Shown here: piece by piece, positions 1-64,000 of the stretch
How positions within the stretch are numbered: position 1 is the first letter of the stretch
Layout: every line of letters begins with the position of its first letter
The notes under the pieces: model-generated
What the model was told of the DNA's origin: nothing
Seen by the model: only the letters and a program-made list of their open reading frames with translations
Databases searched by the model: none
Translations under genes and position numbers: made by a program
Virus record (IMG/VR): IMGVR_UViG_3300006108_000010
Span: 57,598 to 121,597 of that record
Length of the DNA stretch: 64,000 nucleotides
Direction: 5' to 3' (one strand)
From: a virus

Positions 1-218
1 CTATTATCTTCTTCGTCTTCTGCATCAGGAGCAGATTCTTGTCCTGCCTTTTCTGGTACTTCTATCTCTGCTTGGGTTAATGGTTCTGTTCCCATTATAG
101 CAGTTGATGTAGCGGCAGCATTAGAACCATAATAAGGAAATGGTCTACCTGCTTCGTCTTCTTTAATTAGCTTAATACTTTCATACAGAGCTTCTAAACT
201 TTTAGAATCTTTATCCAT
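1..218 (-). CDS. Acidic protein of unknown function, C-terminus cut by window edge
   Basis: An open frame reads from an ATG at 218 leftwards off the window, giving 72 residues that begin MDKDSKSLEALYESIKLIKE. The N-terminus looks helical and charged. The visible end is strongly acidic (DAEDEED), with an Ala/Pro-rich middle. I do not recognise a family. The start is chosen because a late-type box (TAAGTATA) lies seven bases upstream, overlapping the stop codon of the preceding gene. The position at the end of a virion block suggests a late gene, but no function can be assigned. Confidence 0.75.
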   Translation of the reverse strand, partial: MDKDSKSLEALYESIKLIKEDEAGRPFPYYGSNAAATSTAIMGTEPLTQAEIEVPEKAGQESAPDAEDEEDN

Positions 219-225
219 CTTTCAT

Positions 226-233
226 TATACTTA
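226..233 (-). promoter_or_regulatory. Late-type promoter box TAAGTATA
   Basis: TAAGTATA lies on the minus strand, 7 bases before the ATG at 218, and overlaps the stop codon of the upstream gene. It resembles the T4 late box TATAAATA. The role is inferred from recurrence at other operon heads. Confidence 0.6.
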
Positions 234-980
234 CCAATGAAACGGGCATTTTGATTTCTTAACCTCACCCTCCTCAAAGGTTTTTTGAGACCTGAAATTC
301 TTAAGATATCTACCAAAGAATTCGGTATGAGCTTTCGTCCAAATTTTACTCAATACATTTCCCTCGTCCCATGAAAACTCTGATACAAACTTTTCTCTCT
401 TAAATGGAATGATTTGAACAAGAGGAGTTCCTTTTGGGATAAGACCACTAAAATCCTTTTTGAGAAAGAATGGCAGATTAATTGGAATTGGAAACTTATC
501 CGTATCAACCAATGCTGTCATGGTTTTAAATGGAAAGTCATCGTGGTGCAAAGGATGAGTGAAAAGACAAGACCAATTCTTGGGAGTCTTTACAGTCCAA
601 TAGTTTGTCCATTTGAAAACTTGAGTATAATGATTATCTGGAACTGGATACAACTCATGATATTCTTTTGATTGTAGCCCAACCAATTTGAGTTCATCCC
701 ATGCCCATTGAAACTTTATCTTATTCTCTCCTTCGTTAAACACCCATACATCACAAGGTAATGTAATAGTGTAACCTGCATTCATTGAATCTGTTACTGG
801 CATGCACATTTTGATTGTGCTGTTAGGATCATTATATCTATCCACACTCTTTTTATCGTTTGAATACGTTAGAGTATTCTTATACCAAGTTGGAACAATC
901 TTAGATGAAGGAACTGGTCTTGGGGCAATGTCAAGAAAATTTTTATCCGTTGCTATAAATTTAATGGGTATTTTTCTCAT
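231..980 (-). CDS. Conserved-looking phage protein of unknown function (249 aa)
   Basis: The protein begins MRKIPIKFIATDKNFLDIAP and ends in CPFHW. It is soluble, rich in Trp and Pro (for example PTWYKN, FKWTNYW, HPLHHDDFPF), with no signal peptide or membrane segment. The pattern of short Pro/Trp-rich beta segments recalls conserved hypothetical proteins of large phages, but I cannot name the family. A longer frame starts at a TTG at 1040, but that would overlap the divergent gene at 1031. The ATG at 980 is preferred because a sigma70-like promoter sits directly upstream. It is divergent from the fibre genes beginning at 1031. Confidence 0.75.
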   Translation of the reverse strand: MRKIPIKFIATDKNFLDIAPRPVPSSKIVPTWYKNTLTYSNDKKSVDRYNDPNSTIKMCMPVTDSMNAGYTITLPCDVWVFNEGENKIKFQWAWDELKLVGLQSKEYHELYPVPDNHYTQVFKWTNYWTVKTPKNWSCLFTHPLHHDDFPFKTMTALVDTDKFPIPINLPFFLKKDFSGLIPKGTPLVQIIPFKREKFVSEFSWDEGNVLSKIWTKAHTEFFGRYLKNFRSQKTFEEGEVKKSKCPFHW

Positions 981-989
981 ACTTTTATT

Positions 990-1017
990 ATTGTAGCAGA
1001 AAACCAAGAAATGTCTA
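990..1017 (-). promoter_or_regulatory. Possible sigma70-type promoter for the 249-aa gene
   Basis: On the minus strand TAGACA (1012-1017) and TACAAT (990-995) are separated by 16 bases. Each differs from the TTGACA/TATAAT consensus at one position. The predicted transcription start is about 2-3 bases before the ATG at 980. The element overlaps the divergent late-type box at 1016-1023. Confidence 0.45.
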
Positions 1018-1023
1018 TAAATA
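1016..1023 (+). promoter_or_regulatory. T4-type late promoter box TATAAATA
   Basis: An exact copy of the T4 late promoter consensus TATAAATA lies 7 bases before the ATG at 1031. With T4 geometry, transcription would start 1-2 bases before the ATG. Confidence 0.65.
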
Positions 1024-1030
1024 TTTGAAG

Positions 1031-1321
1031 ATGAGTTCAACTATAGATATATATGATTCTTACAGAGCAGGAACAACAACTTATGTAGGAAGTTTTCCTT
1101 TTTATAATAATTATGCTGCTATAGCATGTTCTGTTTCTGCTGCAAATATTATAACCAACGCATTAACTGTTACATATGATCTAGATGAAACATTCTTACT
1201 TCCCCATATTATCATGGAACCTGGCGATCAGGATGTTGACCCATATACCGAAATACCACTCATAGTTGATATTAGTGTTTCCGGTGTATCAGGATTAATA
1301 ACTTCCTATTTATTATTATAA
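1031..1321 (+). CDS. Small probable virion protein, unknown function (96 aa)
   Basis: The protein begins MSSTIDIYDSYRAGTTTYVG and ends in a hydrophobic stretch SYLLL. It appears beta-rich, with no clear motif. The ATG at 1031 is chosen over an upstream TTG at 1025 because the TTG lies within the expected promoter start region and the ATG is correctly spaced from the TATAAATA box. It is the first gene of a plus-strand block of fibre-type genes and is followed 18 bases later by the 259-residue gene. A structural or fibre-accessory role is inferred from context only. Confidence 0.6.
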   Translation: MSSTIDIYDSYRAGTTTYVGSFPFYNNYAAIACSVSAANIITNALTVTYDLDETFLLPHIIMEPGDQDVDPYTEIPLIVDISVSGVSGLITSYLLL

Positions 1322-1324
1322 AAG

Positions 1325-1332
1325 TAAGTATA
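1325..1332 (+). promoter_or_regulatory. Late-type promoter box TAAGTATA
   Basis: TAAGTATA lies 7 bases upstream of the ATG at 1340, in the short gap after the preceding stop codon. Same spacing as the boxes before 218, 3180, 17342 and 23515. Confidence 0.6.
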
Positions 1333-1339
1333 TATTACT

Positions 1340-2119
1340 ATGGCACTTTCAGGAATAAGAATAACAGATTTACCAGAAGATACGAGTTTAATACAAACTG
1401 GTGATACTTTTATAAAAGTTAAAAATGTAGGAAACATACCGACATCATTTAAAGTTGATGGTAGTGTATTTCAAAATTCATTCCAAGGTATTACAGGTGT
1501 TAATAGTCTAGGTGGTGGATATCCTTTTTATAGTGGTGTAACTCCTGATAATAGTGGTCTTAATTTTAATACTCTTAAGGGGTCTAATGGTATTGATATT
1601 AATAAAAATTCACACGTTTTAACATTACAGGTTTCGGGAACCAATTTCGTTACTTCGTCAATGATACAACCAAATACTATTACGTCTTCTCAAATAGCGA
1701 ATAATAGTATTACAAATAACAGTATTGCCACAAATACTATTCAGTATTCCAATTTATTAAATAGTTCATCTTATCAAGGTGCACAGCAAAGACTTTCAAA
1801 GATATGGGTAAATTTCGATGGAACCAAAGCTGTTAATTACGATTCTACTAATAGTAATTCTCTATCGGGTGTCCGCTCATCTCATGGTGTTTTAGGGGTA
1901 GTAAGATTAAACAAACCAGGCGTGTATCAAATTAATTTCAATTTCACAATGAATGATGCTTATTATGCAGTTATTGGTAATGCTAATGATCCTTCGGGTA
2001 TAGCAACAGTAACAGTTAATGCACAACAACCAACATATTGCCAGATACAAGTTGATAGAACTTCGCCTCTTGAAACTTATGACGTATCAAACGTATCGGT
2101 TATAATTTTTGGGAATTAA
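1340..2119 (+). CDS. Tail-fibre-type protein with conserved C-terminal tip (259 aa)
   Basis: The N-terminus (SGIRITDLPEDTSLIQTGDTF) is the short attachment-like segment seen in many phage fibre proteins. A middle part rich in Asn/Ser/Thr follows, with a tandem SxxxNNSITNNSIATNTIQY stretch typical of a trimeric stalk. The C-terminal ~100 residues begin with IWVNFDGTK, a motif widespread in phage fibre tips, and end DVSNVSVIIFGN. This C-terminal domain is clearly paralogous to that of the next gene (NDPSGIxTxxVNxQ, RTxPLExYDxSN). A receptor-binding or fibre-tip role is inferred. The two genes are separated by 3 bases and are probably co-transcribed. Confidence 0.8.
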   Translation: MALSGIRITDLPEDTSLIQTGDTFIKVKNVGNIPTSFKVDGSVFQNSFQGITGVNSLGGGYPFYSGVTPDNSGLNFNTLKGSNGIDINKNSHVLTLQVSGTNFVTSSMIQPNTITSSQIANNSITNNSIATNTIQYSNLLNSSSYQGAQQRLSKIWVNFDGTKAVNYDSTNSNSLSGVRSSHGVLGVVRLNKPGVYQINFNFTMNDAYYAVIGNANDPSGIATVTVNAQQPTYCQIQVDRTSPLETYDVSNVSVIIFGN

Positions 2120-2122
2120 TTT

Positions 2123-3154
2123 ATGGCTAATTTACCGATAACAAGCTTACAATCGGATACCACACCTTTATCATCTACTGATTATTTTTTAAAAATTAAA
2201 AACGGTCTAGCGTGGAAAGTAAGCGGAAAAACTATTGTACAATCGGGATTAGGAAAAAAAACCAAAGTTAATAGTCTTGGTAACGGTATTAGTATTGTTC
2301 AAAGTATTGGTAATGTTTTTCAAGACACTGTATTATTTAATACCATTAGCGCATCAAATGGTATTTCAATTACTAATAATTCAAATTTAATAAATGTATC
2401 ATTTTCAAATGCTCCATTTTTAAATGGTAATATGTTTGTTGCAAACTCTTTATCAGATTTGCAAGTCGTTGATAATACTATTACTGGTTCTGATATCACA
2501 ACTAATACTCTTGAGTATGATAGCTTAAATAGCAACATTCAAATAGTAACCGCAAAGGCATGGGTTAATTTTAATGGCGCAGCGGTTGCATCAACCGTAA
2601 CTGGTGAAATTAAAGATAATATATCCGTAAACAATGGATCAAATGTTGGAACTTGGGCAACGGTTGCTGAATGGGATCAAACTGTATTAAATTGTATATA
2701 TTTTATATCTTCTGCTACATTGGGGTGGAAAAATCGTCCAGTAAGAATTGTTAGTTTTAATAACAAAAATACTGCGGTATTTAATATTTTAAATGGAAAT
2801 TATCAAAGTGGGTTTACTAATATTAATTCAACTATAAGCACAGCCGCTAAAGGTAATACTTTTTCGTATTATAGTGATGGTATAAGATCGTGTTATAATG
2901 TGGAATCTATTTTAAGAAATCCGCCAAATAAAACCTATTACAATTATCCTGAAGGATTTTATACAATTTATTTTGCAAATGCTATGGCTGATTCCAATTA
3001 CGCTGTCGCTGGTAATGGAAATGATCCTAGTGGTATAGGAACTTTTATGGTTAATTCTCAAACTACTAAATCTTGTAACGTAGAAGCTGCCAGAACCAAA
3101 CCACTTGAGTCGTATGATTTATCAAACATATCAATGGTTGTTTTTGGAAATTAA
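2123..3154 (+). CDS. Tail-fibre-type protein, paralogue of the preceding gene (343 aa)
   Basis: The N-terminus (NLPITSLQSDTTPLSSTDYF) matches the pattern of its upstream neighbour, and the C-terminus repeats the same tip (AWVNFNGAA, then NDPSGIGTFMVNSQ, RTKPLESYDLSN). It differs by an insertion of roughly 80 residues between AWVNFNG and the NYAVAGNGNDPSG part. The insertion contains a Trp-rich beta segment (VAEWDQT, TLGWKNRPVRIVSF), so the tip domain has been interrupted or expanded. No promoter box precedes it, and its ATG follows the previous stop by 3 bases. Together the pair look like alternative or heteromeric fibre tips. Function inferred. Confidence 0.8.
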   Translation: MANLPITSLQSDTTPLSSTDYFLKIKNGLAWKVSGKTIVQSGLGKKTKVNSLGNGISIVQSIGNVFQDTVLFNTISASNGISITNNSNLINVSFSNAPFLNGNMFVANSLSDLQVVDNTITGSDITTNTLEYDSLNSNIQIVTAKAWVNFNGAAVASTVTGEIKDNISVNNGSNVGTWATVAEWDQTVLNCIYFISSATLGWKNRPVRIVSFNNKNTAVFNILNGNYQSGFTNINSTISTAAKGNTFSYYSDGIRSCYNVESILRNPPNKTYYNYPEGFYTIYFANAMADSNYAVAGNGNDPSGIGTFMVNSQTTKSCNVEAARTKPLESYDLSNISMVVFGN

Positions 3155-3164
3155 CTTGTTTTAG

Positions 3165-3172
3165 TAAGTATT
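3165..3172 (+). promoter_or_regulatory. Late-type promoter box TAAGTATT
   Basis: TAAGTATT lies 7 bases upstream of the ATG at 3180, in the 25-base gap after the preceding stop. Confidence 0.6.
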
Positions 3173-3179
3173 AAGACAT

Positions 3180-6100
3180 ATGGCATCTACTTCAAACGTA
3201 TCTTTAAGTACTCAAACTCCATTGGCTTTTACCGATTGGATTAGATACCAGACCGCTGTTTCCCCTGAAACTGAACAAGAATCATATTTAAATTATGTTC
3301 ATGCTTGGTATGCATATCAAAATACGGTTCAAAATGTTACACAAGATGCTGTAAAGCAACAATATGTACAATTAGCCAAGGATTTAAGTTTTCTTTTTAG
3401 TAGTTCTGAAACAAGTGATCCATTCTTACAAAATATTGATTACAATGACCCTGAAAATTTAATTTATGCTATCCCTTTCTTTGCAAAGAAATTAAGACAG
3501 ATTGCAATTGTTTTACAAAACAAAAGAGAAAATGTTAAACGTGCAAAGTTAAAGTATAATTTAATCGGTTCTGAAGATGGATTGCAGAAACTTTTATACG
3601 AATATATTTTAAGAGGGTTTACCATTACTGAGAATTCTATTACTCAAGTTCCTGCATCACCATTAATAAATTATTTTCCCGATTTAACTGCTGTTAAAGA
3701 TAATTTTTATATTGAGCTTGAAGAATTACATGACACTAATTCTTATTTTGACTCTGATCCATCCGTTCCAATTGAGAATTATTTGAACATAACTCAATTA
3801 ACCGACACGTTTCCGTTATCATCATTTGATGATAACATGGTGAATCAGTTATTATCTACCAGATTTTTCCCAAGAGTTGCAGACACACCATTGTCTAATT
3901 TATTCAAAGCTTACACATTATCCCTCCCAACATTATCAACTTATGCTTTATCAGCTGCTCCGACTAATTTAATTTTTAATGAAATTAATATATCTGAAAA
4001 ATATCTTGGTGAACCTGTTTATGGTTTAACTGCCATACGTTTACAGGATATAAATAAACCAGATTTAGTTTTAAACTTGTCATTTACCAATGGTAATAAT
4101 TGGTTTTATTGGCCCAGCGGAAATAGGGTTGTAAACGATTCTATTTATAATGATTTTCTTCAGCCTATTTTAATTAATGATTCCAATTTAGTTGGTTCAG
4201 GGGCAACAGGGGGAACCAATTATAGAAATTCTGATTTAATTTTTACAGATAAAAACGGTGTGCTTGAGGGTGCTTGGTTGCAGGGTCCTCATAATCAAAC
4301 GGTAAAAGCCGATATGGTTGCTACTATTGATGGTGGCGCAACAAGAGAATTTATCTTTCCGTTTCCAGGTCTTTTACTAAATTCAAAATCACTAACATTT
4401 AATGATTTTTATATAAATGATACATACAGCAATAGTCAATTAGCAAATGTTGCGCCACAAATAAAAGTCGATGCATTAAATGCTTATTATTCAGCCGCTA
4501 CACCTTTAACAAGTTGTAATCCAATTTATTTAAATCAAACAAATATAATTGATACTACTAATGCTTCATCTGCTCAGTTTTCACCTGATGCAGATAATAT
4601 CGTAAAGAAATTCAAAATTTCAAATAATATTAATAATTACAGTGAGTTTAAATACGGAGGAATAGAACAGGCATATCTTTATAGATTTGAAAGAACTGAT
4701 ATCCCAATTCAAGCTGGGTCTACTACGATACATTGGCCCATCCACACGTTTGATGCCGCAAATGACAACAATCCTATAACAATAACAAGCAATTATTGTT
4801 TACCTATAACATTAGGTGATATAAATCCAATGTATGCAATGGTTGGTGCTGTTGCTGGAACTAATGTTAACAATGCTGATGTAATTTATAAGCTTAATAG
4901 TAAAACTGGCGATCCAATGGAAGCGGCTTGGCTCGGTTCCGGTGTAGTTTCTGGTTTAGATATAATAGCAAATTCAATTAATGTTTATGATTCGCCAGCT
5001 ACAAACTGTTCTTTACCCGTTGTAGGTAGCGTACAACCATCTTGTTCTTTTATAGCAAATGGCGGAGACAGAATTTCATTTATATGGTGTGATGCTGATA
5101 CACCAGCTGACAATGTATTTAAATATGTTGAGCATCTTCCAACGTGTCCTTATGGCAAATCAATGCCTAATGATTTATATTCTGACCAAGATTACCAGAA
5201 TCCAAATCCAATTAATATTAATGATACTTGGAGTAAATGTATTTGCCATTCCGTAAACTATTCACCTATTGGTAACTATGGTAATAGTGTTCTTGATTAT
5301 AATGGAATAGCTGATTATCTTTTTGCTGACCCACAGGGATTAGGCATAAATTTCAGTTTAAATAGCTGGACTGATACCAGAGGTTTTGATGCAAATAACA
5401 GTCCACAGTTTGCATTCTTCCAATTACAAAATGGAGATAGTCAGGTTGGATTCGGCGAAGGTACATGGAAAACTGGTAGTGGAGATCCATTTATATTAAA
5501 AACTGGCAGACGTTACACTTATTACAGAACATCTTTAAGAGCAGACTATACTAGTAACGCAACCCCGCCGTATTTTGTATCAAATTATCAATATCAGAAT
5601 ATTAAAGGATTATATCAAAGTCCTGAAAATTACGATGTAGTAATATTATTAGACGTTAGTAGATCTGAAAGTAATAATATTGAAAACATGAAATCGATTG
5701 TGATTTCTGTTATTGATAAAATACTAAACAATAATAATAATGTTGCTATAAATCCTAATTTTACACCACCAACAATACAAGTAAGTGTTGTAACCTTTGG
5801 AACAAATCAATCACGTTTAAGTTATCTTACAAATAACTATTCAAATTTAGAATTATTTGTAAGCCAAGGTGTTTATGTTTCTCATGACCCTTCACAATAT
5901 CAAACAAATATTGCGGGTGCATTATCGATTGCACAAACATTGTTAACAACACAACAAGGAAATACAAATACGTTCTCAACTAGTTCAACCAATACAATTG
6001 CATCGATATGTAATAATTTAAATTTTTATTTATATGAGGAAACATATGGTCAACCTACATATCTTAATAATCCGCAATATGTAACAAACCCAAATAATTC

Positions 6101-8624
6101 TAAATCAAAAATATTAATTTTTAGTGATGGGTTAGAAAACGTTTATTTAGATTCAAACTCAAACGAGTATTCGGTTCTTACGAATAATTTATCCAGCGCA
6201 AGTAATTTTGCTAATAATTTAATACAACAAGGAATAGAGATTTATGGAATTAATATTGGAGACTTATCAAGTTCAAATGATTTAATTAAACAAATTTCTA
6301 CTTCAAATGATTACTATTTTGATTTGGAAAGTTATTTGAAATCCGGTGACGGCAATACAGATAATTTCGCTGAATATATTTCTCAAAAACTAGGCTATTC
6401 TATATCTGTCAAACCGATGTGGTATAAAGCAATTAAAGATTCAACTGGTAATTGGAAATCTACTTATGAACTATCCGATATGGTTATCAGTGCTGGTGAT
6501 TTTATAATGTATAACCACAGAGGTTCAACAAGTTATACATGTCCAACAAATCCATATGCTAACTTTGCACAACCTTCAATTTCATTCATGATGAATGTTA
6601 AACTTGATGGATGGGATTACACAACCAATACATTTGATACAAATAATAAAGGCGACTCGTATGGCGGTAGACCTTTCTGGGCAAATGTTTATACTTCACC
6701 AGATGCTCTTAATAATTTTTATAAAGGTACAATGGCATTAGGTGGGCAGGTCAGATTCTTTAATGATTATGTTCCTTTCCATCAACCCGAAATATCATCA
6801 ATGGTATTAAATGCTGGTGACAATATTCAATACGTTAGAAATTCACCAGATCAAATTATATGGAATCAACCTTTAACCTTTAATGTATTGATTTCATCCT
6901 ATCAATGGAATCAATTAAATTTTAGTGAAAGTTATTCTAATTTAGCTGATTTCTTAAGAACTAATAAATTTGACGGTATTATTTATGATACCAATATTGC
7001 AAGTGAAATGACACTTGAGAGTTATTCTCAATTTAAACCTGCATATTACAATTATTACGCATTAAATTCATTTCAATATAATGAAGATCTTTATTATATA
7101 GATAGATGTTTAACTAGTTTTGTTACCTATAACACAGCTATTACGATTCAACCAGCAGAACCATATGCACATTTAGATAACGTTCATTATCCAACAGTTG
7201 CAACAGTTTCATTACCATCAAATGCAGTAACAGATAAACAAGTTGGTGAATATCTTTTACCTGAAAAATTAGGAACGTCTTTCTTCCGTGGAAGAGGTTA
7301 TACAATTGAGTTGGATAATAGTTCTTTAACATATATCGATTCAATAAGTGCCGAAAGAATGTTCTTGGATTTAGGAAAGTACGGACCTCGTCAGCGTGGT
7401 CTCACTAAAAAGGATCAAATAACACCAACAATGATAACTGATATATCCAATGGTTGGATATATGAACCTTATAGCTCTGCATCTAAGGCTGGTGTAATGA
7501 CTGATGTTTTAGAGAATCAAAAATTAACTCCTTATCAAACCAGTTACGAAATATACCAAAAAAATTATTATGGTTTAGCACGACAAAATGACGTAGTTGA
7601 ATTTTGGACACCAAATAAAAATGGAATTGAAATATGGAATGATACAACAAACTATCCATTAAATTTTATTAAAGAATTACCTCCTTCAGAATACACACAA
7701 AGAAAAGAAAAATTATTAACTAACATGGGTAATCTTAATAATTGGAGAACCGATGTTTTCGGTAATGATTATGGTATCTATAAACAATTTTCTCCAGTTG
7801 ATTTGGATGGTTTATACATGTGGTTCTCCGCTGATTATGGTGTAGTCAATACTGTTAATACAACCAATCCATTCCTTCCTGACACCTTTGCAACAAATTT
7901 AGGCGATACTGTTGCAAAATGGATTGATCGCAGCGGTAAAAATAACTATTTGGTAACAGATATAGGATCACCAGTTTTAAGCTCCTTTAATGGAATGCCA
8001 ACAGTAAACTTTGGTGTATCTAGTAACATGCATAACTTGTATAATCTTAATAATAGCGAAGTAACAATGTTTGTAGTTGGTGCGTATGCTAATGCTAATA
8101 ATTTATATTCGTTTGATAACTATCAAGTTATTGCAGCTTTTGGAACATATTTAAGCTCGGCAGATCTTAAATATGTGAGTGATGGTGCATTGGTATTCAG
8201 TCAAAAATATAACGATTTTAACTTTGTTTTTGGTAATACCCAAGGTGGATATAGTCCAACTTCTGCAATAAACATACCTTATATAGAATTAACAGATTAT
8301 TATGGATATTATAATAATACTTTCTATCCTCCGACAAGTAATTTATATCTATTTGAAACCGTGTTTAGCCAGCCTTATGCTGAAGTATACATAAACGGAA
8401 CTCTGTTTGCTGATAACAAAGGGACACTTGTTCCGTCAGATAGTGCAAATTACTTTGATGCGCCTTTAGCGTCAACGGGTGGTTTTTATATTGGTTCTTA
8501 CATTCAGAATGCTTTAACAACTAATTGTAGTATATCGGAAATTATATTCTACAATCGTGCATTAACAGATTCCGAAAGACAACAAATCGAAGAATATTTA
8601 AACAATAAATATTCTATATATTAA
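3180..8624 (+). CDS. Giant virion protein with VWA domain and C-terminal concanavalin-like domain (1814 aa)
   Basis: The first ~200 residues are helical and charged (AKKLRQIAIVLQNKRENVKR, then KLKYNLIGSEDGLQKLLYEY), resembling the N-terminal part of large structural proteins of T4-like phages. A beta-rich region follows. From about residue 817 to 1070 there is a von Willebrand A domain: YDVVILLDVSRS carries the complete DxSxS metal-site motif (D825, S827, S829), T909 in QTNIAGAL supplies the second loop, and D983 in IFSDGLEN the third. From about 1543 a lectin-like jelly roll follows (GLYMWFSADYG, KWIDRSGKNN, ending LTDSERQQIEEYLNNKYSIY). No signal peptide. A metal-dependent adhesive role is inferred. 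Its 3' end overlaps the convergent downstream gene by 11 bases. Confidence 0.85.
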   Translation: MASTSNVSLSTQTPLAFTDWIRYQTAVSPETEQESYLNYVHAWYAYQNTVQNVTQDAVKQQYVQLAKDLSFLFSSSETSDPFLQNIDYNDPENLIYAIPFFAKKLRQIAIVLQNKRENVKRAKLKYNLIGSEDGLQKLLYEYILRGFTITENSITQVPASPLINYFPDLTAVKDNFYIELEELHDTNSYFDSDPSVPIENYLNITQLTDTFPLSSFDDNMVNQLLSTRFFPRVADTPLSNLFKAYTLSLPTLSTYALSAAPTNLIFNEINISEKYLGEPVYGLTAIRLQDINKPDLVLNLSFTNGNNWFYWPSGNRVVNDSIYNDFLQPILINDSNLVGSGATGGTNYRNSDLIFTDKNGVLEGAWLQGPHNQTVKADMVATIDGGATREFIFPFPGLLLNSKSLTFNDFYINDTYSNSQLANVAPQIKVDALNAYYSAATPLTSCNPIYLNQTNIIDTTNASSAQFSPDADNIVKKFKISNNINNYSEFKYGGIEQAYLYRFERTDIPIQAGSTTIHWPIHTFDAANDNNPITITSNYCLPITLGDINPMYAMVGAVAGTNVNNADVIYKLNSKTGDPMEAAWLGSGVVSGLDIIANSINVYDSPATNCSLPVVGSVQPSCSFIANGGDRISFIWCDADTPADNVFKYVEHLPTCPYGKSMPNDLYSDQDYQNPNPININDTWSKCICHSVNYSPIGNYGNSVLDYNGIADYLFADPQGLGINFSLNSWTDTRGFDANNSPQFAFFQLQNGDSQVGFGEGTWKTGSGDPFILKTGRRYTYYRTSLRADYTSNATPPYFVSNYQYQNIKGLYQSPENYDVVILLDVSRSESNNIENMKSIVISVIDKILNNNNNVAINPNFTPPTIQVSVVTFGTNQSRLSYLTNNYSNLELFVSQGVYVSHDPSQYQTNIAGALSIAQTLLTTQQGNTNTFSTSSTNTIASICNNLNFYLYEETYGQPTYLNNPQYVTNPNNSKSKILIFSDGLENVYLDSNSNEYSVLTNNLSSASNFANNLIQQGIEIYGINIGDLSSSNDLIKQISTSNDYYFDLESYLKSGDGNTDNFAEYISQKLGYSISVKPMWYKAIKDSTGNWKSTYELSDMVISAGDFIMYNHRGSTSYTCPTNPYANFAQPSISFMMNVKLDGWDYTTNTFDTNNKGDSYGGRPFWANVYTSPDALNNFYKGTMALGGQVRFFNDYVPFHQPEISSMVLNAGDNIQYVRNSPDQIIWNQPLTFNVLISSYQWNQLNFSESYSNLADFLRTNKFDGIIYDTNIASEMTLESYSQFKPAYYNYYALNSFQYNEDLYYIDRCLTSFVTYNTAITIQPAEPYAHLDNVHYPTVATVSLPSNAVTDKQVGEYLLPEKLGTSFFRGRGYTIELDNSSLTYIDSISAERMFLDLGKYGPRQRGLTKKDQITPTMITDISNGWIYEPYSSASKAGVMTDVLENQKLTPYQTSYEIYQKNYYGLARQNDVVEFWTPNKNGIEIWNDTTNYPLNFIKELPPSEYTQRKEKLLTNMGNLNNWRTDVFGNDYGIYKQFSPVDLDGLYMWFSADYGVVNTVNTTNPFLPDTFATNLGDTVAKWIDRSGKNNYLVTDIGSPVLSSFNGMPTVNFGVSSNMHNLYNLNNSEVTMFVVGAYANANNLYSFDNYQVIAAFGTYLSSADLKYVSDGALVFSQKYNDFNFVFGNTQGGYSPTSAINIPYIELTDYYGYYNNTFYPPTSNLYLFETVFSQPYAEVYINGTLFADNKGTLVPSDSANYFDAPLASTGGFYIGSYIQNALTTNCSISEIIFYNRALTDSERQQIEEYLNNKYSIY

Positions 8625-9075
8625 CAAGAGACAATAAATAATTTGCTCTGTTAAATTTTGTTAAGATATCATCTCTGGTATTATTAATACCAGATTTTAC
8701 TGATGTTATGTAATTGTTAAACTCAAGAGAAGTGAGAATATTTTGAACTATCTCATTAGTTTTATTATACGTATTAACTATATCTTGAGCATTACCTTTG
8801 AATTGATCTATATTATTAATATCAATATTGGTGACAAACATTGGAAATTTTATGTTTTGAACTCTTGATGTGCCAATAATCTCCTCTTGTAAAGTGTCAA
8901 ATAACTCATCTAAATCTTCATATAATTTACCTAAAATTTTATGAACTTGGTAATCATTAGAGTACCAATGACACATATGAATTAATGTATTAATTTTTTT
9001 AAGAAAGATACCAAAATGGCGTGTTGGATCTACTGGGTCTTCTTGTGACTTTACTTGTATTATTTCTATTTCCAT
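8614..9075 (-). CDS. Helical protein resembling phage DUF5856/Dps-like family (153 aa)
   Basis: An all-helical small protein. The segment INTLIHMCHWYSNDYQVHKI followed by LGKLYEDLDELFDTLQEEI resembles the four-helix Dps/ferritin-like proteins (DUF5856 type) often found in large phages. In these, a His-Trp helix is followed by an acidic helix. Whether iron-binding residues are complete cannot be judged by eye. The ATG at 9075 is 3 bases after the stop of the upstream gene, so it is probably translated from the same message. The last 11 bases overlap the convergent VWA gene. Family assignment is from pattern memory only. Confidence 0.6.
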   Translation of the reverse strand: MEIEIIQVKSQEDPVDPTRHFGIFLKKINTLIHMCHWYSNDYQVHKILGKLYEDLDELFDTLQEEIIGTSRVQNIKFPMFVTNIDINNIDQFKGNAQDIVNTYNKTNEIVQNILTSLEFNNYITSVKSGINNTRDDILTKFNRANYLLSLVNI

Positions 9076-9078
9076 AAA

Positions 9079-9480
9079 TTATTTTTTAACATAGGTTAAG
9101 GTTCTTATTAAATAATCTCCCAGTTGATTATCAACCTTTGAATAAAGTTTATAATCAGTTGGATCGATTTCTACTTTAGGTAAATTTGGTTTATTAGAAA
9201 TTTTTTTAATTTGTTCTTGTTTATGAGCAATTTTGCGTATATCGACACCTTCGCCTTTTAAAGCATCTAAAAAGGCATCTTTATCTTTAAAGAACAATCT
9301 CCAAACTGGAATTGGCACTAATATATTAAGTGCAAAAGCTCTTGCTGAGCAAGTTTTGCAAGGCGTGTCGCTTTTGGTAATAATTTTTGTTAACCACCCA
9401 ATTAATTTAGAATGCAGTACACAAGCTACTACATCTCCTAATCCCTCTGCATATCTAAATTTTAACTTTGGATGCTTCAT
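9079..9480 (-). CDS. Unknown phage protein with CxxC motif (133 aa)
   Basis: The protein begins MKHPKLKFRYAEGLGDVVAC. It has a CKTC pair at about residues 42-45 and a hydrophobic stretch ALNILVPIPVWRLFF that is probably buried rather than a membrane helix. The second half is basic and charged. CxxC suggests a metal or redox site, but only one pair is present. I do not recognise the family; similar small proteins often sit near tail genes of T4-like phages. An AATAAATA box precedes the start with 7-base spacing, so it heads a two-gene unit with the Dps-like gene. Confidence 0.6.
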   Translation of the reverse strand: MKHPKLKFRYAEGLGDVVACVLHSKLIGWLTKIITKSDTPCKTCSARAFALNILVPIPVWRLFFKDKDAFLDALKGEGVDIRKIAHKQEQIKKISNKPNLPKVEIDPTDYKLYSKVDNQLGDYLIRTLTYVKK

Positions 9481-9486
9481 TGTTTA

Positions 9487-9843
9487 CTATTTATTATGTT
9501 TTGCAAGAATTTCCAATATAGTGCTGCTCATCTCTTTAAATTCGGAATTAAACAAGTTAGCATTTTTGGATATCAAATTTAATTGTTTTATTACATTAAT
9601 TAATTGAATACCAATAGGATATGATTTTAAAATTTCTTGATATGCTTTTTGGGCTTCATCGAGTTCGATGGTTTTTTTATTAGAAACCATTGCTCCATTA
9701 TCATAATCACCTTCCCAATGCCATAATTTTAAATCAGAATATTCTTCTGGTAATTTCTTCTTAAGAATATTAATCTTGTCATTATTAGGCAATTCTGGAC
9801 TATATCCAATGAATTGTTTATTGGCGTTAAATAAAGCAAACAT
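9487..9843 (-). CDS. Small tail-region protein of unknown function (118 aa)
   Basis: The N-terminus MFALFNANKQFIGYSPELPN, followed by LKLWHWEGDYDNGAMVSN, is a compact beta domain of a kind seen in small proteins next to phage fibre genes. The second half is helical (LINVIKQLNLISKNANLF). It starts directly after the stop of the 294-residue gene and has no promoter box, so it belongs to that operon. A fibre-assembly or chaperone role is possible from location only; I do not recognise a family. Confidence 0.6.
   Translation of the reverse strand: MFALFNANKQFIGYSPELPNNDKINILKKKLPEEYSDLKLWHWEGDYDNGAMVSNKKTIELDEAQKAYQEILKSYPIGIQLINVIKQLNLISKNANLFNSEFKEMSSTILEILAKHNK
9488..9495 (-). promoter_or_regulatory. 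Late-type promoter box AATAAATA
   Basis: AATAAATA on the minus strand, 7 bases before the ATG at 9480. One mismatch to the T4 late box TATAAATA. It overlaps the stop-codon region of the upstream gene. Confidence 0.55.
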
Positions 9844-9844
9844 T

Positions 9845-10729
9845 TTATGTTAAGATTGCATCATATGAAATCCAAGCAGGAATTTTTAAATTTGGATCTA
9901 TCGCTGCTATAAATTTAACTGTATATAAACTTTGCATATATACATTATTTTGACCATATTCTACCTTTATAGTTCTATTATAATTTTCTAATGATTTAGT
10001 AGAAGCAGGTATTATATTACCAAGTTGACCGACCGCATTGGAATAAACGTTATGGAATTGGTAATCATCATTATAAGAAGTATATGAACCAATAGCTTTG
10101 CTACCAAGTGCGGCAATTGCATATGTATTTATTTGAGATGTACTTGTTGCATTATTAACAACCCCATTTGGATAAGCATAATCATTACCAGTTAATGGCA
10201 CAAAAACCGTTCCATGAATATTTCCACTTGTATTGATTGGTGTCGTAAAAATTGGCATTACTACATTTGCTCTTGTACCTAAATTGTAGGATTTTACTGG
10301 AAATTTATTGTTGAGATATGAAAGCATTTGTGTGCTTAAAGTATAAAATGCGGTGGATATATAGTTATTTGTTGGTACAATGCCATCCGATATAACTCCA
10401 TTATTGTAAGAATCGGGTGTATAAATGTTGTATTCATACATTACGGTAAATTCTGATGTATCCCAATAAGAACTTAAAGTTTGAATGACGTTATGATTTA
10501 ATTGATAACTGCTTATTGCCTGAGATGAAAAATTAGAAGCTAACCAATTTAAGTTTGGTATCATTGAAGACAGTTCATTAAACCATGTCAGAATACTATC
10601 TTGTCCTAAGAAACTCTCAGACGAGATATTACAAATTAATGTATCAATAGCGAGGATGTTATAGTTGTGTTTTCCTACGGAATCTCCTACGCAATCAGTT
10701 GGTTCGATTTCAAATGTTAAGCTTCTCAT
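9845..10729 (-). CDS. Virion protein, paralogue 3 of a tandem trio (294 aa)
   Basis: The N-terminus contains CVGDSVGKHNYNILAIDTLI, which matches SIGDSLSAVNSNYLNLDEYV in the next gene upstream and a looser form in the third. All three then carry a Trp-containing helical segment (WFNELSSMIPNLNWLASNFS here) and a beta-rich second half. Unlike the other two, this copy lacks the cysteine cluster. It ends with KVEYGQNNVYMQSLYTVKFIAAI. Genes follow one another with 3 or fewer bases between them. Late structural role, probably fibre or baseplate periphery, inferred from location. Confidence 0.65.
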   Translation of the reverse strand: MRSLTFEIEPTDCVGDSVGKHNYNILAIDTLICNISSESFLGQDSILTWFNELSSMIPNLNWLASNFSSQAISSYQLNHNVIQTLSSYWDTSEFTVMYEYNIYTPDSYNNGVISDGIVPTNNYISTAFYTLSTQMLSYLNNKFPVKSYNLGTRANVVMPIFTTPINTSGNIHGTVFVPLTGNDYAYPNGVVNNATSTSQINTYAIAALGSKAIGSYTSYNDDYQFHNVYSNAVGQLGNIIPASTKSLENYNRTIKVEYGQNNVYMQSLYTVKFIAAIDPNLKIPAWISYDAILT

Positions 10730-10732
10730 ATA

Positions 10733-11467
10733 TTATATTTGTTTTACGTAGTTCCAAACGCATCCTTCCATATTATAAAGTAAACAATGTATATTAGTAT
10801 CTTCTGATATATCAGTATAACTTGTATATAAAGTTGCTTCTATGCTTGGGCTGTAATAATGTCCCCCCGTCTGAGCATAATAACACGGTTCAGCTACGTT
10901 TTCTGTACAAGGTGAAGAACCGCCACATGCTTTATTACCGTTTGAACACGCAGCAGTTCCGGTAAAACTTGTTGAGCAATTAAATGCTATATTTAAATCA
11001 CTCGTTACGCATGTTGTTGAATTTGCAAATAAAATTGGTGGCATAGAATTAACAGTTGTGTCCTGTATTATTACATTAACATATGCTTTTTGATTTTCTA
11101 CATATAAATTTTCATTTGGTGGAAAATTAGTATTTAACCAATTTGTAATATCCGCAGGATTTTGTATAGACGCAACTGGATTTGCATAAAAAACAACTAG
11201 GGGTTCTATCCACTTTGCGCTGTTTTGTGATACAAGAGACACACAAGAATCCCATTTACCTTTATTTGAACTTGCTTGATTAACAATAGTGCTAAACTGA
11301 CCCGACATAGTTTTATAATAATCTTTAAGAGGTAACCATAAATTATTAGCACTGAATTGAATAGTATTTGTTACATATTCATCTAAATTTAAATAATTTG
11401 AATTTACAGCGGATAAAGAATCCCCTATACTATCAGTTGATAAAATTTTTATAAATGTATAGCTCAT
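10733..11467 (-). CDS. Virion protein, paralogue 2 of a tandem trio, Cys-rich C-terminus (244 aa)
   Basis: The N-terminal module (STDSIGDSLSAVNSNYLNLD) is shared with the downstream gene. A helical Trp-bearing middle follows, then a C-terminal part dense in cysteine (around CSTSFTGTAACSNGNKACGG and CTENVAEPCYYAQ). The cysteines look like a loop-stabilising cluster or a metal site grafted on a beta scaffold. It starts 1 base after the stop of the upstream paralogue and has no box of its own, which supports coupling. Role unknown; structural by context. Confidence 0.65.
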   Translation of the reverse strand: MSYTFIKILSTDSIGDSLSAVNSNYLNLDEYVTNTIQFSANNLWLPLKDYYKTMSGQFSTIVNQASSNKGKWDSCVSLVSQNSAKWIEPLVVFYANPVASIQNPADITNWLNTNFPPNENLYVENQKAYVNVIIQDTTVNSMPPILFANSTTCVTSDLNIAFNCSTSFTGTAACSNGNKACGGSSPCTENVAEPCYYAQTGGHYYSPSIEATLYTSYTDISEDTNIHCLLYNMEGCVWNYVKQI

Positions 11468-11468
11468 A

Positions 11469-12302
11469 TTATGATGTTAATGCCCATGTTTGGGTTCCGG
11501 TTGGTATATAATATCTTAGTTTTATTGCCCTAGCAGTAAACGTATCGGTTTCTATTTGTGAATATGGCGTTTTATTTGCTGGTATTATTATAGTTCCTGC
11601 GCCCGAATCGGGTGTGCATTGATAGGTTTTTGTTTGTGGTGCAGTAGATGTTCCGCAGTGTAAAAGATAATTATCACAATTACCATACCCTGCTGCGCCG
11701 CCGTGATGGTTGCAATTGTTTGAACCACCTGGCACGGGGCAATCAGTAGTGCATCCTGTGGCAGTACCAGAAGCACCAGCCCCTGTTAAATGACAATCAT
11801 GGTAATAATAAGCTTGAAAGTCTGTTAAATCAAATTCAAAATTTTCATATACATTTACGTAAACCGAAATAACTTGTTGTGGTGCAAAATTATTAACAGG
11901 AAAATTTAAATTGATCCAGTTTATAACATCATGACTAATATATGTAGCAGACGTTTGAATCCAATCTTGGATTTCATACATTTTATTATAATAAATTGCA
12001 AATTCATTAGCCCAACCAGAACTTAAAGAATTTACTAAATTATAATCATTATTCCATCTTGATGCATAAGTTTTAACATTATTAAATGCTCCTAACCATG
12101 CTGAACTACTATTTGCAAAAACCGTATAAACACTGTTAAAATAATCTCCAGAATCTTCTATAGATTCTATTGCAGAACTGAGAGTATTAAAATTGCTGTT
12201 TATGTATTGTAATGAATTTGAAAGACAAAAGGTTTGGTCAATCAAAAAAGCATTTGAACAAGTTGGTGTTGTTTTGTTAAAAATTGTATTTACGTCTGCC
12301 AT
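11469..12302 (-). CDS. Virion protein, paralogue 1 of a tandem trio, Cys/His-rich insert (277 aa)
   Basis: The N-terminus (TCSNAFLIDQTFCLSNSLQY, then NSNFNTLSSAIESI) is a looser version of the module in the next two genes. The middle has the same helical Trp pattern. Residues of roughly 165-235 form a Cys/His/Gly-rich insert (YYYHDCHLTGAGASG, CTTDCPVPGGSNNCNHHGG, CDNYLLHC) that could bind metal or form disulfides. The final part is beta-rich (IETDTFTARAIKLRYYIPTG). It is positioned 1 base after the LamG/propeller gene and co-transcribed with it. Function not known. Confidence 0.65.
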   Translation of the reverse strand: MADVNTIFNKTTPTCSNAFLIDQTFCLSNSLQYINSNFNTLSSAIESIEDSGDYFNSVYTVFANSSSAWLGAFNNVKTYASRWNNDYNLVNSLSSGWANEFAIYYNKMYEIQDWIQTSATYISHDVINWINLNFPVNNFAPQQVISVYVNVYENFEFDLTDFQAYYYHDCHLTGAGASGTATGCTTDCPVPGGSNNCNHHGGAAGYGNCDNYLLHCGTSTAPQTKTYQCTPDSGAGTIIIPANKTPYSQIETDTFTARAIKLRYYIPTGTQTWALTS

Positions 12303-12303
12303 G

Positions 12304-15300
12304 TTATTTCCAGTTTATTTTATATAGTGAAGTATTAGCAGGAGCTATTTTAGCAATATTTGCTTCTATACCAGCTTCAATTGCTGCTTTTACTTCGCCA
12401 TTATCAATATTTAAATTATGAATATTAATGTTAAAATATTTACTCTTACTACCAGGAAGCTGATTCTTATACCAGTATTTAATCTGTTCTATGTAATTTC
12501 TGTCTCCTACTGACATATTCCATAATAAAGTTCTATCTTTTGCACCATATTGAGATGATAGATATATTTGTTCAATTTCTCCTTGTGTCAAAGACTTATT
12601 ATACATTCTTAAATCTGCAACCTTGCCTACAAACTTATAACCATTATCAATTTGAATAATATCATTAAGCGTAGTATTTTGAATAGTTTCAGCACCTAAA
12701 AGTAATGATGTTCTGTAAGTGTAATATAACTGATAGATTTCAGGTGTAAAATCTTGCTCTGCAACTAGTATGGAATCAAGATATGCTTTGGCTGTACCAC
12801 TATAAGAATCAAATACGAATGCAAAATGATGCCAACCATTTGCAATATTGTTTAAATTATATGGTAAAGTTAAAAGATTATAATTTTCTGGATTTTGTCC
12901 ATTAGGTGTTGCTACTTTAAATTGCCAACCAAAACTTTTGGTAACCGTAGCAAATTTTCTAAGATATTGATAACCCGTAAAATCGCCTAATGTTGCCATT
13001 TGCATATTCGGATTATTTGTTAACCCTAAGAAATTCAATTTTGTTAAGATTGCACCGTTTTGATCAAGTGTATAAATTACTTCATCATTTAAATCTACCA
13101 ATAATACTCTATCATCTGTAGAGGCGGTCGTAACTTCACATTTATTGGAATATTGATCTTTTGGAACTCTTATAAAATTAATAAATCTTGGTTTAGCATA
13201 ATTGAAGAAACATGGATCTGGTGACAACCCAGACTTTGAACCAATTCTATTTGTAAATAAAATTTTATTATTAACTGTATCAATTTTTGATACACTATCT
13301 TGAGAGCTTAATACCCATAAATAATTGTCTGCATCAACAGACATTTGTTGAACCACACCTATGTTTGCAAATACAACTTGATTTTTATAAAGATTTCCAC
13401 CTACTACTTCCCAAACGTTATTATTGTTATCTATTACGGATTGTGTTCCGTAACATTGAATTAAATTATTATTCAAATCTATCTGGATAGTATTAACATT
13501 ATTTGATGGGAAAATACCACTTGATACGAATTTGCCATCTGGTGACATTACTACATAATTTTGTGTAGTATTATCGTAAATGTAAAAATTATTATTTCCG
13601 TCTAATTCAATTTGAGTTATGCTATTTAATTTTCCATTTAAATTTTGAGTTAAAACTGGATCATTAGTTGTTCTAATAATAATTTTATTATTAATATCAA
13701 ATTTTGTACCACCTATGCCAACTGTATCAAATACCCAATAACTATAATCTAAAAGTCTTTGTACTATTTTATTCGAACCCTTTACCAAATAGGAATCGGT
13801 TGCACTAACGCTTGGCAGTTTTGTAAATAAATAATTTAAGTTATAAACTTTAGATCCTGCTATTGGATCGTTACTATCGACTAATGTAATAATCGGCGTA
13901 GTTAAAGACGATTGGTTAATTAACCCAAATCCGCTTTCGTAATAGTTTCCGAATATTTGATTACCTGCAATATTTGTCCAATCAGGCGGATTTATCCATA
14001 ATGAAACAGTTAACTGATCCTGAGATAGTAATTGTGTCGTTGCTGGAAATAGTGCATGGTTTGATCCATCTAAGTTAATATAATCACCAACTAAATTGGT
14101 TGGGTTATTAAAATACAATATACCTTCACCCTGTAGTGGAGATTCATCAACAAGCGGAGATGATAACCATTGACTAATTGTTAAAATAGAATTAGCAGAA
14201 AGATGTTGAACAAAGTTTTTTCTGTTGTTAATACCCGTATGGAAATATCTATAAAATGCACCTGGTTCTAAATACATCTCAGAAGGTAAATCAAATGTAT
14301 AATTTTCTGTTAAATTTAACCTATCATTATATTCTATTACCTTTGCTGAAAGTGCTTGATCGGTCGTGTAATAAGCAGCGTTATAATATCTATCCATCCA
14401 CATTTTATCACCTGTCATAGTTCCAGATAACCATGAGCATAACCAAGTGTTATTGTATTTTGTAATGGATGGTGGTTGAGGAGAATCGGGAATTATTTGA
14501 GAGTAGTCTTGAATCTTTACAAATATTCTATCTGATGTAAACGGAATTTCTCCTGCGATTGCGCCATCTTCTATTAATCCAGCTGAACTTAACGGAACTC
14601 TTTCCGATGTTGGACTGAAAACAAATTGGGTGTCCTGATCACTTGGAAAATTCATTTCCAATGTATTTGCAGTATAACCCAAATACACATTATCTAATCC
14701 TTTATCTTGATTAGTTCCAGTATAAACATTTTCATATTTTCTTCTTACTCCATTTTGACCTTGAACGTAATCAAACCCAAAACTATAATTATATTCTGGT
14801 GTTTGATAATTTTTTAAACCGTGAATAGCTAACGGATAAACTACACCCTTTGATGTTTTAATTGGATATTGATATGGAAATATACCAAGATAATTTTGAG
14901 TATAAAGTGAATTAGCCGTTGATGGATTTACTGTTAAAGTACTTTGATTATAAGTCGGAGAAACTTCATAAGATACTAAAAAGCTATTCTTAATATCACT
15001 ATTAAGAGGCGGAACTTCTTGATAAGAAGTAAAGTTTAATGATGCCTCATGAGGAAATAACGTAGCAGATGTTAAATATGATAAGGAGCTTAAAACATAA
15101 AAGCCACTACTATTTTTAGTAACAGCATTTTGGAATCTGGGTAAAAGATTAGCGTCATCAATTTGGAAAAGAGATATCGTGTTCGGTCCTAACGCATAGT
15201 CGAATCTCTGAGCATCAACATATGTTGTTGCGCTACTTAAGGTTGGTACAATTTGAGGAGTAAAGATCAAACCATTATCTCCTGTAAATAAACTAGTCAT

Positions 15301-16524
15301 GAGATACTTTGTATTAGTATATTGAACAATCATTGAATTATCAGGTTGAATTACAAATCTAAAAACGTTATCTGCATTAATTGCTGTCACGCTTGTAACA
15401 AACATTTTTAAATAAGCCGAAGAAAGTGTATTTACAAATTCGTCAACTCCTGTTAGTGACAAAATATTATATTTGTTATCTGCTATAGGCGTTTTTAATA
15501 CATATTGATCTAATACTGGACTATCAATTTCAGTTAAAACGCCTGAATTTTGAGGAGCAATACTATTTGTTAAAAAGTTATTTGTATTTGTTAAATCTGT
15601 TAAAAACAATGCGGTTTTATTGTTTATTGTAAATTGTAAACAATTATTAAGTGATTCATCTATATTAGCAACTATTCCGTTACTAAATACAACAGGAACG
15701 CTATCAGTAACAGTTTGATTACCAATAACTTCAAAGCTGACTGAATTACAATTAGCACTTGATAAATTTGTATATAAATTAGCAGATATCGAATTTGTTA
15801 TAGTATTGTTTATTAAATTTGTAATTGTATATTCGCCTATGCCATTAGTAAATGGAATTAACCCGTTTAATGATTCCAATGTAAATTGCTCATTATTGCT
15901 AAAATCCATACTGATTAAAGCAAATTCATTATCAAAATTTCTAAAAACAAAAGATATATTATAACGTTTTGTATCTGTATTATAGCATATTTTTGGGTTA
16001 TTTATATTAGCAAAATAACTATCATTAAGTAATGGCGTAGTCCAATTATTAGCACCATTTAAAACTATATTAAAATTACTTTTAAATAATTGATTTATTT
16101 CTCCCTTTATGCAATCATATTGATTTACAACAACATAAAAATTAAATGCATTAATAGTTTGAGCAGTTGCTGCAATTTGAGCGATATAAACTTTTAAGTT
16201 CGTTTCATCAAACCAATAATCAATTGGTATATATGTATTTAAATTAAAATTACTATTATATTGGAAAGGTATAATCGTATTGGTCTGCTGATCAAATTCT
16301 ATTTTCTCAAAAACATATCCCGTTTTTGTTTCTAAAAAAATGTTATCATAAAAAACATCAAATCTTAAAATATCATTTGTTGATATTTCATTGAAAAAGG
16401 TTTCATTCACTCCTTTGTATTTTACAAATACAGCTGAAAGAATATTATAGGTTGGTTCTATAGTCCCATTTAAGGTTCTTAACCATAGTTGACCGTCTTT
16501 AAATTTGTTATTGTATATACTCAT
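12304..16524 (-). CDS. Large adhesin with LamG-like domain interrupted by a propeller-like insert (1406 aa)
   Basis: The first ~800 residues are beta-rich without a family I recognise. A LamG/concanavalin-like domain opens at about residue 820 (SNHALFPATTQLLSQDQLTV, then SLWINPPDW) and closes near 1320 (GWHHFAFVFDSYSGTAKAYL, then KFVGKVADLRMYNKSLTQGE). Between about 900 and 1190 lie repeats of the NHL/propeller kind (QIELDGNNNFYIYDNTT, VDADNYLWVLSSQDSVSKID), so a propeller seems to be inserted into the lectin fold. The C-terminal ~80 residues are helical and charged. Its ATG overlaps the upstream stop as TAATG. A glycan-binding virion role is inferred. Confidence 0.8.
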   Translation of the reverse strand: MSIYNNKFKDGQLWLRTLNGTIEPTYNILSAVFVKYKGVNETFFNEISTNDILRFDVFYDNIFLETKTGYVFEKIEFDQQTNTIIPFQYNSNFNLNTYIPIDYWFDETNLKVYIAQIAATAQTINAFNFYVVVNQYDCIKGEINQLFKSNFNIVLNGANNWTTPLLNDSYFANINNPKICYNTDTKRYNISFVFRNFDNEFALISMDFSNNEQFTLESLNGLIPFTNGIGEYTITNLINNTITNSISANLYTNLSSANCNSVSFEVIGNQTVTDSVPVVFSNGIVANIDESLNNCLQFTINNKTALFLTDLTNTNNFLTNSIAPQNSGVLTEIDSPVLDQYVLKTPIADNKYNILSLTGVDEFVNTLSSAYLKMFVTSVTAINADNVFRFVIQPDNSMIVQYTNTKYLMTSLFTGDNGLIFTPQIVPTLSSATTYVDAQRFDYALGPNTISLFQIDDANLLPRFQNAVTKNSSGFYVLSSLSYLTSATLFPHEASLNFTSYQEVPPLNSDIKNSFLVSYEVSPTYNQSTLTVNPSTANSLYTQNYLGIFPYQYPIKTSKGVVYPLAIHGLKNYQTPEYNYSFGFDYVQGQNGVRRKYENVYTGTNQDKGLDNVYLGYTANTLEMNFPSDQDTQFVFSPTSERVPLSSAGLIEDGAIAGEIPFTSDRIFVKIQDYSQIIPDSPQPPSITKYNNTWLCSWLSGTMTGDKMWMDRYYNAAYYTTDQALSAKVIEYNDRLNLTENYTFDLPSEMYLEPGAFYRYFHTGINNRKNFVQHLSANSILTISQWLSSPLVDESPLQGEGILYFNNPTNLVGDYINLDGSNHALFPATTQLLSQDQLTVSLWINPPDWTNIAGNQIFGNYYESGFGLINQSSLTTPIITLVDSNDPIAGSKVYNLNYLFTKLPSVSATDSYLVKGSNKIVQRLLDYSYWVFDTVGIGGTKFDINNKIIIRTTNDPVLTQNLNGKLNSITQIELDGNNNFYIYDNTTQNYVVMSPDGKFVSSGIFPSNNVNTIQIDLNNNLIQCYGTQSVIDNNNNVWEVVGGNLYKNQVVFANIGVVQQMSVDADNYLWVLSSQDSVSKIDTVNNKILFTNRIGSKSGLSPDPCFFNYAKPRFINFIRVPKDQYSNKCEVTTASTDDRVLLVDLNDEVIYTLDQNGAILTKLNFLGLTNNPNMQMATLGDFTGYQYLRKFATVTKSFGWQFKVATPNGQNPENYNLLTLPYNLNNIANGWHHFAFVFDSYSGTAKAYLDSILVAEQDFTPEIYQLYYTYRTSLLLGAETIQNTTLNDIIQIDNGYKFVGKVADLRMYNKSLTQGEIEQIYLSSQYGAKDRTLLWNMSVGDRNYIEQIKYWYKNQLPGSKSKYFNINIHNLNIDNGEVKAAIEAGIEANIAKIAPANTSLYKINWK

Positions 16525-17342
16525 TAGTTTCCACCTCCGCCGCCATCTGCTATAGCATTTTGAGAATTTACATTAGGTATCAAATTTATATTTAAATTAT
16601 TTCCCAATTCGTTCACTTCATATGGTTGTAATAATTTATAAGCCAACTCTGGTATTGGTATAACATTAGTATTAAGTATTTGACCAGTGCTATTTTGTGA
16701 CCAATTAATTAAAACTGGTAATATATATTTTGGATTTTTTGTTTCAAATACATAAAGAATATCATTATTAACACCAATCATTCTAGTGGATATTAAATTA
16801 ACATCTTCAAATGTCACAGATCCATCTGGATTTTTACCGTTTATTTTAGGAGAAATGATATTTATCGAATAATAAATCTCTGAAGGGTCAATGATACCAA
16901 ATTGGTATATTTGAGCAATTACGCTAAAATTTTGTATAAAGTATTGAGAACTATAAAAAGTTTTTGTAACAGTAAAGTTTCTCGGATCACCTGGTTCATT
17001 TGGATATGGATAATTTGCCGTATCTGTTGAAGTTGGTGCATAATAAAAACTATTAGTTATATTTGGTGAACCATCGCTGAAACTATATACAATTCGGCTT
17101 ATTTTGTTTTGCAATTGTATAGCAGAAGGATTGAAAGTTAAGGTGACAGGACCGTAAGAATTAATCGTAAAAGCACTTACAAATGTACTGGCAATAGCTA
17201 TCCAATCTGCACTCGTTGTGCCTACCGTACTATAATTGCCATACTCAATCGCAGCATAAGTTTCATCTGCTTCCAAATATGGAACGGCATAATTACTGGT
17301 TAAATTACCATTTAAAGATAATAATACTTCCTGCGAGTTCAT
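16524..17342 (-). CDS. Virion protein of unknown function with Gly-rich tail (272 aa)
   Basis: A beta-rich protein beginning MNSQEVLLSLNGNLTSNYAV and ending DGGGGGN. Residues about 60-150 resemble an Ig-like or PKD-like fold (VTLTFNPSAIQLQNKISRIV, then YSFSDGSPNI), suggesting an interaction module, although the usual PKD core is not complete. It is headed by a late-type box with 7-base spacing and is translationally coupled (TAATG) to the large LamG gene. A connector or baseplate-associated role is a guess from the context. Confidence 0.6.
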   Translation of the reverse strand: MNSQEVLLSLNGNLTSNYAVPYLEADETYAAIEYGNYSTVGTTSADWIAIASTFVSAFTINSYGPVTLTFNPSAIQLQNKISRIVYSFSDGSPNITNSFYYAPTSTDTANYPYPNEPGDPRNFTVTKTFYSSQYFIQNFSVIAQIYQFGIIDPSEIYYSINIISPKINGKNPDGSVTFEDVNLISTRMIGVNNDILYVFETKNPKYILPVLINWSQNSTGQILNTNVIPIPELAYKLLQPYEVNELGNNLNINLIPNVNSQNAIADGGGGGN

Positions 17343-17349
17343 GTATTAT

Positions 17350-17357
17350 AATACTTA
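17350..17357 (-). promoter_or_regulatory. Late-type promoter box TAAGTATT
   Basis: TAAGTATT on the minus strand, 7 bases before the ATG at 17342, filling the 15-base gap between two genes. Confidence 0.6.
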
Positions 17358-20189
17358 TTAGCTAGTTATTAATTCGGAGCTATTTGTATCAGAAAGATAT
17401 GCTACATTAGTTGTAGTATATGAGCAAGTAACGAACTTTCCGTTTCCATAAGCTACAGTATTCCAAAATTGCGAAGAAGGTAATGTATTTGAAACCCAAT
17501 TAATACCATCATATGAATATGCAGCTGCATTTGAGTTTGAAGATCCAGAAGAAACAGCAACGAATTTCCCATTTCCATAAGCTACAGAAATCCATTGATA
17601 CCCAGATGGAAAATTAGCTGATATCCAATTTATACCATCATATGAATATGCTGATGTATTTGGATTAGCAACCGAATTATTATTAATAGCAACAAATTTA
17701 CCATTTCCATAAGTTACACTTGTCCAAGTTTGGGGAGATGGTAGTGTTGTTTGAGTCCAATTAATACCATCGGTTGAATATGCTGCTACGGTTGATCCAA
17801 TAGAACTGTTAGATATGGCAACAAACCTTCCTTTTCCATAAGCTACACTTGTCCAATACTGTGGAGATGGTAATGTTGAAGCTTTCCAATTAATACCATC
17901 GGTTGAATATGCTGCTACATTTGAGTTAAAAGCATTATTGCCAGAAATAACAACAAATTTACCATTGCCATAAGTTACGCTTATCCAATACTGGCTAGAT
18001 GGTAATGTTGAAGGTGTCCAATTAATACCATCATTAGAATACGCAGCTGCTGTACTACTACTACCAGAAATAGCAACAAATTTACCGTTTCCGTATGTGA
18101 TAGAGTCCCATGCAACAGTAGACGGTAATGTGTTTTGTGTCCAATTTATTCCATCATAAGAATATGCACCGTAAAGATTTCCAAATGAAACACCAACAAA
18201 TTTACCATTTCCATACACAACTGAATATATTCCATTAGGATTGGAAGGCGTTCCATTGCCATTTTGCCAAATACCAGAAGCAGCTGGGACAAAGTTACTC
18301 GTAACTATTTCTGATGAGTTTGTATCTAAAAGATAAGATACTGCATTTGAATAATTTCCTATTGAACTACCTGTTATTCCGCCACCGCCTATTGCCACAA
18401 ATTTATTATTTCCATAAGCAATAGAAATCCAAGGTGAAGCTGATGACAACGTATAAGGATACCAATTTATACCATCATATGAATATGCTGCAACTGTAGT
18501 ACCAGAATTTGCCGTAGCAACTGCAACAAATTTACCGTTTCCATATGTTACCGAAGACCAATATTGGCTTGACGGTAAATTAAATGAAGTCCATGTAGCA
18601 CCACCGTTTTTTGAATAGGCTCCATTATTAGTTGTACCAGTAGTAGGATTAGATGTATATACGGAACCAGCAACTGCTACAAATATATTATTACCATATA
18701 CAACAGAACACCATGCACCGGAAAAGGGTAAAGTAGACGCTGACCAGTTTATGCCATCCTTTGAATATTGTGCATTGGAAGTACCGCCACCGCCGCCACA
18801 TACTGAAACAAAATTTCCATTACCGTAAGCTATAGCCGAATTCTGACCATAAACTGGTGTCGTTGCTATCCAATTTATACCATCTGATGAATACATTCCT
18901 TGTGCTGTGCCACCATAACCGACTCCAACAAATTTACCATTTCCATATGTAATATAACATCTCGTTGTTGCGGCAGTTGACGATTTCCAATTAATTCCAT
19001 CGTAAGAATATGCGAGAGCCGTTGGTTGAGCAACAGCAACAAATACACCATTACCATAACAAACATAATCCCAAGTTTGATTAGATGGCAAACTAGAATT
19101 TGACCAATTTATACCATCTGTTGAATATGATAATAAATTATTATTACCTCCTCCTCCACTTGATAATGAAGATGCAACAGTAACAAATTTACCATTACCA
19201 TAAGTTAAAGATTGCCAGTATGCAGTATTAGATAATATTGAACTTTGCCACCCATTAGAACTAACAAAATTATTTGTAATTATTCCCGAAGATGTCGTAT
19301 CCACAAAATATGCAATTTGTGAGGTGCAATTCACCGCAATAATTCCGTTTGTAGCTGTTACATTTTGCCATGCTCCTAATTGAGGAGAAGGTAAGTCATT
19401 TTCTTTCCAATTTATAAGATCATATGAATAATAAAAAATTACACCTCCTCCGCTGTTATAAATGAAAAAGATCCCATTACTATATGACATAGCACCAAGA
19501 CCATTAACCGTATTATAATTCTTCCAACTTATACCATCAGTAGAATAAATTAATACGCCCCCGTTTGTGGCTGCAAATTTACCATTTCCAAAAACTATAT
19601 TTGTCCAACTATTACCAGAAGCTAAACCAAAACTTTGAGGTGAAGGTGTGGTACTAGATATCCATGTTATACCGTCAACTGAATATGCTGTTGTATTTGT
19701 GGAATTGTAAGAACTATTATCATAAGCTAAAAATACGCCATTACCATATGTTACACCCCAATAATTTACAGTTGGAAGATTACCACCCGCTTTCCAATTT
19801 ATACCATCAGTTGAATACGCTGTTGTGTTATTTCCTGCTACTGCTACGAATTTACCATTTCCGTATGTTATGGAAGTCCAAGTTGATCCACTTGGTAACG
19901 TTGATGCAGTCCAGTTTATACCATCATAAGAATACCCAGCTGTACTATTTAAGTTTCCATATAAAAGACCAACAAATTTTCCATTTGCATACACTACTGA
20001 ACTAAATCCACTATATCCAGAAGCTAAAACAGGGATATTAAAACTTGTTATATTATTAATATTATCATAATAATATGATGCAACTGAATTATTTGTATAA
20101 AGAAAAGTTCTTCCTCTAGCGGTAACTGCTACGTTTTTTGCTCCATAGCCTTGTATTACTTGCCAAGCATTATTAGTATTAATTGACAT
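17358..20189 (-). CDS. Propeller-repeat adhesin with 17 YSxDGINW / YGNGKFVAV repeats (943 aa)
   Basis: Nearly the whole protein is built from about 17 units, each with a strand pair YGNGKFVAV ... AYSYDGINW followed by a variable loop and TLPSxQYWxSV. The DGINW core is similar to Asp-box/BNR repeats of sialidase-like beta-propellers, with one residue less spacing. Three copies of a boundary segment (AYFVDTTSSGIITNNFV near residue 300, SYLLDTNSSEIVTSNFV near 630, AYLSDTNSSELITS at the C-terminus) divide it into three modules. The protein ends right on the third boundary. Catalytic residues of sialidases are not visible, so binding is more likely than hydrolysis. No promoter box is evident; it lies 8 bases after the upstream gene. 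Confidence 0.85.
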   Translation of the reverse strand: MSINTNNAWQVIQGYGAKNVAVTARGRTFLYTNNSVASYYYDNINNITSFNIPVLASGYSGFSSVVYANGKFVGLLYGNLNSTAGYSYDGINWTASTLPSGSTWTSITYGNGKFVAVAGNNTTAYSTDGINWKAGGNLPTVNYWGVTYGNGVFLAYDNSSYNSTNTTAYSVDGITWISSTTPSPQSFGLASGNSWTNIVFGNGKFAATNGGVLIYSTDGISWKNYNTVNGLGAMSYSNGIFFIYNSGGGVIFYYSYDLINWKENDLPSPQLGAWQNVTATNGIIAVNCTSQIAYFVDTTSSGIITNNFVSSNGWQSSILSNTAYWQSLTYGNGKFVTVASSLSSGGGGNNNLLSYSTDGINWSNSSLPSNQTWDYVCYGNGVFVAVAQPTALAYSYDGINWKSSTAATTRCYITYGNGKFVGVGYGGTAQGMYSSDGINWIATTPVYGQNSAIAYGNGNFVSVCGGGGGTSNAQYSKDGINWSASTLPFSGAWCSVVYGNNIFVAVAGSVYTSNPTTGTTNNGAYSKNGGATWTSFNLPSSQYWSSVTYGNGKFVAVATANSGTTVAAYSYDGINWYPYTLSSASPWISIAYGNNKFVAIGGGGITGSSIGNYSNAVSYLLDTNSSEIVTSNFVPAASGIWQNGNGTPSNPNGIYSVVYGNGKFVGVSFGNLYGAYSYDGINWTQNTLPSTVAWDSITYGNGKFVAISGSSSTAAAYSNDGINWTPSTLPSSQYWISVTYGNGKFVVISGNNAFNSNVAAYSTDGINWKASTLPSPQYWTSVAYGKGRFVAISNSSIGSTVAAYSTDGINWTQTTLPSPQTWTSVTYGNGKFVAINNNSVANPNTSAYSYDGINWISANFPSGYQWISVAYGNGKFVAVSSGSSNSNAAAYSYDGINWVSNTLPSSQFWNTVAYGNGKFVTCSYTTTNVAYLSDTNSSELITS
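17400..20130 (-). repeat. Coding repeat array: 17 propeller units
   Basis: Degenerate direct repeats of roughly 130-170 bases carry the reverse complement of the DGINW and YGNGKFV codons. They are clear at amino-acid level and partly conserved at DNA level. Neighbouring copies (for example 17690-18070) are most alike, which points to recent duplication. Confidence 0.8.
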
Positions 20190-20197
20190 AAAGCTAC

Positions 20198-23100
20198 TTA
20201 TGAAATTCTAGTAACTTTTCTATAGCTTCCCTGTAACGGAGTAATATTTCCAGCACTATCAATTATATTAAGAACTAGATTGGTAGCAGATACTGATGTC
20301 TGGAAATAAGCTTTAATTATTGCATTTGCGCTTGCGCCAGCTGTAAGTGATCCGGTTGCTGGTAAGCTTACGCCGTTACTGAAAGCAGAAAGAGCAGCAG
20401 CATTAGATGTCGCACCATTTGGTGTTATGCCTCCTACTGCTGTTTGTATATAATTAGAAGAAATAAACGCAATCGTGTTAGCAGAAGATAATTGATAAGT
20501 AACAGTTCCTGCTGTATTTTTCTGATAGTATAAAACATATTCGATTTCATACTGCGCAGCAGATGTTAAATAATCAGCCTGTGGGAAGCCATTATAGAAA
20601 TATGGCATACCTGAGTTAATTGAAGAGGCAGTTGATTGTAATGTTACATATTGAGGAACACCCAATGCATATATAGGATTTGAACCACTTAATCCAACAT
20701 AAACACCATTAGCAAAATTCATTGATAATGTGCTTGCGCCGTTTCCGTTTACATTATTAAGTGTATAACCATCAGATAAGATTACCTGATTACCAGTACC
20801 AAAGAAATTAACAGCACTTACTGACGCACCTGCTACAGCACCCTGTGAACTTAAATTATTTACATAGGTATAACCTTGTTGGCTTCCATTTATATTAGAA
20901 CCGATAATGAAGCTATTGCATGCATTTAAAATGTTTCCGCAACCACCTAATATACCATTAAATCCTGAATTATAGATACAATTTCCAGATCCACTTATAA
21001 TGAATGAACTTTGGGTTGTGCAATATCCAGAATTTGTTCCTATCGAATTACGAATACCTGAACCGATAAAATTATAGCAACTAGAACCATAACCTATAAT
21101 ACAGTTGCAATCACCTACACCGATAAACGAACTACATAAAACTGACGGGTAATTACAAGTTGCAAATGAATTGCGAGAACCATTTAAAATAGTAGAATTA
21201 TAAATCTTACCACCACCGCCACCTGTAATCCAAGGATATATAATATTGCAACATCCATTTAAAATAGTGGATTGATAAACTAAAGAATATCCACTTATGG
21301 TATTGCACTGACCACCGATAATATCAGAAAGATAGACTGGACCGTTTGAGGTACAAATATTATTAGCCGAACCACTAGCGATTAAAGATTGAACGCCTTG
21401 ATTTGCATTAGTTTTGCCACCTATGGTAATAGAATATGCACCAGATGCTGTATTACCTGAACCGCCGCCTATAAAGTTAGTTCCGCTTTGGCATACGCCA
21501 TTTATTGAAGTAACGTTGTTTAATCCTGAACCGTTGCCATAATATGTACCGCAAATAGATCCATTTGTACTTAAATTGTTTACGTATGTAAAGTTTGGTT
21601 GTGGAGCAACAATTGATTGTCCAAAAATAAATACACATGATTGATTATTGGTGTTATTACCAATACCACCTAAAATGGCAGAATAACAACCACAATTACA
21701 GTTTTGTTGACCGCCGATTGTAACAGATCCCTGTGCAGTTGCGGTATTTATAAGCCCAAGAGCGATACTGATACTACCGCATGCACAAGAACCGCAACCA
21801 CCTGCTATAGCATAATTACCACCACAAGCAACATTACCTTTGCCGCCTATTACAGTTGTATAATTTCCGCTGGCACTATTACCGCAACCACCAGCTACTG
21901 TTACATTAGTTCCAGTTGCTGTATTACCACTTCCACCACCAATAAAATTGGTTCCACTTTGACATACACCATAAATACCAGTTAAATTAGAACCATTACC
22001 GTAAATATAACCTTGTGAACTTAAATTATTAACATATGTTGTATTTGAACGTGATGCAGTTAAATTAGATCCCAATATAAAGGTATTATCAAATCCACAT
22101 GAAACATTGTTTGTTCCCCCTGCAATAAATGCACAATTTGCACTTAAGGTGTTAGTTGAACCACCAAGAACACTTGAATTAATCCCTGCCAAACAATTAC
22201 CTGTACCACCACCAATAAAGGAATTGCAGGTTGTTGCAATATGTTGCGAACCATTAGAAATAGCAGTAATACAGTTGGACGATCCACCATCAATTACATT
22301 ATTATATAAATATGATGCACCGTTTCCACAGGTGCTTAAACCGATAAAGTTTGTGCAACCACCATTAATTGTATTAGTTGATGCTAATGCAACGCCACCA
22401 CCACCATTAACATAACATGACATTGTATTACCTACGCCGCCGTTTATGTTAGAATTATTAAAAATAACGGTATTGCAGCAACCGCCTCCTATGTTAGAAT
22501 AATTTCCAGATGCTGTATTGCATTGACCTGCTAAAATTGCTGAACGGTTACCAGTGGCACTATTAGAAAATCCACCACCGACAAAAGTAAATCCATTTGA
22601 TGAACAATTATTCTGACCGCCAACTGCCACTGAAGCATATCCAGATGCCGTATTGTTACTGCCACCTAAAACCGATGCAAGCCATGCGCATGCTTTATTA
22701 TTAGCACCGCCGACAACGACCGAATCAGTCCCGCATAATGAATTGTTAAATCCACCTCCTATAAAACAATTATTTGATTGTAAACACACTCCGTTAGATG
22801 CAACTATACCAGTTAAGTTTGCTCCATTACCGATAAAATTAGAAGCACTAACTGCACCAGTGGAGGTAATAACCATTGCTGCATTTGCACTTAATGTACC
22901 ACCTGTAAAGAAAACCAGATTGTTGTTAGTAGATGTACCGATTGCTAGGTTTCCTCCAATTGAATACATGTAGGAATCATTAGGACCGACAACATTGAAT
23001 GCTGGACTATATGCATTACCATTATATGCGCTGCTATTAATACCAATATCGAGATATGATCCTAAATTCGCTGCGTTATTATAAGAATTGGGACTTGTAT

Positions 23101-23515
23101 TATTAGTAAGAACAAAATCCGTACTTGCGCTCAATCCACCATATAAGTTTTGTATTTGGTTATATACAGATAAATTGCTTGATGCGGCGATAACGAACGG
23201 AAGTGCATTACCAGTTGATGAAGTATTTTGTATAATAGTGGTAGAAGGCATATTTACTGCCCCTTGTGAATTTATACTATTAACAAATAAATTATTTGCA
23301 CTAATAGATGGTGCGCTAACCGAATTTGTGAATGTTGCATTAGCAGAATTTGATGTAAGCCAACTATATGAAGTATTCCAATTTGCACTAGATGGAATTG
23401 AAATAGTAAGGTTTGTTAAATTAGAACCGTTTCCAAAAAAATTAGAAGCACTTAACGAGCCAGATGCACTAAGTGCTCCGTTTACTAATAAATTATCAAG
23501 GTAGTTTACAGACAT
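20198..23515 (-). CDS. Tail fibre with Cys-rich GGxxN beta-roll repeats (1105 aa)
   Basis: The N-terminal ~240 residues are a stalk (SANWNTSYSWLTSNSANATF) plus a module also found in the right-edge gene (YNGNAYSPAFNVVGPNDSYM, then FFTGGTLSANAAM). Residues about 240-890 are GGxxNxxSGxYSxIxGG repeats of 14-16 residues, resembling YadA-type head repeats. They contain very many cysteines (GGCCNTVIF, NCNCGCYSAILGG, GGCGSCACGSISIALG). The array is broken by linkers of the form TFILGSNLTASRSNTTYVNN. The last ~200 residues form a separate tip ending LQGSYRKVTRIS. It probably forms a trimeric fibre. It starts 12 bases after the SANW gene. Confidence 0.85.
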   Translation of the reverse strand: MSVNYLDNLLVNGALSASGSLSASNFFGNGSNLTNLTISIPSSANWNTSYSWLTSNSANATFTNSVSAPSISANNLFVNSINSQGAVNMPSTTIIQNTSSTGNALPFVIAASSNLSVYNQIQNLYGGLSASTDFVLTNNTSPNSYNNAANLGSYLDIGINSSAYNGNAYSPAFNVVGPNDSYMYSIGGNLAIGTSTNNNLVFFTGGTLSANAAMVITSTGAVSASNFIGNGANLTGIVASNGVCLQSNNCFIGGGFNNSLCGTDSVVVGGANNKACAWLASVLGGSNNTASGYASVAVGGQNNCSSNGFTFVGGGFSNSATGNRSAILAGQCNTASGNYSNIGGGCCNTVIFNNSNINGGVGNTMSCYVNGGGGVALASTNTINGGCTNFIGLSTCGNGASYLYNNVIDGGSSNCITAISNGSQHIATTCNSFIGGGTGNCLAGINSSVLGGSTNTLSANCAFIAGGTNNVSCGFDNTFILGSNLTASRSNTTYVNNLSSQGYIYGNGSNLTGIYGVCQSGTNFIGGGSGNTATGTNVTVAGGCGNSASGNYTTVIGGKGNVACGGNYAIAGGCGSCACGSISIALGLINTATAQGSVTIGGQQNCNCGCYSAILGGIGNNTNNQSCVFIFGQSIVAPQPNFTYVNNLSTNGSICGTYYGNGSGLNNVTSINGVCQSGTNFIGGGSGNTASGAYSITIGGKTNANQGVQSLIASGSANNICTSNGPVYLSDIIGGQCNTISGYSLVYQSTILNGCCNIIYPWITGGGGGKIYNSTILNGSRNSFATCNYPSVLCSSFIGVGDCNCIIGYGSSCYNFIGSGIRNSIGTNSGYCTTQSSFIISGSGNCIYNSGFNGILGGCGNILNACNSFIIGSNINGSQQGYTYVNNLSSQGAVAGASVSAVNFFGTGNQVILSDGYTLNNVNGNGASTLSMNFANGVYVGLSGSNPIYALGVPQYVTLQSTASSINSGMPYFYNGFPQADYLTSAAQYEIEYVLYYQKNTAGTVTYQLSSANTIAFISSNYIQTAVGGITPNGATSNAAALSAFSNGVSLPATGSLTAGASANAIIKAYFQTSVSATNLVLNIIDSAGNITPLQGSYRKVTRIS
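20840..22790 (-). repeat. Coding repeat region: Cys-rich GGxxN units
   Basis: Short degenerate repeats of about 42-48 bases encode GGxxN...SG...Y units. The same kind of array occurs at about 28900-30180 and 60560-61640 in other fibre genes. Confidence 0.75.
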
Positions 23516-23522
23516 ATTCTAT

Positions 23523-23530
23523 AATATTTA
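23523..23530 (-). promoter_or_regulatory. Late-type promoter box TAAATATT
   Basis: TAAATATT on the minus strand, 7 bases before the ATG at 23515, overlapping the stop codon of the upstream gene. Confidence 0.6.
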
Positions 23531-26500
23531 TCCAATAACCACAACTCTATAAGAATTAAGAGATGGCGGTGAATTGAATGTTAATGTTACGGTTGAAGTG
23601 CTTGTGTTAACAATTGTTGGTATACCAACTGTGAATGTGCTAGTATTATAAACTTGTGTTATAACATCTTGGGTATTAAGATTATGTTTAAATGCATATG
23701 TTGTATTAATACCATCGCCTATTGTTGAAACTGCTTTGTTTGTTGTTCCCCATGTTGCGCTAACAGAATTAACCTTGCTGTAAACTGATGCATTATTTGC
23801 ACTAGCAGACTGCAAGAATGAAATAGAATTCCAGTTAGCTGAATTAGAGTTTACATTACTGAATACACTAGCATTATTAGCACTAGCTGATTGTAAAAAG
23901 GATATACTGTTCCAGTTAGCTGAATTAGAGTTTACATTACTGAATACACTAGCATTATTAGCACTAGCTGACTGCAAGAAAGATATGCTATTCCAGTTAG
24001 CTGAATTAGAATTTACATTACTATAAACTGATGCATTGTTAGCACTAGCAGATTGTAAGAAAGAAATAGAAGACCAGTTTGCGCTTAAAGAACACAATGT
24101 AACATATGCTGATTGCCAATTTCCACTAACTCCTGATAATATACTTGAAGCTGCGCTATTCCAACCAGAACTTAAACTATTAACTTGTGTGTAAACCGAA
24201 CTCCAGTTAGCAGAATTTGAATTTACATTGCTGAATACAGAAGCATTATTAGCACTAGCTGATTGTAAGAAGGATATGGAAGACCAGTTTGCCGAATTTG
24301 AATTTACTGAACTATAAACAGATTGATCATTAGCAGAAAGAGCTTGTAAGAAAGATATACTGTTCCAGATGGCGGAATTTGAATTTACATTACTATAAAC
24401 TGATTTATCATTAGCAGATAACCCCTGTAAGAAAGATATACTGTTCCAATTAGCAGAATTTGAGTTAACACTACTATAAACTGATTGATCATTAGCAGAT
24501 AAACCTTGTAAGAAAGATATTGAACTCCAGTTAGCACTATTGGAGTTTACGTTAGTGTAAACGGATGCATTATTAGCTGATTGGCTTTGGAATCCACTTC
24601 CTGTATTCCAATTAGAACTTAAATTATTAACCTGCGAATAAGCACTATCCCAACTATTTCTATTGTTACCTGTGATAATAGAATCTGCTATATTAGTGAT
24701 CCAAGATGGATAAGAATAAGAACCATTTGTATAGACACCATTTGTTACTGTTGCTGCATTGCCATTAAGATTGCCATTAAATGCTGTTGCCCATATCTGG
24801 TTGCTTGCTGAAATGTCACCTAAAACAGTTAATGTTTTATTTGGTGTTGATGTTTTAATACCAACAACACCGCCATTATAAACACTACCATCTGCGTTTG
24901 TTGTTTTACCCACATATAGAGCAGGATAACCGTCAAAGAATGTTGCTATACCTAAACTGCTGCCAGATGCTTGTTGAACATTTACCGCATATACATTAGC
25001 ATTATTATTAACAACGTTAAATGCACTGGTTGTTCCAACGTTATTTGTTTGGTTCGATATACCACCCTGTGCCGAAATAGAACCATAAACTGTTATATTA
25101 CCGTATAAATATTGCGTTTGACCAGCAGGAAAATTATTTACAACTAAATATGCACTATTATTGTTTACCCAAGTAATTGTTGATGATTGAGCCTTTACAG
25201 TAGAGAAAACTGATGCATTATTTGCTGATTGATTTTGAAAAACTGATATAGTATTCCAATTAGCACTGTTTGAATTTACTGAAGAGTAAACTGATGCATT
25301 GTTAGCAGATTGTGTTTGAACTGTAGTAGCAACAGAACCACCACCACTCCAACCACTACTAAGTAAGGATACTTGGCTATAAACTGATAAGTTGTTTGCT
25401 GATTGAGGTTCAAAGAAATTAATATTGTTCCAATTGGCAGAATTTGAATTTACATTACTGTAAACCGATTGATTATTTGCAGATAACCCTTGCAAGAAAG
25501 ATATAGAAGACCAATTAGCACTATTTGAATTTACTGAACTAAAAACGCTAGCATTATTAGCACTAGCTGACTGCAAGAAAGATATGCTATTCCAGTTAGC
25601 TGAATTTGAATTTACTGAACTGTATACGGATGCATTATTTGCACTAGCCGATTGTAAGAAAGATATACTATTCCAATTAGCACTATTAGAGTTTACATAA
25701 CTGTAAACTGATTTATCATTAGCAGATAAAGCCTGTAAGAAAGATATGCTATTCCAGTTAGCAGAATTAGAACTCACGCTACTGTAAACCGATTGATCGT
25801 TAGCTGATAATGATTGTAAGAAAGATATACTATTCCAATTAGCACTATTTGAATTTACAGAACTGAAAACACTAGCATTGTTAGCGGACTGAGATTCAAA
25901 CAAATTAATATTATTCCAATTAGCAGAATTAGAATTTACATAACTAAAAACAGATAAATTATTAGCTGACTGAGATTCAAAGAAATTTATGTTATTCCAG
26001 TTAGAACTATTAGAATTTACATTGCTATAAACTGATGCGTTATTTGCACTAGCAGACTGCAAGAAAGATATACTGTTCCAGTTGGCACTATTTGAATTTA
26101 CCGAAGAGTAAACAGAAGCATTATTTGCACTAGCAGTTTGTAAAAAGGATATTGAATTCCAATTAGCACTATTTGAGTTTACCGAACTGAAAACACTAGC
26201 ATTGTTAGCTGACTGAGATTCAAAGAAATTTATATTATTCCAGTTTGCACTATTGGAATTTACTGAACTAAAAACAGATAAATTATTAGCTGATTGGGTT
26301 TCAAAGAAATTTATGTTATTCCAATTAGCTGAATTAGAATTTACAGAACTGAAAACACTAGCATTGTTGGCTGATTGGGACTCAAAGAAATTTATGTTAT
26401 TCCAGTTTGCACTATTGGAATTTACTGAACTAAAAACAGATAAATTATTAGCTGATTGAGTTTCAAAGAAATTAATATTGTTCCAATTTGCACTATTTGA

Positions 26501-27085
26501 ATTTACATAATTAAAAACACTAGAATTATTAGCTGATTGATTATTAAATGTACTGTAAACAGAACTCCAATTACCACTTAAAGATTTAGTAGTATTATAA
26601 ACTGAAACATCATATCCAGATTGATTATTAAATGTACTATAAACAGAACTCCAATTTGAACTTAAAGTATTTGTAGTATTATAAACTGATGTGTTATATG
26701 CAGATTGGTTATTAAATGCACTATAAACAGAGTTCCAGTTGCCACTTAAAGCACAAACGGTAGCAAAAACAGAATTCCAATTACCAGATGTTGCGGTAAC
26801 AGAATTGAATACAGAATTCCAGTTCCCAGAAGTCGCAAAAACCGAATTAAATACGGAATTCCAATTAGCAGATAATGACTCTATTGTTAGAAAACTTGAA
26901 GAATTGCTCTGCACCCAACTGGCATAATCAAGCGTTTCAGTATAATAACCAATATCTGAAATGGCTGCTTTTTTAGTAATGCCACCTTGAACCAAGGCAA
27001 AAATTTCATTTCCTGCTAAAGGAGAGTTTGCTTGATTTAAATCAACAATTAGTTTTACTCTATCTGAAGTAACATTATCAGCCAT
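23528..27085 (-). CDS. Tail fibre shaft with about 23 SANW repeats (1185 aa)
   Basis: The N-terminus (DNVTSDRVKLIVDLNQANSP, then LAGNEIFALVQGGITKKAAI) resembles fibre attachment segments. Then come about 23 copies of a 27-residue unit, VNSNSANWNSISFLQ plus SASANNASVYSS, in two blocks (about residues 50-640 and 800-1110). They are separated by a GIGT-like module (GVVGIKTSTPNKTLTVLGDI). The last ~75 residues are a small fibre tip (YAFKHNLNTQDVITQVYNTS, ending SYRVVVIG) common in phage fibres. Very low charge, with Asn and Ser dominating. A long trimeric stalk is inferred. The same 27-residue units reappear in the fibre genes at 58414 and 62785. Confidence 0.85.
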   Translation of the reverse strand: MADNVTSDRVKLIVDLNQANSPLAGNEIFALVQGGITKKAAISDIGYYTETLDYASWVQSNSSSFLTIESLSANWNSVFNSVFATSGNWNSVFNSVTATSGNWNSVFATVCALSGNWNSVYSAFNNQSAYNTSVYNTTNTLSSNWSSVYSTFNNQSGYDVSVYNTTKSLSGNWSSVYSTFNNQSANNSSVFNYVNSNSANWNNINFFETQSANNLSVFSSVNSNSANWNNINFFESQSANNASVFSSVNSNSANWNNINFFETQSANNLSVFSSVNSNSANWNNINFFESQSANNASVFSSVNSNSANWNSISFLQTASANNASVYSSVNSNSANWNSISFLQSASANNASVYSNVNSNSSNWNNINFFESQSANNLSVFSYVNSNSANWNNINLFESQSANNASVFSSVNSNSANWNSISFLQSLSANDQSVYSSVSSNSANWNSISFLQALSANDKSVYSYVNSNSANWNSISFLQSASANNASVYSSVNSNSANWNSISFLQSASANNASVFSSVNSNSANWSSISFLQGLSANNQSVYSNVNSNSANWNNINFFEPQSANNLSVYSQVSLLSSGWSGGGSVATTVQTQSANNASVYSSVNSNSANWNTISVFQNQSANNASVFSTVKAQSSTITWVNNNSAYLVVNNFPAGQTQYLYGNITVYGSISAQGGISNQTNNVGTTSAFNVVNNNANVYAVNVQQASGSSLGIATFFDGYPALYVGKTTNADGSVYNGGVVGIKTSTPNKTLTVLGDISASNQIWATAFNGNLNGNAATVTNGVYTNGSYSYPSWITNIADSIITGNNRNSWDSAYSQVNNLSSNWNTGSGFQSQSANNASVYTNVNSNSANWSSISFLQGLSANDQSVYSSVNSNSANWNSISFLQGLSANDKSVYSNVNSNSAIWNSISFLQALSANDQSVYSSVNSNSANWSSISFLQSASANNASVFSNVNSNSANWSSVYTQVNSLSSGWNSAASSILSGVSGNWQSAYVTLCSLSANWSSISFLQSASANNASVYSNVNSNSANWNSISFLQSASANNASVFSNVNSNSANWNSISFLQSASANNASVFSNVNSNSANWNSISFLQSASANNASVYSKVNSVSATWGTTNKAVSTIGDGINTTYAFKHNLNTQDVITQVYNTSTFTVGIPTIVNTSTSTVTLTFNSPPSLNSYRVVVIG
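23770..26900 (-). repeat. Direct repeats, 81-bp unit (SANW repeats)
   Basis: An 81-base unit recurs in near-identical form (for example the copies at about 23808 and 23889). The array is interrupted at about 24660-25200 by unrelated sequence. Long stretches of identity between copies should favour homologous expansion and contraction. Confidence 0.85.
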
Positions 27086-27089
27086 ATAG

Positions 27090-27097
27090 TATATTTA
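27090..27097 (-). promoter_or_regulatory. Late-type promoter box TAAATATA
   Basis: TAAATATA on the minus strand, 4 bases before the ATG at 27085, inside the 14-base gap between genes. Confidence 0.5.
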
Positions 27098-27099
27098 CC

Positions 27100-30000
27100 T
27101 TAGTATCTATATGTTTCGGTTGGTATATAATAAACGTCTTGTGAATCCCCAGTACCAAGTTGACCATAGTTATTCATACCACACATGTAGACTCTTCCTT
27201 CTTGAGTTATAATTTGTAGGAAAAGTTGATTTGCATAACCTACAAGTGATACTGATTGAGCATTTTGCTTTGGTAATTTAATTTGAGTAGGCGTTGATAA
27301 GTAATTTTCTTCAGAATCGCCACCTAAACCACCCCAACCGCTGTACCCGCAAGTGAATACTCTTCCGTCAGTTGTTGCCATAGCCCATGCACCATCAGCT
27401 ATTGCAATATCTTTTATTAAACCTGCCGACCATGACCAGTTTGGTACACTTGCAAAACCAGTTCTTGAGGTTTGATATACCGGAGAATGAACCGTTGTTG
27501 GTATGCTATGAGCACTGCCGTCAGTTGAGCCGATACCTAATTGACCCCAATCGTTTCTGCCCCAACTCCATAAGTTACCATATGAATCATATGCAAGGCA
27601 GAAAGCATAATCGCCTATTCTATTAAATGTCCAGAAATTAACTATATTACTGAGAGACGTAATTTTGGTTGCATAATTTCTATTTGTTGTATCAGCATGA
27701 CCACTAGTTCCTAATCCCAGTGCACCTATACCGTTATATCCAGTTGACCATAATGTACCATCGTTGCAAAGGAAATATGTTGCACCCGTTCCTGATACAC
27801 CACCTGTGCTACCATAAACTTTTTTAACGTTGCCAATTGGTGTTCCAACTCCACTTAAAACAGATCCAAATGTATAGAAATTAGTACCAGCACCTCTTCC
27901 GAGTTCTCCGTAGTTATTCCAACCACAGGATTGAACAGTTCCATCATTGAATAATACGAAAGAACTATTTGTATTACTTGAATCAGCAGTATTTAAAATC
28001 TGCTTTATTCCGCTAGTATTACTGAGAGTTATGTTTGTTGGCGTTGAATGTGCCGAACCATCAGCAGTTCCAATGCCTAATGAACCATAGCTGTTATTGC
28101 CCCATGTCCATAGTTTTCCATCTGCTGTAACTGCTAAACATGTTATATAAGAAGCTTGATCTACTGATTTATTTACTGAGAATTTAACAACTGCTCTTTG
28201 TTGATTGGTGCTTCCATCCGAACCACCAAAATAAATCTTATTCATTATGGTCTCATTTTCGGTTCCGCCGTTGCCTAAGTTTCCATAGTTGTTTATACCA
28301 CTCGCCCAAAGAACACCATTTGCATCCAATATGTATAATGATAATCCAGCTTGCCAGAATTCTACTGGTCTAGCAACTGGTGTTGCGGCATCAGTGGGAG
28401 TAATTGTAACTGGATTTACAATTGATAAATCGGCATAATATCCTGTTGGAATTGATCCATAATATGAACGACCTGATGAAAACAATCTTCCATCCCAGAA
28501 CATTACTGTAGATGCTTGTCCACCTCTTCCTTTTGAATTTGGTAAAGCAGAATAATCAGAAAATGCATAAGCTGTAGCACCTGCACCGTTTCCACCAGTA
28601 ATTGTTACATTAGGATGCTGAAGATAACCTTGACCTGCATTTGTTATGGTAATACCAATAACGTGACCGAAGGCATCTATATTTGCAACTGCTGTTGCTT
28701 GTATATTAACTTTACCATTCGTATTAGTGTCAGTTGGTGGGTCAATAGTTACAGTTGGCGCAACTGTATATCCTACACCTGTACTTCCTACAACTATATT
28801 TCTAACTTGACCATTAATAACTGCTCTACTTAAACTTGTTAAATCACCCAATACATTTAAACTCTTACCAATGATAATATTTTGTGTGTATAAATCACCA
28901 GTTGAACTCAAGTTATTAACATAGGTAAAGTTACTGGATAGTGCAGTAATATTAGAACCCAAAATAAACGTATTTGGTAAATTATTTGTATTGTTAGAAA
29001 CTCCGCCAGCAATAAAACTATAATTACCGGATGCAGTATTTTGCTGACCTCCTGTTATAACCGATCTATTTCCAGAAACGCAATTTAAACATCCTCCTGT
29101 TATATTAGAGTCATAACCTGTTATGCAGTTTTGTTCGCCACCTGAAATATTAGAAAATGAACCACTTGAACTTATGGAATTTAAACATCCGCCAGATATA
29201 TTAGATCCATATGCACCCGCACAATTTGAACCACCACCATTTACATTTGAAAAACTATTACTAGCCGTATTGCAACAACCACCACTTATATGTGTATAAT
29301 TTGCAGAAGCAGTATTGCGAACACCACCCGTTATTGATGAATTTGTGCCGCCTGATGAAATTGTATTATTTTTCCCACCAAAAATAGATGAGAAGTTTGC
29401 ACACGCACAATTTGAGCCGTAAACATATTGTAACGATGAAAGACTTGTACCCGTTGTAAAGAAACTGCCTGATGCTAAAACGCCAGTTAAGTTTGAACCG
29501 TTACCAATATAATTTCCATACACATAACCTTGTGAACTTAAATTATTTACATATGTAAAATGTGATCTTGTTGCTGTTATCGCAGTACCTAAAACATAGG
29601 TATTTGTCTGGTTATTAGTGTTGTTTGCTGATCCACCTGCAATAAATGAATAATTTCCAGATGCTGTATTGCAATTACCAGCAACAACTGTTGTTTGGCA
29701 TCCGCTAGCCGTGTTGCATTGACCAATAACAACACTTGAATGATTTCCACTTGCAACGTTGCAGAATCCACCCAATATATTTGAACAGGTTCCGCTTGAT
29801 GTATTATTATTACCACCTAAAATATTGGCATGATAACCAGAAGCTGTATTAAGATAACCACCTAAAATATTAGCATGTGTACAAATTGCACAAGAAGAAA
29901 ACCCAGCAACAACAGATGAAAATCCTACCGTTGCTTTGTTGCAATATCCAGCAGAAACGTTTGAGCAATCACCAGTTGCACAGTTACAATAACCACCGCC

Positions 30001-31293
30001 AACAATTGTATATTTTCCGGTTGCTTGATTGCAATAACCGTTGACAACAACACTATAGCAACCAGAAGATGTATTACATGCGCCACCTAACACACTTGAA
30101 TAATTTGCGGTTGATGAATTGTTGCATCCGCCTACAACAGCAGCATATTTTCCAGAACCGATTGAGTTATTATAACCTACAATTAAAGTACAACTTGCAC
30201 TTATTGCTCCGTTAACTGTGAAGTTTGTTGTGGGGAATGCAGTATTAACACCAACCCAACCATTTTGATTAACAGAAAGTGCCGTTAATGGCTGAATGTT
30301 ACCTTGAATATTTTGAATATAAAAAGTATCACTCTGTTTATCATAAATCATTTTAACTCCTGATTGAGGAGAAGTATTTGAAAGATTATATTCACCTATG
30401 AATATAGATGGATTTCTTCCATCGGGATGCATTTCAGATGTTAAATCTATAGAATTACAAGATAAAATCGGAACGAATACATTACCACTAGCACTTATCG
30501 ACCCCTGAACAGCAAGATGCCAATTTGGAGTGGTTGTTCCACCGATACCAACGTATCCTCCTGTTGCTAAACCGTCAACATAGAAAGCAGTTAATGGTTG
30601 ATTCGTGATTGGATTAGTAACCTGAGAAACTATTACTGGTTGAAATCCATCTTGGCGAGTAAAAAGCGTAGTTCTGGTTCCGTAGTTTATTAAATCTAAA
30701 CCGTTACTTGATAATTGTAATGTGGTGTGATCAACAATTGTTCCAGAAAGATTTAAATTTTTTGTTAACCATAAATTTCCGTCTATCCAAGCATCACCTT
30801 TAACTTGTAAAGGGTAATTAGGAGAGGTGTTATTGATACCAACATTACCGCCTTTAAAAATAGCAGCTGCGCCATTTAAAGGTGCTTGAATTTGTAAACC
30901 ACCACCTCCAGAAACCAGACCACTAATGGTTTGGCTTCCTTGTATTGTAGAATTTCCACTTAAACTGAGATTACCAGAAGCAGTAATATTATTTGCTATT
31001 ATATTATTAACAGTTAAGTTACCGTTTGTATATTGATTACCAGTTGCGCTAACATTACCTATAACAGTTAATTGCTGATTTGGGTTAGCAGTACCAATAC
31101 CAACATTTCCTCCAATAAATGCAGCTGCATAAGCACTTGTCGATGGAACAATTGCACTTAAACCACCTTGCAATACAAAATCACCATAAAATGGTGCTGT
31201 GAAACTAGCTATAGGATCATGAGATGAATCAGGATTAGTTGCGTGAGCATATGTATGGTGATTTTGTCTATGATATTTGGAATTGGGTCTCAT
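27100..31293 (-). CDS. Tail fibre with GGxxN repeats and C-terminal RCC1-type propeller (1397 aa)
   Basis: Residues about 50-370 contain GNVGIGTANPNQQLTVIGNV modules of the kind found in endosialidase-type fibres. Residues about 370-800 hold Cys-containing GGxxN repeats ending in the TFILGSNITALSSNFTYVNN linker. A GYTVAPTVTI/GYLQHPNVTITGGNGAGA beta segment follows (about 830-910). From about 930 to the end are RCC1 repeats: seven clear units with cores such as NNYGNLGNGG, NSYGSLGIGT, NNYGELGRG, NGIGALGLG, NDWGQLGIG, SGWGGLGG and NNYGQLGTG, probably a seven-bladed propeller. The propeller at the distal end suggests a receptor-binding tip. No strong promoter box is seen upstream. Confidence 0.87.
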   Translation of the reverse strand: MRPNSKYHRQNHHTYAHATNPDSSHDPIASFTAPFYGDFVLQGGLSAIVPSTSAYAAAFIGGNVGIGTANPNQQLTVIGNVSATGNQYTNGNLTVNNIIANNITASGNLSLSGNSTIQGSQTISGLVSGGGGLQIQAPLNGAAAIFKGGNVGINNTSPNYPLQVKGDAWIDGNLWLTKNLNLSGTIVDHTTLQLSSNGLDLINYGTRTTLFTRQDGFQPVIVSQVTNPITNQPLTAFYVDGLATGGYVGIGGTTTPNWHLAVQGSISASGNVFVPILSCNSIDLTSEMHPDGRNPSIFIGEYNLSNTSPQSGVKMIYDKQSDTFYIQNIQGNIQPLTALSVNQNGWVGVNTAFPTTNFTVNGAISASCTLIVGYNNSIGSGKYAAVVGGCNNSSTANYSSVLGGACNTSSGCYSVVVNGYCNQATGKYTIVGGGYCNCATGDCSNVSAGYCNKATVGFSSVVAGFSSCAICTHANILGGYLNTASGYHANILGGNNNTSSGTCSNILGGFCNVASGNHSSVVIGQCNTASGCQTTVVAGNCNTASGNYSFIAGGSANNTNNQTNTYVLGTAITATRSHFTYVNNLSSQGYVYGNYIGNGSNLTGVLASGSFFTTGTSLSSLQYVYGSNCACANFSSIFGGKNNTISSGGTNSSITGGVRNTASANYTHISGGCCNTASNSFSNVNGGGSNCAGAYGSNISGGCLNSISSSGSFSNISGGEQNCITGYDSNITGGCLNCVSGNRSVITGGQQNTASGNYSFIAGGVSNNTNNLPNTFILGSNITALSSNFTYVNNLSSTGDLYTQNIIIGKSLNVLGDLTSLSRAVINGQVRNIVVGSTGVGYTVAPTVTIDPPTDTNTNGKVNIQATAVANIDAFGHVIGITITNAGQGYLQHPNVTITGGNGAGATAYAFSDYSALPNSKGRGGQASTVMFWDGRLFSSGRSYYGSIPTGYYADLSIVNPVTITPTDAATPVARPVEFWQAGLSLYILDANGVLWASGINNYGNLGNGGTENETIMNKIYFGGSDGSTNQQRAVVKFSVNKSVDQASYITCLAVTADGKLWTWGNNSYGSLGIGTADGSAHSTPTNITLSNTSGIKQILNTADSSNTNSSFVLFNDGTVQSCGWNNYGELGRGAGTNFYTFGSVLSGVGTPIGNVKKVYGSTGGVSGTGATYFLCNDGTLWSTGYNGIGALGLGTSGHADTTNRNYATKITSLSNIVNFWTFNRIGDYAFCLAYDSYGNLWSWGRNDWGQLGIGSTDGSAHSIPTTVHSPVYQTSRTGFASVPNWSWSAGLIKDIAIADGAWAMATTDGRVFTCGYSGWGGLGGDSEENYLSTPTQIKLPKQNAQSVSLVGYANQLFLQIITQEGRVYMCGMNNYGQLGTGDSQDVYYIPTETYRY

Positions 31294-31312
31294 TGCTTAT
31301 TAATAATTATCC

Positions 31313-34300
31313 TTAAATTGCTGTAATAGGAGGGTAAAAAACATTAGAACAACAATCAGATGTTGCATCACCCCACGTATTAGTTAATTGTTGAGTTGAA
31401 GAGAAGGAATATGAACTTGGAAAGTTGCTTTGAAGCTCTGCATATGTTATTGGATTAACATTACATATACGAATAACAGGTAGCGTTAAATTGTAGCAAG
31501 ACATAGCTTGCCAAGACCAACAGAATGGATTACTGCAACCTGTATTAACACCTGATAAGTTTCTGCTATCAGTAACCGATAGATATCCAGCCAAATATGT
31601 CAGTGCATCATATATTTTAGATATTTCTTTATTGAATACTTGTGGAATATTAAATTCATTTACTCCAACCTGAACATTTTCATTTTCAATATCAGCTGAA
31701 AATACTGGTCTGCTTGAAACTAAAATAGGAGTTTTAGCAAGATATGTAACCTGTCCATAAGGAGTTGATTCAATTGCAGTAATAAATTTAGAATCCATTG
31801 TATTTCTAAACGTTTTAATATTTTGAACCAATCTTGTAAATGCTCTATTATAAACATTGTCAGCGGTAAATTCATCTCTTGAAATTAAAATCTGATCTTC
31901 AGTCCAATATTGGAAAGGTAACCCTTCACCAACTTTATATAAAGTTACTAAATCCTGAACTTTTAAAATACTATTATTTGTTGAGAATAATAATGTTTCA
32001 TTTGATGAATTTTTTGCAGATGTAAAATTATTTAATAACGTAACGTTTGGAATTTTGTCCACATACCCAATGAATAATCCTGTTAAAGTAAATTTAATTA
32101 TCTCATTACTATAAACTATATACATGAAATTTCCATTAGGATCAAATACTAATTTGATTGGTATTCTTGTTTCCGATTGATTTGTTATTGGATCAAGAAT
32201 CTGAAATTCTGTAATTAATCCACCAGTTTCTTCAAATACATAAATCTTATTACTCTTAGTTAAGATATATGGGAATAATGTTGTAGGATGAATTGAAAAA
32301 CATTCTGGATTGTTATTGTATATAGGTGTTGTTATTGTACCTATACTTTGATCGAAATCATCAACATGATACGTGTAAACCCAATTTAAATCTTTAGTAT
32401 ATTGTTTTACACAATGATTATTGTAATCTAAAACATATACATTATTATTTAAATATTTTATTTCTGTAGGTGAATTGAATTTATTAGGATCAGATAATCC
32501 ACCATAATTGCCAACTGCCAATTGAATATTAATTTCATTTATATAATCAAAACTTAAATTTAATTTGTAAATTTTATTATAGTACTGATCTAAAATATAT
32601 AAATTCTGATTTATTTGATCATAATCCATTGAAATAGGATTTTTAAACAATTGATAAACTTGATTTATATTATCAAATAATATTTCAGTACTATATGCAC
32701 CATTTGTAAACGTTCTTAAATTAATACCATCTAAAACAAAAGTGTAGTTATCAGTATGGATAAAATCTACGATATTTGTAAAGGATTTTGAAAATGCATT
32801 CGATGCTGAAGTTGCATACTGTGGATTTATATAATCACCTGCACCCGCTAAAAAGTCTTGAGTGTGCCATTGAATACCTCTACCTATGTAATTTTTACTC
32901 GTGCCAAACCATCCATAAAATAAAGTAGGAGAATCAGTATTAATAGTTTGTGTGTTATGTATTAAATACTGTAAATTATCGTATAAACGACTCATTGTAG
33001 TATTGAATATGTCTGCATCAGCATATTCATTTGGTTGTATACTACATTGCTCAAAAGTCCAAGGAAGTGTTAAAACCTGCTCGGATAATAATCTAATTTG
33101 CGATTGATCATAGGTGGGCCATACATCATAAACTTTAATATCATGTGTATTTGGTAATTGGAAGCTTAATGATGTTCCATTATTATAATTTACTTGATAG
33201 GATATGTTGTATGTACCATTTGATTGATAAGAATGATATGTAGTATCATTAACCAAATGATAAGCTGATAATCCATCACCAAAATATATATTATAAGATA
33301 CAATTGATATATTAGCTTCTGGTGTATTTTGTAAATAAGGAGTTTTAAATTGGATAAAAATATTTTCACCTGTTAATGCATAGTAAGATGAAATATAAAT
33401 TTCTGGTTTTACCGCTGTTGTATAAGCAACTATCGTCTCAGATGCAGTTGATGTGTTTTGTACAATAATATCCCAAGAATCATTTATGAGATTGGAACCC
33501 GCAACTGAATTATAAGTTGTTGGCGGAATATAAGCTGAAACTTTTGCCGTGGCATTTAAATATAATAAACTTTGTTCATTTGCTTCAACTGTTAATGGTT
33601 TAGATTTATCACCAACATTTAAAATAAAAAGATCATATAATCCATTTACCATTGGCACATTAACATAACTGACCCAACCACCTGATAATGATGATAATGA
33701 ATATGTTACGTATGAATTAGCATTTTGATAAGCTCTTATAGGCGTATTTGCTGTATTTAAAGGTGTTAAAGTTTGTAAAACACCAACAAATACATTATTA
33801 TCGAGATCAATTGATGTTACTGGGGTAAACTGCAATCCTAATTGTGTTACTGAATTATAATCGAATACAACAGCTGTATTAACAGTTGAAAACTGTAATT
33901 GTATTGTGTCGTATGGTATTATTTTAGGTGATTGGTTGAAAGCAGACAACCCATTGCTTGAATATGTTAAATTGCTATCAGAAAATATCGTATTACTTGC
34001 AATTGGATAAGTTCCTGCATAAATTCCGGTCATAGAATTAACCGAAGTTAAACCAATATAACTTAAAGAATTTATTGACGATTTAGGAAAAAAGCCATTA
34101 AATGATGTTAGATAAACTGTCATTCCTTTTGTCGAGGATAAGTCATTTACATATGGCAAATTGATTAATTGATTGTTTGCTGTAAGCGGTGGTAAAGATA
34201 CTAATGGTGTATTTTTTTGTCTATTTGCCACATACCCATATTGATTTATTCCAATATTATTTGCTGATACATAAAATTTCTGCGAACCTGAACTATTATG

Positions 34301-37300
34301 AGCATATGCAGTTGGTGCTTGCGAAATAGTAAAATTACTATTATCAATAACAGTAAGATAACCACTGTTACCTTGCTGCCAAGTATATGGTGGATATATT
34401 ATAAAGTTTGCTGGTGTGTAGAATTGAGAACTTGGTATGGTGTATATGGTTTGAGTGGCAACCAAGTTATGAGGAACATACCACCCTACTATTGTTGCAC
34501 TGAGTGCACACAGTGATACATAAGTTGCTGATATATTTGGAGAATATAATAAATGATTTATTGATGATATACTCTTATAATTTGAGGAACTTAATGTATA
34601 ATTTAAACCTAAATTATTTGTTATATTCCATGCATATACAGATGCATTTAAAGTTGGAACTATATCTCCGACATAAAATGAAAAACTATTATAATCAGTG
34701 TTTGGTCTGGTTAAAACTTTATTTGAAGATACATTTGCAATAAATGGAGAATTTGGACAATTATAAGCAGTTCTAAAATATGTATTAAATATACTTTGAT
34801 CGGGATAATCATCTAAAACTACCGTTTTGCTACCCGATGCAATTGGATTCGATGCATGCGCATTAACAATTATATTATGTTTATTATAAGAATTTAAAGA
34901 TGAACTTAAAGAAACATTTAAAGTTATACTGTTTATATAATCAGAAATATCATTTTTTGCATAATTATAAACCGAACCGTTTAAAGGTCCGTTGTTATAA
35001 TATGCAGTAATTGGTATATTAGTTGTTTTATTATCATAACTCCATGTCCAATACATTGGAACTCCGGTTGGAAAATTGTAGTCATGATTGTTAATGGGTG
35101 CTTTTGCTGTTAAAATAAAGGAAATAGTTTTTCCAATAATTTGACTATTTTGTACACCTATATCAATAATGCCTTCATAAAGATAATTAAATAATCTTGG
35201 ATTTGTATTAACTATTGCTACTTCTTTATACTTCTGCGAAGATAAACTAACAGTCACCGTATTAGGACCATATCCCGAAACGGAAATTGTCCAAGAATTA
35301 GGGTTAAATGGTATCGGTTGATTTAAAGGAAATGATGATAAAAAGTTTCCATTACTATCAACTGACTGCAAGGTTATAATAGAATTTGGATCTATATTGT
35401 TAGAGCTAACATTCCAGCTTATTAGAGAAGGACCACCTAAAGCAGAATTAGTGTCACTAATTGTTAAAAGATTTCTTGATGGATATTGTGGATAAGAAGT
35501 TAGATAAGAAGAATCAATTACTATATTATCAGCTTGTTCGTTTAATATTTGCAAGGTTATTGGATAACCTTGCATTCCTTTATAAACATTGTTATAACCA
35601 GATGCAAAATGTACGAGAGTTGCATTACTAGATTGTGTTACATGATAAAATTGAGAACTACTTAAAGATGTTCTAAACGTGGCATTAAACGGACCGTATG
35701 CTGATAGTGGATAAACTAATAAAAATTGTGATGCTTGTTGCACCGGAACATAAGGCGAATTCACTAAATCATATAATTGATCGAGGTTGGGTCCGTAATA
35801 ACAAAATAGTTCTGTTAAATAAATAGGTTGATTTGGAGAGAAATCAGCTAATTGCAATGATATAAAATCATTTGGTGCATAGGTTGGTAAATTCGCTTGT
35901 AATAAATTAAAATCACTGGTTAAATAAGATGAAAGATAGATATATTCTGTCTGATTAATTGGATTAATCGCACTCGTTATAACTCTATTAGTAACACCAG
36001 TTGAAAGATTAAATCTTAAACTGTATGTATCACTTGGTGATTGGAAAGTGTTATTAACAAAAGATGTTTTGAATGAATAATAATGCGGTGGATATGGAAT
36101 AGTCCAAACCATCGTATCAAACGGAGTAGTTCCATCACTTATCGGTGTATTTAAAGGAATAATACCAGAATTACTTGTTATAGTAGTTGTTGCCTGTACA
36201 CTTGAATTTGGTAATAATAAACTATTAAAATAATAAGGTGATTCGGCAATATATTTTACTTTAAAGTTTTGATTTGCTGAAGTATAATCTGGTTTACAAT
36301 ATGGTATTCTTTGCCCATACTGATCAAGATAAGTTAAATTTTTATAAGCGAGTGCAGTAGGTGGTAAACATGACAAAGTTACATACAAAATACAATTGCT
36401 AACATCTGATAATGCTATGTTTGGATTTAATGTACTTTGCGTTAATTGTAAAGTTTGATAATTTATAGAATTTAAATTAAAGTTATTAATAAAAGATGAT
36501 CTAAAATCAAACCAAGTATCTTGGTGCTCTTCTGCAAAAAGTTGTCCAAGTGGTATACCGTTTAAATATAATGCTGATTTTGCAGGATTATTTGAATAAT
36601 AATTTGCCCAATAATCACTATAAGTTGATATATTATATTTTATATTAATTGATTCGGGGCAAATATATGTATTATTGTCTTCTAATTGGGTTGTAAATGT
36701 TATCGGATTATAATTAGGTGTATACGTAAAAAGGGTATTTATTACGTATTTTGTAGCCGATAAACTGTAAACTAAATTAATTGGGATGGAATTTCCTCTT
36801 ATTGTACTAAAGCTTGGTTGAGTTGTTTTATAATTTACATGTTTTAAATATGAATCGTGCTCAACCGCATTACCAGACAAAAATATGACATTTGGTGATA
36901 ATAAAACTGTCGATGTCATTAAATTATACGTTCCATTATTGTTAGCCGAAAGAGCAATCGGTTTTAAAAACAATCTTTGTGGATACATTAAATAGCCAGT
37001 ATCAGAAAGATAGTTAATCGAATTATTCTCAGGTACAGTTTTGTCTCCTAAATCTTGAGTATTGATAGATAAAATAAAATTATTAAGAAGTGGTGCTAAA
37101 TTTTTATTTCTTAATGATGATGGTTCCCAAGTAAAGGTGCTATTGTTTGTTTTTGAAATTAAACGATACGTATCAGAAGCTGAATCACGAAATGATTGTG
37201 AATTTCCATAGTTATAATCGACCTGTCCATATACATCAATTATATTGTTTATATCATTTATAGGATTATCAACAAATCTAAAAAGATTTAAGTACTTCAT

Positions 37301-37414
37301 AGCACTTAAAGCTAAAACATTATTGTTATAATAAGTTGGTGTTATAACGTAACTTTCCATGGGCCACGACCCATTGGCTGATACACTAAAATGTACTGAA
37401 GATACGCTATACAT
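31313..37414 (-). CDS. Giant baseplate-region protein with PKD-like and NHL-propeller domains (2033 aa)
   Basis: The largest gene in the window. The first ~1300 residues are a chain of beta-rich segments without clear family. At about 1340-1420 a PKD-like domain is visible (YFGDGLSAYHLVNDTTYHSY, then SNGTYNISYQVNY). At about 1540-1790 there is an NHL-type propeller (PISMDYDQINQNLYILDQYY, SPTEIKYLNNNVYVLDYNNH). The C-terminal part is Cys-rich (CSNPFCWSW, DATSDCCSN). Its position two genes after gp6 corresponds to T4 gene 8, but sequence similarity to gp8 is not visible. Membership of the baseplate or its peripheral fibres is inferred. Confidence 0.8.
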   Translation of the reverse strand: MYSVSSVHFSVSANGSWPMESYVITPTYYNNNVLALSAMKYLNLFRFVDNPINDINNIIDVYGQVDYNYGNSQSFRDSASDTYRLISKTNNSTFTWEPSSLRNKNLAPLLNNFILSINTQDLGDKTVPENNSINYLSDTGYLMYPQRLFLKPIALSANNNGTYNLMTSTVLLSPNVIFLSGNAVEHDSYLKHVNYKTTQPSFSTIRGNSIPINLVYSLSATKYVINTLFTYTPNYNPITFTTQLEDNNTYICPESINIKYNISTYSDYWANYYSNNPAKSALYLNGIPLGQLFAEEHQDTWFDFRSSFINNFNLNSINYQTLQLTQSTLNPNIALSDVSNCILYVTLSCLPPTALAYKNLTYLDQYGQRIPYCKPDYTSANQNFKVKYIAESPYYFNSLLLPNSSVQATTTITSNSGIIPLNTPISDGTTPFDTMVWTIPYPPHYYSFKTSFVNNTFQSPSDTYSLRFNLSTGVTNRVITSAINPINQTEYIYLSSYLTSDFNLLQANLPTYAPNDFISLQLADFSPNQPIYLTELFCYYGPNLDQLYDLVNSPYVPVQQASQFLLVYPLSAYGPFNATFRTSLSSSQFYHVTQSSNATLVHFASGYNNVYKGMQGYPITLQILNEQADNIVIDSSYLTSYPQYPSRNLLTISDTNSALGGPSLISWNVSSNNIDPNSIITLQSVDSNGNFLSSFPLNQPIPFNPNSWTISVSGYGPNTVTVSLSSQKYKEVAIVNTNPRLFNYLYEGIIDIGVQNSQIIGKTISFILTAKAPINNHDYNFPTGVPMYWTWSYDNKTTNIPITAYYNNGPLNGSVYNYAKNDISDYINSITLNVSLSSSLNSYNKHNIIVNAHASNPIASGSKTVVLDDYPDQSIFNTYFRTAYNCPNSPFIANVSSNKVLTRPNTDYNSFSFYVGDIVPTLNASVYAWNITNNLGLNYTLSSSNYKSISSINHLLYSPNISATYVSLCALSATIVGWYVPHNLVATQTIYTIPSSQFYTPANFIIYPPYTWQQGNSGYLTVIDNSNFTISQAPTAYAHNSSGSQKFYVSANNIGINQYGYVANRQKNTPLVSLPPLTANNQLINLPYVNDLSSTKGMTVYLTSFNGFFPKSSINSLSYIGLTSVNSMTGIYAGTYPIASNTIFSDSNLTYSSNGLSAFNQSPKIIPYDTIQLQFSTVNTAVVFDYNSVTQLGLQFTPVTSIDLDNNVFVGVLQTLTPLNTANTPIRAYQNANSYVTYSLSSLSGGWVSYVNVPMVNGLYDLFILNVGDKSKPLTVEANEQSLLYLNATAKVSAYIPPTTYNSVAGSNLINDSWDIIVQNTSTASETIVAYTTAVKPEIYISSYYALTGENIFIQFKTPYLQNTPEANISIVSYNIYFGDGLSAYHLVNDTTYHSYQSNGTYNISYQVNYNNGTSLSFQLPNTHDIKVYDVWPTYDQSQIRLLSEQVLTLPWTFEQCSIQPNEYADADIFNTTMSRLYDNLQYLIHNTQTINTDSPTLFYGWFGTSKNYIGRGIQWHTQDFLAGAGDYINPQYATSASNAFSKSFTNIVDFIHTDNYTFVLDGINLRTFTNGAYSTEILFDNINQVYQLFKNPISMDYDQINQNLYILDQYYNKIYKLNLSFDYINEINIQLAVGNYGGLSDPNKFNSPTEIKYLNNNVYVLDYNNHCVKQYTKDLNWVYTYHVDDFDQSIGTITTPIYNNNPECFSIHPTTLFPYILTKSNKIYVFEETGGLITEFQILDPITNQSETRIPIKLVFDPNGNFMYIVYSNEIIKFTLTGLFIGYVDKIPNVTLLNNFTSAKNSSNETLLFSTNNSILKVQDLVTLYKVGEGLPFQYWTEDQILISRDEFTADNVYNRAFTRLVQNIKTFRNTMDSKFITAIESTPYGQVTYLAKTPILVSSRPVFSADIENENVQVGVNEFNIPQVFNKEISKIYDALTYLAGYLSVTDSRNLSGVNTGCSNPFCWSWQAMSCYNLTLPVIRICNVNPITYAELQSNFPSSYSFSSTQQLTNTWGDATSDCCSNVFYPPITAI

Positions 37415-37417
37415 GTT

Positions 37418-37427
37418 AATATTTATT
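37418..37427 (-). promoter_or_regulatory. Late-type box, AATAAATA/TAAATATT overlapping registers
   Basis: AATAAATATT on the minus strand can be read as AATAAATA (5 bases from ATG 37414) or TAAATATT (3 bases). It lies in the 35-base gap between two giant genes. Confidence 0.5.
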
Positions 37428-37449
37428 ATTAAAGGTCAAAAATTCTCCT

Positions 37450-40400
37450 TTAAATTAAACCAAATCCTTTATAAAGTTGATAGGTGAAGATAAATTCAAT
37501 CATACCATTGTCGTTATTCCAGTTAAGATAGGAGTCGGGATACATGCCTGAAATTTGGTTTGTGAGTGCTAATAAATATTCATCTCTGTTGATGTTCATG
37601 AATTGATTATTCCAATCCACAGTATTTTCAACGAGTATCTCGTTAGCTGGTGCAACAAATTCATAAAATTCATATAATTGTGTCCAAGGATAAGGTGAAT
37701 ATGTTAACCCAATAAAATAAGCTAATTTATCTAAACTATAAGATGTTAATCCCATAGTTGTTAAGTTTGTAACAACATCATCGTTTAGGGGAAGTTGCCC
37801 TGTTGGAATTAAACGATAAGAATTCAAAGACTTGGCTTTCAATACGACAGGAATTCCTGCTGTTACCATATAAGTTTTTGTGTCTAATAAATCGCCTCTA
37901 TTAAAATTATTATACTGGCTTGGAGTCGCAAAATTAAAATTATCATTTAGAGTATTGCCAAATAATCTACTTTGATTTATACTTAAAAGATCAATTGAAC
38001 GTTGTATATCAACTGGATAATTTAAACGAAAATCATCTGTATTAAGATCAACAGATTCTGCTAGATCATAAAGATTATTAACATTACACGTATCTATATC
38101 TACTATATTTGAAGTATAATTTGCGGTTTTTTCGTATGATTTTACACCGAGATCATCATGTGATGACAACCCAAATATAGTTGAAAAGAAATTAAAAAGA
38201 TTTTCACTTTGATTTAGTTTATCTTGAAAAGAAACTGATTTCAGTTGACCAGACATGTCAAAGTTTTCATTGATCTTATAAAGATCATAATAATCTGGCG
38301 GATAAAAATTAATATAATTGGAAGAAGTTGAACCGACAATGTTTTTATACAATACACCATTTGAATCGGTTACGTATGAACCATTGTTTCTATTATAGAA
38401 ATATTTGCTTATCCATCTAAAGCCAGACCAATCTCCATTAGCTTGCGCTGATTTAGACCAATTATTATAATCAAAAATTGTTGCAGTATTGGCTGCACTT
38501 AAATATGGTGTAAATCCTTTTGGTTGTATATAAAAACGATCTATTATATTTGTACTATTTGCATCAATAATATATACAGCATTTTCATATGAATTAATCA
38601 CATAAATTCTATTTAAAAAATCACTACAGATTCCTTCTAATGCAGTATCATCAGAATTGATTTTGTTGTTAAACCATTGTGGTGTGTTATTTGAATATGT
38701 CGTGCTAGTTACAGGGAAAGTTATTGTAGCTCCTGTATTAGGGTTTATAGATCCTAAAAAGTGATAGCTATAAGTAAACCATACATTTTGATTAGTATCG
38801 ATGGTAAGATGATTGACGGAATTGAAAGGACCGAACGATGATATCACTGCACCTGTTGTTCCGTTTATATATTGTAAATAACCATTATTAATACCAGCTT
38901 GTGTTATTTCATCATTTAAAGAAACCCATAGATTATTATTTGTATCACAAACTATTTCATTTGGCGATTTATAATATGGAAATTGAATAGATGTTAATAT
39001 GGCTCCATAGGTATCATATTTAACTAACCAACCACTAAATGGATTGGAATATGTTACCCATACGTTATTGTTTAAATCTGTATCAATAAAAGTCGGTTGA
39101 ATGGGATAACTATCTTCTGTATCAACTTTTGTATAATTTGTTGGTAAAGTGCTTGGATCAACCCATTGATTAGATTGATCAATCCATGCTTGTAAAAAGT
39201 CTGGATTGCTTATCTGAGATGAATTAAATGTTACCGTTTGAATATAATTTCCAAGTTTATCAAATTTTAATATATATGGCGTATCAAAACAAGCAACCCA
39301 AACATTTTCATTCGAATCAACAGCAAGAGAAACCGGAGACAACTGATTAGGAATTAAAAAGTTTAATGCGGTTAAACTATATTGCAAGTTGTTAATAATA
39401 CTATTTAAATCGACTTCTATTAATATATTACCAACAGAATTAATTCTATATAATTTATTTAATTCAGTATCCGTTGCCCATGCATGATAACTTGGTAATG
39501 GCAAAGCAGCAATAGCATTGATTCCATGTATACCAGAAACCGCCATCACATCATTTTGAAATTCTGTATTGTATGTTTGTATTACTGGCATATTAAATGC
39601 ATTTGTATGCAAATAAACAGATGATAAATTTACAATATTTTGATATTGAGATGTAGTAAGCATTCCAGCATTTGGATTGGAAATCCATAAAATTGGATTT
39701 ATCGTTATTGCTGATGCAGGTAAAATCGGAAAAGATCCCGAAGCATCAATTTGTGAATCTATTGCACTTTGATTATTAACAAAAGATCCTTTATAGTATC
39801 CTGATGTTAAGAAGCCATTCGAATCTTTAAATTCAAATTCGGTTGGTGTCGGCGTATAATTAAAAGTTAAAATATCACCTGCTAAATCTTTTGCGCTTAA
39901 TTGAAATGGGATATTTACCGAACTAAACAATTCATAATAAGTTGTACCATCGGCTGGTATATAGTGTATAAACTCATTTGAGTTTGCAATAAGAGTTCCG
40001 TTACCATCTACGAGATAGTCAAATATATAATAAGAATTAACTTTAAGATTTACTAAAATTGGGTTATCTTGACCTATAAATCTAATTTTAGATATTGGTG
40101 ATATTCCATTTTGCGTTATGCTAATGTAATCGGGTTCTCTGAATGTAAAAATATGAGGAACAGAAACCGTTGCTAAACTATTTGAAAAGCTTGGTGTGTT
40201 ATTATCTGAATTATAAGAATCATTAAACGAACGTATTCCAGATGTTCTAAGTGTAGCAATTATTGTACTATATGGTTTATTATTTAAATATAAATCTGTA
40301 TTATAAAGATCATCAACAAAATAAAATTCTGCGTAACCCGAAACGCCAACAACATTAGCAGTGGGATTTAATTTTCCGGTGTCATCGATTGCAACTGGTG

Positions 40401-41154
40401 TATCTATTGTTTGAATTGAATCTATTTGATTACCATTTAAATCTAAAAATCTCCACTGCGGTCTTAGAAACGACCAATTGTTTTCGGGTTCTTGGTACTG
40501 ATAAGATTTCGAAAACTGAGCACCTAAATCTATATAATGAGGTTCTGTGCTAGATGAAGTTATTACTAACTTAAAGGGATAACGATTATAATGACCCGCA
40601 AAAGTTGGAGGAGGTAAGACTTCAAAATATATTGATTCATTTAAAAATAACTCTACATTTATAGGATGAGTTTCTTTGTAGAAATTACCTGCGCTATCGT
40701 ATACGGTTAATGTTACATTGTAATTGTTTGGTAATTTATATAAATGTGTTGGGTTTGGTTCTCTGCTACTTGAATAATCACCAAAATCCCAATAATAAGT
40801 ATTATATCCTAAAGTTGCTAATTGATTATCAGTTATAAATTGAAAATTCGTAGCATTAGCAAATCCATTAGGATAATTTGTATTAAATAAACTGACATTT
40901 ACGTTTGTTGATACGCTAGTAAGTGAATTAACATTACCATTAATAATATTATAAGCTGTTAAAGCAACCGTGTAATTATTTGGCGAAGTATAGATATGAT
41001 TTCCTGAAATCTGTGTAGTAGTTGTTCCGTCACCAAGATCCCAATAAAATTGATTATAATTTTGGGCAGTGTAACTATCAGGAACAAATGTAAAATCCGT
41101 AGTTAAAGTATAACCAAAATTAGGAGGATTTAAAATTATATATGAGCTTGCCAT
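37450..41154 (-). CDS. Large baseplate-region protein: two PKD domains, propeller, conserved C-terminus (1234 aa)
   Basis: Residues about 20-90 and 91-170 are tandem PKD domains (FYWDLGDGTTTT with HIYTSPNNYTVALTAY; YYWDFGDYSSS with HLYKLPNNYNVTLTVY). A propeller of NHL or streptogramin-lyase type spans about 555-880 (LAVDSNENVWVACFD, VCDTNNNLWVSLND, IDTNQNVWFTYS). The final ~250 residues (VVLKAKSLNSYRLIPTGQLP, then TQLYEFYEFVAP) look like a conserved baseplate-type domain. It directly follows gp6 (6-base gap), the position of gene 7 in T4, which also encodes a large wedge protein. A gp7-like role is inferred from this position. Confidence 0.8.
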   Translation of the reverse strand: MASSYIILNPPNFGYTLTTDFTFVPDSYTAQNYNQFYWDLGDGTTTTQISGNHIYTSPNNYTVALTAYNIINGNVNSLTSVSTNVNVSLFNTNYPNGFANATNFQFITDNQLATLGYNTYYWDFGDYSSSREPNPTHLYKLPNNYNVTLTVYDSAGNFYKETHPINVELFLNESIYFEVLPPPTFAGHYNRYPFKLVITSSSTEPHYIDLGAQFSKSYQYQEPENNWSFLRPQWRFLDLNGNQIDSIQTIDTPVAIDDTGKLNPTANVVGVSGYAEFYFVDDLYNTDLYLNNKPYSTIIATLRTSGIRSFNDSYNSDNNTPSFSNSLATVSVPHIFTFREPDYISITQNGISPISKIRFIGQDNPILVNLKVNSYYIFDYLVDGNGTLIANSNEFIHYIPADGTTYYELFSSVNIPFQLSAKDLAGDILTFNYTPTPTEFEFKDSNGFLTSGYYKGSFVNNQSAIDSQIDASGSFPILPASAITINPILWISNPNAGMLTTSQYQNIVNLSSVYLHTNAFNMPVIQTYNTEFQNDVMAVSGIHGINAIAALPLPSYHAWATDTELNKLYRINSVGNILIEVDLNSIINNLQYSLTALNFLIPNQLSPVSLAVDSNENVWVACFDTPYILKFDKLGNYIQTVTFNSSQISNPDFLQAWIDQSNQWVDPSTLPTNYTKVDTEDSYPIQPTFIDTDLNNNVWVTYSNPFSGWLVKYDTYGAILTSIQFPYYKSPNEIVCDTNNNLWVSLNDEITQAGINNGYLQYINGTTGAVISSFGPFNSVNHLTIDTNQNVWFTYSYHFLGSINPNTGATITFPVTSTTYSNNTPQWFNNKINSDDTALEGICSDFLNRIYVINSYENAVYIIDANSTNIIDRFYIQPKGFTPYLSAANTATIFDYNNWSKSAQANGDWSGFRWISKYFYNRNNGSYVTDSNGVLYKNIVGSTSSNYINFYPPDYYDLYKINENFDMSGQLKSVSFQDKLNQSENLFNFFSTIFGLSSHDDLGVKSYEKTANYTSNIVDIDTCNVNNLYDLAESVDLNTDDFRLNYPVDIQRSIDLLSINQSRLFGNTLNDNFNFATPSQYNNFNRGDLLDTKTYMVTAGIPVVLKAKSLNSYRLIPTGQLPLNDDVVTNLTTMGLTSYSLDKLAYFIGLTYSPYPWTQLYEFYEFVAPANEILVENTVDWNNQFMNINRDEYLLALTNQISGMYPDSYLNWNNDNGMIEFIFTYQLYKGFGLI

Positions 41155-41160
41155 AATCTA

Positions 41161-42960
41161 TTAAAAATCAGCCGCTTTAATGGAACCAGTTGTCTCTTGT
41201 ATGGTAATTCTAGATGCTATATTTGAAACATTGTTAAATATAGGATATTGGAAATATTTTAAATTTACATTTTGCGTATAAACCTCTGAATAATTTTCAG
41301 GGTACACATAATCCCAAAAAAGTAAAGATACACCTTCTACATACGTATCTATATCAGAACGATACGTTTGCACTCTTTGAACACCATCAACATTTAATAT
41401 ACTTGTTGATAATTGATAGATGTCAATTATTTGACCTAGTTTATTGGTATTTCTATTAAATGCTTTGTTGAAAATATTTTGAACATCATTTAAAATTGCA
41501 GTATCTGCTCGTCTCGTGTTTGGATTTTTTGTTATGATTAATTTAGAATTACCAAGATCATTTGGAGAGGGTTTTACATATGGACTTGGTAAATAAAAAT
41601 CAATATATATGTAAACAGGGTCCATTGGAACAATTTCCGATGTAATCGTTTTATATGGAGCAATACCATTTATTATCATTTCCTTTTGAGTGGAATTTAA
41701 ATAGTTTTGAAGCGGACTGCTTGGGACAACATAGAGATATAGATTATTGAAATTACAAGCATTTGCAAAGTTGACTTGGTTAATTAAAATTCTATTTTCT
41801 AATTGAGGTGCATTTAATCCTATATCATAAAGATATGCAATATGACCAGATAGGTAATCATCATTACCAACCAATTGTATATCGGATAATAAATTGGAAT
41901 AGTTTTGATTTATATATGTTATATAATCCTTTGTAGTAACTAATCTGTATTGCGATCTAAATGCATTCGGTGCGTTATTACGAATAGAATCAACAGATTC
42001 CTCGATTGTATAAACTGTTGATGGATATTGATTGTTTAAAGATACCTGACTTAATTGATTAATTGTTAAATAATTTTGATTAACTGATACGTCCTTGATG
42101 ATTTGATTGAATGTTACAGAATTGTAAGGAACCAAAGGTGAATTATTCAATCCGTTAGGCCCAATACCCTGAGAGTTTTGATCAATTTGTAAATAATAAA
42201 TTTGAACTTGATCTCCGGTGCTCAATGCTTTACCGTTAACATTATCACCAAACTTTATTTCGTAATTTTTATTTTGATTGAATCTTACTTCGTAAACTGT
42301 ATCATTAGCATTATATAAAAATAAATCAGTTGCTCTTGTCCATTCTTGCCATACGCCAGTTGCAATTGGTTTAACAAATACAAAAATATTAAAGTGATCA
42401 ATATATACATTAGGTGGTAACGTAACGAAAGAAATTTCATTATCGATACCTAAAGCAGTATAAAGCGGATACTCTTGAAATATTCCTTGGTATGCCAAAT
42501 AGGTGTCTGCTATGTTTGAAATAACTTCTTGATATGGTGTAAATTTTGTAAAATTTATATCCTGATTAACTGAATATATTGTACCACCAACGTTTAAATA
42601 GCTATATCTTGGAATAGTGTAATTCCCAGCAACAACCGCTGGTGAAACTGTCATAGTAAAAGGAACATTTGCTCCTAATCTTCCAACAGGATTATAATTT
42701 AAAAGCTTTACAATACGATTCATGTTCTCGTAAAGTTGAGCTTCTGTAAACATACTCTCGGAGGATGTTTTATTAAGATAGTATAAAAGAGTACTAAAAG
42801 AATAACCAATAACGTCTATTAAAGCTGATAAATTTGACCCCTGATAATTTTGATCAGTAAAAATTTGTCCTTGGTTTAATTTACTGATAATTAAATCACG
42901 GATGCTTGTACCATCAAAGGCAACATATGAACTTTGGTCGAAAACAGGATTGGTAGCCAT
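41161..42960 (-). CDS. gp6: Baseplate wedge protein gp6-like (599 aa)
   Basis: The length is close to T4 gp6 (660 aa). The N-terminal part (DLIISKLNQGQIFTDQNYQG, then LSALIDVIGYSFSTLLYYLN) has the helical pattern of the gp6/baseplate-J family. A central beta domain follows (VYEVRFNQNKNYEIKFGDNV, NGKALSTGDQVQIYYL), where FGD-NGK-L-xGD is the hallmark of this family. In T4 gp6 dimers tie the wedges into the inner baseplate ring. The downstream position relative to gp25 matches T4-like order, which strengthens the call. Confidence 0.87.
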   Translation of the reverse strand: MATNPVFDQSSYVAFDGTSIRDLIISKLNQGQIFTDQNYQGSNLSALIDVIGYSFSTLLYYLNKTSSESMFTEAQLYENMNRIVKLLNYNPVGRLGANVPFTMTVSPAVVAGNYTIPRYSYLNVGGTIYSVNQDINFTKFTPYQEVISNIADTYLAYQGIFQEYPLYTALGIDNEISFVTLPPNVYIDHFNIFVFVKPIATGVWQEWTRATDLFLYNANDTVYEVRFNQNKNYEIKFGDNVNGKALSTGDQVQIYYLQIDQNSQGIGPNGLNNSPLVPYNSVTFNQIIKDVSVNQNYLTINQLSQVSLNNQYPSTVYTIEESVDSIRNNAPNAFRSQYRLVTTKDYITYINQNYSNLLSDIQLVGNDDYLSGHIAYLYDIGLNAPQLENRILINQVNFANACNFNNLYLYVVPSSPLQNYLNSTQKEMIINGIAPYKTITSEIVPMDPVYIYIDFYLPSPYVKPSPNDLGNSKLIITKNPNTRRADTAILNDVQNIFNKAFNRNTNKLGQIIDIYQLSTSILNVDGVQRVQTYRSDIDTYVEGVSLLFWDYVYPENYSEVYTQNVNLKYFQYPIFNNVSNIASRITIQETTGSIKAADF

Positions 42961-42963
42961 TGT

Positions 42964-42971
42964 AATATTTA
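42964..42971 (-). promoter_or_regulatory. Late-type promoter box TAAATATT
   Basis: TAAATATT on the minus strand, 3 bases before the ATG at 42960. With T4 geometry the start of transcription would coincide with the ATG. Confidence 0.5.
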
Positions 42972-42973
42972 TC

Positions 42974-43552
42974 TTATATTAAGATTTGTCCTCCTAATTG
43001 TGCAAAAACGTTTAACGTGTCCTGAACACTTATTGGTAAAATCTCATAAATCAAAGATACGGCATAGCCCGGACCTAATGTATTTAAATCTGAAACAGTT
43101 TGTAATGTTAACTGTGTTCCATTTAAATTTATAACTGGTGTCGATTGCGGATTAGGTTGAACATAGACATTAATAACATTAACTCTTGGCTCGTATTGAG
43201 ATATGGCGTTATTGATATCATTACCTATGGCATTTGCACCTAAAATCGAAACGGGTTCAAATAGGTACTTTAATAATGAGCAACCAAATGTTGGATTTAA
43301 GACCTTTTGACCTGGTAAGGTGTTGAAAATATTATATAAAGAATTTCTAATTGCTTGGATATCAACGTCTGCTTCAATATCTCTTGACTCGACGCTACCG
43401 TTATCACCCAATCCAACTGATTGACCTATCGTTAGATCTAAATGTAAATCACTATAAATGGGTGTTGTAACCTGAACCTGCTTGTTCACTGCTACTCCAG
43501 TAGAATTAACCTGTTTGGGTTGAATTAAATTATTTAAGTCGATTATTGCCAT
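42974..43552 (-). CDS. gp25: Baseplate wedge protein gp25 (lysozyme-fold family, non-catalytic)
   Basis: The 192-residue protein carries the gp25 family signature: AIRNSLYNIFNTLPGQKVLN, PTFGCSLLKYLFEP, and the EPR motif at residues 121-123 (QYEPRVNV). In contractile tails gp25 forms the core bundle of the wedge with gp6 and gp7 and is the site where the sheath attaches. A longer frame begins with TTG at 43597, but it would run into the divergent neighbour's start. The ATG at 43552 (MAIIDLNNLI) is preferred. No clear promoter box was found in the 31-base divergent gap for this strand. The T4 protein is 132 aa; the extra length is N-terminal. Confidence 0.9.
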   Translation of the reverse strand: MAIIDLNNLIQPKQVNSTGVAVNKQVQVTTPIYSDLHLDLTIGQSVGLGDNGSVESRDIEADVDIQAIRNSLYNIFNTLPGQKVLNPTFGCSLLKYLFEPVSILGANAIGNDINNAISQYEPRVNVINVYVQPNPQSTPVINLNGTQLTLQTVSDLNTLGPGYAVSLIYEILPISVQDTLNVFAQLGGQILI

Positions 43553-43570
43553 GAAAAGGGTAAATAGTTG

Positions 43571-43580
43571 TATAAATATA
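43571..43580 (+). promoter_or_regulatory. T4-type late promoter box TATAAATA
   Basis: TATAAATATA lies just before the plus-strand ATG at 43584. The exact T4 late box ends 5 bases from the ATG. Confidence 0.65.
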
Positions 43581-43583
43581 CTT

Positions 43584-44165
43584 ATGGCAAAGTTCAATAA
43601 ATTTGATACACTTTTAGAAACGGCATTCTCCCACTATTCAAATGGCGGATTCAGAGAAGGTACACAGGTAAGACTTAAACCTGAATTCTTTAAATCTGCT
43701 TATTTCAAAAAGCATTACAGCGGTGATGAAGTATTTGTTAATTGGTTAACCGATTTAGCAGAAAGAAAGTATTTCTTTTTCGTTAAAAGAGTAGTTGGTC
43801 ATGCTGCTTTGCAGAATCCAAAAGATTCAAATGATAATGAAGGCGCAGGGGAAACTTTCCTTGTTTTAAAACTCGACCCTAGAACAGTTAATGCGCCAAC
43901 GGAATTTGGTGAATTCACCGTGCCAGGTGATTTTACCCTTGTAGAAGTATTAAACTTTGGTGGCAACTTACCACCTGTCCAAGCTGTTCCTAATAGATAT
44001 GAATTGCCAATGGGCTACCAGAAGCCACAGCCTGTTCAAATTGATATTACTATCAATAATCAACCAACTGATAAGGATTTGCCAGAAGATAACACAGCAA
44101 TCCCTGCATCACCTGCACAGGCTGCTAAGTTCGATAAGCCAAAGAAGCTTAAATTAAGAAAGTAA
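43584..44165 (+). CDS. Conserved-looking phage protein of unknown function (193 aa)
   Basis: The protein begins MAKFNKFDTLLETAFSHYSN and continues GGFREGTQVRLKPEFFKSAY. The combination of an N-terminal helix with a GGFxxGxxVRLK segment is like hypothetical proteins of T4-like environmental phages. The C-terminal ~40 residues are low complexity and end in a basic tail (KFDKPKKLKLRK). The ATG at 43584 is preferred over one at 43551 because the TATAAATA box lies between them. The last 12 bases overlap the convergent gp44 gene. Role unknown; the late box suggests a virion or assembly protein. Confidence 0.7.
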   Translation: MAKFNKFDTLLETAFSHYSNGGFREGTQVRLKPEFFKSAYFKKHYSGDEVFVNWLTDLAERKYFFFVKRVVGHAALQNPKDSNDNEGAGETFLVLKLDPRTVNAPTEFGEFTVPGDFTLVEVLNFGGNLPPVQAVPNRYELPMGYQKPQPVQIDITINNQPTDKDLPEDNTAIPASPAQAAKFDKPKKLKLRK

Positions 44166-45083
44166 GGCGTTTTCTATTGCGATTAAGCAACAGAAAAAAT
44201 TGATTTCGTGATCAATTACGAAATTATCCCTATACATATGCTCTCCTATTTCTAGGATAATTCTCTTCTTTATATTTTCTTTAATCTTTGTGGTTTCATA
44301 AAAGAAATCCAACAATGATTTTAATAGACTCTGGTAATCCGCCGAAAATGTCTTTTCATTTTCTATTACCATTTTCCTTATTTGAATTGCATCGAGTTTC
44401 GATAGTAAAGAACTATAAACATTTTCTGCTATGTTTTTTACTTCATTTATTTGATTGATAATCAAGGTTCCGGTAATTGAAAATCTCTGAAGATCATTAA
44501 TAATTCTCCTCATATCAGGGAAGTTATTTTTTACAAATGTAATAAACTCCCTCTGTGAACCTATATCGACATTTTCCTGCTTCAAGATGTTAATACATCT
44601 CTTTGCACACTCTGCTAAATCTGGCACTATATTAAAAAGCAAACATCTTGATTGAATTGGTTCGATGATTTTGTTGATGTAGTTTGAAGTAAGAATAAAT
44701 CTGGTCGTATCAGAATATTCTTCCATAACACTACGAAGAATTCTTTGGGCATCATTTGTAGTGCCACAAAACTCATCTAAAATGATTACTTTCTTCTTAC
44801 CGTCAAGTGAAGAAGTCTGAGCAAATAAAGTAACTTTGTTTCTTATTGTATCAATACCGTTTTCATCACTGGCATTGATATAAAGCGATTGACATTTTAG
44901 GATATCATTTACAATGATCTTTGCTAGAGTAGTCTTTCCTGTGCCAGCATGACCGTACAAAAGAAGATGGGGCGTATCTTCATTTATGCCCGAAAAGAAT
45001 TTCCTATTCTCTTCAGTGAGAACCAAGTCATCTAGTTTTTTAGGTCTGTAGCGTTCTACCCAAAGTTGATCATATAATCCCAT
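44154..45083 (-). CDS. gp44: Sliding-clamp loader large subunit gp44 (AAA+ ATPase)
   Basis: 309 residues against 319 in T4. Walker A is GHAGTGKT (residues 44-51). Walker B is VIILDEFC (99-106), with the DEF form typical of gp44. Sensor 1 is LTSN (131-134) and the SRC arginine-finger motif is IQSRC (144-147). Gp44 works with gp62 to load the gp45 clamp on primer ends at the replication fork, using ATP. The partner gp62 is not in this window. It is isolated among virion genes and has a sigma70-like promoter instead of the late-type box, which fits early expression. The 3' end overlaps the convergent gene by 12 bases. Confidence 0.95.
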   Translation of the reverse strand: MGLYDQLWVERYRPKKLDDLVLTEENRKFFSGINEDTPHLLLYGHAGTGKTTLAKIIVNDILKCQSLYINASDENGIDTIRNKVTLFAQTSSLDGKKKVIILDEFCGTTNDAQRILRSVMEEYSDTTRFILTSNYINKIIEPIQSRCLLFNIVPDLAECAKRCINILKQENVDIGSQREFITFVKNNFPDMRRIINDLQRFSITGTLIINQINEVKNIAENVYSSLLSKLDAIQIRKMVIENEKTFSADYQSLLKSLLDFFYETTKIKENIKKRIILEIGEHMYRDNFVIDHEINFFCCLIAIENALLS

Positions 45084-45089
45084 AACCTT

Positions 45090-45118
45090 ATCATAAGCTA
45101 TGGTTATTTAAATGTCAA
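45090..45118 (-). promoter_or_regulatory. Sigma70-type promoter for gp44
   Basis: On the minus strand a perfect -35 TTGACA (45113-45118), a 17-base spacer and a -10 TATGAT (45090-45095, one mismatch) precede gp44. The predicted start, 7 bases past the -10, is the A of the gp44 ATG, implying a leaderless transcript. The -35 overlaps the stop of the upstream 60-residue gene. Confidence 0.75.
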
Positions 45119-45297
45119 CCGTTAATCAAAGTTCTGCCATCGTTGTTAATATAATTTGACTGAATTTGGGTCTGTTGCCCCTGTGTTACTTGTTGTGCTC
45201 TCTGTGCGGCTGCTTGGATTAGTGACAAAATTGTATGAACTTCTGATGTTAAAATTGTATAAGTTCCTACGTTTTGAATTGTAATAGTTGTTGTCAT
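45115..45297 (-). CDS. Small protein of unknown function (60 aa)
   Basis: The protein begins MTTTITIQNVGTYTILTSEV, probably a short beta hairpin, followed by a helix rich in Gln/Ala (LIQAAAQRAQQVTQGQQTQI). No family recognised. It is divergent from gp16, with only 28 bases between the two ATGs. A TATATATT sequence lies 5 bases before its start, a weak version of the late box. Small head or tail accessory protein is possible, but there is no direct evidence. Confidence 0.55.
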   Translation of the reverse strand: MTTTITIQNVGTYTILTSEVHTILSLIQAAAQRAQQVTQGQQTQIQSNYINNDGRTLING

Positions 45298-45312
45298 ATG
45301 TTAATATATAGG

Positions 45313-45320
45313 TAAATATT
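45313..45320 (+). promoter_or_regulatory. Late-type promoter box TAAATATT
   Basis: TAAATATT lies 5 bases upstream of the ATG at 45326, inside the 28-base divergent gap. Confidence 0.55.
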
Positions 45321-45325
45321 AACAC

Positions 45326-45814
45326 ATGTCAAGCGATAACGAAATAAACTCCATTATAGAACAACTTAAAGCTGATTCTGTTCCTAGTGAACACGCAAAG
45401 CCTTATAAGCCAGTAGAGCACGAAGAAGTTAATGATGATAACGTTGGCGATTATGTTTATAAAAAATCTGCTGAGTTAGTTGAATCAACTTTAGGTGCGG
45501 TTCAAAATTTAAAAGATAGTGTACTGACAGGCAGCGACCCAAAAGAAATAGCTGCATTGTCTCAATTAATTAATTCAGCAACAAAAGCATTGGATCAACT
45601 AAATAAAATCAATATTCAAAATAAACAAAGTAAGAGTAATATTGAGATTAAAAAGATGGAAATTGCTGCTCATATGGAAAGACCTCCATTACCTAATACA
45701 ACTAATGTATTAATTGCAACGAGGGATGAAATTATGTCACAGATTTTCAACCCGAAAACATCTAAAAAACAACAATTAGAAATTGTTGATGCTGAATTTA
45801 AAAAAGAAGATTAA
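45326..45814 (+). CDS. gp16: Probable small terminase subunit, gp16-like (162 aa)
   Basis: Length equals T4 gp16 (164 aa). The layout is the same: an acidic disordered N-terminus, then DDNVGDYVYKKSAELVESTL, a long central helical hairpin with a short turn (TGSDPKEIAALSQLINSATK, then ALDQLNKIN), and a C-terminal segment VLIATRDEIMSQIF. The last segment is comparable to the VFxGSxxELxxxI tail of gp16 proteins. The small terminase recognises DNA and regulates the gp17 motor during packaging. Gp17 is not in the window. The gene is convergent with gp23 and followed by a strong hairpin. The assignment rests on layout and position, not on strong identity. Confidence 0.7.
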   Translation: MSSDNEINSIIEQLKADSVPSEHAKPYKPVEHEEVNDDNVGDYVYKKSAELVESTLGAVQNLKDSVLTGSDPKEIAALSQLINSATKALDQLNKINIQNKQSKSNIEIKKMEIAAHMERPPLPNTTNVLIATRDEIMSQIFNPKTSKKQQLEIVDAEFKKED

Positions 45815-45841
45815 TGTTCCCGAAACCAATTTCGGGAACAT
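45814..45841 (+). terminator. Hairpin after gp16-like gene
   Basis: A perfect 12-bp stem (ATGTTCCCGAAA / TTTCGGGAACAT) with loop CCAA begins at the gp16-like stop codon. No U-run follows, so it may be a terminator or an mRNA-stabilising 3' hairpin. Confidence 0.6.
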
Positions 45842-45882
45842 ATTGTGAATAGATAAAGTTTTCTATTCGTTTTTTATTTAAG

Positions 45883-45928
45883 TTGTTTATTTTAAACAAT
45901 TTATATTTTTGTGTATTTATTCATACAC
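45883..45928. other. AT-rich small hairpins in the gp16/gp23 convergent gap
   Basis: Two short perfect stems lie here: TTGTTTA/TAAACAA (45883-45899) and GTGTAT/ATACAC (45911-45928). They sit between the stronger hairpins on each side. The 193-base gap between gp16 and gp23 otherwise shows no gene. Confidence 0.4.
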
Positions 45929-45950
45929 TATTAAATTTGGGCAAAGAAAT

Positions 45951-45980
45951 GCCCCCATGCCTAGCAATCGACATGGGGGC
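45951..45980 (-). terminator. Strong GC-rich hairpin downstream of gp23, probably bidirectional
   Basis: A perfect 9-bp stem (GCCCCCATG / CATGGGGGC) with a 12-base loop lies 27 bases after the gp23 stop. On the plus strand it is followed by a pyrimidine-rich tract (GAACTTTTCTTT). On the minus strand it is followed by ATTTCTTT. It probably stops transcripts arriving from both gp23 and gp16. Confidence 0.75.
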
Positions 45981-46007
45981 GAACTTTTCTTTAGGTTGAA
46001 CTAAGAC

Positions 46008-47558
46008 TTAGAGGTAGTTTGCAGCAGCTGCATTACCTACGAAGCTTGTTCCGAGACCCTTAACTATGATAACGTGGTAGTATAAAGATGCACCAAAGAT
46101 ATGATCGACTACACCGTAGCGGGTCATAAGACCTACGCGTGGTGCAAAGTCGTTAGGACCAACTGTGCGCTGGATCATAACTGGGATGTATGGGCAATAT
46201 ACAATACCTGTGTCATAGTATTCGGTTCCCTTATAGCCTAAGAGGGCATACTCAAGCGGATTTGCTCTTTGACCTGAAAGATACTGCGCATCAGTACGGG
46301 TATCACGGTAGACGGTGAAACGTCCTCCGAGAGTACCAACCTTTGCGATTCCGGTTGGCTGCGTGTTAACGTTGCCGTTAACTGGCATCCACTGGAATTC
46401 TGGTAACATTTCAAGAATTGCGCACACACGAGGTGTAGCAATGATGAAGTTAGCAGAACCTCTACGGTTACGGATTGCGACACGATTAGCCTCGACAATT
46501 ACCTTACTGTAGAAATCACGGTTTCTCTCTCCTAACCAACGTGCGTCAGCGGATTGAGCGTACCAATATGTGTATCCGTTAGGTGTACCTGCATTGAGAC
46601 ATACTTGGATCATACGCATGACCATTTCACGGTCGATTTCAGCCTGAATTTCATATGACATTGCATTTGTTAATTCAGAGTCGATATCGAGTCCGTTCAT
46701 GTTCTTAAGATCCTGTTCAAGTTCAACTGACCAACGAGCAGCGAGGCGGCGTGTGCCAGCTTCAACTGCTGTCTTGCTGAACTCAACAACAACCTGTGGG
46801 ATGTTGCCAGTTAATTCATAGTCACTGAGAAGTGCAGCAACACCCTGATCTTGACCAACGATGGTGAAGTCAGCGGAGTTTGCACCACTAATTCCTTGGA
46901 AGTATGATGCAGCACTTGTGCCTGTGAATCTTGTATCTAAGAACTGATAACCCAATTCTGCATTTCGTGCAGGACTGAATGATGTATCAGCGTTTGCTCC
47001 GTTAGGTCCTTCAACATTGGAACGATCCCATGTGGAATCTCCAGATGCTTCGCTATTGTTATTGGTTGTTCCTGCATTACCAGGTCCGAGTGTGGTCGAA
47101 CCAGTTGCATAACCATCAATACCATTAGCACCTAATGAAGTAGCCTCATAGCGGTAACGTAAAGCAAATGCAAGTCCGACTGGGCCGCTCATTGGCTGTA
47201 CACCTACGATCTCATTCGTGATAAGCTCTGGGAAAGTACGGCGAACCATTGGGATGAGTACCTTTGGTAAGCGTGAATCTCCTTGAGCATATGTATCTCC
47301 AGAGAACTGATTGTATGTTGCAGCTGTTCCGAAAACACCGCCGTTGGTAGAACTACCACCTGAGATATTGTAGGATGCTTCTTCGATGCACCATCTTTCT
47401 TGGTTCTCCATGAGAATAGCAGTAGTTAAGCGTTGGTGCTCGTTTTCGATTGGTGCAACCTTATCGGATGAATAATCGAGAACTGGGGCCCACTTTTCAA
47501 CTAACTGCTGAGCACGAGAACGATCAATGTAGCCTGTAGCTGGATTGGAATTTCTCAT
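46008..47558 (-). CDS. gp23: Major capsid protein gp23
   Basis: 516 residues against 521 in T4. The family signature is present at residues 100-136: LIPMVRRTFPELITNEI followed by VGVQPMSGPVGLAFALRYR. A plausible gp21 cleavage site, I-E-E before Ala61 (CIEEASYN), fits the T4 rule of cutting after [LI]xE and lies close to the T4 position (Glu65). The N-terminal ~60 residues would then be the removed scaffold-binding peptide. Base composition is more GC-rich and codon use more regular than in the fibre genes, as expected for a highly expressed gene. It has its own Shine-Dalgarno sequence and a strong terminator. Confidence 0.97.
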   Translation of the reverse strand: MRNSNPATGYIDRSRAQQLVEKWAPVLDYSSDKVAPIENEHQRLTTAILMENQERWCIEEASYNISGGSSTNGGVFGTAATYNQFSGDTYAQGDSRLPKVLIPMVRRTFPELITNEIVGVQPMSGPVGLAFALRYRYEATSLGANGIDGYATGSTTLGPGNAGTTNNNSEASGDSTWDRSNVEGPNGANADTSFSPARNAELGYQFLDTRFTGTSAASYFQGISGANSADFTIVGQDQGVAALLSDYELTGNIPQVVVEFSKTAVEAGTRRLAARWSVELEQDLKNMNGLDIDSELTNAMSYEIQAEIDREMVMRMIQVCLNAGTPNGYTYWYAQSADARWLGERNRDFYSKVIVEANRVAIRNRRGSANFIIATPRVCAILEMLPEFQWMPVNGNVNTQPTGIAKVGTLGGRFTVYRDTRTDAQYLSGQRANPLEYALLGYKGTEYYDTGIVYCPYIPVMIQRTVGPNDFAPRVGLMTRYGVVDHIFGASLYYHVIIVKGLGTSFVGNAAAANYL

Positions 47559-47569
47559 TTGTTTGTTTA

Positions 47570-47574
47570 CTCCT
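47570..47574 (-). promoter_or_regulatory. Shine-Dalgarno AGGAG for gp23
   Basis: AGGAG on the minus strand, 11 bases before the ATG at 47558. It is the only clear ribosome binding site I saw in the window. The long spacer is A-rich. No late-type box is directly adjacent, so gp23 is probably read from upstream transcripts. Confidence 0.65.
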
Positions 47575-47610
47575 ATGGATAGAATACTGTGAGATTGAAA
47601 GATACCTAAA

Positions 47611-48528
47611 TTACTTCCTTACGGAGTAACTTTCGGTTTTCTTTAACTCACTCAGATATCCGTTAACTTGGGATGAACCCTCGTTAGATATAGCTACTGA
47701 TTCAGTAACTACAGAACTGCTAGGAACTTTAGCATCTCTGGTTTTAGCAGATTGCTTAGCTTCACTAACAAGTTCAGACGCAGTTTTTTCTTCACTGCGT
47801 TCGAACATCTCAACAACATAGTTAAAATTCTCTTCAATATAAGAGGAATCCTTGTCGTTTAACAATTTAACGATAAAATCTTTTTTGCTTGATGGCATCC
47901 CCTTGGTCTTTTGTTCAAGGATAATGGTTGCCTCAACCATCTTAAGCTTCTCAACGAGAGCTTCATTTTCTTTATAAGACTCATTGAGCTTCTCATTAAG
48001 AGAGTCAATTGCCTTTTTACCTTCAGCAATTGTGGACTTGATACCAGAGTCAATGGACTCCTGATCAATTCCGACAATCTGACGGATTTTGTCAAGCTGT
48101 GTACGAGCGTATGTGTTCTCCACAGCTTCTTGTAATTGATTTGTTGGAAGTGCTTTATCTAACGAAATATCAATGAAGTTACTAACTTCATCAATCATAG
48201 AATTTTTGAATGCAAGAGCTTTTTCATTTAAAGCCTTGCGATAATGAGTTGCAAGCTTTTCTAACTTAGCGGAATGATCTTCGTTAATTGCTGTTAAAAC
48301 TTTCTTGAGTTTGTCGGTGTGATCGGTATCAATAGCTTCTAAAAGTTTTTCTAATTTTTCAGCATGATCAACATCCTGTTTTGAGAGAGCACTTTCAACT
48401 TGGAGTGATAAGCGAGATTCAACTTTCTCATTAACTGCTGCTTCGAATGCTTCAGCAATTGCAGTTGCTGTCTCTTCGGAAATTACACTCTTGTCTAAGT
48501 TTTCTAAAATAGCTTTGAAATTCTTCAT
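47611..48528 (-). CDS. gp22: Prohead core scaffold protein gp22
   Basis: The 305-residue protein is almost entirely helical and highly charged, with long Lys/Glu coiled-coil segments (DHAEKLEKLLEAIDTDHTDK, then LKKVLTAINEDHSAKLEKLA), as expected of a T4 scaffold. T4 gp22 is 269 aa. The N-terminus MKNFKAILENLDKSVISEET is typical. Gp22 forms the inner core around which gp23 assembles, then is digested by gp21. It lies between the small basic prohead protein and gp23, the T4 order. The upstream sequence holds only a poor match to the late box (TAAGTTAT, 10 bases from ATG). Confidence 0.88.
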   Translation of the reverse strand: MKNFKAILENLDKSVISEETATAIAEAFEAAVNEKVESRLSLQVESALSKQDVDHAEKLEKLLEAIDTDHTDKLKKVLTAINEDHSAKLEKLATHYRKALNEKALAFKNSMIDEVSNFIDISLDKALPTNQLQEAVENTYARTQLDKIRQIVGIDQESIDSGIKSTIAEGKKAIDSLNEKLNESYKENEALVEKLKMVEATIILEQKTKGMPSSKKDFIVKLLNDKDSSYIEENFNYVVEMFERSEEKTASELVSEAKQSAKTRDAKVPSSSVVTESVAISNEGSSQVNGYLSELKKTESYSVRK

Positions 48529-48557
48529 ATTATGTATAATAACTTATCCCTTGATAA

Positions 48558-48797
48558 TTACATTTTGCTGACTTTTTTTTCAGACTTTTTTGTTTTAGGA
48601 AATTTTCCTTTTGCACCCTTTTTGCCGAAAGCTGATTTTTCGCCTGACCATCCTTTTACCTTTTGTGAAGAAGCAGTCTTCTTAACTTTTTCGACGGTCT
48701 TTTTTTCAACTACCTGTTGAAGCGTTGCGTTGGCTTGTGCGTAATTCTTTTCACAAAGTTGTGTGATGAATTTTGAAATTAATTTGCGAATTTCCAT
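48558..48797 (-). CDS. Small lysine-rich prohead protein (gp67/gp68 position)
   Basis: 79 residues starting MEIRKLISKFITQLCEKNYA. The N-terminal half is helical (YAQANATLQQVVEKKTVEKV). The C-terminal half is extremely basic, with 14 or more Lys (KGWSGEKSAFGKKGAKGKFP). In T4, small prohead core proteins gp67 and gp68 sit next to gene 21; the order here is gp21, this gene, gp22. A core or DNA-interacting internal role is inferred. A longer frame from TTG at 48830 overlaps the end of gp21 and is rejected in favour of the ATG at 48797. Confidence 0.65.
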   Translation of the reverse strand: MEIRKLISKFITQLCEKNYAQANATLQQVVEKKTVEKVKKTASSQKVKGWSGEKSAFGKKGAKGKFPKTKKSEKKVSKM

Positions 48798-48806
48798 ATG
48801 TGTATT

Positions 48807-48814
48807 ATTACTTA
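48807..48814 (-). promoter_or_regulatory. Late-type promoter box TAAGTAAT
   Basis: TAAGTAAT on the minus strand, 9 bases before the ATG at 48797. Confidence 0.45.
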
Positions 48815-48830
48815 CTCTCGATTGTTGCAA

Positions 48831-49499
48831 TTAATAGCTTTTTAATGCATTAATAAATGAAACAAATTGTTCACGTAAATAAGCATCTTTATTTTTCAAT
48901 GGAAGAGTTGAAATATTTTTTTGGAAATTGTCATAAAGTGCTTCAAGCTCTCCATTGTCTTTTAATACCCATTGCTTGGATTCTAAAATACCATTAACAA
49001 AGGCTGTAGGAACTGATGGATCAGCAACAACGTCAATTGCTACTAAACGAAAATCTGAAACTTTGCCAATTCCGTTTTCTTGATCGACACGACCAAGAGC
49101 ACGAGAAGATACACCAAGTTTAACGCCATCTAAAATTAACGAACGAACAACTTGTCCAACAGGAGTTGAAAGGATCTTTGATTTACCTTCAAAAATATTG
49201 CCATCTTGTTTTAATTCGGTGACGATATGGCAAGCTCTTTCTAAATTAATTTCTGGTGATGTTGGGTGATTAAGTTCACCCGTTGCACGATTACCCTTAA
49301 TCATTTCCTTATCATAACGAGCAACTTCACGAACCATTTCTTCTAATGGATAAACACGCTTATTGCGATTTGCTTCATTAGCCATTAAGAATGGTCCTTT
49401 AATGTACATGTTTGAAGGCGAATTACGATTTTGTTCTTCAACCAAATACTTTAATTCGTAGGTAGGTTGCTCGACCAAAAGATTATAAACGTTACTCAT
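48831..49499 (-). CDS. gp21: Prohead maturation protease gp21
   Basis: 222 residues against 212 in T4. Catalytic elements of the herpes-assemblin-like serine protease fold are visible: H78 in GELNHPTSPEIN, the serine in GVSSRALG (S131 or S132), and D160 in VVADPSVPTAF. The enzyme cleaves gp22, gp23 and other core proteins after [LI]xE during head maturation and then degrades itself. Its place next to the basic prohead gene and gp22 matches T4. Two late-type boxes precede it. Confidence 0.95.
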   Translation of the reverse strand: MSNVYNLLVEQPTYELKYLVEEQNRNSPSNMYIKGPFLMANEANRNKRVYPLEEMVREVARYDKEMIKGNRATGELNHPTSPEINLERACHIVTELKQDGNIFEGKSKILSTPVGQVVRSLILDGVKLGVSSRALGRVDQENGIGKVSDFRLVAIDVVADPSVPTAFVNGILESKQWVLKDNGELEALYDNFQKNISTLPLKNKDAYLREQFVSFINALKSY

Positions 49500-49505
49500 A
49501 TATTA

Positions 49506-49527
49506 ATTACTTAGTCTTCTATTTATA
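49506..49527 (-). promoter_or_regulatory. Double late-type promoter for gp21: TAAGTAAT and TATAAATA
   Basis: On the minus strand TAAGTAAT (49506-49513) is 6 bases from ATG 49499. An exact TATAAATA (49520-49527) is 20 bases from it, so one short and one longer leader are possible. Confidence 0.6.
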
Positions 49528-49974
49528 CTAGTTAAGATGTTTTTCATTAAGAATTAAAAAAGTATATCCATTTTTTTTACACCATTGACGAGCCGCATCC
49601 CATTTTGCTTGATTTACTGCCCATGTAACTTTTTCATAAAGCATAGTAGATTGCTTTTTCTTCGATGTAATCGTAGGTGGTTTCGTTTGTTTTTCGGGTT
49701 TAACTTCAATTAAAAGTTTCTGCATCTTGCCAGTGCTATCTTTTAATGAGGCAACCAAATCAACAAAGTATCTATGTACTTTGCCGTCTTTTGGTGATTG
49801 ATATGGGATTATAACGGATTCGCTTCCCCATGTTAATATATTAGGATTTTTATCCAGATATCTAAAACTAATAAGTTCTAGTTTTGATCTATATATTATA
49901 GGAATACTTCCTTTGTATTTTTCGGGATTTAGCGGTTGATAAATTCCCTGTGTGTAGTTGCGGTTTTTTTTCAT
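49528..49974 (-). CDS. gp4: Head completion nuclease-fold protein gp4
   Basis: 148 residues against 150 in T4. Strong family features: IYRSKLELISFRYLDKNPNI, IIPYQSPKDGKVHRYFVDLV, KLLIEVKPEKQTKPP, and VNQAKWDAARQWCKKNGYTF. These contain the PD-(D/E)XK-type residues E33, D72 and E90-x-K92; the usual PD is VD here. In T4, gp4 (also called gp50) acts in head completion after packaging, before tail attachment. It lies between the neck gene and gp21. Confidence 0.92.
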   Translation of the reverse strand: MKKNRNYTQGIYQPLNPEKYKGSIPIIYRSKLELISFRYLDKNPNILTWGSESVIIPYQSPKDGKVHRYFVDLVASLKDSTGKMQKLLIEVKPEKQTKPPTITSKKKQSTMLYEKVTWAVNQAKWDAARQWCKKNGYTFLILNEKHLN

Positions 49975-49986
49975 AGTTGTTTATTT

Positions 49987-50027
49987 TTGTGATAATAAAT
50001 GAATTGTTAGTTCATTTATTGCCACAA
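49987..50027 (-). other. Long AT-rich hairpin between neck gene and gp4
   Basis: A 10-bp perfect stem (AATAAATGAA / TTCATTTATT, loop of 7) is extended by a further 5-bp stem (TTGTG / CACAA) after a 2x2 internal loop. It occupies most of the 68-base gap. No U-run follows on either strand. mRNA processing or attenuation is possible. Confidence 0.55.
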
Positions 50028-50042
50028 AGATAATCAATAAGA

Positions 50043-51005
50043 TTATCCAAGATAGAACGAAATAGGATCTCTATCAACCATATCGGTCATGATTTCCTTT
50101 TCCAATTCTGCTTTTTCTGCTTCGCCTTGACGGAGAATATCTTGATAGTTTACGGTTTGGTTTCCGAATAAATTTGTTCCAGCGTATTTACCTCTGGTGT
50201 GACCCATAGTAATTTTGCAAAGAGCCATCGTGTATCTATAAACCCATAATTGGCTTACGATATCTTTAATTGCTTTTTGTACTCTGCAACCAATCAACCC
50301 AAAATAAGCGGATAAGAATGGATTTGGTTCAGGTATAATTTTTAAAATTTGAGTCTCAGGATAAAATCTAAGATAAGGTTTAAGAGCGAGGACTTTTTCT
50401 CTTGTATCAATCCAAGATTTAAGTGCTTGCCAAGTAACTAAATCATATCCTACATTACCAAGAAGTTGACCAAAGTATGCTTGTTGAGCAATTGTATTTT
50501 CAATTGTGAAAAGTGTATTAACACCAGAATTATTTCCCTCTTCGTATGAAAAAACATCAATAACTTTTCTATATTGATTCATGTCATAATCCCAACCCAT
50601 AGAACCTGGGAATGCACTAGGCGGCGGAGTAAATGTTGTTCCGTAATATTGTGAAGCAGTACCACCATAATAACCTGAACCTGTTGTACTAGCTGGTGGA
50701 TTAAAGGTTGTAGAATTATACATATCAGGTGTTATGTTAATTAACCTATCGATATGTAAGCCTACGCCTTGGGTATATAAATCTGATCTAAAAATTAGAT
50801 ATTCTTCTGTTGTACCAGAAAACTTTGTAAACCATTCACATGCAATATCAATATTCTCATAGATTTGCTCACTTGATAATTCGATTTGAATTAGCGGTTC
50901 GCCTAATCCCCTTCTGATTCTTTGCGCTAATAAATCATAGGTGGTAACCTTTGGTGAAAAGGTCATTGATCCGTGGAATCTGTTTGGTAGTACTGAATTA
51001 GCCAT
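50043..51005 (-). CDS. gp13: Neck protein gp13-like (320 aa)
   Basis: The N-terminal part RIRRGLGEPLIQIELSSEQI followed by YENIDIACEWFTKFSGTTEE is the pattern of T4-like gp13 neck proteins (LG.P...VELT..QI..CID.A...F). T4 gp13 is 309 aa. Later segments include RKVIDVFSYEEGNNSGVNTL and LRFYPETQILKIIPEPNPFL. Gp13 closes the portal after packaging and joins head to tail. The gene follows gp15 here, whereas T4 has 13-14-15; gp14 was not found in the window. A late-type box lies 4 bases before the ATG. Confidence 0.75.
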   Translation of the reverse strand: MANSVLPNRFHGSMTFSPKVTTYDLLAQRIRRGLGEPLIQIELSSEQIYENIDIACEWFTKFSGTTEEYLIFRSDLYTQGVGLHIDRLINITPDMYNSTTFNPPASTTGSGYYGGTASQYYGTTFTPPPSAFPGSMGWDYDMNQYRKVIDVFSYEEGNNSGVNTLFTIENTIAQQAYFGQLLGNVGYDLVTWQALKSWIDTREKVLALKPYLRFYPETQILKIIPEPNPFLSAYFGLIGCRVQKAIKDIVSQLWVYRYTMALCKITMGHTRGKYAGTNLFGNQTVNYQDILRQGEAEKAELEKEIMTDMVDRDPISFYLG

Positions 51006-51009
51006 TTTG

Positions 51010-51017
51010 AATACTTA
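51010..51017 (-). promoter_or_regulatory. Late-type promoter box TAAGTATT
   Basis: TAAGTATT on the minus strand, 4 bases before the ATG at 51005; it also covers part of the upstream stop region. Confidence 0.55.
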
Positions 51018-51800
51018 TGGTATTGTATTGATAATATTCGGAGAAATATAATCAGAATAAAAATCAGAAAAATCTTGTAATATGGATGCAGGTGGAACTG
51101 GCGTATCTGCTTCCGCTGTTCCATCGGAACCCATAGTTAAAAATTTAGAATCAATCGTATAAATTTTATTAATAACATTATTAAAGGCTTTAAACATCCA
51201 TCCTTTGATAGTAAATGAAGTTGTAGCAGAAATTCTATATGGTTGAGTGCCAGTAAGGTCGTTTGGGTATTGTAAGTTCACATTACCACTCCATAAAACT
51301 TCACTTCTTATTTCATATGGAATAGATGAATTTTTAAGATTTGGTAACTTCCAAGAAACTACAATATATGGATCGCAATAAGGAATAAAGTTTGTTAAAA
51401 TTTGATCCATATCAGATTGATAACGTGTTATAATTGTCATCTCAACTGCTATGTTTACAGGAACAGGTTGTAAAACTGGTAATATATATTCACCACTTCC
51501 GTCAGTTGAATCGTATTCAACTTTAAATCCATCAATCTTATTAACAACTCTACTTTGATCTCTGGAAATAGAAGAAAGATTTATAGCAATAACAGGAACC
51601 GTTAAGCCACCAGCCGCTGGGCTATTTAAATTACTGAATACTCTTTGTTTTGGTGAATATACAAACAAAACTTTGTCGCCACTTGTTGGAGCAACCAAAG
51701 TTTCTGTGTTATCATAACGTTTAATGATAACATCATTGAAAGCCTGACAAAATTGTTCAATAAGAGTCTGGACTTCCCAATTAAAGGTATAGTTCTTCAT
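51015..51800 (-). CDS. gp15: Tail sheath stabiliser/completion protein gp15
   Basis: 261 residues against 272 in T4. The pattern NIAVEMTIITRYQSDMDQIL, TNFIPYCDPYIVVSW and ISATTSFTIKGWMFKAF matches the gp15 core (ELSIFTRYEDDMxQIxEQILPYF ... FEVNGWMY). Gp15 forms a hexameric ring that terminates the tube and sheath and connects to the neck. It lies directly upstream of the gp13-like gene with a late-type box 5 bases from its ATG. Confidence 0.88.
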   Translation of the reverse strand: MKNYTFNWEVQTLIEQFCQAFNDVIIKRYDNTETLVAPTSGDKVLFVYSPKQRVFSNLNSPAAGGLTVPVIAINLSSISRDQSRVVNKIDGFKVEYDSTDGSGEYILPVLQPVPVNIAVEMTIITRYQSDMDQILTNFIPYCDPYIVVSWKLPNLKNSSIPYEIRSEVLWSGNVNLQYPNDLTGTQPYRISATTSFTIKGWMFKAFNNVINKIYTIDSKFLTMGSDGTAEADTPVPPASILQDFSDFYSDYISPNIINTIP

Positions 51801-51805
51801 TAATG

Positions 51806-51813
51806 AATACTTA
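51806..51813 (-). promoter_or_regulatory. Late-type promoter box TAAGTATT
   Basis: TAAGTATT on the minus strand, 5 bases before the ATG at 51800. Confidence 0.6.
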
Positions 51814-51827
51814 CCTAAATAATTTTA

Positions 51828-52064
51828 TTAAATCCAAGGAATCGAGGAAAGAGCTAGAACGACTAATGCTTGTGATATTGCGGTATCGTTTGTCCAATTG
51901 CCAGCTGCGGCATATTGCTCATCACCATCCCAAAGAACAATTTGTTTAGGTAACCCTTTAATTTTTGCAACGATTTTTTTCTCTACAAATAAATCTCTTA
52001 CGAATTCTATTACAATTGGATCTGCTAATTTTATGGTTTGGGTTGTTTGAATTATGATATCCAT
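51828..52064 (-). CDS. Small virion-region protein of unknown function (78 aa)
   Basis: The protein begins MDIIIQTTQTIKLADPIVIE. The middle has FVRDLFVEKKIVAKIKGLPK and QIVLWDGDEQYAAAGNWTND. It is probably a small alpha/beta domain; the pattern recalls short conserved proteins near phage neck genes, but I cannot name the family. It has its own late-type box (TAAGTAAT, 5 bases) and lies between the IPT-like gene and gp15. Confidence 0.6.
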   Translation of the reverse strand: MDIIIQTTQTIKLADPIVIEFVRDLFVEKKIVAKIKGLPKQIVLWDGDEQYAAAGNWTNDTAISQALVVLALSSIPWI

Positions 52065-52069
52065 ATATT

Positions 52070-52077
52070 ATTACTTA
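52070..52077 (-). promoter_or_regulatory. Late-type promoter box TAAGTAAT
   Basis: TAAGTAAT on the minus strand, 5 bases before the ATG at 52064, directly abutting the stop codon of the upstream gene. Confidence 0.55.
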
Positions 52078-52545
52078 TTAATTTATATTAACATTTACTT
52101 TAATTCCTGAAACACAAGGTTTTTGTATGTTTATAGCACCCTTCCATGAACTCACAAATGGAACTATACTGTCTTGAGTTAATATACCGAATCCTGCTTC
52201 ATTTTGGACAATAACATCAAAATACCCTGAATCATGAAAAATATCAGGCAAATTTAAATTTATATATTGTCCCGATATAAAATCAGCATATTGCGTTACA
52301 TCAACACCACTAAATCCTATATTATTAGCTGAAAGATTTTTAATATTATAAAATGGATTTATATATTCTGTACTAAGCGAAAACATATTTGCGTCTACAG
52401 AACTCAAATACACATTTGATACATTAATAAATGATCTACCTATTAATAATATCGGGGGAATACTAGATGCATATGGATGTAGTGTAAATGCATAAGGCTC
52501 TACATTAAATGGTTGTGGTCTGGCATTTATTATGAAATGATCCAT
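52078..52545 (-). CDS. Ig-like (IPT/TIG-type) small virion protein (155 aa)
   Basis: After a short N-terminal segment the sequence PILLIGRSFINVSNVYLSSV ... YINLNLPDIFHDSGYFDVIV, QNEAGFGILTQ follows the IPT/TIG fold plan (G.xF..VS.V...; P...GxFDVxVxNxxG). Ig-like domains of this sort often decorate capsids or fibres of T4-like phages. It follows the portal gene by 3 bases with no box of its own and is probably co-transcribed with it. A capsid-decoration or surface-adhesion role is inferred only from the fold. Confidence 0.6.
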   Translation of the reverse strand: MDHFIINARPQPFNVEPYAFTLHPYASSIPPILLIGRSFINVSNVYLSSVDANMFSLSTEYINPFYNIKNLSANNIGFSGVDVTQYADFISGQYINLNLPDIFHDSGYFDVIVQNEAGFGILTQDSIVPFVSSWKGAINIQKPCVSGIKVNVNIN

Positions 52546-52548
52546 ACA

Positions 52549-54411
52549 TTATGCTGCTGGTGTTTCCGTAGCTTCTGCGCCAGCTTCAGGAACTTCCGTT
52601 GTAGCTGCTTCCGGTGCTTGTGTCGTTTCTGCTGTAGCACCACCACCGAATTCTGGGATTTCAGCTGCCGTTGGTGCTCCACCGCCTCCACCCGCTGCTG
52701 GTGCGGCTGCGCCACCTGCTCCAAGTGCACCAGCGGCTTGCTCTGCCGCTTGAATGTGTTCACGCCAGTTGGGTCCGGTCTGAGCAATCTGATCCAACTC
52801 CCATTTGAGTGCTGCATCCTTTCTGAGCCATTCCATGTTTTCGGAAATCTTGGCATCGTTTAATCCGAGATAGTGACGCTGGGCAAATGTCTTAGAAATT
52901 GATTCATTCTGAGACATGTTATTGAAATTATTATACTTTAATTCAAATTCTTGATTCTTTCTAATTGCAAAATAATTGGAAGGAGGATTAAAGTGAATAT
53001 CGAAATACGATTCATGCATTCCGTATTCTTTCCACCATCCACGGAGTTTTAAATGAGTAATGAATGTTTCTTTAAGACCTGTTGCAAATTGATTTTGAAT
53101 ACGAACAACAAATTTTGCAAAACGTAATTCTTCTCTTAAAATTTCTGCACCATCTTTATATCCCTCGTCTGGGTTCATACGAGTTAAAGGAACCTTGAGG
53201 CTCTTATAAAGTTTATTGACAAAATAGGTCAAATCTTCAATCTTACCAAGATTTGCTCCACCTTGCATAAGTTCTACATCACTTCCTGCTTCACCTTGAC
53301 GCTTTGCAAACCAAAAAGCATCCAACATAGATTGTGGATCGTAAATGTTACCAGCACCCTTTCCAGATTGCGCATCATATGTCTTTTTAGACCAATATGC
53401 TTGCATGAGTTGTTTTAAATATGCCTCTGCTTTAGCGGGTGGCATATTACCAACATCAATTTTAAATTTAAGACGTTCTGGTGCACGAACCATTCGATAA
53501 ATGACTACCGCATCTTCAAGTAATGAAACCTGCTTATATGAACGACGAGCATTTTCAAGGAACGGAACCTTAATTGACATGTCTTCATTCCACATGCCAG
53601 AATTAATATAGGTAATCTGATTTCCTTGGAATGTGATTAATTGTTGTTGCAAGGAATTGGAATTATTCTGTGATGAAGGTGGAGCAGATGGGCTATTTGG
53701 ACTACTTGCGTGTTGTTGTAAGCTAATTGGTTTTTGGAAAATGAAGTTTTCAATTACGTTATTTTGAACATTATCGTAAACTGGATTGATCAATTCACCT
53801 GGTATATTCAACACACCAATAATACCTAATTCTCTTTTTCTTTCGTGAACAACGTTTTCAAAGAAAATTTCACCTTCGATTAAAAGCTGTCTACAATATC
53901 CCCAACCTTTGTGCTCCAAGTCAAAAACTTGAATGAATTTGTAAAACTCTTTTTCAATTTCACTTCTCTCATTTGAGTCTAATTTACCAAATGTTGAAAA
54001 TCCAATTCTTAAAAATTTATCCTCATCATCCTTATTTAGAAATTCATCACAAATTTCATCTAAACAGTCTGCGATTTCTGCATAAGATCCCATTCTGCGA
54101 TACTCTGCAATTCTTCTGATTTTATCAACGTCAACACTGGCATAAATGTATTTGTGATATGCGTGATCAGAGGTAAAGGAGCCAGGTCCGTACTGATCCG
54201 TATTCTGGCGCATTGCGGGACCGGTAATAACGGACTGCTGCATGACACGATATTCATGTCTTTTTGATAAGCGGTCGAAAAGTTCATATCTTGGATTTCC
54301 AATATCAGCATCCACTGCGTCTTGGATATAAGGCAATCTAGAAAGAATATTTGATATGAAATTTCTACCGTTATCTGGCTGTCTATTCGGTGTAGGTAAT
54401 ACGTCAGGCAT
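52549..54411 (-). CDS. gp20: Portal vertex protein gp20
   Basis: 620 residues against 524 in T4. Core features: SLLEDAVVIYRMVRAPERLK, FKIDVGNMPPAKAEAYLKQL, SGKGAGNIYDPQSMLDAFWF, and LYKSLKVPLTRMNPDEGYKD. All are typical of the T4-like portal wing and stem. The C-terminal ~80 residues form an Ala/Pro/Gly/Thr low-complexity tail (AAAPAAGGGGGAPTAAEIPE), longer than in T4 and probably disordered. A second insertion of Ser/Pro/Gln-rich sequence lies near residue 230-255. The dodecameric portal is the DNA entry channel. Two late-type boxes precede it. Confidence 0.95.
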   Translation of the reverse strand: MPDVLPTPNRQPDNGRNFISNILSRLPYIQDAVDADIGNPRYELFDRLSKRHEYRVMQQSVITGPAMRQNTDQYGPGSFTSDHAYHKYIYASVDVDKIRRIAEYRRMGSYAEIADCLDEICDEFLNKDDEDKFLRIGFSTFGKLDSNERSEIEKEFYKFIQVFDLEHKGWGYCRQLLIEGEIFFENVVHERKRELGIIGVLNIPGELINPVYDNVQNNVIENFIFQKPISLQQHASSPNSPSAPPSSQNNSNSLQQQLITFQGNQITYINSGMWNEDMSIKVPFLENARRSYKQVSLLEDAVVIYRMVRAPERLKFKIDVGNMPPAKAEAYLKQLMQAYWSKKTYDAQSGKGAGNIYDPQSMLDAFWFAKRQGEAGSDVELMQGGANLGKIEDLTYFVNKLYKSLKVPLTRMNPDEGYKDGAEILREELRFAKFVVRIQNQFATGLKETFITHLKLRGWWKEYGMHESYFDIHFNPPSNYFAIRKNQEFELKYNNFNNMSQNESISKTFAQRHYLGLNDAKISENMEWLRKDAALKWELDQIAQTGPNWREHIQAAEQAAGALGAGGAAAPAAGGGGGAPTAAEIPEFGGGATAETTQAPEAATTEVPEAGAEATETPAA

Positions 54412-54415
54412 TTGA

Positions 54416-54440
54416 ATTATTTAGTGTAATATTATACTTA
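54416..54440 (-). promoter_or_regulatory. Late-type promoter boxes for gp20: TAAATAAT and TAAGTATA
   Basis: On the minus strand TAAATAAT (54416-54423) is 4 bases and TAAGTATA (54433-54440) is 21 bases before the ATG at 54411. This mirrors the double arrangement before gp21. Confidence 0.5.
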
Positions 54441-54454
54441 TCAAGATACTTGAT
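54440..54454. other. Small hairpin in gp20 / glycosyltransferase divergent gap
   Basis: A 6-bp palindrome ATCAAG/CTTGAT with a 3-base loop lies between divergent starts. It could be an operator-like site; nothing more can be said. Confidence 0.3.
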
Positions 54455-54483
54455 TTAATTTTACATTATGATAAATTTGACAT

Positions 54484-55422
54484 ATGGACAAATATGTTAT
54501 CTTTCACATTGACGGTGGTTGTGGTAAAAACATTGTTGCAACTTCTGTCGTTAAATCAATCAAGGCAGCTTACCCTGATCGTAAGTTAATTGTTGTTACG
54601 GCATGGCCCGAAGTTTTCGTACACAATCCCAGTATTTATAGAGTTTATAAGTTTGGTAATATTCCTTATTTCTACGATGATTACATTAATGGTACGGATT
54701 CAGTAATTTTACGCTCCGAACCTTATCATTCTGGTGATTTATTATATCGTAGAAAGTCATTAACCGAAATTTGGTGTGATGTTTTTAATATTCCATGCAT
54801 CGATAAGAAACCAGAGATATTCTTAACGGAAAGAGAGCTTTTATTTGCTCAAAAGCAACTTCAAAAGGACGGACCTGTTCTCCTAATTCAGTCTTCGGGT
54901 GGTGCTGAACAGCAAGGTCATCCGTATTCATGGTCAAGAGACCTTCCTCCTGCTTTTGCACAGGAACTTGTTAATTCCGTTAGTGATAAATTCAGTAAAA
55001 TTCTTCATGTTAGAAGAGAAAATCAACCACCACTTGATGGAACTATTTTTGTAAGTGATAATTTCAGGAATTTGTTCTGTTATGTCGCACTTTCTGATAA
55101 AATTCTTGGAATTGATTCATTTGCTCAGCATGCAGCTGCTGCATTTGGTAAAAAAGCAACAGTTGGTTGGATTTCCAACTCTCCTGTTGTTTTTGGACAT
55201 GAAATCCATGACAATATCGTAGCAAACGGAGCAGAATCGTTCCGTCATCGTATTGATTCATATCTTGAAGAGGATGATTGGACGGGTGGAAGGTTCCATG
55301 AATGTCCTTATGATAATTTGGCTAATCTTTTTGACAAAGATCAGTTCATTGAATCGATTTTAGGCTCCAAAAATGAATTAACCTTTGATATTGTTGATCA
55401 GCCAACTATTAAATTTAACTAA
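54484..55422 (+). CDS. Glycosyltransferase family 9-like protein (312 aa)
   Basis: The N-terminus MDKYVIFHIDGGCGKNIVAT followed by SVVKSIKAAYPDRKLIVVTA has the form of heptosyltransferase-like (GT9) enzymes (GD.I..T..l..lk..yP...i.v.t). The second half carries VLLIQSSGGAEQQGHPYSWS and SDKILGIDSFAQHAAAAFGK, the latter like the conserved GT9 segment ending in DSxxxHxAAA. It would transfer a sugar from an activated donor; substrate unknown. It is translationally coupled (TAATG) to the sulfotransferase gene. Such pairs may modify virion glycoproteins or the host envelope. Only a weak box (GATAAATT) precedes it. Confidence 0.72.
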   Translation: MDKYVIFHIDGGCGKNIVATSVVKSIKAAYPDRKLIVVTAWPEVFVHNPSIYRVYKFGNIPYFYDDYINGTDSVILRSEPYHSGDLLYRRKSLTEIWCDVFNIPCIDKKPEIFLTERELLFAQKQLQKDGPVLLIQSSGGAEQQGHPYSWSRDLPPAFAQELVNSVSDKFSKILHVRRENQPPLDGTIFVSDNFRNLFCYVALSDKILGIDSFAQHAAAAFGKKATVGWISNSPVVFGHEIHDNIVANGAESFRHRIDSYLEEDDWTGGRFHECPYDNLANLFDKDQFIESILGSKNELTFDIVDQPTIKFN

Positions 55423-56246
55423 TGAAAAACATATTCTTTAATTCATCAATGCCTCGCAGCATGAGTACACTATTTCAGTGTATTTTAAATCAACATCCTG
55501 AGATCCACGCAACTCCAACTGATCCAGTATTAGAATATTTGTATGGTGCTAGAATGAACTACACTAATACACCCGAAGTTAAGGCAATAGATAAGGCATT
55601 GGCTCAGCAAACATGGAGAGGTTTCTGTTGGGGTGGATTAGAAGGTTATGCAAATTCTTACACCGATAAACCAAATATCTGTATTAAGACTCGTGGTGGA
55701 ACTATTCACTATAAATGGTTTGAGTCTTTTATGCCATATAAGCCTAAAATGATTTGTATGGTCAGAAATCTAAAGAGTATTTTTGCATCGATGGAAAAAC
55801 TTTATAGGAATGGTCAAGAATATCATCAGGCTATCCAGAATCATTCGGAAATGAAAGGCACATCCACGGCAAAGAGAATAGATTCTTGGCTTGCTGCTCC
55901 TCCTGTTGGATTAGCTCTTGAAAGATTGCAACAAACCTTTTTAGAAGGAATTAACAAAGAGGTTCTTTATATAAGAGCAGAAGATTTAACCTCATATCCC
56001 CAAAAGGAAATGGATAAAGCATACGAATATCTTGGATTAAATTCACATAAACATGATTTTGACAACGTAGAACAAACCGTAAAGGAAGACGATTCGGTTT
56101 ATGGGTTTTCAAATGATCTTCATACTATTAGAAGAAAAGTTCAACCTTTAACACCTGATTATAACAATATTTTAGGTAAACAAGTTTGTGATTGGATCGA
56201 TAATAATCTCGCTTGGTATCAGCAAGGATTTGGATATACCAAATAA
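55422..56246 (+). CDS. Sulfotransferase-family protein (274 aa)
   Basis: The N-terminal PAPS-binding loop FFNSSMPRSMSTLFQCILNQ corresponds to the PRSGSTLL motif (R12, S15, T16). The 3'-phosphate-binding motif is MVRNLKSIFASMEKLY (R115, S123). The size is normal for the family. It would transfer sulfate from PAPS to a hydroxyl or amine of a sugar or protein; acceptor unknown. Sulfotransferase-like genes have been seen in marine T4-like phages. Its start overlaps the GT9 stop, so the two are probably made together. The gene ends 5 bases from the convergent LamG gene. Confidence 0.85.
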   Translation: MKNIFFNSSMPRSMSTLFQCILNQHPEIHATPTDPVLEYLYGARMNYTNTPEVKAIDKALAQQTWRGFCWGGLEGYANSYTDKPNICIKTRGGTIHYKWFESFMPYKPKMICMVRNLKSIFASMEKLYRNGQEYHQAIQNHSEMKGTSTAKRIDSWLAAPPVGLALERLQQTFLEGINKEVLYIRAEDLTSYPQKEMDKAYEYLGLNSHKHDFDNVEQTVKEDDSVYGFSNDLHTIRRKVQPLTPDYNNILGKQVCDWIDNNLAWYQQGFGYTK

Positions 56247-56251
56247 TTAAT

Positions 56252-58408
56252 TTAGATTCCTAAATAAGATTTTAAATAAGAATAAGCAAATCGTACCTCT
56301 ACATCCGTTAGTCTTCTGTTGTAAACTATAAAATATTTTATATCTCCCCAATATTGAGATCCGCTATTAGGGTCTGTGTTTCCATTGTGATATCCGCCAA
56401 TAGAACCAAATCCTATTACATACCTAGCAACAGAATCTGTTATAGATCCTACATTTACACCATTAACATTTAAATTATATGTAGGATTATCACCATCTGT
56501 CCATCTCCAACACATTATATCAAAGGAATTAGATGCATAGCCAGGGAGAGATTGTTGAGAATATCCAGTATCTCTAAAACCAGAACCGTTACCTATGTAT
56601 GTTCCTATATCCCATCCACCAGATTGTACAATTACCTGATGATTACCAGGCGATCCATATGCACGAGTTAGTGTTCTCCAATCTCCTGCCGAATTTAAAA
56701 TTCTGGTTGCACAAATATACGTAACATCTCCAGACAGATTTATGTCAGAAGAATTTTTTGCCATTCCATAACTTCCTTTGAAGTCCATATATTTGCTACC
56801 GGAATTAAACGCAGCAGAATTAATATTAAAATTATTACCATTTCCGCTCACATCATACCATACTCCACCGCTACCAGAATAGCTAGATGTATTTGTTGCA
56901 TCTAGCAAAAGAGTAATATTGCCAGTGGGAAGTTGAGGGGAAACAGTTGTTGTTATAATTTGAGCATTATTAGTTATTGGCGGCAAGTTACTAATTGGTG
57001 GCAATGGTGTGAAATTAGAATGATATATCATCGTTCCTTGTGTAACTCTTATATCTTGGATATAACCATTAAAATAATTACCAAGATTGTTATAACTCAT
57101 GCAACCAATAGATATATTTGAAGAAGCATCTGTTAATGGAAAATTAACACTACCGACCAAATTGCCATCAAGATACATATACTGATTAGAACCATCAGAA
57201 CAAAATGCAACATGATGCCAAGTGTTTGTTGTAATATTAAGACCTGTACTTGTAAAATTCCAATTACCATTAATATTATCGGTTCCCACAAATATTGCAT
57301 CACTATAAATTGCTATACACCAAGAAAAATTTGAACCATATGTATCTTTAGATATAATCGTACTCGCTGCATTCCCATTTGTATATAGTGATTTTGCATA
57401 AAACCATGCTTCAATTGTTGATGGTACACTAGCTAAATTAAATTCACTGGCATCATTTAATACCAATGAGCTTGAACCATTAAAATATCCTGCGCTATAT
57501 GTTTTATTAGATAAATCATTAAACGATTTTATTATCGGGGTTCCTGTATTAATTGTAATACTATTATTATAAGTTGAACTATCATTAAAATTATTATTCA
57601 TAACCATTAATAATGATGGCTGTGTTGAAACCGCAGATAATTGATTTGTTAAAAATCGTGGGTTACTAGTTATAAATTGTGGGTTAGTTTGTAGGCTGAT
57701 AGTGCTATTATAAGAAAAAGCATTGCCACGGTTGTAAAGAATTGAGATTTCATTTGGGGATAATGCTCTATTCCAAACACCTATTTCGCACAAACTACCA
57801 TTAAAATAACTATTATATCCATCCCAATCACCTCCTCCTATAACAGTACCACTATTATTATTATTGAATGCAGCTAAAATATTATCGTTTTGTGAAGCAA
57901 CTGCTACATTATTGATATAAAGAGTTGCTAAATTGTTTTGTTTTACAATAACTGCATGATACCATACGCCAACTGTTGCGTTGCTGGAATTAACAATTCC
58001 GTTAACAATCGTGCCATTGTGTTCATAACCAATTGCTTGATTATTTGCATAAAAAAAATCTAACTTAACACTATTTGTTACCCAACCATACTGAGAAGAA
58101 AATATTGCAGGATATGATCTAGTTTGACCTGCCGAATTAATCCACGCTTGGATGGAAAAATCTCCAGAAAAATTAAAAGCGTTATTAGGAGATATGTATA
58201 AATAAGTGTTATTGTTTGGGTTAAAAACGGCGCAACCGCTTAAAAGTCCAGTGCCTAACGTAACACCTCCATTGTTTGTTAAGGTATTTCCGTTGCCTGT
58301 TAAATCTGTTAAATTTAAATTACCTGAACCATCATTACCTAAACTCCAATAGGCTATTGCACCTGTTGGAAAAGTTTTAGTAGCTTGCGTTGTTAAAATA
58401 TTTGACAT
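56252..58408 (-). CDS. Adhesin with three LamG/concanavalin-like domains (718 aa)
   Basis: Three jelly-roll lectin-like domains in tandem. About residues 15-235: GAIAYWSLGNDGSGNLNLTD, FSIQAWINSAG, WYHAVIVKQNNLATLYINNV, WNRALSPNEISILYNRG. About 265-470: MVMNNNFNDSSTYNNSITI, IEAWFYAKSLY, NTWHHVAFCSDGSNQYMYLD. About 490-718: ITLLLDATNTSSYSG, WYDVSGNGNN, YFIVYNRRLTDVEVRFAYSY. The third is of the type at the C-terminus of the VWA protein. Such domains typically bind glycans. No enzyme motif was seen. It starts 5 bases after the fibre gene upstream and has no box, so it is part of that operon. Confidence 0.85.
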   Translation of the reverse strand: MSNILTTQATKTFPTGAIAYWSLGNDGSGNLNLTDLTGNGNTLTNNGGVTLGTGLLSGCAVFNPNNNTYLYISPNNAFNFSGDFSIQAWINSAGQTRSYPAIFSSQYGWVTNSVKLDFFYANNQAIGYEHNGTIVNGIVNSSNATVGVWYHAVIVKQNNLATLYINNVAVASQNDNILAAFNNNNSGTVIGGGDWDGYNSYFNGSLCEIGVWNRALSPNEISILYNRGNAFSYNSTISLQTNPQFITSNPRFLTNQLSAVSTQPSLLMVMNNNFNDSSTYNNSITINTGTPIIKSFNDLSNKTYSAGYFNGSSSLVLNDASEFNLASVPSTIEAWFYAKSLYTNGNAASTIISKDTYGSNFSWCIAIYSDAIFVGTDNINGNWNFTSTGLNITTNTWHHVAFCSDGSNQYMYLDGNLVGSVNFPLTDASSNISIGCMSYNNLGNYFNGYIQDIRVTQGTMIYHSNFTPLPPISNLPPITNNAQIITTTVSPQLPTGNITLLLDATNTSSYSGSGGVWYDVSGNGNNFNINSAAFNSGSKYMDFKGSYGMAKNSSDINLSGDVTYICATRILNSAGDWRTLTRAYGSPGNHQVIVQSGGWDIGTYIGNGSGFRDTGYSQQSLPGYASNSFDIMCWRWTDGDNPTYNLNVNGVNVGSITDSVARYVIGFGSIGGYHNGNTDPNSGSQYWGDIKYFIVYNRRLTDVEVRFAYSYLKSYLGI

Positions 58409-58413
58409 CTATT

Positions 58414-61400
58414 TTAGTTGATTCTATATATCTCAACTTTTGTCCAATTACCGTCAGTTGTACCGACTATAGTTTGACTTGTTGCACTGCTATAGCCAGA
58501 AACGTCAATATAATCTGAAACACCATTAAGATAAATTATAGAAGTTGCCGTTTGAGTTTGAGCACCACCAGAACCAGTAAATAATGGCATTTGTACAAGA
58601 GATTTTGTATTAGTACCATTTATGCGAATTTGAGCATTATTTTGTCCAGTACCTGTAGTCCCATTCCATGCTATTTGATAATTTATAAAATAGTAGCCTG
58701 GCACGGTTGGGGTTATCTTACCAGATAGTGCTGGATACGTACCAATATTTGAAATCCAATTATTAGGATCATTTTTTGGTGATAATGGCAACCAAAGATC
58801 ATTATTTTGTGGTGCTGTTACGTTAGCCGAAAGATATGCGGTGGCAGTATAAGCACCATTTGCAATAAGACTTCCTGTTGCGCTAATGCTACCATTAACT
58901 GTTAATGTATTATTAGGTATTGTGGTATTAATACCAAAATTACCATTTTGATCCACTCTAAAACGTTCAGTACCACCCGCACCAGCGATAAATGTATTTG
59001 CTAAACCAGCAGTGCCCGTCATATTAGCACCTATTATTGTGTTATTATTTCCTGTAGTGAGATTACAACCCGCATTTGATCCCAACGCAATATTAAAATT
59101 TCCAAATGTATTGGCAGCTAATGCAAAATCTCCAAAAGTGAGATTGCTGCAACCACCTATATTTGAGCACAAAGCTCTAAAACCAAATGCTGAATTATTG
59201 CAACCTGATACATTATTATAAAGAGTATTTGTACCAATACTTGTATTGCAGCTGCCTACAGTATTATTATAGTTAGATGCTGTACCAATATTAACATTAA
59301 AACTACCCGTGCTGTTTCGAGTCATTACTGATTTACCAATAGCGACATTATAGTTACTAACTGTCGACCCTGTAGCATTAGAGCTATAAAGCGCATTATT
59401 TCCAATTGCAATATTGTGTATACCTAGTCTATTAGCATAACCTGAATATGAACCAATTGATACGTTATTGCATCCGGTAGTGTTACAATACGAGGCTGCA
59501 GGGCCTATAGCTACATTAGCATTTCCGCATGTATTATTAAAAAGAGATCTCCAACCAATAGCATTGTTATTGCTACCGCAAACATTATAATAGAGCGCAT
59601 TATAACCAGATGCTGTATTACAAGAACCACTTGTATTTGAATATAAAGTTGTATCGCCTAAAGCAATATTATTTATACCACATGAAGTATTAACTCTCAA
59701 TGCATTAACACCTAAAGCTGTATTATTACCACCAATATAATTTCCTCTTGAAACAAGAAATCCTGATGCCAAACATATACTACTTGGTGTACATACAGGT
59801 GATGGTAGGCTTAACGTAACAGTACCAGAAGAATAGCTAGCTGCTATTTGATTTGCTGTACCACTTACCGCTGTAACGGAACTACTCCCGCCGCTTCCTA
59901 GTAATACACCATTAGCATAAACCGCATTAGATGCTGATATCGTACCAGAAACTGTTAATACTTGATTTGGTGTAGAAGTATTAATACCAACATAACCATT
60001 GGATGACAAATACATTGTTGTGGTTGGATTTGAAAATCCAGGTCCGTTACTATAAAAAGCTAAACTATCTGCGCCTGTTGCATTACCTACGCTGATGCGA
60101 CCAATGCCTGGCGAACCTTGTATATAATCAATAATAACACCGTCTCCACTTACTCCAGCATATGTACTATTTGCCCAAAATCCACTACCAATTATTGTAC
60201 TTTGTGCACTCAATGCACTAACTTTAAATGTGGTTGCCGTAGTTGAATTAACCAAAGTGTAGACAGAACTCCAGTTAGCTGAAGTGGAATTTACCTTACT
60301 GTATACAGATGCGTTATTTGCACTAGCTGATTGTAAAAAGGATATACTATTCCAATTTGAGGAATTTGAATTTACATAACTATAAACCGATTTATCATTA
60401 GCAGATAATGCTTGTAAAAATGAAATACTGTTCCAGTTGGAACTATTATTTGTAGTACTACCCCAAGTATTATATACACTGTTCCAGTTGGAACTATTAT
60501 TTGTAGTACTACCCCAAGTATTATATACACTGTTCCAATTATTGCTGTTTCCTGATGCATCAGCTACTATACCCAGCGAAGAAATATTATTTACATATGT
60601 ATAGTTTGCTATATTAGCTGTTATGTTTGAACCTAGGATAAATGTATTACTAAGTCTGTTTGTATTATTGGCAGATCCACCAGCAATAAAAGAATAATAA
60701 CCAGATGCGGTGTTTGATTTTCCACCAACTATTGCAGAATAATATCCGCAAGCAATATTACTTTGACCTCCGCCAACAACTGCATAACTATTATAGTCTG
60801 CTCCGGTTGGTCTCATACCTCCCCAACCTGCAATGTTACTCAAACCACCACCAATAAAGGAATATGCAGAGCATATAACATTACCGAAACCACCACCAAT
60901 CGTTGAATAACAATTAAATACATAAGTAACAGTGCCACATAAAACGTTGCTACCGCCGCCACCAATAAATCCATTGTAATCTTGTATTAAGTTGCCATCG
61001 CCACCAACGATAACACTTTGATCTCCATTAGGAAGTATCGAATTGGTTAGACCACCGCCAATAAAAGATCCGCCCCCATTTGGACATGCTGTATTATGTG
61101 ATCCACCTGCGATAGTATCGCAACCGCCGTTGCCTACACTGTTACCATATCCACCTGATATTGTACTGAGACCGCCATATGTATTAACAAGATTGTTGCA
61201 CCCACCACCTATTGTTGAACAGGCAGCATATGCCTTGTTGGTATAACCACCAGAAACGGTGGAATCTTGACCATTAGAAAGATTGCTATAACCCGCACCA
61301 ACAAATGATCTAATTCCATTTGCTTGATTATTATATCCACCTGATACAGTAGAATTTAATTCTGTTGCTTGGTTACCGCAACCGCCGCCTATAAACGAAC

Positions 61401-61953
61401 TATCTCCCGTAGCATTATTACCATAACCACCTGATATGGTGGATTTACTATTAGTTGAATTATTATTTTGACCGCTACCGACGAATGAATATGTAGCGGA
61501 AGCCGTATTTGAACGACCGCCAACTACGATTGCATAATTTGCTGATGCTGTATTACAACTACCTGCGCCAATGAAAGGAGAACTACCGAAGCCAGGTTGT
61601 ACAACTCCATTATGTGCAGCGTTAGCATTGTTTGCACATGCTACATAACACCCATAAGCTCCAGTTATAAACCAGTTAATGCAACAACCACCACTATCGC
61701 ACTGTGCAGTTGTTGCATTGATCCCATTAGGGACAGTTAGTGTGCCACCAACGGTCAGTCCGCAACTTATGTAAGTTCCATTGGAATAGTTTATGGAAAG
61801 CGTTTGCGGTCCGTTACCGATACAATTAGCCGAAAGACCGTCATAAAATATAGTTTGATTTCCTGTACCTTGAATGCAAGAAGCATTAAGCGTACTTAAT
61901 ACACTTAATGTACTGTTATACTGAAATGGATTTGTTTCTACCTGTAGCGACAT
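58414..61953 (-). CDS. Tail fibre: GGxxN repeats, SANW stalk, NxALG repeats and C1q-like tip (1179 aa)
   Basis: Domain order: an N-terminal cap with Cys (QCDSGGCCINWF); Cys-containing GGxxN repeats (about 104-440) ending in TFILGSNITANIANYTYVNN; a short SANW stalk with a perfect 17-residue duplication (about 470-570); a GINTSTPNQVLTVSG module (about 650-690); NxAxG repeats of another kind (NNTALGVNALRVNTSCGINN, NVAIGPAASYCNTTGCNN; about 738-984). A C-terminal C1q/TNF-like jelly roll of ~150 residues follows (SGKITPTVPGYYFINYQIAW, ending NWTKVEIYRIN). C1q-like tips bind receptors in other systems. It starts 2 bases after the sulfotransferase-like gene and lacks its own box. Confidence 0.85.
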   Translation of the reverse strand: MSLQVETNPFQYNSTLSVLSTLNASCIQGTGNQTIFYDGLSANCIGNGPQTLSINYSNGTYISCGLTVGGTLTVPNGINATTAQCDSGGCCINWFITGAYGCYVACANNANAAHNGVVQPGFGSSPFIGAGSCNTASANYAIVVGGRSNTASATYSFVGSGQNNNSTNSKSTISGGYGNNATGDSSFIGGGCGNQATELNSTVSGGYNNQANGIRSFVGAGYSNLSNGQDSTVSGGYTNKAYAACSTIGGGCNNLVNTYGGLSTISGGYGNSVGNGGCDTIAGGSHNTACPNGGGSFIGGGLTNSILPNGDQSVIVGGDGNLIQDYNGFIGGGGSNVLCGTVTYVFNCYSTIGGGFGNVICSAYSFIGGGLSNIAGWGGMRPTGADYNSYAVVGGGQSNIACGYYSAIVGGKSNTASGYYSFIAGGSANNTNRLSNTFILGSNITANIANYTYVNNISSLGIVADASGNSNNWNSVYNTWGSTTNNSSNWNSVYNTWGSTTNNSSNWNSISFLQALSANDKSVYSYVNSNSSNWNSISFLQSASANNASVYSKVNSTSANWSSVYTLVNSTTATTFKVSALSAQSTIIGSGFWANSTYAGVSGDGVIIDYIQGSPGIGRISVGNATGADSLAFYSNGPGFSNPTTTMYLSSNGYVGINTSTPNQVLTVSGTISASNAVYANGVLLGSGGSSSVTAVSGTANQIAASYSSGTVTLSLPSPVCTPSSICLASGFLVSRGNYIGGNNTALGVNALRVNTSCGINNIALGDTTLYSNTSGSCNTASGYNALYYNVCGSNNNAIGWRSLFNNTCGNANVAIGPAASYCNTTGCNNVSIGSYSGYANRLGIHNIAIGNNALYSSNATGSTVSNYNVAIGKSVMTRNSTGSFNVNIGTASNYNNTVGSCNTSIGTNTLYNNVSGCNNSAFGFRALCSNIGGCSNLTFGDFALAANTFGNFNIALGSNAGCNLTTGNNNTIIGANMTGTAGLANTFIAGAGGTERFRVDQNGNFGINTTIPNNTLTVNGSISATGSLIANGAYTATAYLSANVTAPQNNDLWLPLSPKNDPNNWISNIGTYPALSGKITPTVPGYYFINYQIAWNGTTGTGQNNAQIRINGTNTKSLVQMPLFTGSGGAQTQTATSIIYLNGVSDYIDVSGYSSATSQTIVGTTDGNWTKVEIYRIN
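60430..60531 (-). repeat. Perfect 51-bp tandem duplication inside fibre stalk
   Basis: The 51 bases at 60430-60480 are repeated exactly at 60481-60531. They encode two copies of a 17-residue unit (NTWGSTTNNSSNWNSVY). The identity indicates recent slippage or recombination. Confidence 0.9.
60560..61640 (-). repeat. Coding repeat region: GGxxN units
   Basis: Degenerate repeats of about 42-48 bases encode GGxxNxAxGxxSxIxGG units, the same kind as in the fibre genes at 20198 and 27100. Confidence 0.7.
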
Positions 61954-61955
61954 AA

Positions 61956-62714
61956 TTAACTAGATACTGAAGGGATCACCGTAGATACACTCGCATATAA
62001 TGTCATATCATCGTAATAATAATTCTCCAATGCGGTGATTTGTTCCGGTGTTAATTCGGGTTTTAATAATGAATTTGTATTATTAATAACTGGTAATGGT
62101 GATTGTAAACCAATATCAGAAGCTAATTGATCAAGTTGAGTGGCAAAATCATAATATTTAATATTTGGAAAATTGCCAATAATAATACTTTGTGGTCTGT
62201 AGTGCCAATTTAAAGTTCCTCTATCCTGTTCAACCAACCAATCAATAAAATCTCCTACTGCGGTGAGTTGTGGAACACCTTTAAGTTTTTTTGCAAATGC
62301 ACTCTTGAATCTTTCAATTGGATGTCTAACAACGGCATGAGGAATACCAGTTGGAACGCTTGAAATTGGAAGTTGTGTACTATATTGCATAATACCAGCA
62401 CCAAAATCTATAGGACTAATACTTGGAAAAAATGTTTGTGCTATTTGGGTTGTAAGAGTTGTACTTCCTGCTCTTCTAATGTTTGCAAGAGAATGACCAT
62501 TAGGAAGATTAAAATATATACTTTGATAACTTTCTGTAACCAAATTTAACTCGTTTGCTTTATTTGTAACTTCTTCTTGAGTTTGAGCAAGAAATATCAA
62601 TGGAGAAAATGGAACAAACTTACCAGATAATTCATAAATTTGGGCAGTTCCATTTGGATACCCAAAAAATAAACCATAATAAGGGTTTATTAATTCATTC
62701 TGTGTTGCACTCAT
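61956..62714 (-). CDS. Sulfotransferase-like protein within fibre cluster (252 aa)
   Basis: Residues 80-91 (RRAGSTTLTTQI) resemble the PAPS 5'-phosphosulfate loop, and 128-140 (VVRHPIERFKSAF) closely match the 3'-phosphate-binding motif VRxPxxRxxSAF of the sulfotransferase family 2 group. The ~75 N-terminal residues (YYGLFFGYPNGTAQIYELSG) do not belong to the core fold and look like a small beta domain. It differs clearly from the sulfotransferase at 55422. It sits in a fibre operon 2 bases before a fibre gene, so the likely acceptor is a virion fibre, or a glycan attached to it. Activity is unproven. Confidence 0.72.
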   Translation of the reverse strand: MSATQNELINPYYGLFFGYPNGTAQIYELSGKFVPFSPLIFLAQTQEEVTNKANELNLVTESYQSIYFNLPNGHSLANIRRAGSTTLTTQIAQTFFPSISPIDFGAGIMQYSTQLPISSVPTGIPHAVVRHPIERFKSAFAKKLKGVPQLTAVGDFIDWLVEQDRGTLNWHYRPQSIIIGNFPNIKYYDFATQLDQLASDIGLQSPLPVINNTNSLLKPELTPEQITALENYYYDDMTLYASVSTVIPSVSS

Positions 62715-62720
62715 ATATTA

Positions 62721-62728
62721 TATATTTA
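62721..62728 (-). promoter_or_regulatory. Late-type promoter box TAAATATA
   Basis: TAAATATA on the minus strand, 6 bases before the ATG at 62714. Confidence 0.55.
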
Positions 62729-62784
62729 GTATTTAAAAACGTTATTGTGTAGACACATATCTTCTTTGTAATATAGTTATATTT

Positions 62785-63999
62785 TTAAGATGTATAGTTC
62801 CAAAGTTGAATTGCTTGATTTGTTCCGTTTACATTCACGATTAAAAATGTTCCAGATGCTGTTACCGGATTTACAAATGTTGTGGGTGCAGAAGTTATAT
62901 TTAATGAACTTGCATATATTGTATTTGTAGAACTAATATTTCCAACAACTGTTAAATTTGTATTTGGTGTTCTCGTACCAATTCCAACATTACCATTGGG
63001 ATTAATACGCATTCTTTCATTGCCACTTAATGTACCACCAGTAAAGAACGTTAAACTACTTGTTGTTGATGCTGCGCCTAATACAAGATTTGCACTCGTT
63101 GAGTAAACATACGAGTCTCCAGCATTAACTACATTGAATGTTGGGCTATAAAGATTACCATTATATTTTGTACTAGCTATACCTAAGTCCAAATAATTAA
63201 TATTATCATCATTATATAATGAAATATCCGTACTGGAACTAACACTTGGCGTAATATTTTGTATTTGATTAAATACAGATCCGCTAGCAGAAGATATAAT
63301 AGTTAATGGAGCAGAATTTAACTTTGCAATATTAGAAGTTGAACCAAATTGAGCAGATGGTGAAGCTACTAATCCTTGAGAAGAAATATTATTAACAAAT
63401 GTAAAATTATTTGCACTAACTGATATGTTAGATCCCAAAATAAATGAATTTAATCCATTTAAAAAGTTATTACATCCATTTAAAATTGTATTGTAGCGAC
63501 CGCAAATGCTATTGTTACAACCTCCGCCGATTAAATTGTAAGGACTGTTATAATTAATGCAATTAGTGTTTCCACCAAGAATTGTATTATAATAACCAGA
63601 TGCAGAATTTGATCCGTAAGTTGGATTTATATTACAGTTAGATGGATTAACATAATAAGCTTGACTAGATAGTTTGCTAAATGTTGAAGTGTTATAAGAA
63701 GGATTATTTGTTGCGGAATTTGAATTTACATAACTATAAACACTAGAATTGTTAGCCGATGCAGCTTGTAAGAAAGATATAGAGTTCCAATTGGCAGAAT
63801 TCGAATTTACAGAACTATAAACAGATGCATTGTTTCCACTTTGAGAATTAAAAGAAGAATAAACAGATTTATCATTAGCTGATAAGGCTTGTAAGAAAGA
63901 TATTGAACTCCAATTAGCCGAATTTGAGTTTACTGAACTGTAAACAGATTGGTCATTAGTTGAAAGAGCTTGTAAGAACGATATTGAATTCCAATTTGC
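62785..63999 (-). CDS. Tail fibre, C-terminal part only (runs off window edge)
   Basis: The frame is open from the stop at 62785 to the right edge (405 codons visible); the true start is beyond the window. From the edge inwards it has SANW-type units (NSANWNSISFLQALS, SANDKSVYSSFNSQSG), a few Cys GGxxN repeats (LIGGGCNNSICGRYNTIL), the FILGSNISVSANNFTFVNN linker, a module shared with the gene at 20198 (YNGNLYSPTFNVVNAGDSYV, then FFTGGTLSGNERM), GNVGIGTRTPNTNLTVVGNI, and a short tip ending IQLWNYTS. It is built from the same parts as the other fibres but with a minimal tip. Confidence 0.85.
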   Translation of the reverse strand, partial: ANWNSISFLQALSTNDQSVYSSVNSNSANWSSISFLQALSANDKSVYSSFNSQSGNNASVYSSVNSNSANWNSISFLQAASANNSSVYSYVNSNSATNNPSYNTSTFSKLSSQAYYVNPSNCNINPTYGSNSASGYYNTILGGNTNCINYNSPYNLIGGGCNNSICGRYNTILNGCNNFLNGLNSFILGSNISVSANNFTFVNNISSQGLVASPSAQFGSTSNIAKLNSAPLTIISSASGSVFNQIQNITPSVSSSTDISLYNDDNINYLDLGIASTKYNGNLYSPTFNVVNAGDSYVYSTSANLVLGAASTTSSLTFFTGGTLSGNERMRINPNGNVGIGTRTPNTNLTVVGNISSTNTIYASSLNITSAPTTFVNPVTASGTFLIVNVNGTNQAIQLWNYTS

Positions 64000-64000
64000 T

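Follow-up and report, generated by a model that had tools for sequence, protein, structure and literature searches.

Many genes of this phage have a box resembling the T4 late promoter within a few bases of the start codon, which raises the question of whether the box is a promoter or a translation signal and, if it is a promoter, how much leader its messages could have. The window, meaning the whole stretch of 64,000 nucleotides analyzed here, is part of a 121.6-kb incomplete record (a fragment) from an uncultured T4-like phage. We defined the late box as the 7-mer TAARTA(T/A) and the gap as the number of bases from the end of the 7-mer to the ATG; the aligned boxes read xTAAATAt, the fourth base being A or G.

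Placement of the late box in the window

The earlier note had reported a box of this kind before the ATG of 19 genes and its absence from 12 abutting genes. Eighteen of the 19 carry TAARTA(T/A), at gaps of 4 to 10, and the abutting genes indeed lack it (0/12). The claim is doubtful for gene 9480, which has only TAAATAG and is the weakest case, since the last three bases of this sequence are the upstream gene's stop codon. The boxes, in window coordinates, are as follows.

227..233, minus strand: late box TAAGTAT, gap 8 to ATG 218
1018..1024, plus strand: late box TAAATAT, gap 6 to ATG 1031
1325..1331, plus strand: late box TAAGTAT, gap 8 to ATG 1340
3165..3171, plus strand: late box TAAGTAT, gap 8 to ATG 3180
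9487..9493, minus strand: doubtful box TAAATAG, one mismatch, before ATG 9480; overlaps the upstream gene's stop
17351..17357, minus strand: late box TAAGTAT, gap 8 to ATG 17342
23524..23530, minus strand: late box TAAATAT, gap 8 to ATG 23515
27091..27097, minus strand: late box TAAATAT, gap 5 to ATG 27085
37419..37425, minus strand: late box TAAATAT, gap 4 to ATG 37414; predicted fully leaderless
42965..42971, minus strand: late box TAAATAT, gap 4 to ATG 42960, start of the gp6-like baseplate wedge gene; message predicted to be fully leaderless
43573..43579, plus strand: late box TAAATAT, gap 4 to ATG 43584
45313..45319, plus strand: late box TAAATAT, gap 6 to ATG 45326
48808..48814, minus strand: late box TAAGTAA, gap 10 to ATG 48797
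49507..49513, minus strand: late box TAAGTAA, gap 7 to ATG 49499 (gp21 protease)
51011..51017, minus strand: late box TAAGTAT, gap 5 to ATG 51005 (gp13-like head-tail adaptor)
51807..51813, minus strand: late box TAAGTAT, gap 6 to ATG 51800 (gp15-like sheath stabilizer)
52071..52077, minus strand: late box TAAGTAA, gap 6 to ATG 52064
54417..54423, minus strand: late box TAAATAA, gap 5 to ATG 54411 (gp20 portal)
62722..62728, minus strand: late box TAAATAT, gap 7 to ATG 62714

Four orthologues of the gp13-like gene have the box at gap 6, and five of the gp15-like gene have it at gaps of 5 to 8. The start orthologous to 3180 has a box in genomes G001 (gap 7) and G003 (gap 5) and none in G002 and G005. 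Two start codons named earlier as doubtful, 43584 (rather than 43551) and 48797 (rather than 48830), are both supported by orthologues (G001_257 for the former).

A box at gap 3 to 10 was found in 18 of 40 window genes, compared with 1.33 ± 1.13 (maximum of 6) in 2,000 dinucleotide shuffles of those genes' upstream regions. The motif itself is not over-represented in the window, either as the TATAAATA 8-mer (13 observed versus 18.5 expected) or as the TAARTATW 8-mer (36 versus 55), and TAARTAT is rarer than the dinucleotide expectation in every genome tested. Thus, the observed signal is the placement of the box near the ATG and not its number.

Genes that carry the box and a second promoter class

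The earlier note had argued that the box is a promoter rather than a ribosome-binding site and that equal frequencies before internal genes would contradict this. The frequencies are unequal, with head genes favored over abutting ones. In the whole record, the box is absent from abutting genes (0/34) and present at 6/6 same-strand genes with an intergenic gap of 9 to 14, 16/43 with a gap of at least 15, and 6/18 divergent genes; across seven genomes, it precedes 32/497 abutting genes versus 158/660 head genes (Fisher p = 1e-16). Late rather than early genes carry it, as seen in orthologues of T4 genes (31/70 late versus 1/36 early). In addition, orthologue pairs keep their promoter class: there are 171 box-box pairs versus 77 expected and just 7 box-sigma70 pairs. 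Identity between orthologues over the 20 bases preceding the box, in contrast, is only 37%. Profiles of the gap-4 and gap-5 sets, which stop short of the -35 region, showed no strongly conserved base over the ~13 positions ahead of the box. These counts used strict patterns for the box and for the sigma70-type motif, and about half of the head genes match neither.

The sigma70-type promoters, including those at replication genes, appear from their positions to follow the same leaderless placement. Sites of the form TTGACA-N17-TATAAT are followed by an ATG 67 times at gap 6, versus a background of ~17. Two sigma70-type promoters were located in the window.

45090..45118, minus strand: sigma70-type promoter TTGACA-N17-TATGAT, with six bases between its -10 and ATG 45083, the start of the early gene for the gp44 clamp loader; message predicted to be leaderless
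45303..45332, minus strand: sigma70-type promoter TTGACA-N18-TATATT, with five bases between its -10 and ATG 45297

The latter overlaps the divergent late box at 45313..45319 (plus strand). The sigma70-type rule was absent from the earlier note, as were the sister subgroup and the capsid-gene Shine-Dalgarno (SD) sequence described below.

Distance to the start codon and predicted leaders

The T4 late promoter, TATAAATA, occupies positions -13 to -6 (PMC1524935). With this geometry, RNA would begin five bases past TAARTAT. Gaps of 4 to 10 then correspond to predicted leaders of 0 to 6 bases, and at gap 4 the message would start with the A of the ATG, exactly leaderless. The relatives agree with this earlier prediction, and the motif search with distance to the ATG that had been proposed as a check found the box clustered at gaps 4 and 5: box counts at gaps 0 through 6 are 1, 3, 2, 5, 66, 51, and 27, with a sharp edge below 4. 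Without recourse to gene calls, an ATG follows TAARTAT in six relatives 32 times at gap 4 and 44 times at gap 5, versus ~10 times at most other gaps, and a GTG follows it 17 times at gap 4. T4 gene starts have no comparable ATG or GTG excess after TAARTAT and no box at gap 3 to 10; the five TAARTAT-N4-ATG sites in T4 each lie in a short open frame (6 to 66 codons). Among the window's close relatives (at least 70% capsid identity), gaps spread over 4 to 12, so some leaders may reach 8 bases.

SD sequences are at background level except at gp23 and at the abutting genes of G005. The major capsid gene stands apart in keeping an SD leader; SD occurs at 35/75 capsid genes versus 24/674 other genes (p = 9e-24), and the window has one such site.

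47570..47574, minus strand: SD AGGAG, 11 bases before ATG 47558 (major capsid gene), where there is no box

Because both promoter classes sit so near the start codon, nearly all other genes appear to have lost their ribosome-binding sites. A sister subgroup (L079, L083, L049, L037, and L082) differs: its box lies mostly at gap 15 to 17 with AAGGAG after it, SD was found at 11/12 of its genes with a box at that distance, and a near box (gap 3 to 10) at only 3/78 genes. In the other loci, 214/688 genes have a near box and 47/688 an SD. Across 51 loci with at least eight genes, the near-box and SD fractions are weakly correlated (rho = -0.29), since SD is nearly absent from most loci; the contrast between SD-led and leaderless layouts rests on the sister subgroup and not on this all-loci correlation. 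The capsid tree allows a single origin of the SD subgroup, without fixing the direction of change.

Taken together, the box is likely a gp55-type late promoter whose leaders would be 0 to 6 bases, leaving messages leaderless or nearly so. Two other accounts deny that it is a promoter at all. That A/T richness (the window is ~32% GC), or the TAA at the ends of many packed genes, merely mimics a box is hardly credible: the shuffles rule out both chance and stop-codon mimicry, the motif is under-represented overall, and the box also precedes divergent starts, where no stop is expected. Alternatively, the box may be an A/T-rich signal for translation initiation, of Kozak-like or S1-binding type, on messages with ordinary long leaders, as its fixed position relative to the ATG and the near-background SD might suggest. 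We consider this improbable, since abutting genes, which need translation equally, lack the box, which marks late genes only and is depleted elsewhere in the genomes. Moreover, the sister subgroup has the same 7-mer mostly 15 to 17 bases out, ahead of an SD, and a second promoter class is placed likewise, at the distance appropriate to it.

Other accounts grant the promoter and dispute the leaderless message. True start codons could lie further downstream behind an ordinary SD; the starts are predicted, and N-terminal agreement between orthologues is only ~49%, similar for box and other genes. However, for many box genes (e.g., 45326, 48797, 49499, 51800, and 54411) the alignment with orthologues begins at residue 1, the ATG follows TAARTAT at gap 4 to 5 even without gene calls, and SD lies upstream of only 7/165 box genes at gap 3 to 6, making this reading more improbable still. 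A somewhat better, though still unlikely, alternative is that most translation comes from polycistronic read-through by non-SD initiation, with leaderless monocistronic messages a minor species. Tight packing of genes on one strand and the lack of SD at internal genes would suit it, but the sharp cutoff at exactly gap 4, together with a near box kept in orthologues despite diverged flanks, indicates selection on the distance to the ATG.

Under the favored late-promoter reading, the box would act as the -10 element in a late promoter of the T4 type, shifted beside the start codon in this uncultured T4-like branch and read by host RNA polymerase with a gp55-type late sigma. Late transcription units would begin 0 to 6 bases before the ATG, and their first gene would be translated leaderless or nearly so; downstream genes, without box or SD, probably use coupled or reinitiating translation. 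The sigma70-type promoters of other genes would be placed by the same rule, and the major capsid gene would have been left on an SD leader. What the sequences show directly is where the box lies, which gene classes carry it, how orthologues retain it, and how relatives differ; the 5' ends themselves, gp55 as the sigma, and leaderless translation are inferred.

Known systems, factors, and host

T4 late transcription (gp55/gp33/gp45) is a textbook case of a promoter that stands apart from the ribosome-binding site. Shared with it are the TAAATA core, the late structural genes, the gp55 homologue in relatives, and, within the ~13 positions profiled, the lack of strong conservation just upstream; a G is often at the fourth position here (TAAGTAT). 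In T4, the box is mostly 17 to 35 bases before the ATG with SD between, whereas here it is 4 to 10 bases away without SD, so that the earlier contrast with T4, whose late messages have ribosome-binding sites, is borne out by box and SD positions. The window's gp23 and gp44 have their nearest cultured relatives in the T4-like cyanophages and pelagiphages P-SSM2, Syn9, and HTVC008M, whose late promoters have the same box type, mostly ~15 to 35 bases out. Lambda cI is a single leaderless phage gene; in the present case, a large fraction of head genes throughout a phage lineage would be leaderless. In bacteria, a TA-like signal ~10 bp upstream of the start is an established mark of leaderless genes (PMC3160421), and the TA-led genes of Actinobacteria and Deinococcus-Thermus described there likewise have a -10 element that ends within a few bases of the start codon. 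Both promoter classes here have a -10 element ~10 bp upstream, with SD at background level apart from the exceptions given above; the difference is that the phage would use the rule for both an early and a late sigma specificity. The AR9 paper says in passing that phage transcripts are often leaderless, and AR9's own leaders are 26 to 491 nt. We found in the open-access literature no account of T4-like phages whose late messages are leaderless; this absence does not prove novelty.

This lineage appears to fuse promoter and start, so that promoter position would set the translation start, which gives annotators a start-codon rule for these phages. Because the old layout persists in a closely related subgroup, the evolutionary switch between SD-led and leaderless messages could be studied with the same promoter, genes, and similar proteins.

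The earlier note had also proposed a search for gp55 homologues, and this found matches to phrog_234 (gp55) in 6/10 larger relatives (E values of 1e-24 to 1e-29). There was no match in the 121.6-kb record, which is incomplete, or in the small SD-type and leaderless contigs, all short fragments. The gp45 family was matched in one relative only, and gp44 is encoded in the window. IF3 had no match in these phages. Three relatives, each >200 kb, encode bS21, a feature shared with the bS21-encoding phages of PMC9723584, a study of Bacteroidetes phages; early promoters here are sigma70-like. A speculative extension, which we regard as doubtful, is that the phages steer host ribosomes to leaderless starts through their own bS21 and an initiator-like tRNA-Met, the whole program being reorganized and the capsid gene alone left on SD so that its output is set separately.

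Leaderless messages predict a host that translates them efficiently, which offers a lead to its identity. A capsid-protein scan of genome contigs gave two distant matches only (33 to 34%), in MAGs. Bacteroidota promoters differ from TTGACA/TATAAT, and Bacteroidota are disfavored as the host because the early promoters here resemble that pair.

Gene content and relatives of the window

The 64-kb window, positions 57598-121597 of the 121,597-base IMG/VR record, carries genes for a T4-type head and tail module and for the gp44 clamp loader:

41161-42960, gp6-like wedge
44154-45083, gp44 clamp loader
46008-47558, gp23 (major capsid)
47611-48528, gp22
48831-49499, gp21
49528-49974, gp4-like
50043-51005, gp13-like
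51015-51800, gp15-like
52549-54411, gp20

Because the closest cultured gp23 proteins, those of cyanophages, reach only about 33-34% identity, this phage forms a separate, uncultured branch. For comparison, 80 relatives were taken from IMG/VR by capsid protein (61-100% identity), including three longer than 200 kb: G001 and G002 (75-77% capsid identity) and G005 (63%). G001 carries members of two families, adenylosuccinate synthetase (PurA/PurZ-like) and IMP dehydrogenase (loci L095-L098), with a possible relation to modified adenine. G000:C1 has a GC-richer stretch at about 29700-45300 (41-49% GC; loci L003/L004) of small genes with C/A-rich leaders, most of them with neither the late box nor a Shine-Dalgarno (SD) sequence; judging by its G001 orthologues (26-61% identity), an assembly chimera seems unlikely.

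The late box as a probable promoter

The earlier note placed a late-type box 3-9 bases before the ATG of 19 genes, and TAARTA(T/A) was indeed present in 18 of them at a gap (bases from motif end to ATG) of 4-10; the gene starting at 9480 shows only TAAATAG, part of which is the stop codon of the upstream gene. All 12 genes named as abutting an upstream stop lacked the box, as described. With gene starts set mechanically (ATG only), 18/40 window genes had a box at gap 3-10; shuffling the upstream regions 2000 times gave 1.33 on average and never more than 6. In number the motif shows no enrichment, being below dinucleotide expectation in every genome tested. The motif patterns were strict, so that roughly half of head genes fall in no motif class.

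The proposal that the box is a promoter rather than a ribosome-binding site was supported, since it spares abutting genes, marks late T4 orthologues, and keeps its class among orthologues. Its frequency across the whole record was 0/34 before abutting genes, 16/43 at same-strand intergenic gaps of at least 15, 6/6 at intergenic gaps of 9-14, and 6/18 before divergent genes. Nor was it equally frequent before internal genes, an outcome that would have counted against the promoter reading (32/497 abutting versus 158/660 head genes in seven genomes; p = 1e-16). Among T4 orthologues, the box marked 31/70 late genes and 1/36 early genes; sigma70-type promoters stood before three early genes but before none of the late ones. 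Orthologue pairs shared the box 171 times (77 expected) and paired box with sigma70 7 times (about 53 expected from class frequencies); promoter class is kept even though orthologues share only 37% identity over the 20 bases preceding the box. The suggested search for gp55 recovered phrog_234 in G001, G002, G004, G005, G007, and G008, but not in the window's own record, which is a fragment.

Predicted leaderless geometry

T4 late promoters span -13 to -6 (PMC1524935); with TAARTAT accordingly ending at -5, transcription from a box at gap 4 would begin on the A of ATG. In the SD-poor relatives, gene counts at gaps 0-6 were 1, 3, 2, 5, 66, 51, and 27, with a sharp edge at 4, the leaderless value under T4 geometry. 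Independently of gene calls, ATG followed TAARTAT 32 times at gap 4 and 44 times at gap 5, compared with about 10 elsewhere, and GTG did so at 17 gap-4 sites, several of which begin long frames. The window's closest relatives have a wider range of gaps, 4-12, so leaders of up to about 8 bases would be expected there. The contrast with T4 drawn in the earlier note was borne out, as the T4 box lies mostly 17-35 bases from ATG with an SD in between; in P-SSM2, Syn9, and HTVC008M the box is likewise mostly 15-35 bases before ATG.

Judged from its spacing, a second, independent promoter class of sigma70 type gives the same leaderless answer. The sigma70 -10 hexamer occupies -12 to -7, and a gap of 6 to ATG would therefore yield a leaderless message; at TTG..-N16-18-TANNNT sites, ATG peaked at gap 6 (67 versus about 17). 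Two such leaderless-position promoters lie in the window:

before 45083 (gp44), sigma70-type
before 45297, sigma70-type

The 28-base intergenic stretch at 45297-45326, common to two divergent genes, holds a sigma70-type -10 (minus strand) together with a late box (plus strand), apparently packing an early and a late start back to back.

In the mechanism that we propose, host polymerase with a gp55-type factor would open DNA at the box, RNA would begin 0-6 bases ahead of ATG, and the ribosome would initiate on the 5'-terminal AUG; downstream genes could be served by coupled translation, because they adjoin the preceding gene so closely. T4-type late promoters are well known. No report of their fusion with leaderless starts across a lineage was found in the literature searched.

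SD-led relatives, the capsid gene, and translation genes

Five capsid relatives (loci L079, L083, L049, L037, and L082; 61-65% identity to the window) provide a natural comparison. In them the same box lies mostly at gap 15-17; an SD follows it in 11/12 genes with the box at 14-22, for example TAAGTATTTTAAAGGAGAACATT-ATG. A box at gap 3-10 was found in 3/78 of their genes and an SD in 48/78, versus 214/688 and 47/688, respectively, in the remaining loci with at least six genes each. SD loci cluster on the capsid tree (2 changes versus 4.9 in shuffles) and may have a single origin, with change between the SD-led and near-box layouts possible in either direction.

The major capsid gene, which is normally expressed at the highest level, had an SD in 35/75 otherwise SD-poor loci, compared with 24/674 other genes (p = 9e-24); that of the window is AGGAG, 11 bases before 47558. 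Since this gene keeps its SD, the host ribosome can probably use one. By eye, a hairpin-like sequence precedes the capsid gene start in G001, G002, and G004, similar to the hairpin between T4 genes 22 and 23.

All three relatives longer than 200 kb encode a homologue of ribosomal protein bS21, which sits at the anti-Shine-Dalgarno site and may be linked to leaderless initiation. Two tRNA-Met(CAT) genes, judged by eye, combine an initiator-like body with a C1:C72 mismatch, and these phages may carry their own initiator tRNA; tRNA genes number 8-20 per genome.

G002 134233-134376 (L148), bS21 homologue
G001 70324-70455 (L149), bS21 homologue
G005 39344-39463 (L150), bS21 homologue
L002 14754-14828, minus strand, outside the window, tRNA-Met(CAT)
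G005 14333-14406, tRNA-Met(CAT)

Follow-up and report, generated by a model that had tools for sequence, protein, structure and literature searches.

We predict that a VWA domain with a complete metal-dependent adhesion site (MIDAS) is inserted into the conserved core of a 1814-residue phage protein. The reading we prefer, to which we give about an even chance, is that this protein is a baseplate-associated adhesin in which a metal-dependent protein-binding VWA domain stands beside a glycan-type tip. This reading is based on the fold, the intact and conserved motif, the nested insertion, the swapped C-terminus, and the baseplate-operon gene order in relatives; the protein would reside in the virion, bind metal, and have a host protein as its ligand. 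The gene lies in a window of 64,000 nucleotides (the whole stretch that was analysed), which belongs to a virus record of 121.6 kb. The gene and its parts are as follows.

3180 to 8624, plus strand: gene for the 1814-residue, probably baseplate-associated adhesin-like protein (open reading frame; 41 non-redundant relatives in viral contigs)
3180 to 5597, plus strand: conserved core ahead of the insertion, residues 1-806 (43-52% mean pairwise identity among VWA-bearing members)
5613 to 6413, plus strand: predicted inserted VWA domain, residues 812-1078 (Pfam, AlphaFold2, Foldseek; missing from eight relatives)
5652 to 5666, plus strand: MIDAS motif DVSRS with D825, S827 and S829 (motif position and conservation)
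5904 to 5906, plus strand: MIDAS residue T909 (invariant, 34/34)
6126 to 6128, plus strand: MIDAS residue D983 (D in 32/34, N in 2/34)
6414 to 7766, plus strand: conserved core past the insertion, residues 1079-1529 (about 45-48% mean pairwise identity)
7767 to 8621, plus strand: C-terminal ConA-like lectin domain (common only to a six-member clade)

The open reading frame at 3180-8624 on the plus strand indeed encodes 1814 residues. The region 5625-6420, singled out by a previous sequence-only reading as a VWA domain, corresponds to residues 816-1080 of this protein. All five candidate metal ligands, D825, S827, S829, T909 and D983, were found where that reading had placed them. The domain is recovered by profile search in residues 819-928, where Pfam VWA (PF00092) matches with E=2.6e-7 (31.5 bits, cut-off 23.8) and VWA_2 with E=5.9e-7, also above its cut-off.

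The structure of residues 620-1814 was predicted with AlphaFold2 from an alignment of 26 sequences. In the VWA block pLDDT is mostly 67-88; it falls to a low 36-53 within the insert around 930-959 and within the loops close to 850-859 and 990-999. The domain consists of strands 817-825, 866-873, 974-982 and 1020-1025 and of helices 834-853, 887-897, 911-923, 1002-1016 and 1060-1072, the last helix. D825 is the final residue of strand 817-825, T909 is in the loop just ahead of helix 911-923, and D983 directly follows strand 974-982. In the model the five residues thus have the canonical MIDAS layout in a Rossmann-type VWA core. The best Foldseek matches in PDB were the VWA domains of TEM8 and CMG2 (E 3e-9 to 2e-8, target-normalised TM-score up to 0.76), and Mfa5, TRAP, collagen VI and integrin I domains were also significant. 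The same families are recovered by the VWA sequence profile. Since the AlphaFold2 model and Foldseek agree on a Rossmann-like core, the objection that such a core might be lacking, raised in the sequence-only reading itself, fails. The model of residues 1-720 was poor (pLDDT 47) and was left out of the fold search; residues 1-806 have a helical start. The profile of members without the VWA domain had no match in PDB to any solved structure for the core.

The family collected in IMG/VR scans consists of 42 non-redundant proteins, including that of the window, and 34 of them carry the VWA domain. In the profile scan VWA_2 was matched by 22 of 24 members. The domain is a conserved trait of this phage protein family and not a peculiarity of the window phage. 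The domain boundaries in relatives were derived from the alignment. D825, S827 and T909 are each invariant in the 34 VWA-bearing members, position 829 is occupied by S in 28 and by T in six, and position 983 by D in 32 and by N in two (L008, L030). A chance origin of the motif was rejected, because the metal-site positions are conserved across these 34 proteins; the finding of three MIDAS positions among 12 invariant columns has P about 7e-4 by a simple hypergeometric estimate. The insert between helix 911-923 and strand 974-982 contains another invariant residue, C944 (window 6009-6011, 34/34), together with nearly invariant N963 and P965.

Mean pairwise identity of the VWA domain in the 34 members is 33%, versus 43-52% in five other core regions, and it is the least conserved core region in 97.7% of pairs of VWA-bearing members. 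Fixed ligands in a fast-changing domain are what one would expect if it presents an adhesion surface around a constant metal centre. The position in a loop and the rapid divergence beyond the ligands would also fit a purely structural domain, a spacer or a stabiliser at the side, whose metal site serves folding only and has no partner. We consider such a spacer unlikely, as the complete five-residue MIDAS leaves a coordination position free for a ligand, and it is retained in nearly all family members. The free ligand position is established in integrin and CMG2 VWA domains, and purely structural VWA domains often lose the MIDAS.

The VWA domain is absent from eight relatives, L004 and L079-L085. 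In all of them the strand before the site runs directly into the strand after it, for example VPELIIKQQYTNTPSARWMKAIINSNGNW in L079. Since these relatives are continuous through the site, the VWA domain is a nested insertion in a loop of the conserved core. In this one respect it resembles the integrin alpha-I domain, a VWA domain that also sits within a loop of a different domain. The domain is also dispensable, as the eight relatives do without it and have continuous flanks.

In two related members, L022 (L022:8395-10044) and, in the matching region, L074, about 300 extra residues follow the SDG loop of the MIDAS; in L022 this stretch is charged and coiled-coil-like. Since so many residues are tolerated beside the MIDAS loop, this face of the domain is exposed there.

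On the core tree, the presence or absence of the VWA domain makes a single split with SH-aLRT 100, which on this unrooted tree means one gain or one loss. Throughout its clade, every member has inherited the domain along with the core, whatever the tip. This counts against the adhesin reading, as a host-range module would be expected to be swapped fast; so do N983 in L008 and L030 and the lack of the cysteine pair (see below) in the window protein. A possible, if somewhat doubtful, alternative is that the domain is a dock within the virion, its MIDAS binding an acidic residue on the baseplate or fibre protein next to it. The metal would then aid assembly or hold fibres, and host recognition would be left to the C-terminal tip and to separate fibres alone. 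This is the strongest rival, because domain and core have passed together down one branch irrespective of the tip. VWA domains often bind proteins of their own complex. Such binding, as in the AAA-VWA pairs of phages and archaea (PMC7911831), is a further point in favour of the dock. However, a dock for a co-inherited partner should be conserved as well as the core or better, whereas conservation of the domain outside the ligands is low; two members have the large insertion beside the MIDAS loop, and eight relatives manage without the domain. Taken together, the fixed ligands, the tolerance of about 300 residues and the absence from eight relatives favour an exposed, outward-facing role, whatever the ligand.

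Cysteines just before and just after the VWA domain occur together in 20 of the 34 VWA-bearing members; 13, among them the window protein, have neither, and one (L002) has only the first. The two positions are coupled with Fisher P 1.5e-8, relatedness ignored. On the tree each label undergoes about six changes; supported branches require at least four of these, and only in L002 do the labels disagree. This pattern suggests a candidate disulfide closing both ends of the domain in the members with the pair; such a closure would suit a surface module.

The final 285 residues are ConA-like in the six-member clade of the window protein. Pfam Laminin_G_3 matches here with E=0.02, below the cut-off, and Foldseek finds viral proteins named concanavalin A-like lectin; the lectin-like C-terminal domain proposed earlier is thus backed weakly by the first and also by the second. 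The tip is LamG in L011 and legume lectin in L020 and L025, and it is nearly missing in several members. In the closest relative, L006, a glycine-rich domain (Gly_rich_2, E 2e-14; L006:10510-12111) is nested inside the C-terminal lectin. By these matches, the C-terminus is a swapped, mostly lectin-like putative tip. The protein thus combines a conserved core with an exchanged C-terminal binding tip, the usual pattern of phage receptor-binding proteins.

The window contains T4-type genes for portal, head maturation protease, scaffold, major capsid, and gp25-type and gp6-type wedge proteins. Among the best matches listed, cyanophage capsid proteins share no more than about 34% identity with that of the window. 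The following features bear on the location of the protein.

1016 to 1023, plus strand: late-promoter-like TATAAATA where the gene run begins (motif count and locus comparison)
1340 to 2119, plus strand: first of two fibre-like genes that precede the family gene (match to phrog_11355 tail fiber protein, E=0.0027)
2123 to 3154, plus strand: second of two fibre-like genes that precede the family gene (match to phrog_11355 tail fiber protein, E=4e-4)
37450 to 41154, minus strand: gene for a 1234-residue protein with PKD and an NHL-type propeller, homologue of gene X, just downstream of the gp6-type gene
41161 to 42960, minus strand: gp6-type baseplate wedge gene (phrog_219; gene order in relatives)
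42974 to 43597, minus strand: gp25-type baseplate wedge gene (phrog_261 and phrog_43; gene order in relatives)

In five relatives without the VWA domain (L004, L079, L080, L084, L085) the gene order is gp25, gp6, X and the family gene, where X encodes PKD domains and an NHL-type propeller. L082 has the same order with one extra ORF ahead of the family gene; L081 has gp6, X and the family gene. The VWA-bearing L011 has gp6, X, a 254-residue ORF and the family gene. The position of X suggests a gp7-like role, and the order of gp25 and gp6 in relatives indicates that the family protein is likely to be at the baseplate. The window's own family gene is separate from gp25 and gp6 and directly follows the two fibre-like genes, in agreement with the fibre neighbours noted before. 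The protein was not classed as a T4 wedge member, since neither profile A6 nor profile A8 has a match among the T4 baseplate chains. Gene order varies between lineages, as in L069-L072 the homologue of the portal gene (window 52549-54411, minus strand) directly follows the family gene. A small gene at 8614-9075 on the minus strand, with matches to DUF5856 and to a family of phage proteins named 'starvation-inducible transcriptional regulator', is kept beside the family gene in many relatives. Further away, at 27100-31293 on the minus strand, a 1397-residue protein matches phage families that carry the annotation regulator of chromosome condensation (RCC1-like repeats) and has a weak head-closure match.

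The late control ascribed to the gene is supported in part. WATAAATA marks the beginning of the gene run in seven of 37 loci, that of the window included, versus 0.78 expected. However, the window shows no enrichment of TATAAATA (13 occurrences versus 18.5 expected).

Several published VWA proteins of phages and archaeal viruses are intracellular (PMC7911831, PMC8651126), and one may ask whether the family protein is likewise a non-virion factor, similar to the VWA partners of AAA ATPases. The order of gp25 and gp6, the lectin-type tips and the fibre-like upstream genes make this very improbable, and among the neighbouring window genes scanned no AAA partner was observed except the clamp loader.

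According to the adhesin reading, the protein would be a large structural adhesin on the baseplate of a T4-like myovirus lineage without a detected cultured match. The VWA domain with its complete MIDAS would sit in a core loop, probably displayed outward. D825, S827, S829, T909 and D983 would hold a metal ion whose coordination is completed by an acidic residue that a partner protein contributes; this partner would most likely be exposed on the host. Glycan would be bound separately, by the lectin-type tip at the C-terminus. The earlier proposal of a protein-receptor module acting beside a glycan-binding one agrees with the fold, the metal site, the lectin-like C-terminus and the fibre neighbours, and the host receptor in it is plausible; much of the evidence also fits docking to another virion protein. 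We also considered, as a quite improbable extension, a switch of the integrin I type, in which a host protein bound at the MIDAS would shift the last helix 1060-1072, signal engagement to the baseplate and help to trigger contraction. In the model this helix leads straight into a conserved core strand at about 1080.

No match was found by tblastn in cultured phages for the window protein, two relatives, or the VWA domain alone, and none in plasmids for the first 109 residues of the domain. The bacterial genome contigs searched contained no relative, and thus no host was assigned.

Known phage receptor-binding parts mostly have beta-rich folds. An integrin-type metal-dependent adhesion domain in a T4-like baseplate, if confirmed, would mean a distinct recognition chemistry. 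Adsorption would then be predicted to depend on Mg or Ca, the metal-site residues offer clear point mutants, and the homologues with and without the VWA domain form a natural comparison set.

Among known systems, the intracellular VWA proteins of phages and archaeal viruses resemble the window protein in having a VWA domain with MIDAS in a viral genome, but they are partners of CobT or AAA ATPases and are encoded outside structural modules (PMC7911831, PMC8651126). The remaining published viral VWA proteins that we found are intracellular or are not placed in the virion tail. CMG2, TEM8 and the integrin alpha-I domain share the fold and the MIDAS layout. They are animal receptors with low identity to the window VWA domain (about 15%), and they lack its extra insert with C944 between helix 911-923 and strand 974-982. 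Mfa5 of Porphyromonas gingivalis, significant by both profile and fold, is a bacterial surface adhesin with a VWA domain; it is a pilus-tip protein, with another host protein around the domain. Tail fibres of extracellular contractile injection systems carry VWA domains interpreted as target-binding, again in a component of a contractile tail (PMC12923769). Those particles deliver toxins, and their VWA domains are in fibres, not inserted in the core of a gp25-gp6-type operon protein (PMC12923769). In the open-licence papers we found no discussion of a MIDAS in a phage tail protein. A phage baseplate or fibre protein with a central VWA domain has been known since 2007, namely gp164 of the Bacillus thuringiensis phage 0305phi8-36, encoded among baseplate and fibre genes; the MIDAS goes unmentioned in that paper (PMC2147016). 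0305phi8-36 belongs to another lineage with a Bacillus host and was compared by its published description only (PMC2147016). Like the window protein, gp164 is a large protein of the baseplate and fibre region of a myovirus, whose central VWA domain is swapped or missing in relatives (PMC2147016).

Follow-up and report, generated by a model that had tools for sequence, protein, structure and literature searches.

Gene content of the locus

The window, by which we mean the whole 64,000-nucleotide stretch of DNA analysed here, makes up the right-hand end of a virus record of 121,597 bases and comes from a T4-like phage of lake type, with the gp20 portal and gp23 (46008–47558) both encoded in it. 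Its nearest isolates in the phage collection share approximately 34% identity in gp23 and 32% in gp20, and the isolate relatives among the matches listed are cyanophages or one marine relative. Every open reading frame (ORF) named in an initial annotation of this DNA was confirmed, and the region of interest contains the following features, in which 'Hag' is our own name for the repeats of the long fibre:

52549–54411, minus strand: gp20-like portal protein (PF07230, 1.6e-96), the left border of the cassette
54484–55422, plus strand: GT, a glycosyltransferase of 312 aa with a predicted GT9 fold (GT-B), also matching PHROG_8954 (1.6e-6)
55422–56246, plus strand: ST1, a predicted PAPS-dependent sulfotransferase of 274 aa, Sulfotransfer_3 (PF13469 and motif residues)
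56252–58408, minus strand: fibre/lectin protein of 718 aa with two LamG_3 stretches (2.6e-35)
58414–61953, minus strand: long fibre of 1179 aa with two kinds of Hag-like repeat and a weak C-terminal C1q-like domain
61956–62714, minus strand: ST2, a likely Sulfotransfer_2-type (glycan type) sulfotransferase of 252 aa (PF03567)
62721–62728, minus strand: start-codon box TAAATATA, 6 nt before the ST2 ATG and of the structural-gene type
62785–63999, minus strand: upstream fibre ORF, cut at the record end

GT and ST1 overlap by a single base, and ST2 is placed between two fibre ORFs. The initial annotation had described the fibres as lectin- and C1q-bearing; the LamG_3 match supports the lectin part. 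The evidence for C1q is divided: the domain at the end of the long fibre falls under the Pfam cut-off (E = 0.039, 14.6 bits versus 23.7), but C1q-family chains make up the top nine of 14 matches of this region to PDB sequences (best 2.2e-5).

A GT9-fold glycosyltransferase paired with a sulfotransferase

Sequence profiles hardly detect the kinship of GT to family GT9. The window GT has no Pfam match at E ≤ 0.1, PF01075 is matched at this threshold by four of 24 GT members (best 0.0098; the window GT not among them), and the sole match of the GT profile to PDB sequences is an unrelated dynein chain (E = 0.45). The GT9 label, which the initial annotation had guessed from sequence, is nevertheless borne out by the predicted fold. 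A model built from a 23-sequence alignment (pLDDT 89.8) has GT9 proteins as its top Foldseek matches (3tov at 6.3e-12, WaaF, WaaC and TibC), and VIA-align superposes it on the same four structures over 247–272 residues at 3.1–3.4 Å, with Z scores of 22.8 for 3tov, 20.7 for WaaF, 19.6 for TibC and 19.2 for WaaC. The best eight VIA rows are all GT9 entries (Z 18.9–22.8), while the top row beyond heptosyltransferases and NDH subunits reaches Z 10.9. Across 34 non-redundant GT sequences, 26 positions are invariant, including G14-K15, which we take, from comparison by eye rather than a tool alignment, to occupy the position of the WaaC catalytic Asp.

ST1 exceeds the Pfam cut-offs for both PF13469 (3.4e-9, 37.7 bits versus 27) and PF00685. 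Its residues P11, R12, T16, R115 and S123 are invariant in all 21 non-redundant sequences of a set with identities to the window protein down to 22%; we take P11-R12..T16 to be the 5'-PSB motif and R115..S123 the 3'-PB motif, which together would bind PAPS. The ST1 profile matches 58 PDB sequences at E ≤ 0.1, with protein-tyrosine sulfotransferases scoring best (2e-13); by our assessment, the catalytic Glu of TPST is apparently not conserved in ST1.

The coupling of these two genes, proposed in the initial annotation, holds across many contigs and more often than chance. Of 42 distinct GT loci, 35 have GT and ST1 on the same strand no more than 1 kb apart, in either order, and 28 have them at most 100 nt apart; the pair is kept in all 24 loci with a GT of at least 60% identity. 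Both genes are under strong purifying selection (dN/dS 0.06–0.08 for GT and 0.05–0.07 for ST1, at high dS). In the relatives mapped, the pair borders the fibre cluster and stays nearly constant while the adjoining fibres change, so a target independent of the fibres fits as well. The same region of the relatives grouped with locus L011 also contains an extra Stf0-type sulfotransferase (7.9e-9), a second Stf0-like gene that is below the cut-off and a GT25 enzyme.

A second sulfotransferase of likely glycan type

ST2 belongs to a different family, exceeding the Pfam cut-off for PF03567 (1e-5, 26.2 bits versus 22), which is also matched at E ≤ 0.01 by 12 of 16 relatives. An alignment scan of viral contigs identified 31 ST2 loci, 18 of them non-redundant. 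No relative was found in 50,697 phage records with the window protein as query, and no isolate phage with ST2 was found using the window protein or two relatives as queries. For ST2 only a weak structural model was obtained (pLDDT 60.8, Z no higher than 7.0). Foldseek gave no match to it at E ≤ 0.001, but the top 17 Foldseek rows are sulfotransferases, as are all 50 VIA rows, the top 17 of which are heparan-sulfate sulfotransferases (Z 7.0–5.0). The ST2 profile matches PDB sequences poorly, retrieving clamp loaders at E 0.04–0.1 and one sulfotransferase at E 0.9. Given this combination, we consider the assignment as a glycan-type sulfotransferase likely, not proven.

Loss of PAPS-binding residues, which would have spoken against catalysis, was looked for and not found in either enzyme: beside the five residues of ST1, the two motifs of ST2 are conserved. 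The 5' motif [KR]x[GA][SCGA][ST], read by eye from printed stretches, is present in 17 of 18 members, and the 3' motif RxPxxRFxS likewise in 17 of 18, a frequency that partly arises by construction because this motif was part of the scan pattern. ST2 evolves faster than GT or ST1 (dN/dS 0.31, again at high dS), and in some relatives its core is fused to a small phage domain, phrog_7759. Taken together, families, predicted fold, motifs and linkage uphold the proposal that the fibres are surrounded by a glycosyltransferase and two different sulfotransferases, both probably active.

Start-codon boxes and promoters

The initial annotation had also placed a late-type box before ST2 and assumed late control. 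The window shows no enrichment of the canonical T4 late box TATAAATA (13 occurrences versus 18.5 expected), which is also missing before ST2, and we therefore rejected this box as a promoter here. A window-specific box, TAARTATW, instead precedes 11 of 35 genes, ST2 among them, at 3–7 nt from the start codon, against a chance expectation of approximately 0.005 per gene; it is absent before GT and ST1 and before both downstream fibre ORFs. Late control is thus retained for ST2, by way of a different box, and not for GT–ST1, which lie on the other strand and have no such box. Sigma70-like sequences (score ≥8) occur in 26 of 52 GT upstream regions compared to 29.6% of 575 other ORFs, which is only suggestive of a sigma70-type promoter before GT.

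Linkage of the enzymes to fibre genes

ST2 is located directly behind an ORF rich in N, S, T and G and resembling a fibre in 13 of 16 evaluable non-redundant members, compared to four of 63 other ORFs from the same loci (p = 4e-9). In the window, in the L011 group and in L026, it separates one and the same pair of fibre genes, which in L025 adjoin each other directly; the position is an optional slot, occupied in three lineages and vacant in L025.

For GT, repeats of the window fibre were found within 6 kb in 15 of 23 phage loci and not in the other eight. At a distance of 1.9 kb, they accompany seven of 37 GT loci versus none of 35 gp23 loci and none of 52 cysC loci (p = 0.012 and 0.0015, respectively, values that are lenient because the loci are related to one another).

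Bacterial counterparts

A GT-alignment scan of 84,980 species genomes yielded three metagenome-assembled genome (MAG) contigs, and a further sample of 395 genomes of the phylum returned only the genome already known; GT is rare in bacteria. The first contig (L285, Bacteroidetes) carries CysN and CysD on one strand with a 696-aa repeat protein, an NHL protein with a T9SS-type tail, GT (39%), ST1 (48%) and a DUF2061–APS kinase fusion. The second (L286), from another Bacteroidetes MAG, carries CysN, CysD, a repeat protein, an NHL-like protein and a GT cut by the contig end, and the third (L284, Paceibacterota) a repeat protein, two GTs side by side, which we counted as one place, and ST1. gatB- and Obg-like ORFs were also recognised by reading on L284. 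The genome of L285 has two more GT copies, one adjoining another repeat protein (L293) and one near a contig end with no repeat protein (L294), both without ST1 in the DNA fetched.

A protein matching the window-fibre repeats is therefore present at four of these five GT places in three MAGs (phmmer 3.7e-19 to 7.4e-32), and 40 shuffled repeat queries had no match at them. ST1 is found at two of the five places, CysD/CysN at two and APS kinase at one; this bacterial evidence comes from three MAGs, the contigs of which can be mis-binned. The earlier suggestion that fibres or their glycans are modified gains real, if partial, support from these bacterial loci, in which GT adjoins a repeat protein of the type seen in the window and which provide our strongest new evidence.

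Sulfate activation genes

Full-length APS kinase (cysC) was identified in seven sulfotransferase-bearing relatives (G001, G002, G005, G006, G008, G009 and G048), and six records with a distant GT (G017, G019, G020, G021, G022 and G055) have a short APS-kinase-like gene in the GT–ST1 cluster. In those loci that were read (L081, L082, L085, L090 and L092), the short kinase is followed by nucleotidyltransferase-like and DUF2061-like genes. In G005, cysC lies past the fibre gene inside which the window record breaks off. Among 73 virus records found through GT, ST1, ST2 or gp23, APS kinase is over the cut-off in 13, all of which have a sulfotransferase, compared to none of the 35 records without one (p = 8e-5). 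Six of the 13 are the short kinases inside the GT–ST1 cluster, and for records of at least 100 kb the comparison is six of 18 versus none of eight (p = 0.13).

We also ran the search in reverse, starting from cysC. In 38 new cysC records, drawn from 70 loci as those of approximately 40 kb or more that were neither tested before nor near-identical to tested ones, Sulfotransfer_3 was present in eight, and the same eight had Sulfotransfer_1. Because this reverse test failed, we reject the idea that phage cysC exists to feed these sulfotransferases and claim no general link between the two; APS kinase supports a supply of PAPS for some members without amounting to a rule. PAPS reductase was over the cut-off in three of 45 cysC records, in one case with a short partial match, and an assimilatory reading of phage cysC is therefore without support here.

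Interpretation and alternative explanations

We tentatively favour a reading in which GT and ST1 form a cytosolic glycosylation–sulfation cassette that acts most probably on the repeat fibre, with ST2 sulfating the same fibres or their glycans. GT would add a sugar in the cytosol, which ST1 would then sulfate with PAPS. The most likely acceptor would be the Hag-like, repeat-rich fibre protein that the same cell synthesises; it is the best candidate because bacteria, which form no virion, also have the repeats next to GT. ST2, where present, would be co-expressed with the fibres and add a second sulfate to them or their glycans, and the fibres would leave the cell with sulfated sugars that tune adsorption or stability. 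We infer this order of action, the acceptor and the benefit. A broader version, possible but held with less confidence, is that a portable cassette of glycosyltransferase and sulfotransferase, sometimes with PAPS-making enzymes, decorates Hag-repeat fibres in phages and a few bacteria, with an exchangeable second sulfotransferase in the fibre operon.

The main rival, itself rather doubtful, is that the enzymes modify the host surface: the sugar would be placed by GT on an inner-leaflet precursor of LPS core or capsule and sulfated by ST1 or ST2, which would prevent superinfecting phages, or progeny of the phage itself during lysis, from binding. Linkage to fibres would then reflect co-inheritance of a receptor-binding protein with a receptor-altering enzyme. 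This reading stays a serious contender because GT9 enzymes mostly build LPS, the majority of solved GT9 relatives being LPS heptosyltransferases, and because GT–ST1 remains steady, in every close GT locus, while the fibres change. None of GT, ST1 and ST2 contains a membrane-like or signal segment, so inner-leaflet precursors would be within reach, and the sigma70-like regions upstream of GT hint at host-type expression. Against it, the bacterial GT loci adjoin repeat-rich proteins, no LPS or capsule operon was recognised by reading the ORFs listed at these loci, and ST2 bears the structural-gene box.

Two other explanations appear improbable to us. ST2 could be a re-used fold that acts as a chaperone of the fibre or forms its tip, with catalysis either lost or of no importance. 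The place of ST2 behind fibre genes is shared with known chaperones and adhesins of fibres, and both the phrog_7759 fusions and the faster evolution would suit such a role; however, the two PAPS-site motifs are kept, with K/R in the 5' motif of nearly all members. It is equally unlikely that the enzymes are auxiliary genes of sulfur metabolism with which the phage channels sulfate towards a soluble metabolite. Sulfotransferases are recurrent in environmental phages and are filed as auxiliary metabolic genes in the relevant sections of several surveys (PMC13079714, PMC12285232, PMC8290583), and full-length APS kinase in seven relatives agrees with such a function, but both sulfotransferases are tightly linked to fibres, one is coupled to a glycosyltransferase, and the scarcity of sulfotransferases and PAPS reductase in cysC records argues in the same direction.

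Comparison with known systems

All three enzymes belong to known kinds, and sulfotransferases have been annotated in phages before. As far as our searches show, what is new relative to the open PMC literature is the linkage of two sulfotransferase families to fibre genes, the GT9–ST1 pairing and the bacterial counterpart: the fibre linkage of the ST2 family was not found described in the literature searched, and neither sulfotransferase with tail fiber/fibre nor sulfotransferase with cysC and auxiliary metabolic gave a match. A vague metabolic label is thereby replaced by a testable idea, namely that sulfated glycans are present on the fibres or on their binding partners. If true, it would mean that a phage has a sulfated glycoprotein fibre, that adsorption and host range of phages involve a further chemical layer, and that receptor-binding proteins are subject to a re-usable code of glycan sulfation; phage-borne PAPS enzymes would then have a direct use, at least in some phages.

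Relatives of the window phage carry cysC, as do the freshwater phages of the COBRA paper, which reports 62 such genes, reads them as assimilatory sulfate reduction and does not use the word sulfotransferase in its main text (PMC10914622). Sulfotransfer_3 proteins of the ST1 family, at 26–30% identity, occur in cyanophages S-SKS1, S-SRM01 and S-SCSM1, whose records already annotate them as sulfotransferases, and in metagenomic genomes of OM43 phages, where the corresponding paper calls their function unclear (PMC10580990). A tblastn search of the three cyanophage loci found no partner GT of the window kind. The nearest enzymes in structure to the weak ST2 model are heparan-sulfate-type sulfotransferases, as judged from its top 17 VIA rows. 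PHROG_3347 ('Galactose-3-O-sulfotransferase') is matched by seven of 16 ST2 relatives; unlike these, the window protein has no match to it at E ≤ 0.01, and it differs from both PHROG_3347 and heparan-sulfate-type enzymes by an N-terminal extension of its own of approximately 65 aa.

Virion glycosylation encoded by the phage itself exists in mycobacteriophages, a different phage group, in which a phage glycosyltransferase acts on the phage's own structural proteins, much as proposed here; we know of no sulfation step in that system. The GT9 heptosyltransferases WaaC, WaaF and TibC have the GT-B fold in common with the modelled GT over nearly its entire length, at 9–12% sequence identity. Unlike them, GT is phage-borne and paired with a sulfotransferase, and among them TibC is a heptosyltransferase that modifies a repeat-rich adhesin.

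Sulfate activation and fibre-region enzymes in relatives

Full-length APS kinase, the cysC product, is common among relatives of the window phage (G001, G002, G005, G006, G008, G009 and G048) and was also found at 70 loci from a cysC-first search (L214-L283), while only 5 of 50,697 named phage records carry it. PAPS reductase is seldom found together with APS kinase.

Extra enzyme genes lie in the fibre region of L011, a related phage bearing the paired glycosyltransferase and Sulfotransfer_3 sulfotransferase (GT-ST1):

L011:10105-11670, extra enzyme genes
L011:7298-9825, extra enzyme genes

In L011-type relatives, this region encodes an Stf0-type sulfotransferase together with a GT25 glycosyltransferase and a radical SAM/SPASM protein; it also holds a second Stf0-like gene, which scores under Pfam's threshold. 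Families were assigned by searches on the copies in L098 and L010.

Among relatives of the Sulfotransfer_2-type enzyme (ST2), L102 and L107 have a small phage domain (phrog_7759) fused to the N-terminus of the core. In Marine virus AG-345-L05 (L005:10007-11625), a 2OG-Fe(II) oxygenase immediately precedes an ST1-type sulfotransferase amid fibre-like genes; hydroxylation followed by sulfation is conceivable there.

Start-codon box and Shine-Dalgarno signals

A TAARTATW box stands 3-7 nt upstream of the start codon at 11 gene starts in the window, including these ten:

1340, 3180, 16524, 20198, 31313, 41161, 45326, 50043, 51015, 61956

Shine-Dalgarno-like 4-mers precede only 3 of 34 window genes. 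Perhaps the late messages are near-leaderless, and the host is perhaps independent of Shine-Dalgarno pairing.

A possible bacterial counterpart

One further GT25-like gene, judged by eye, was seen in a Bacteroidetes MAG:

L293:648-1289, GT25-like ORF upstream of a repeat protein

Its presence there recalls the phages L010 and L011, where GT25 occurs alongside GT-ST1.
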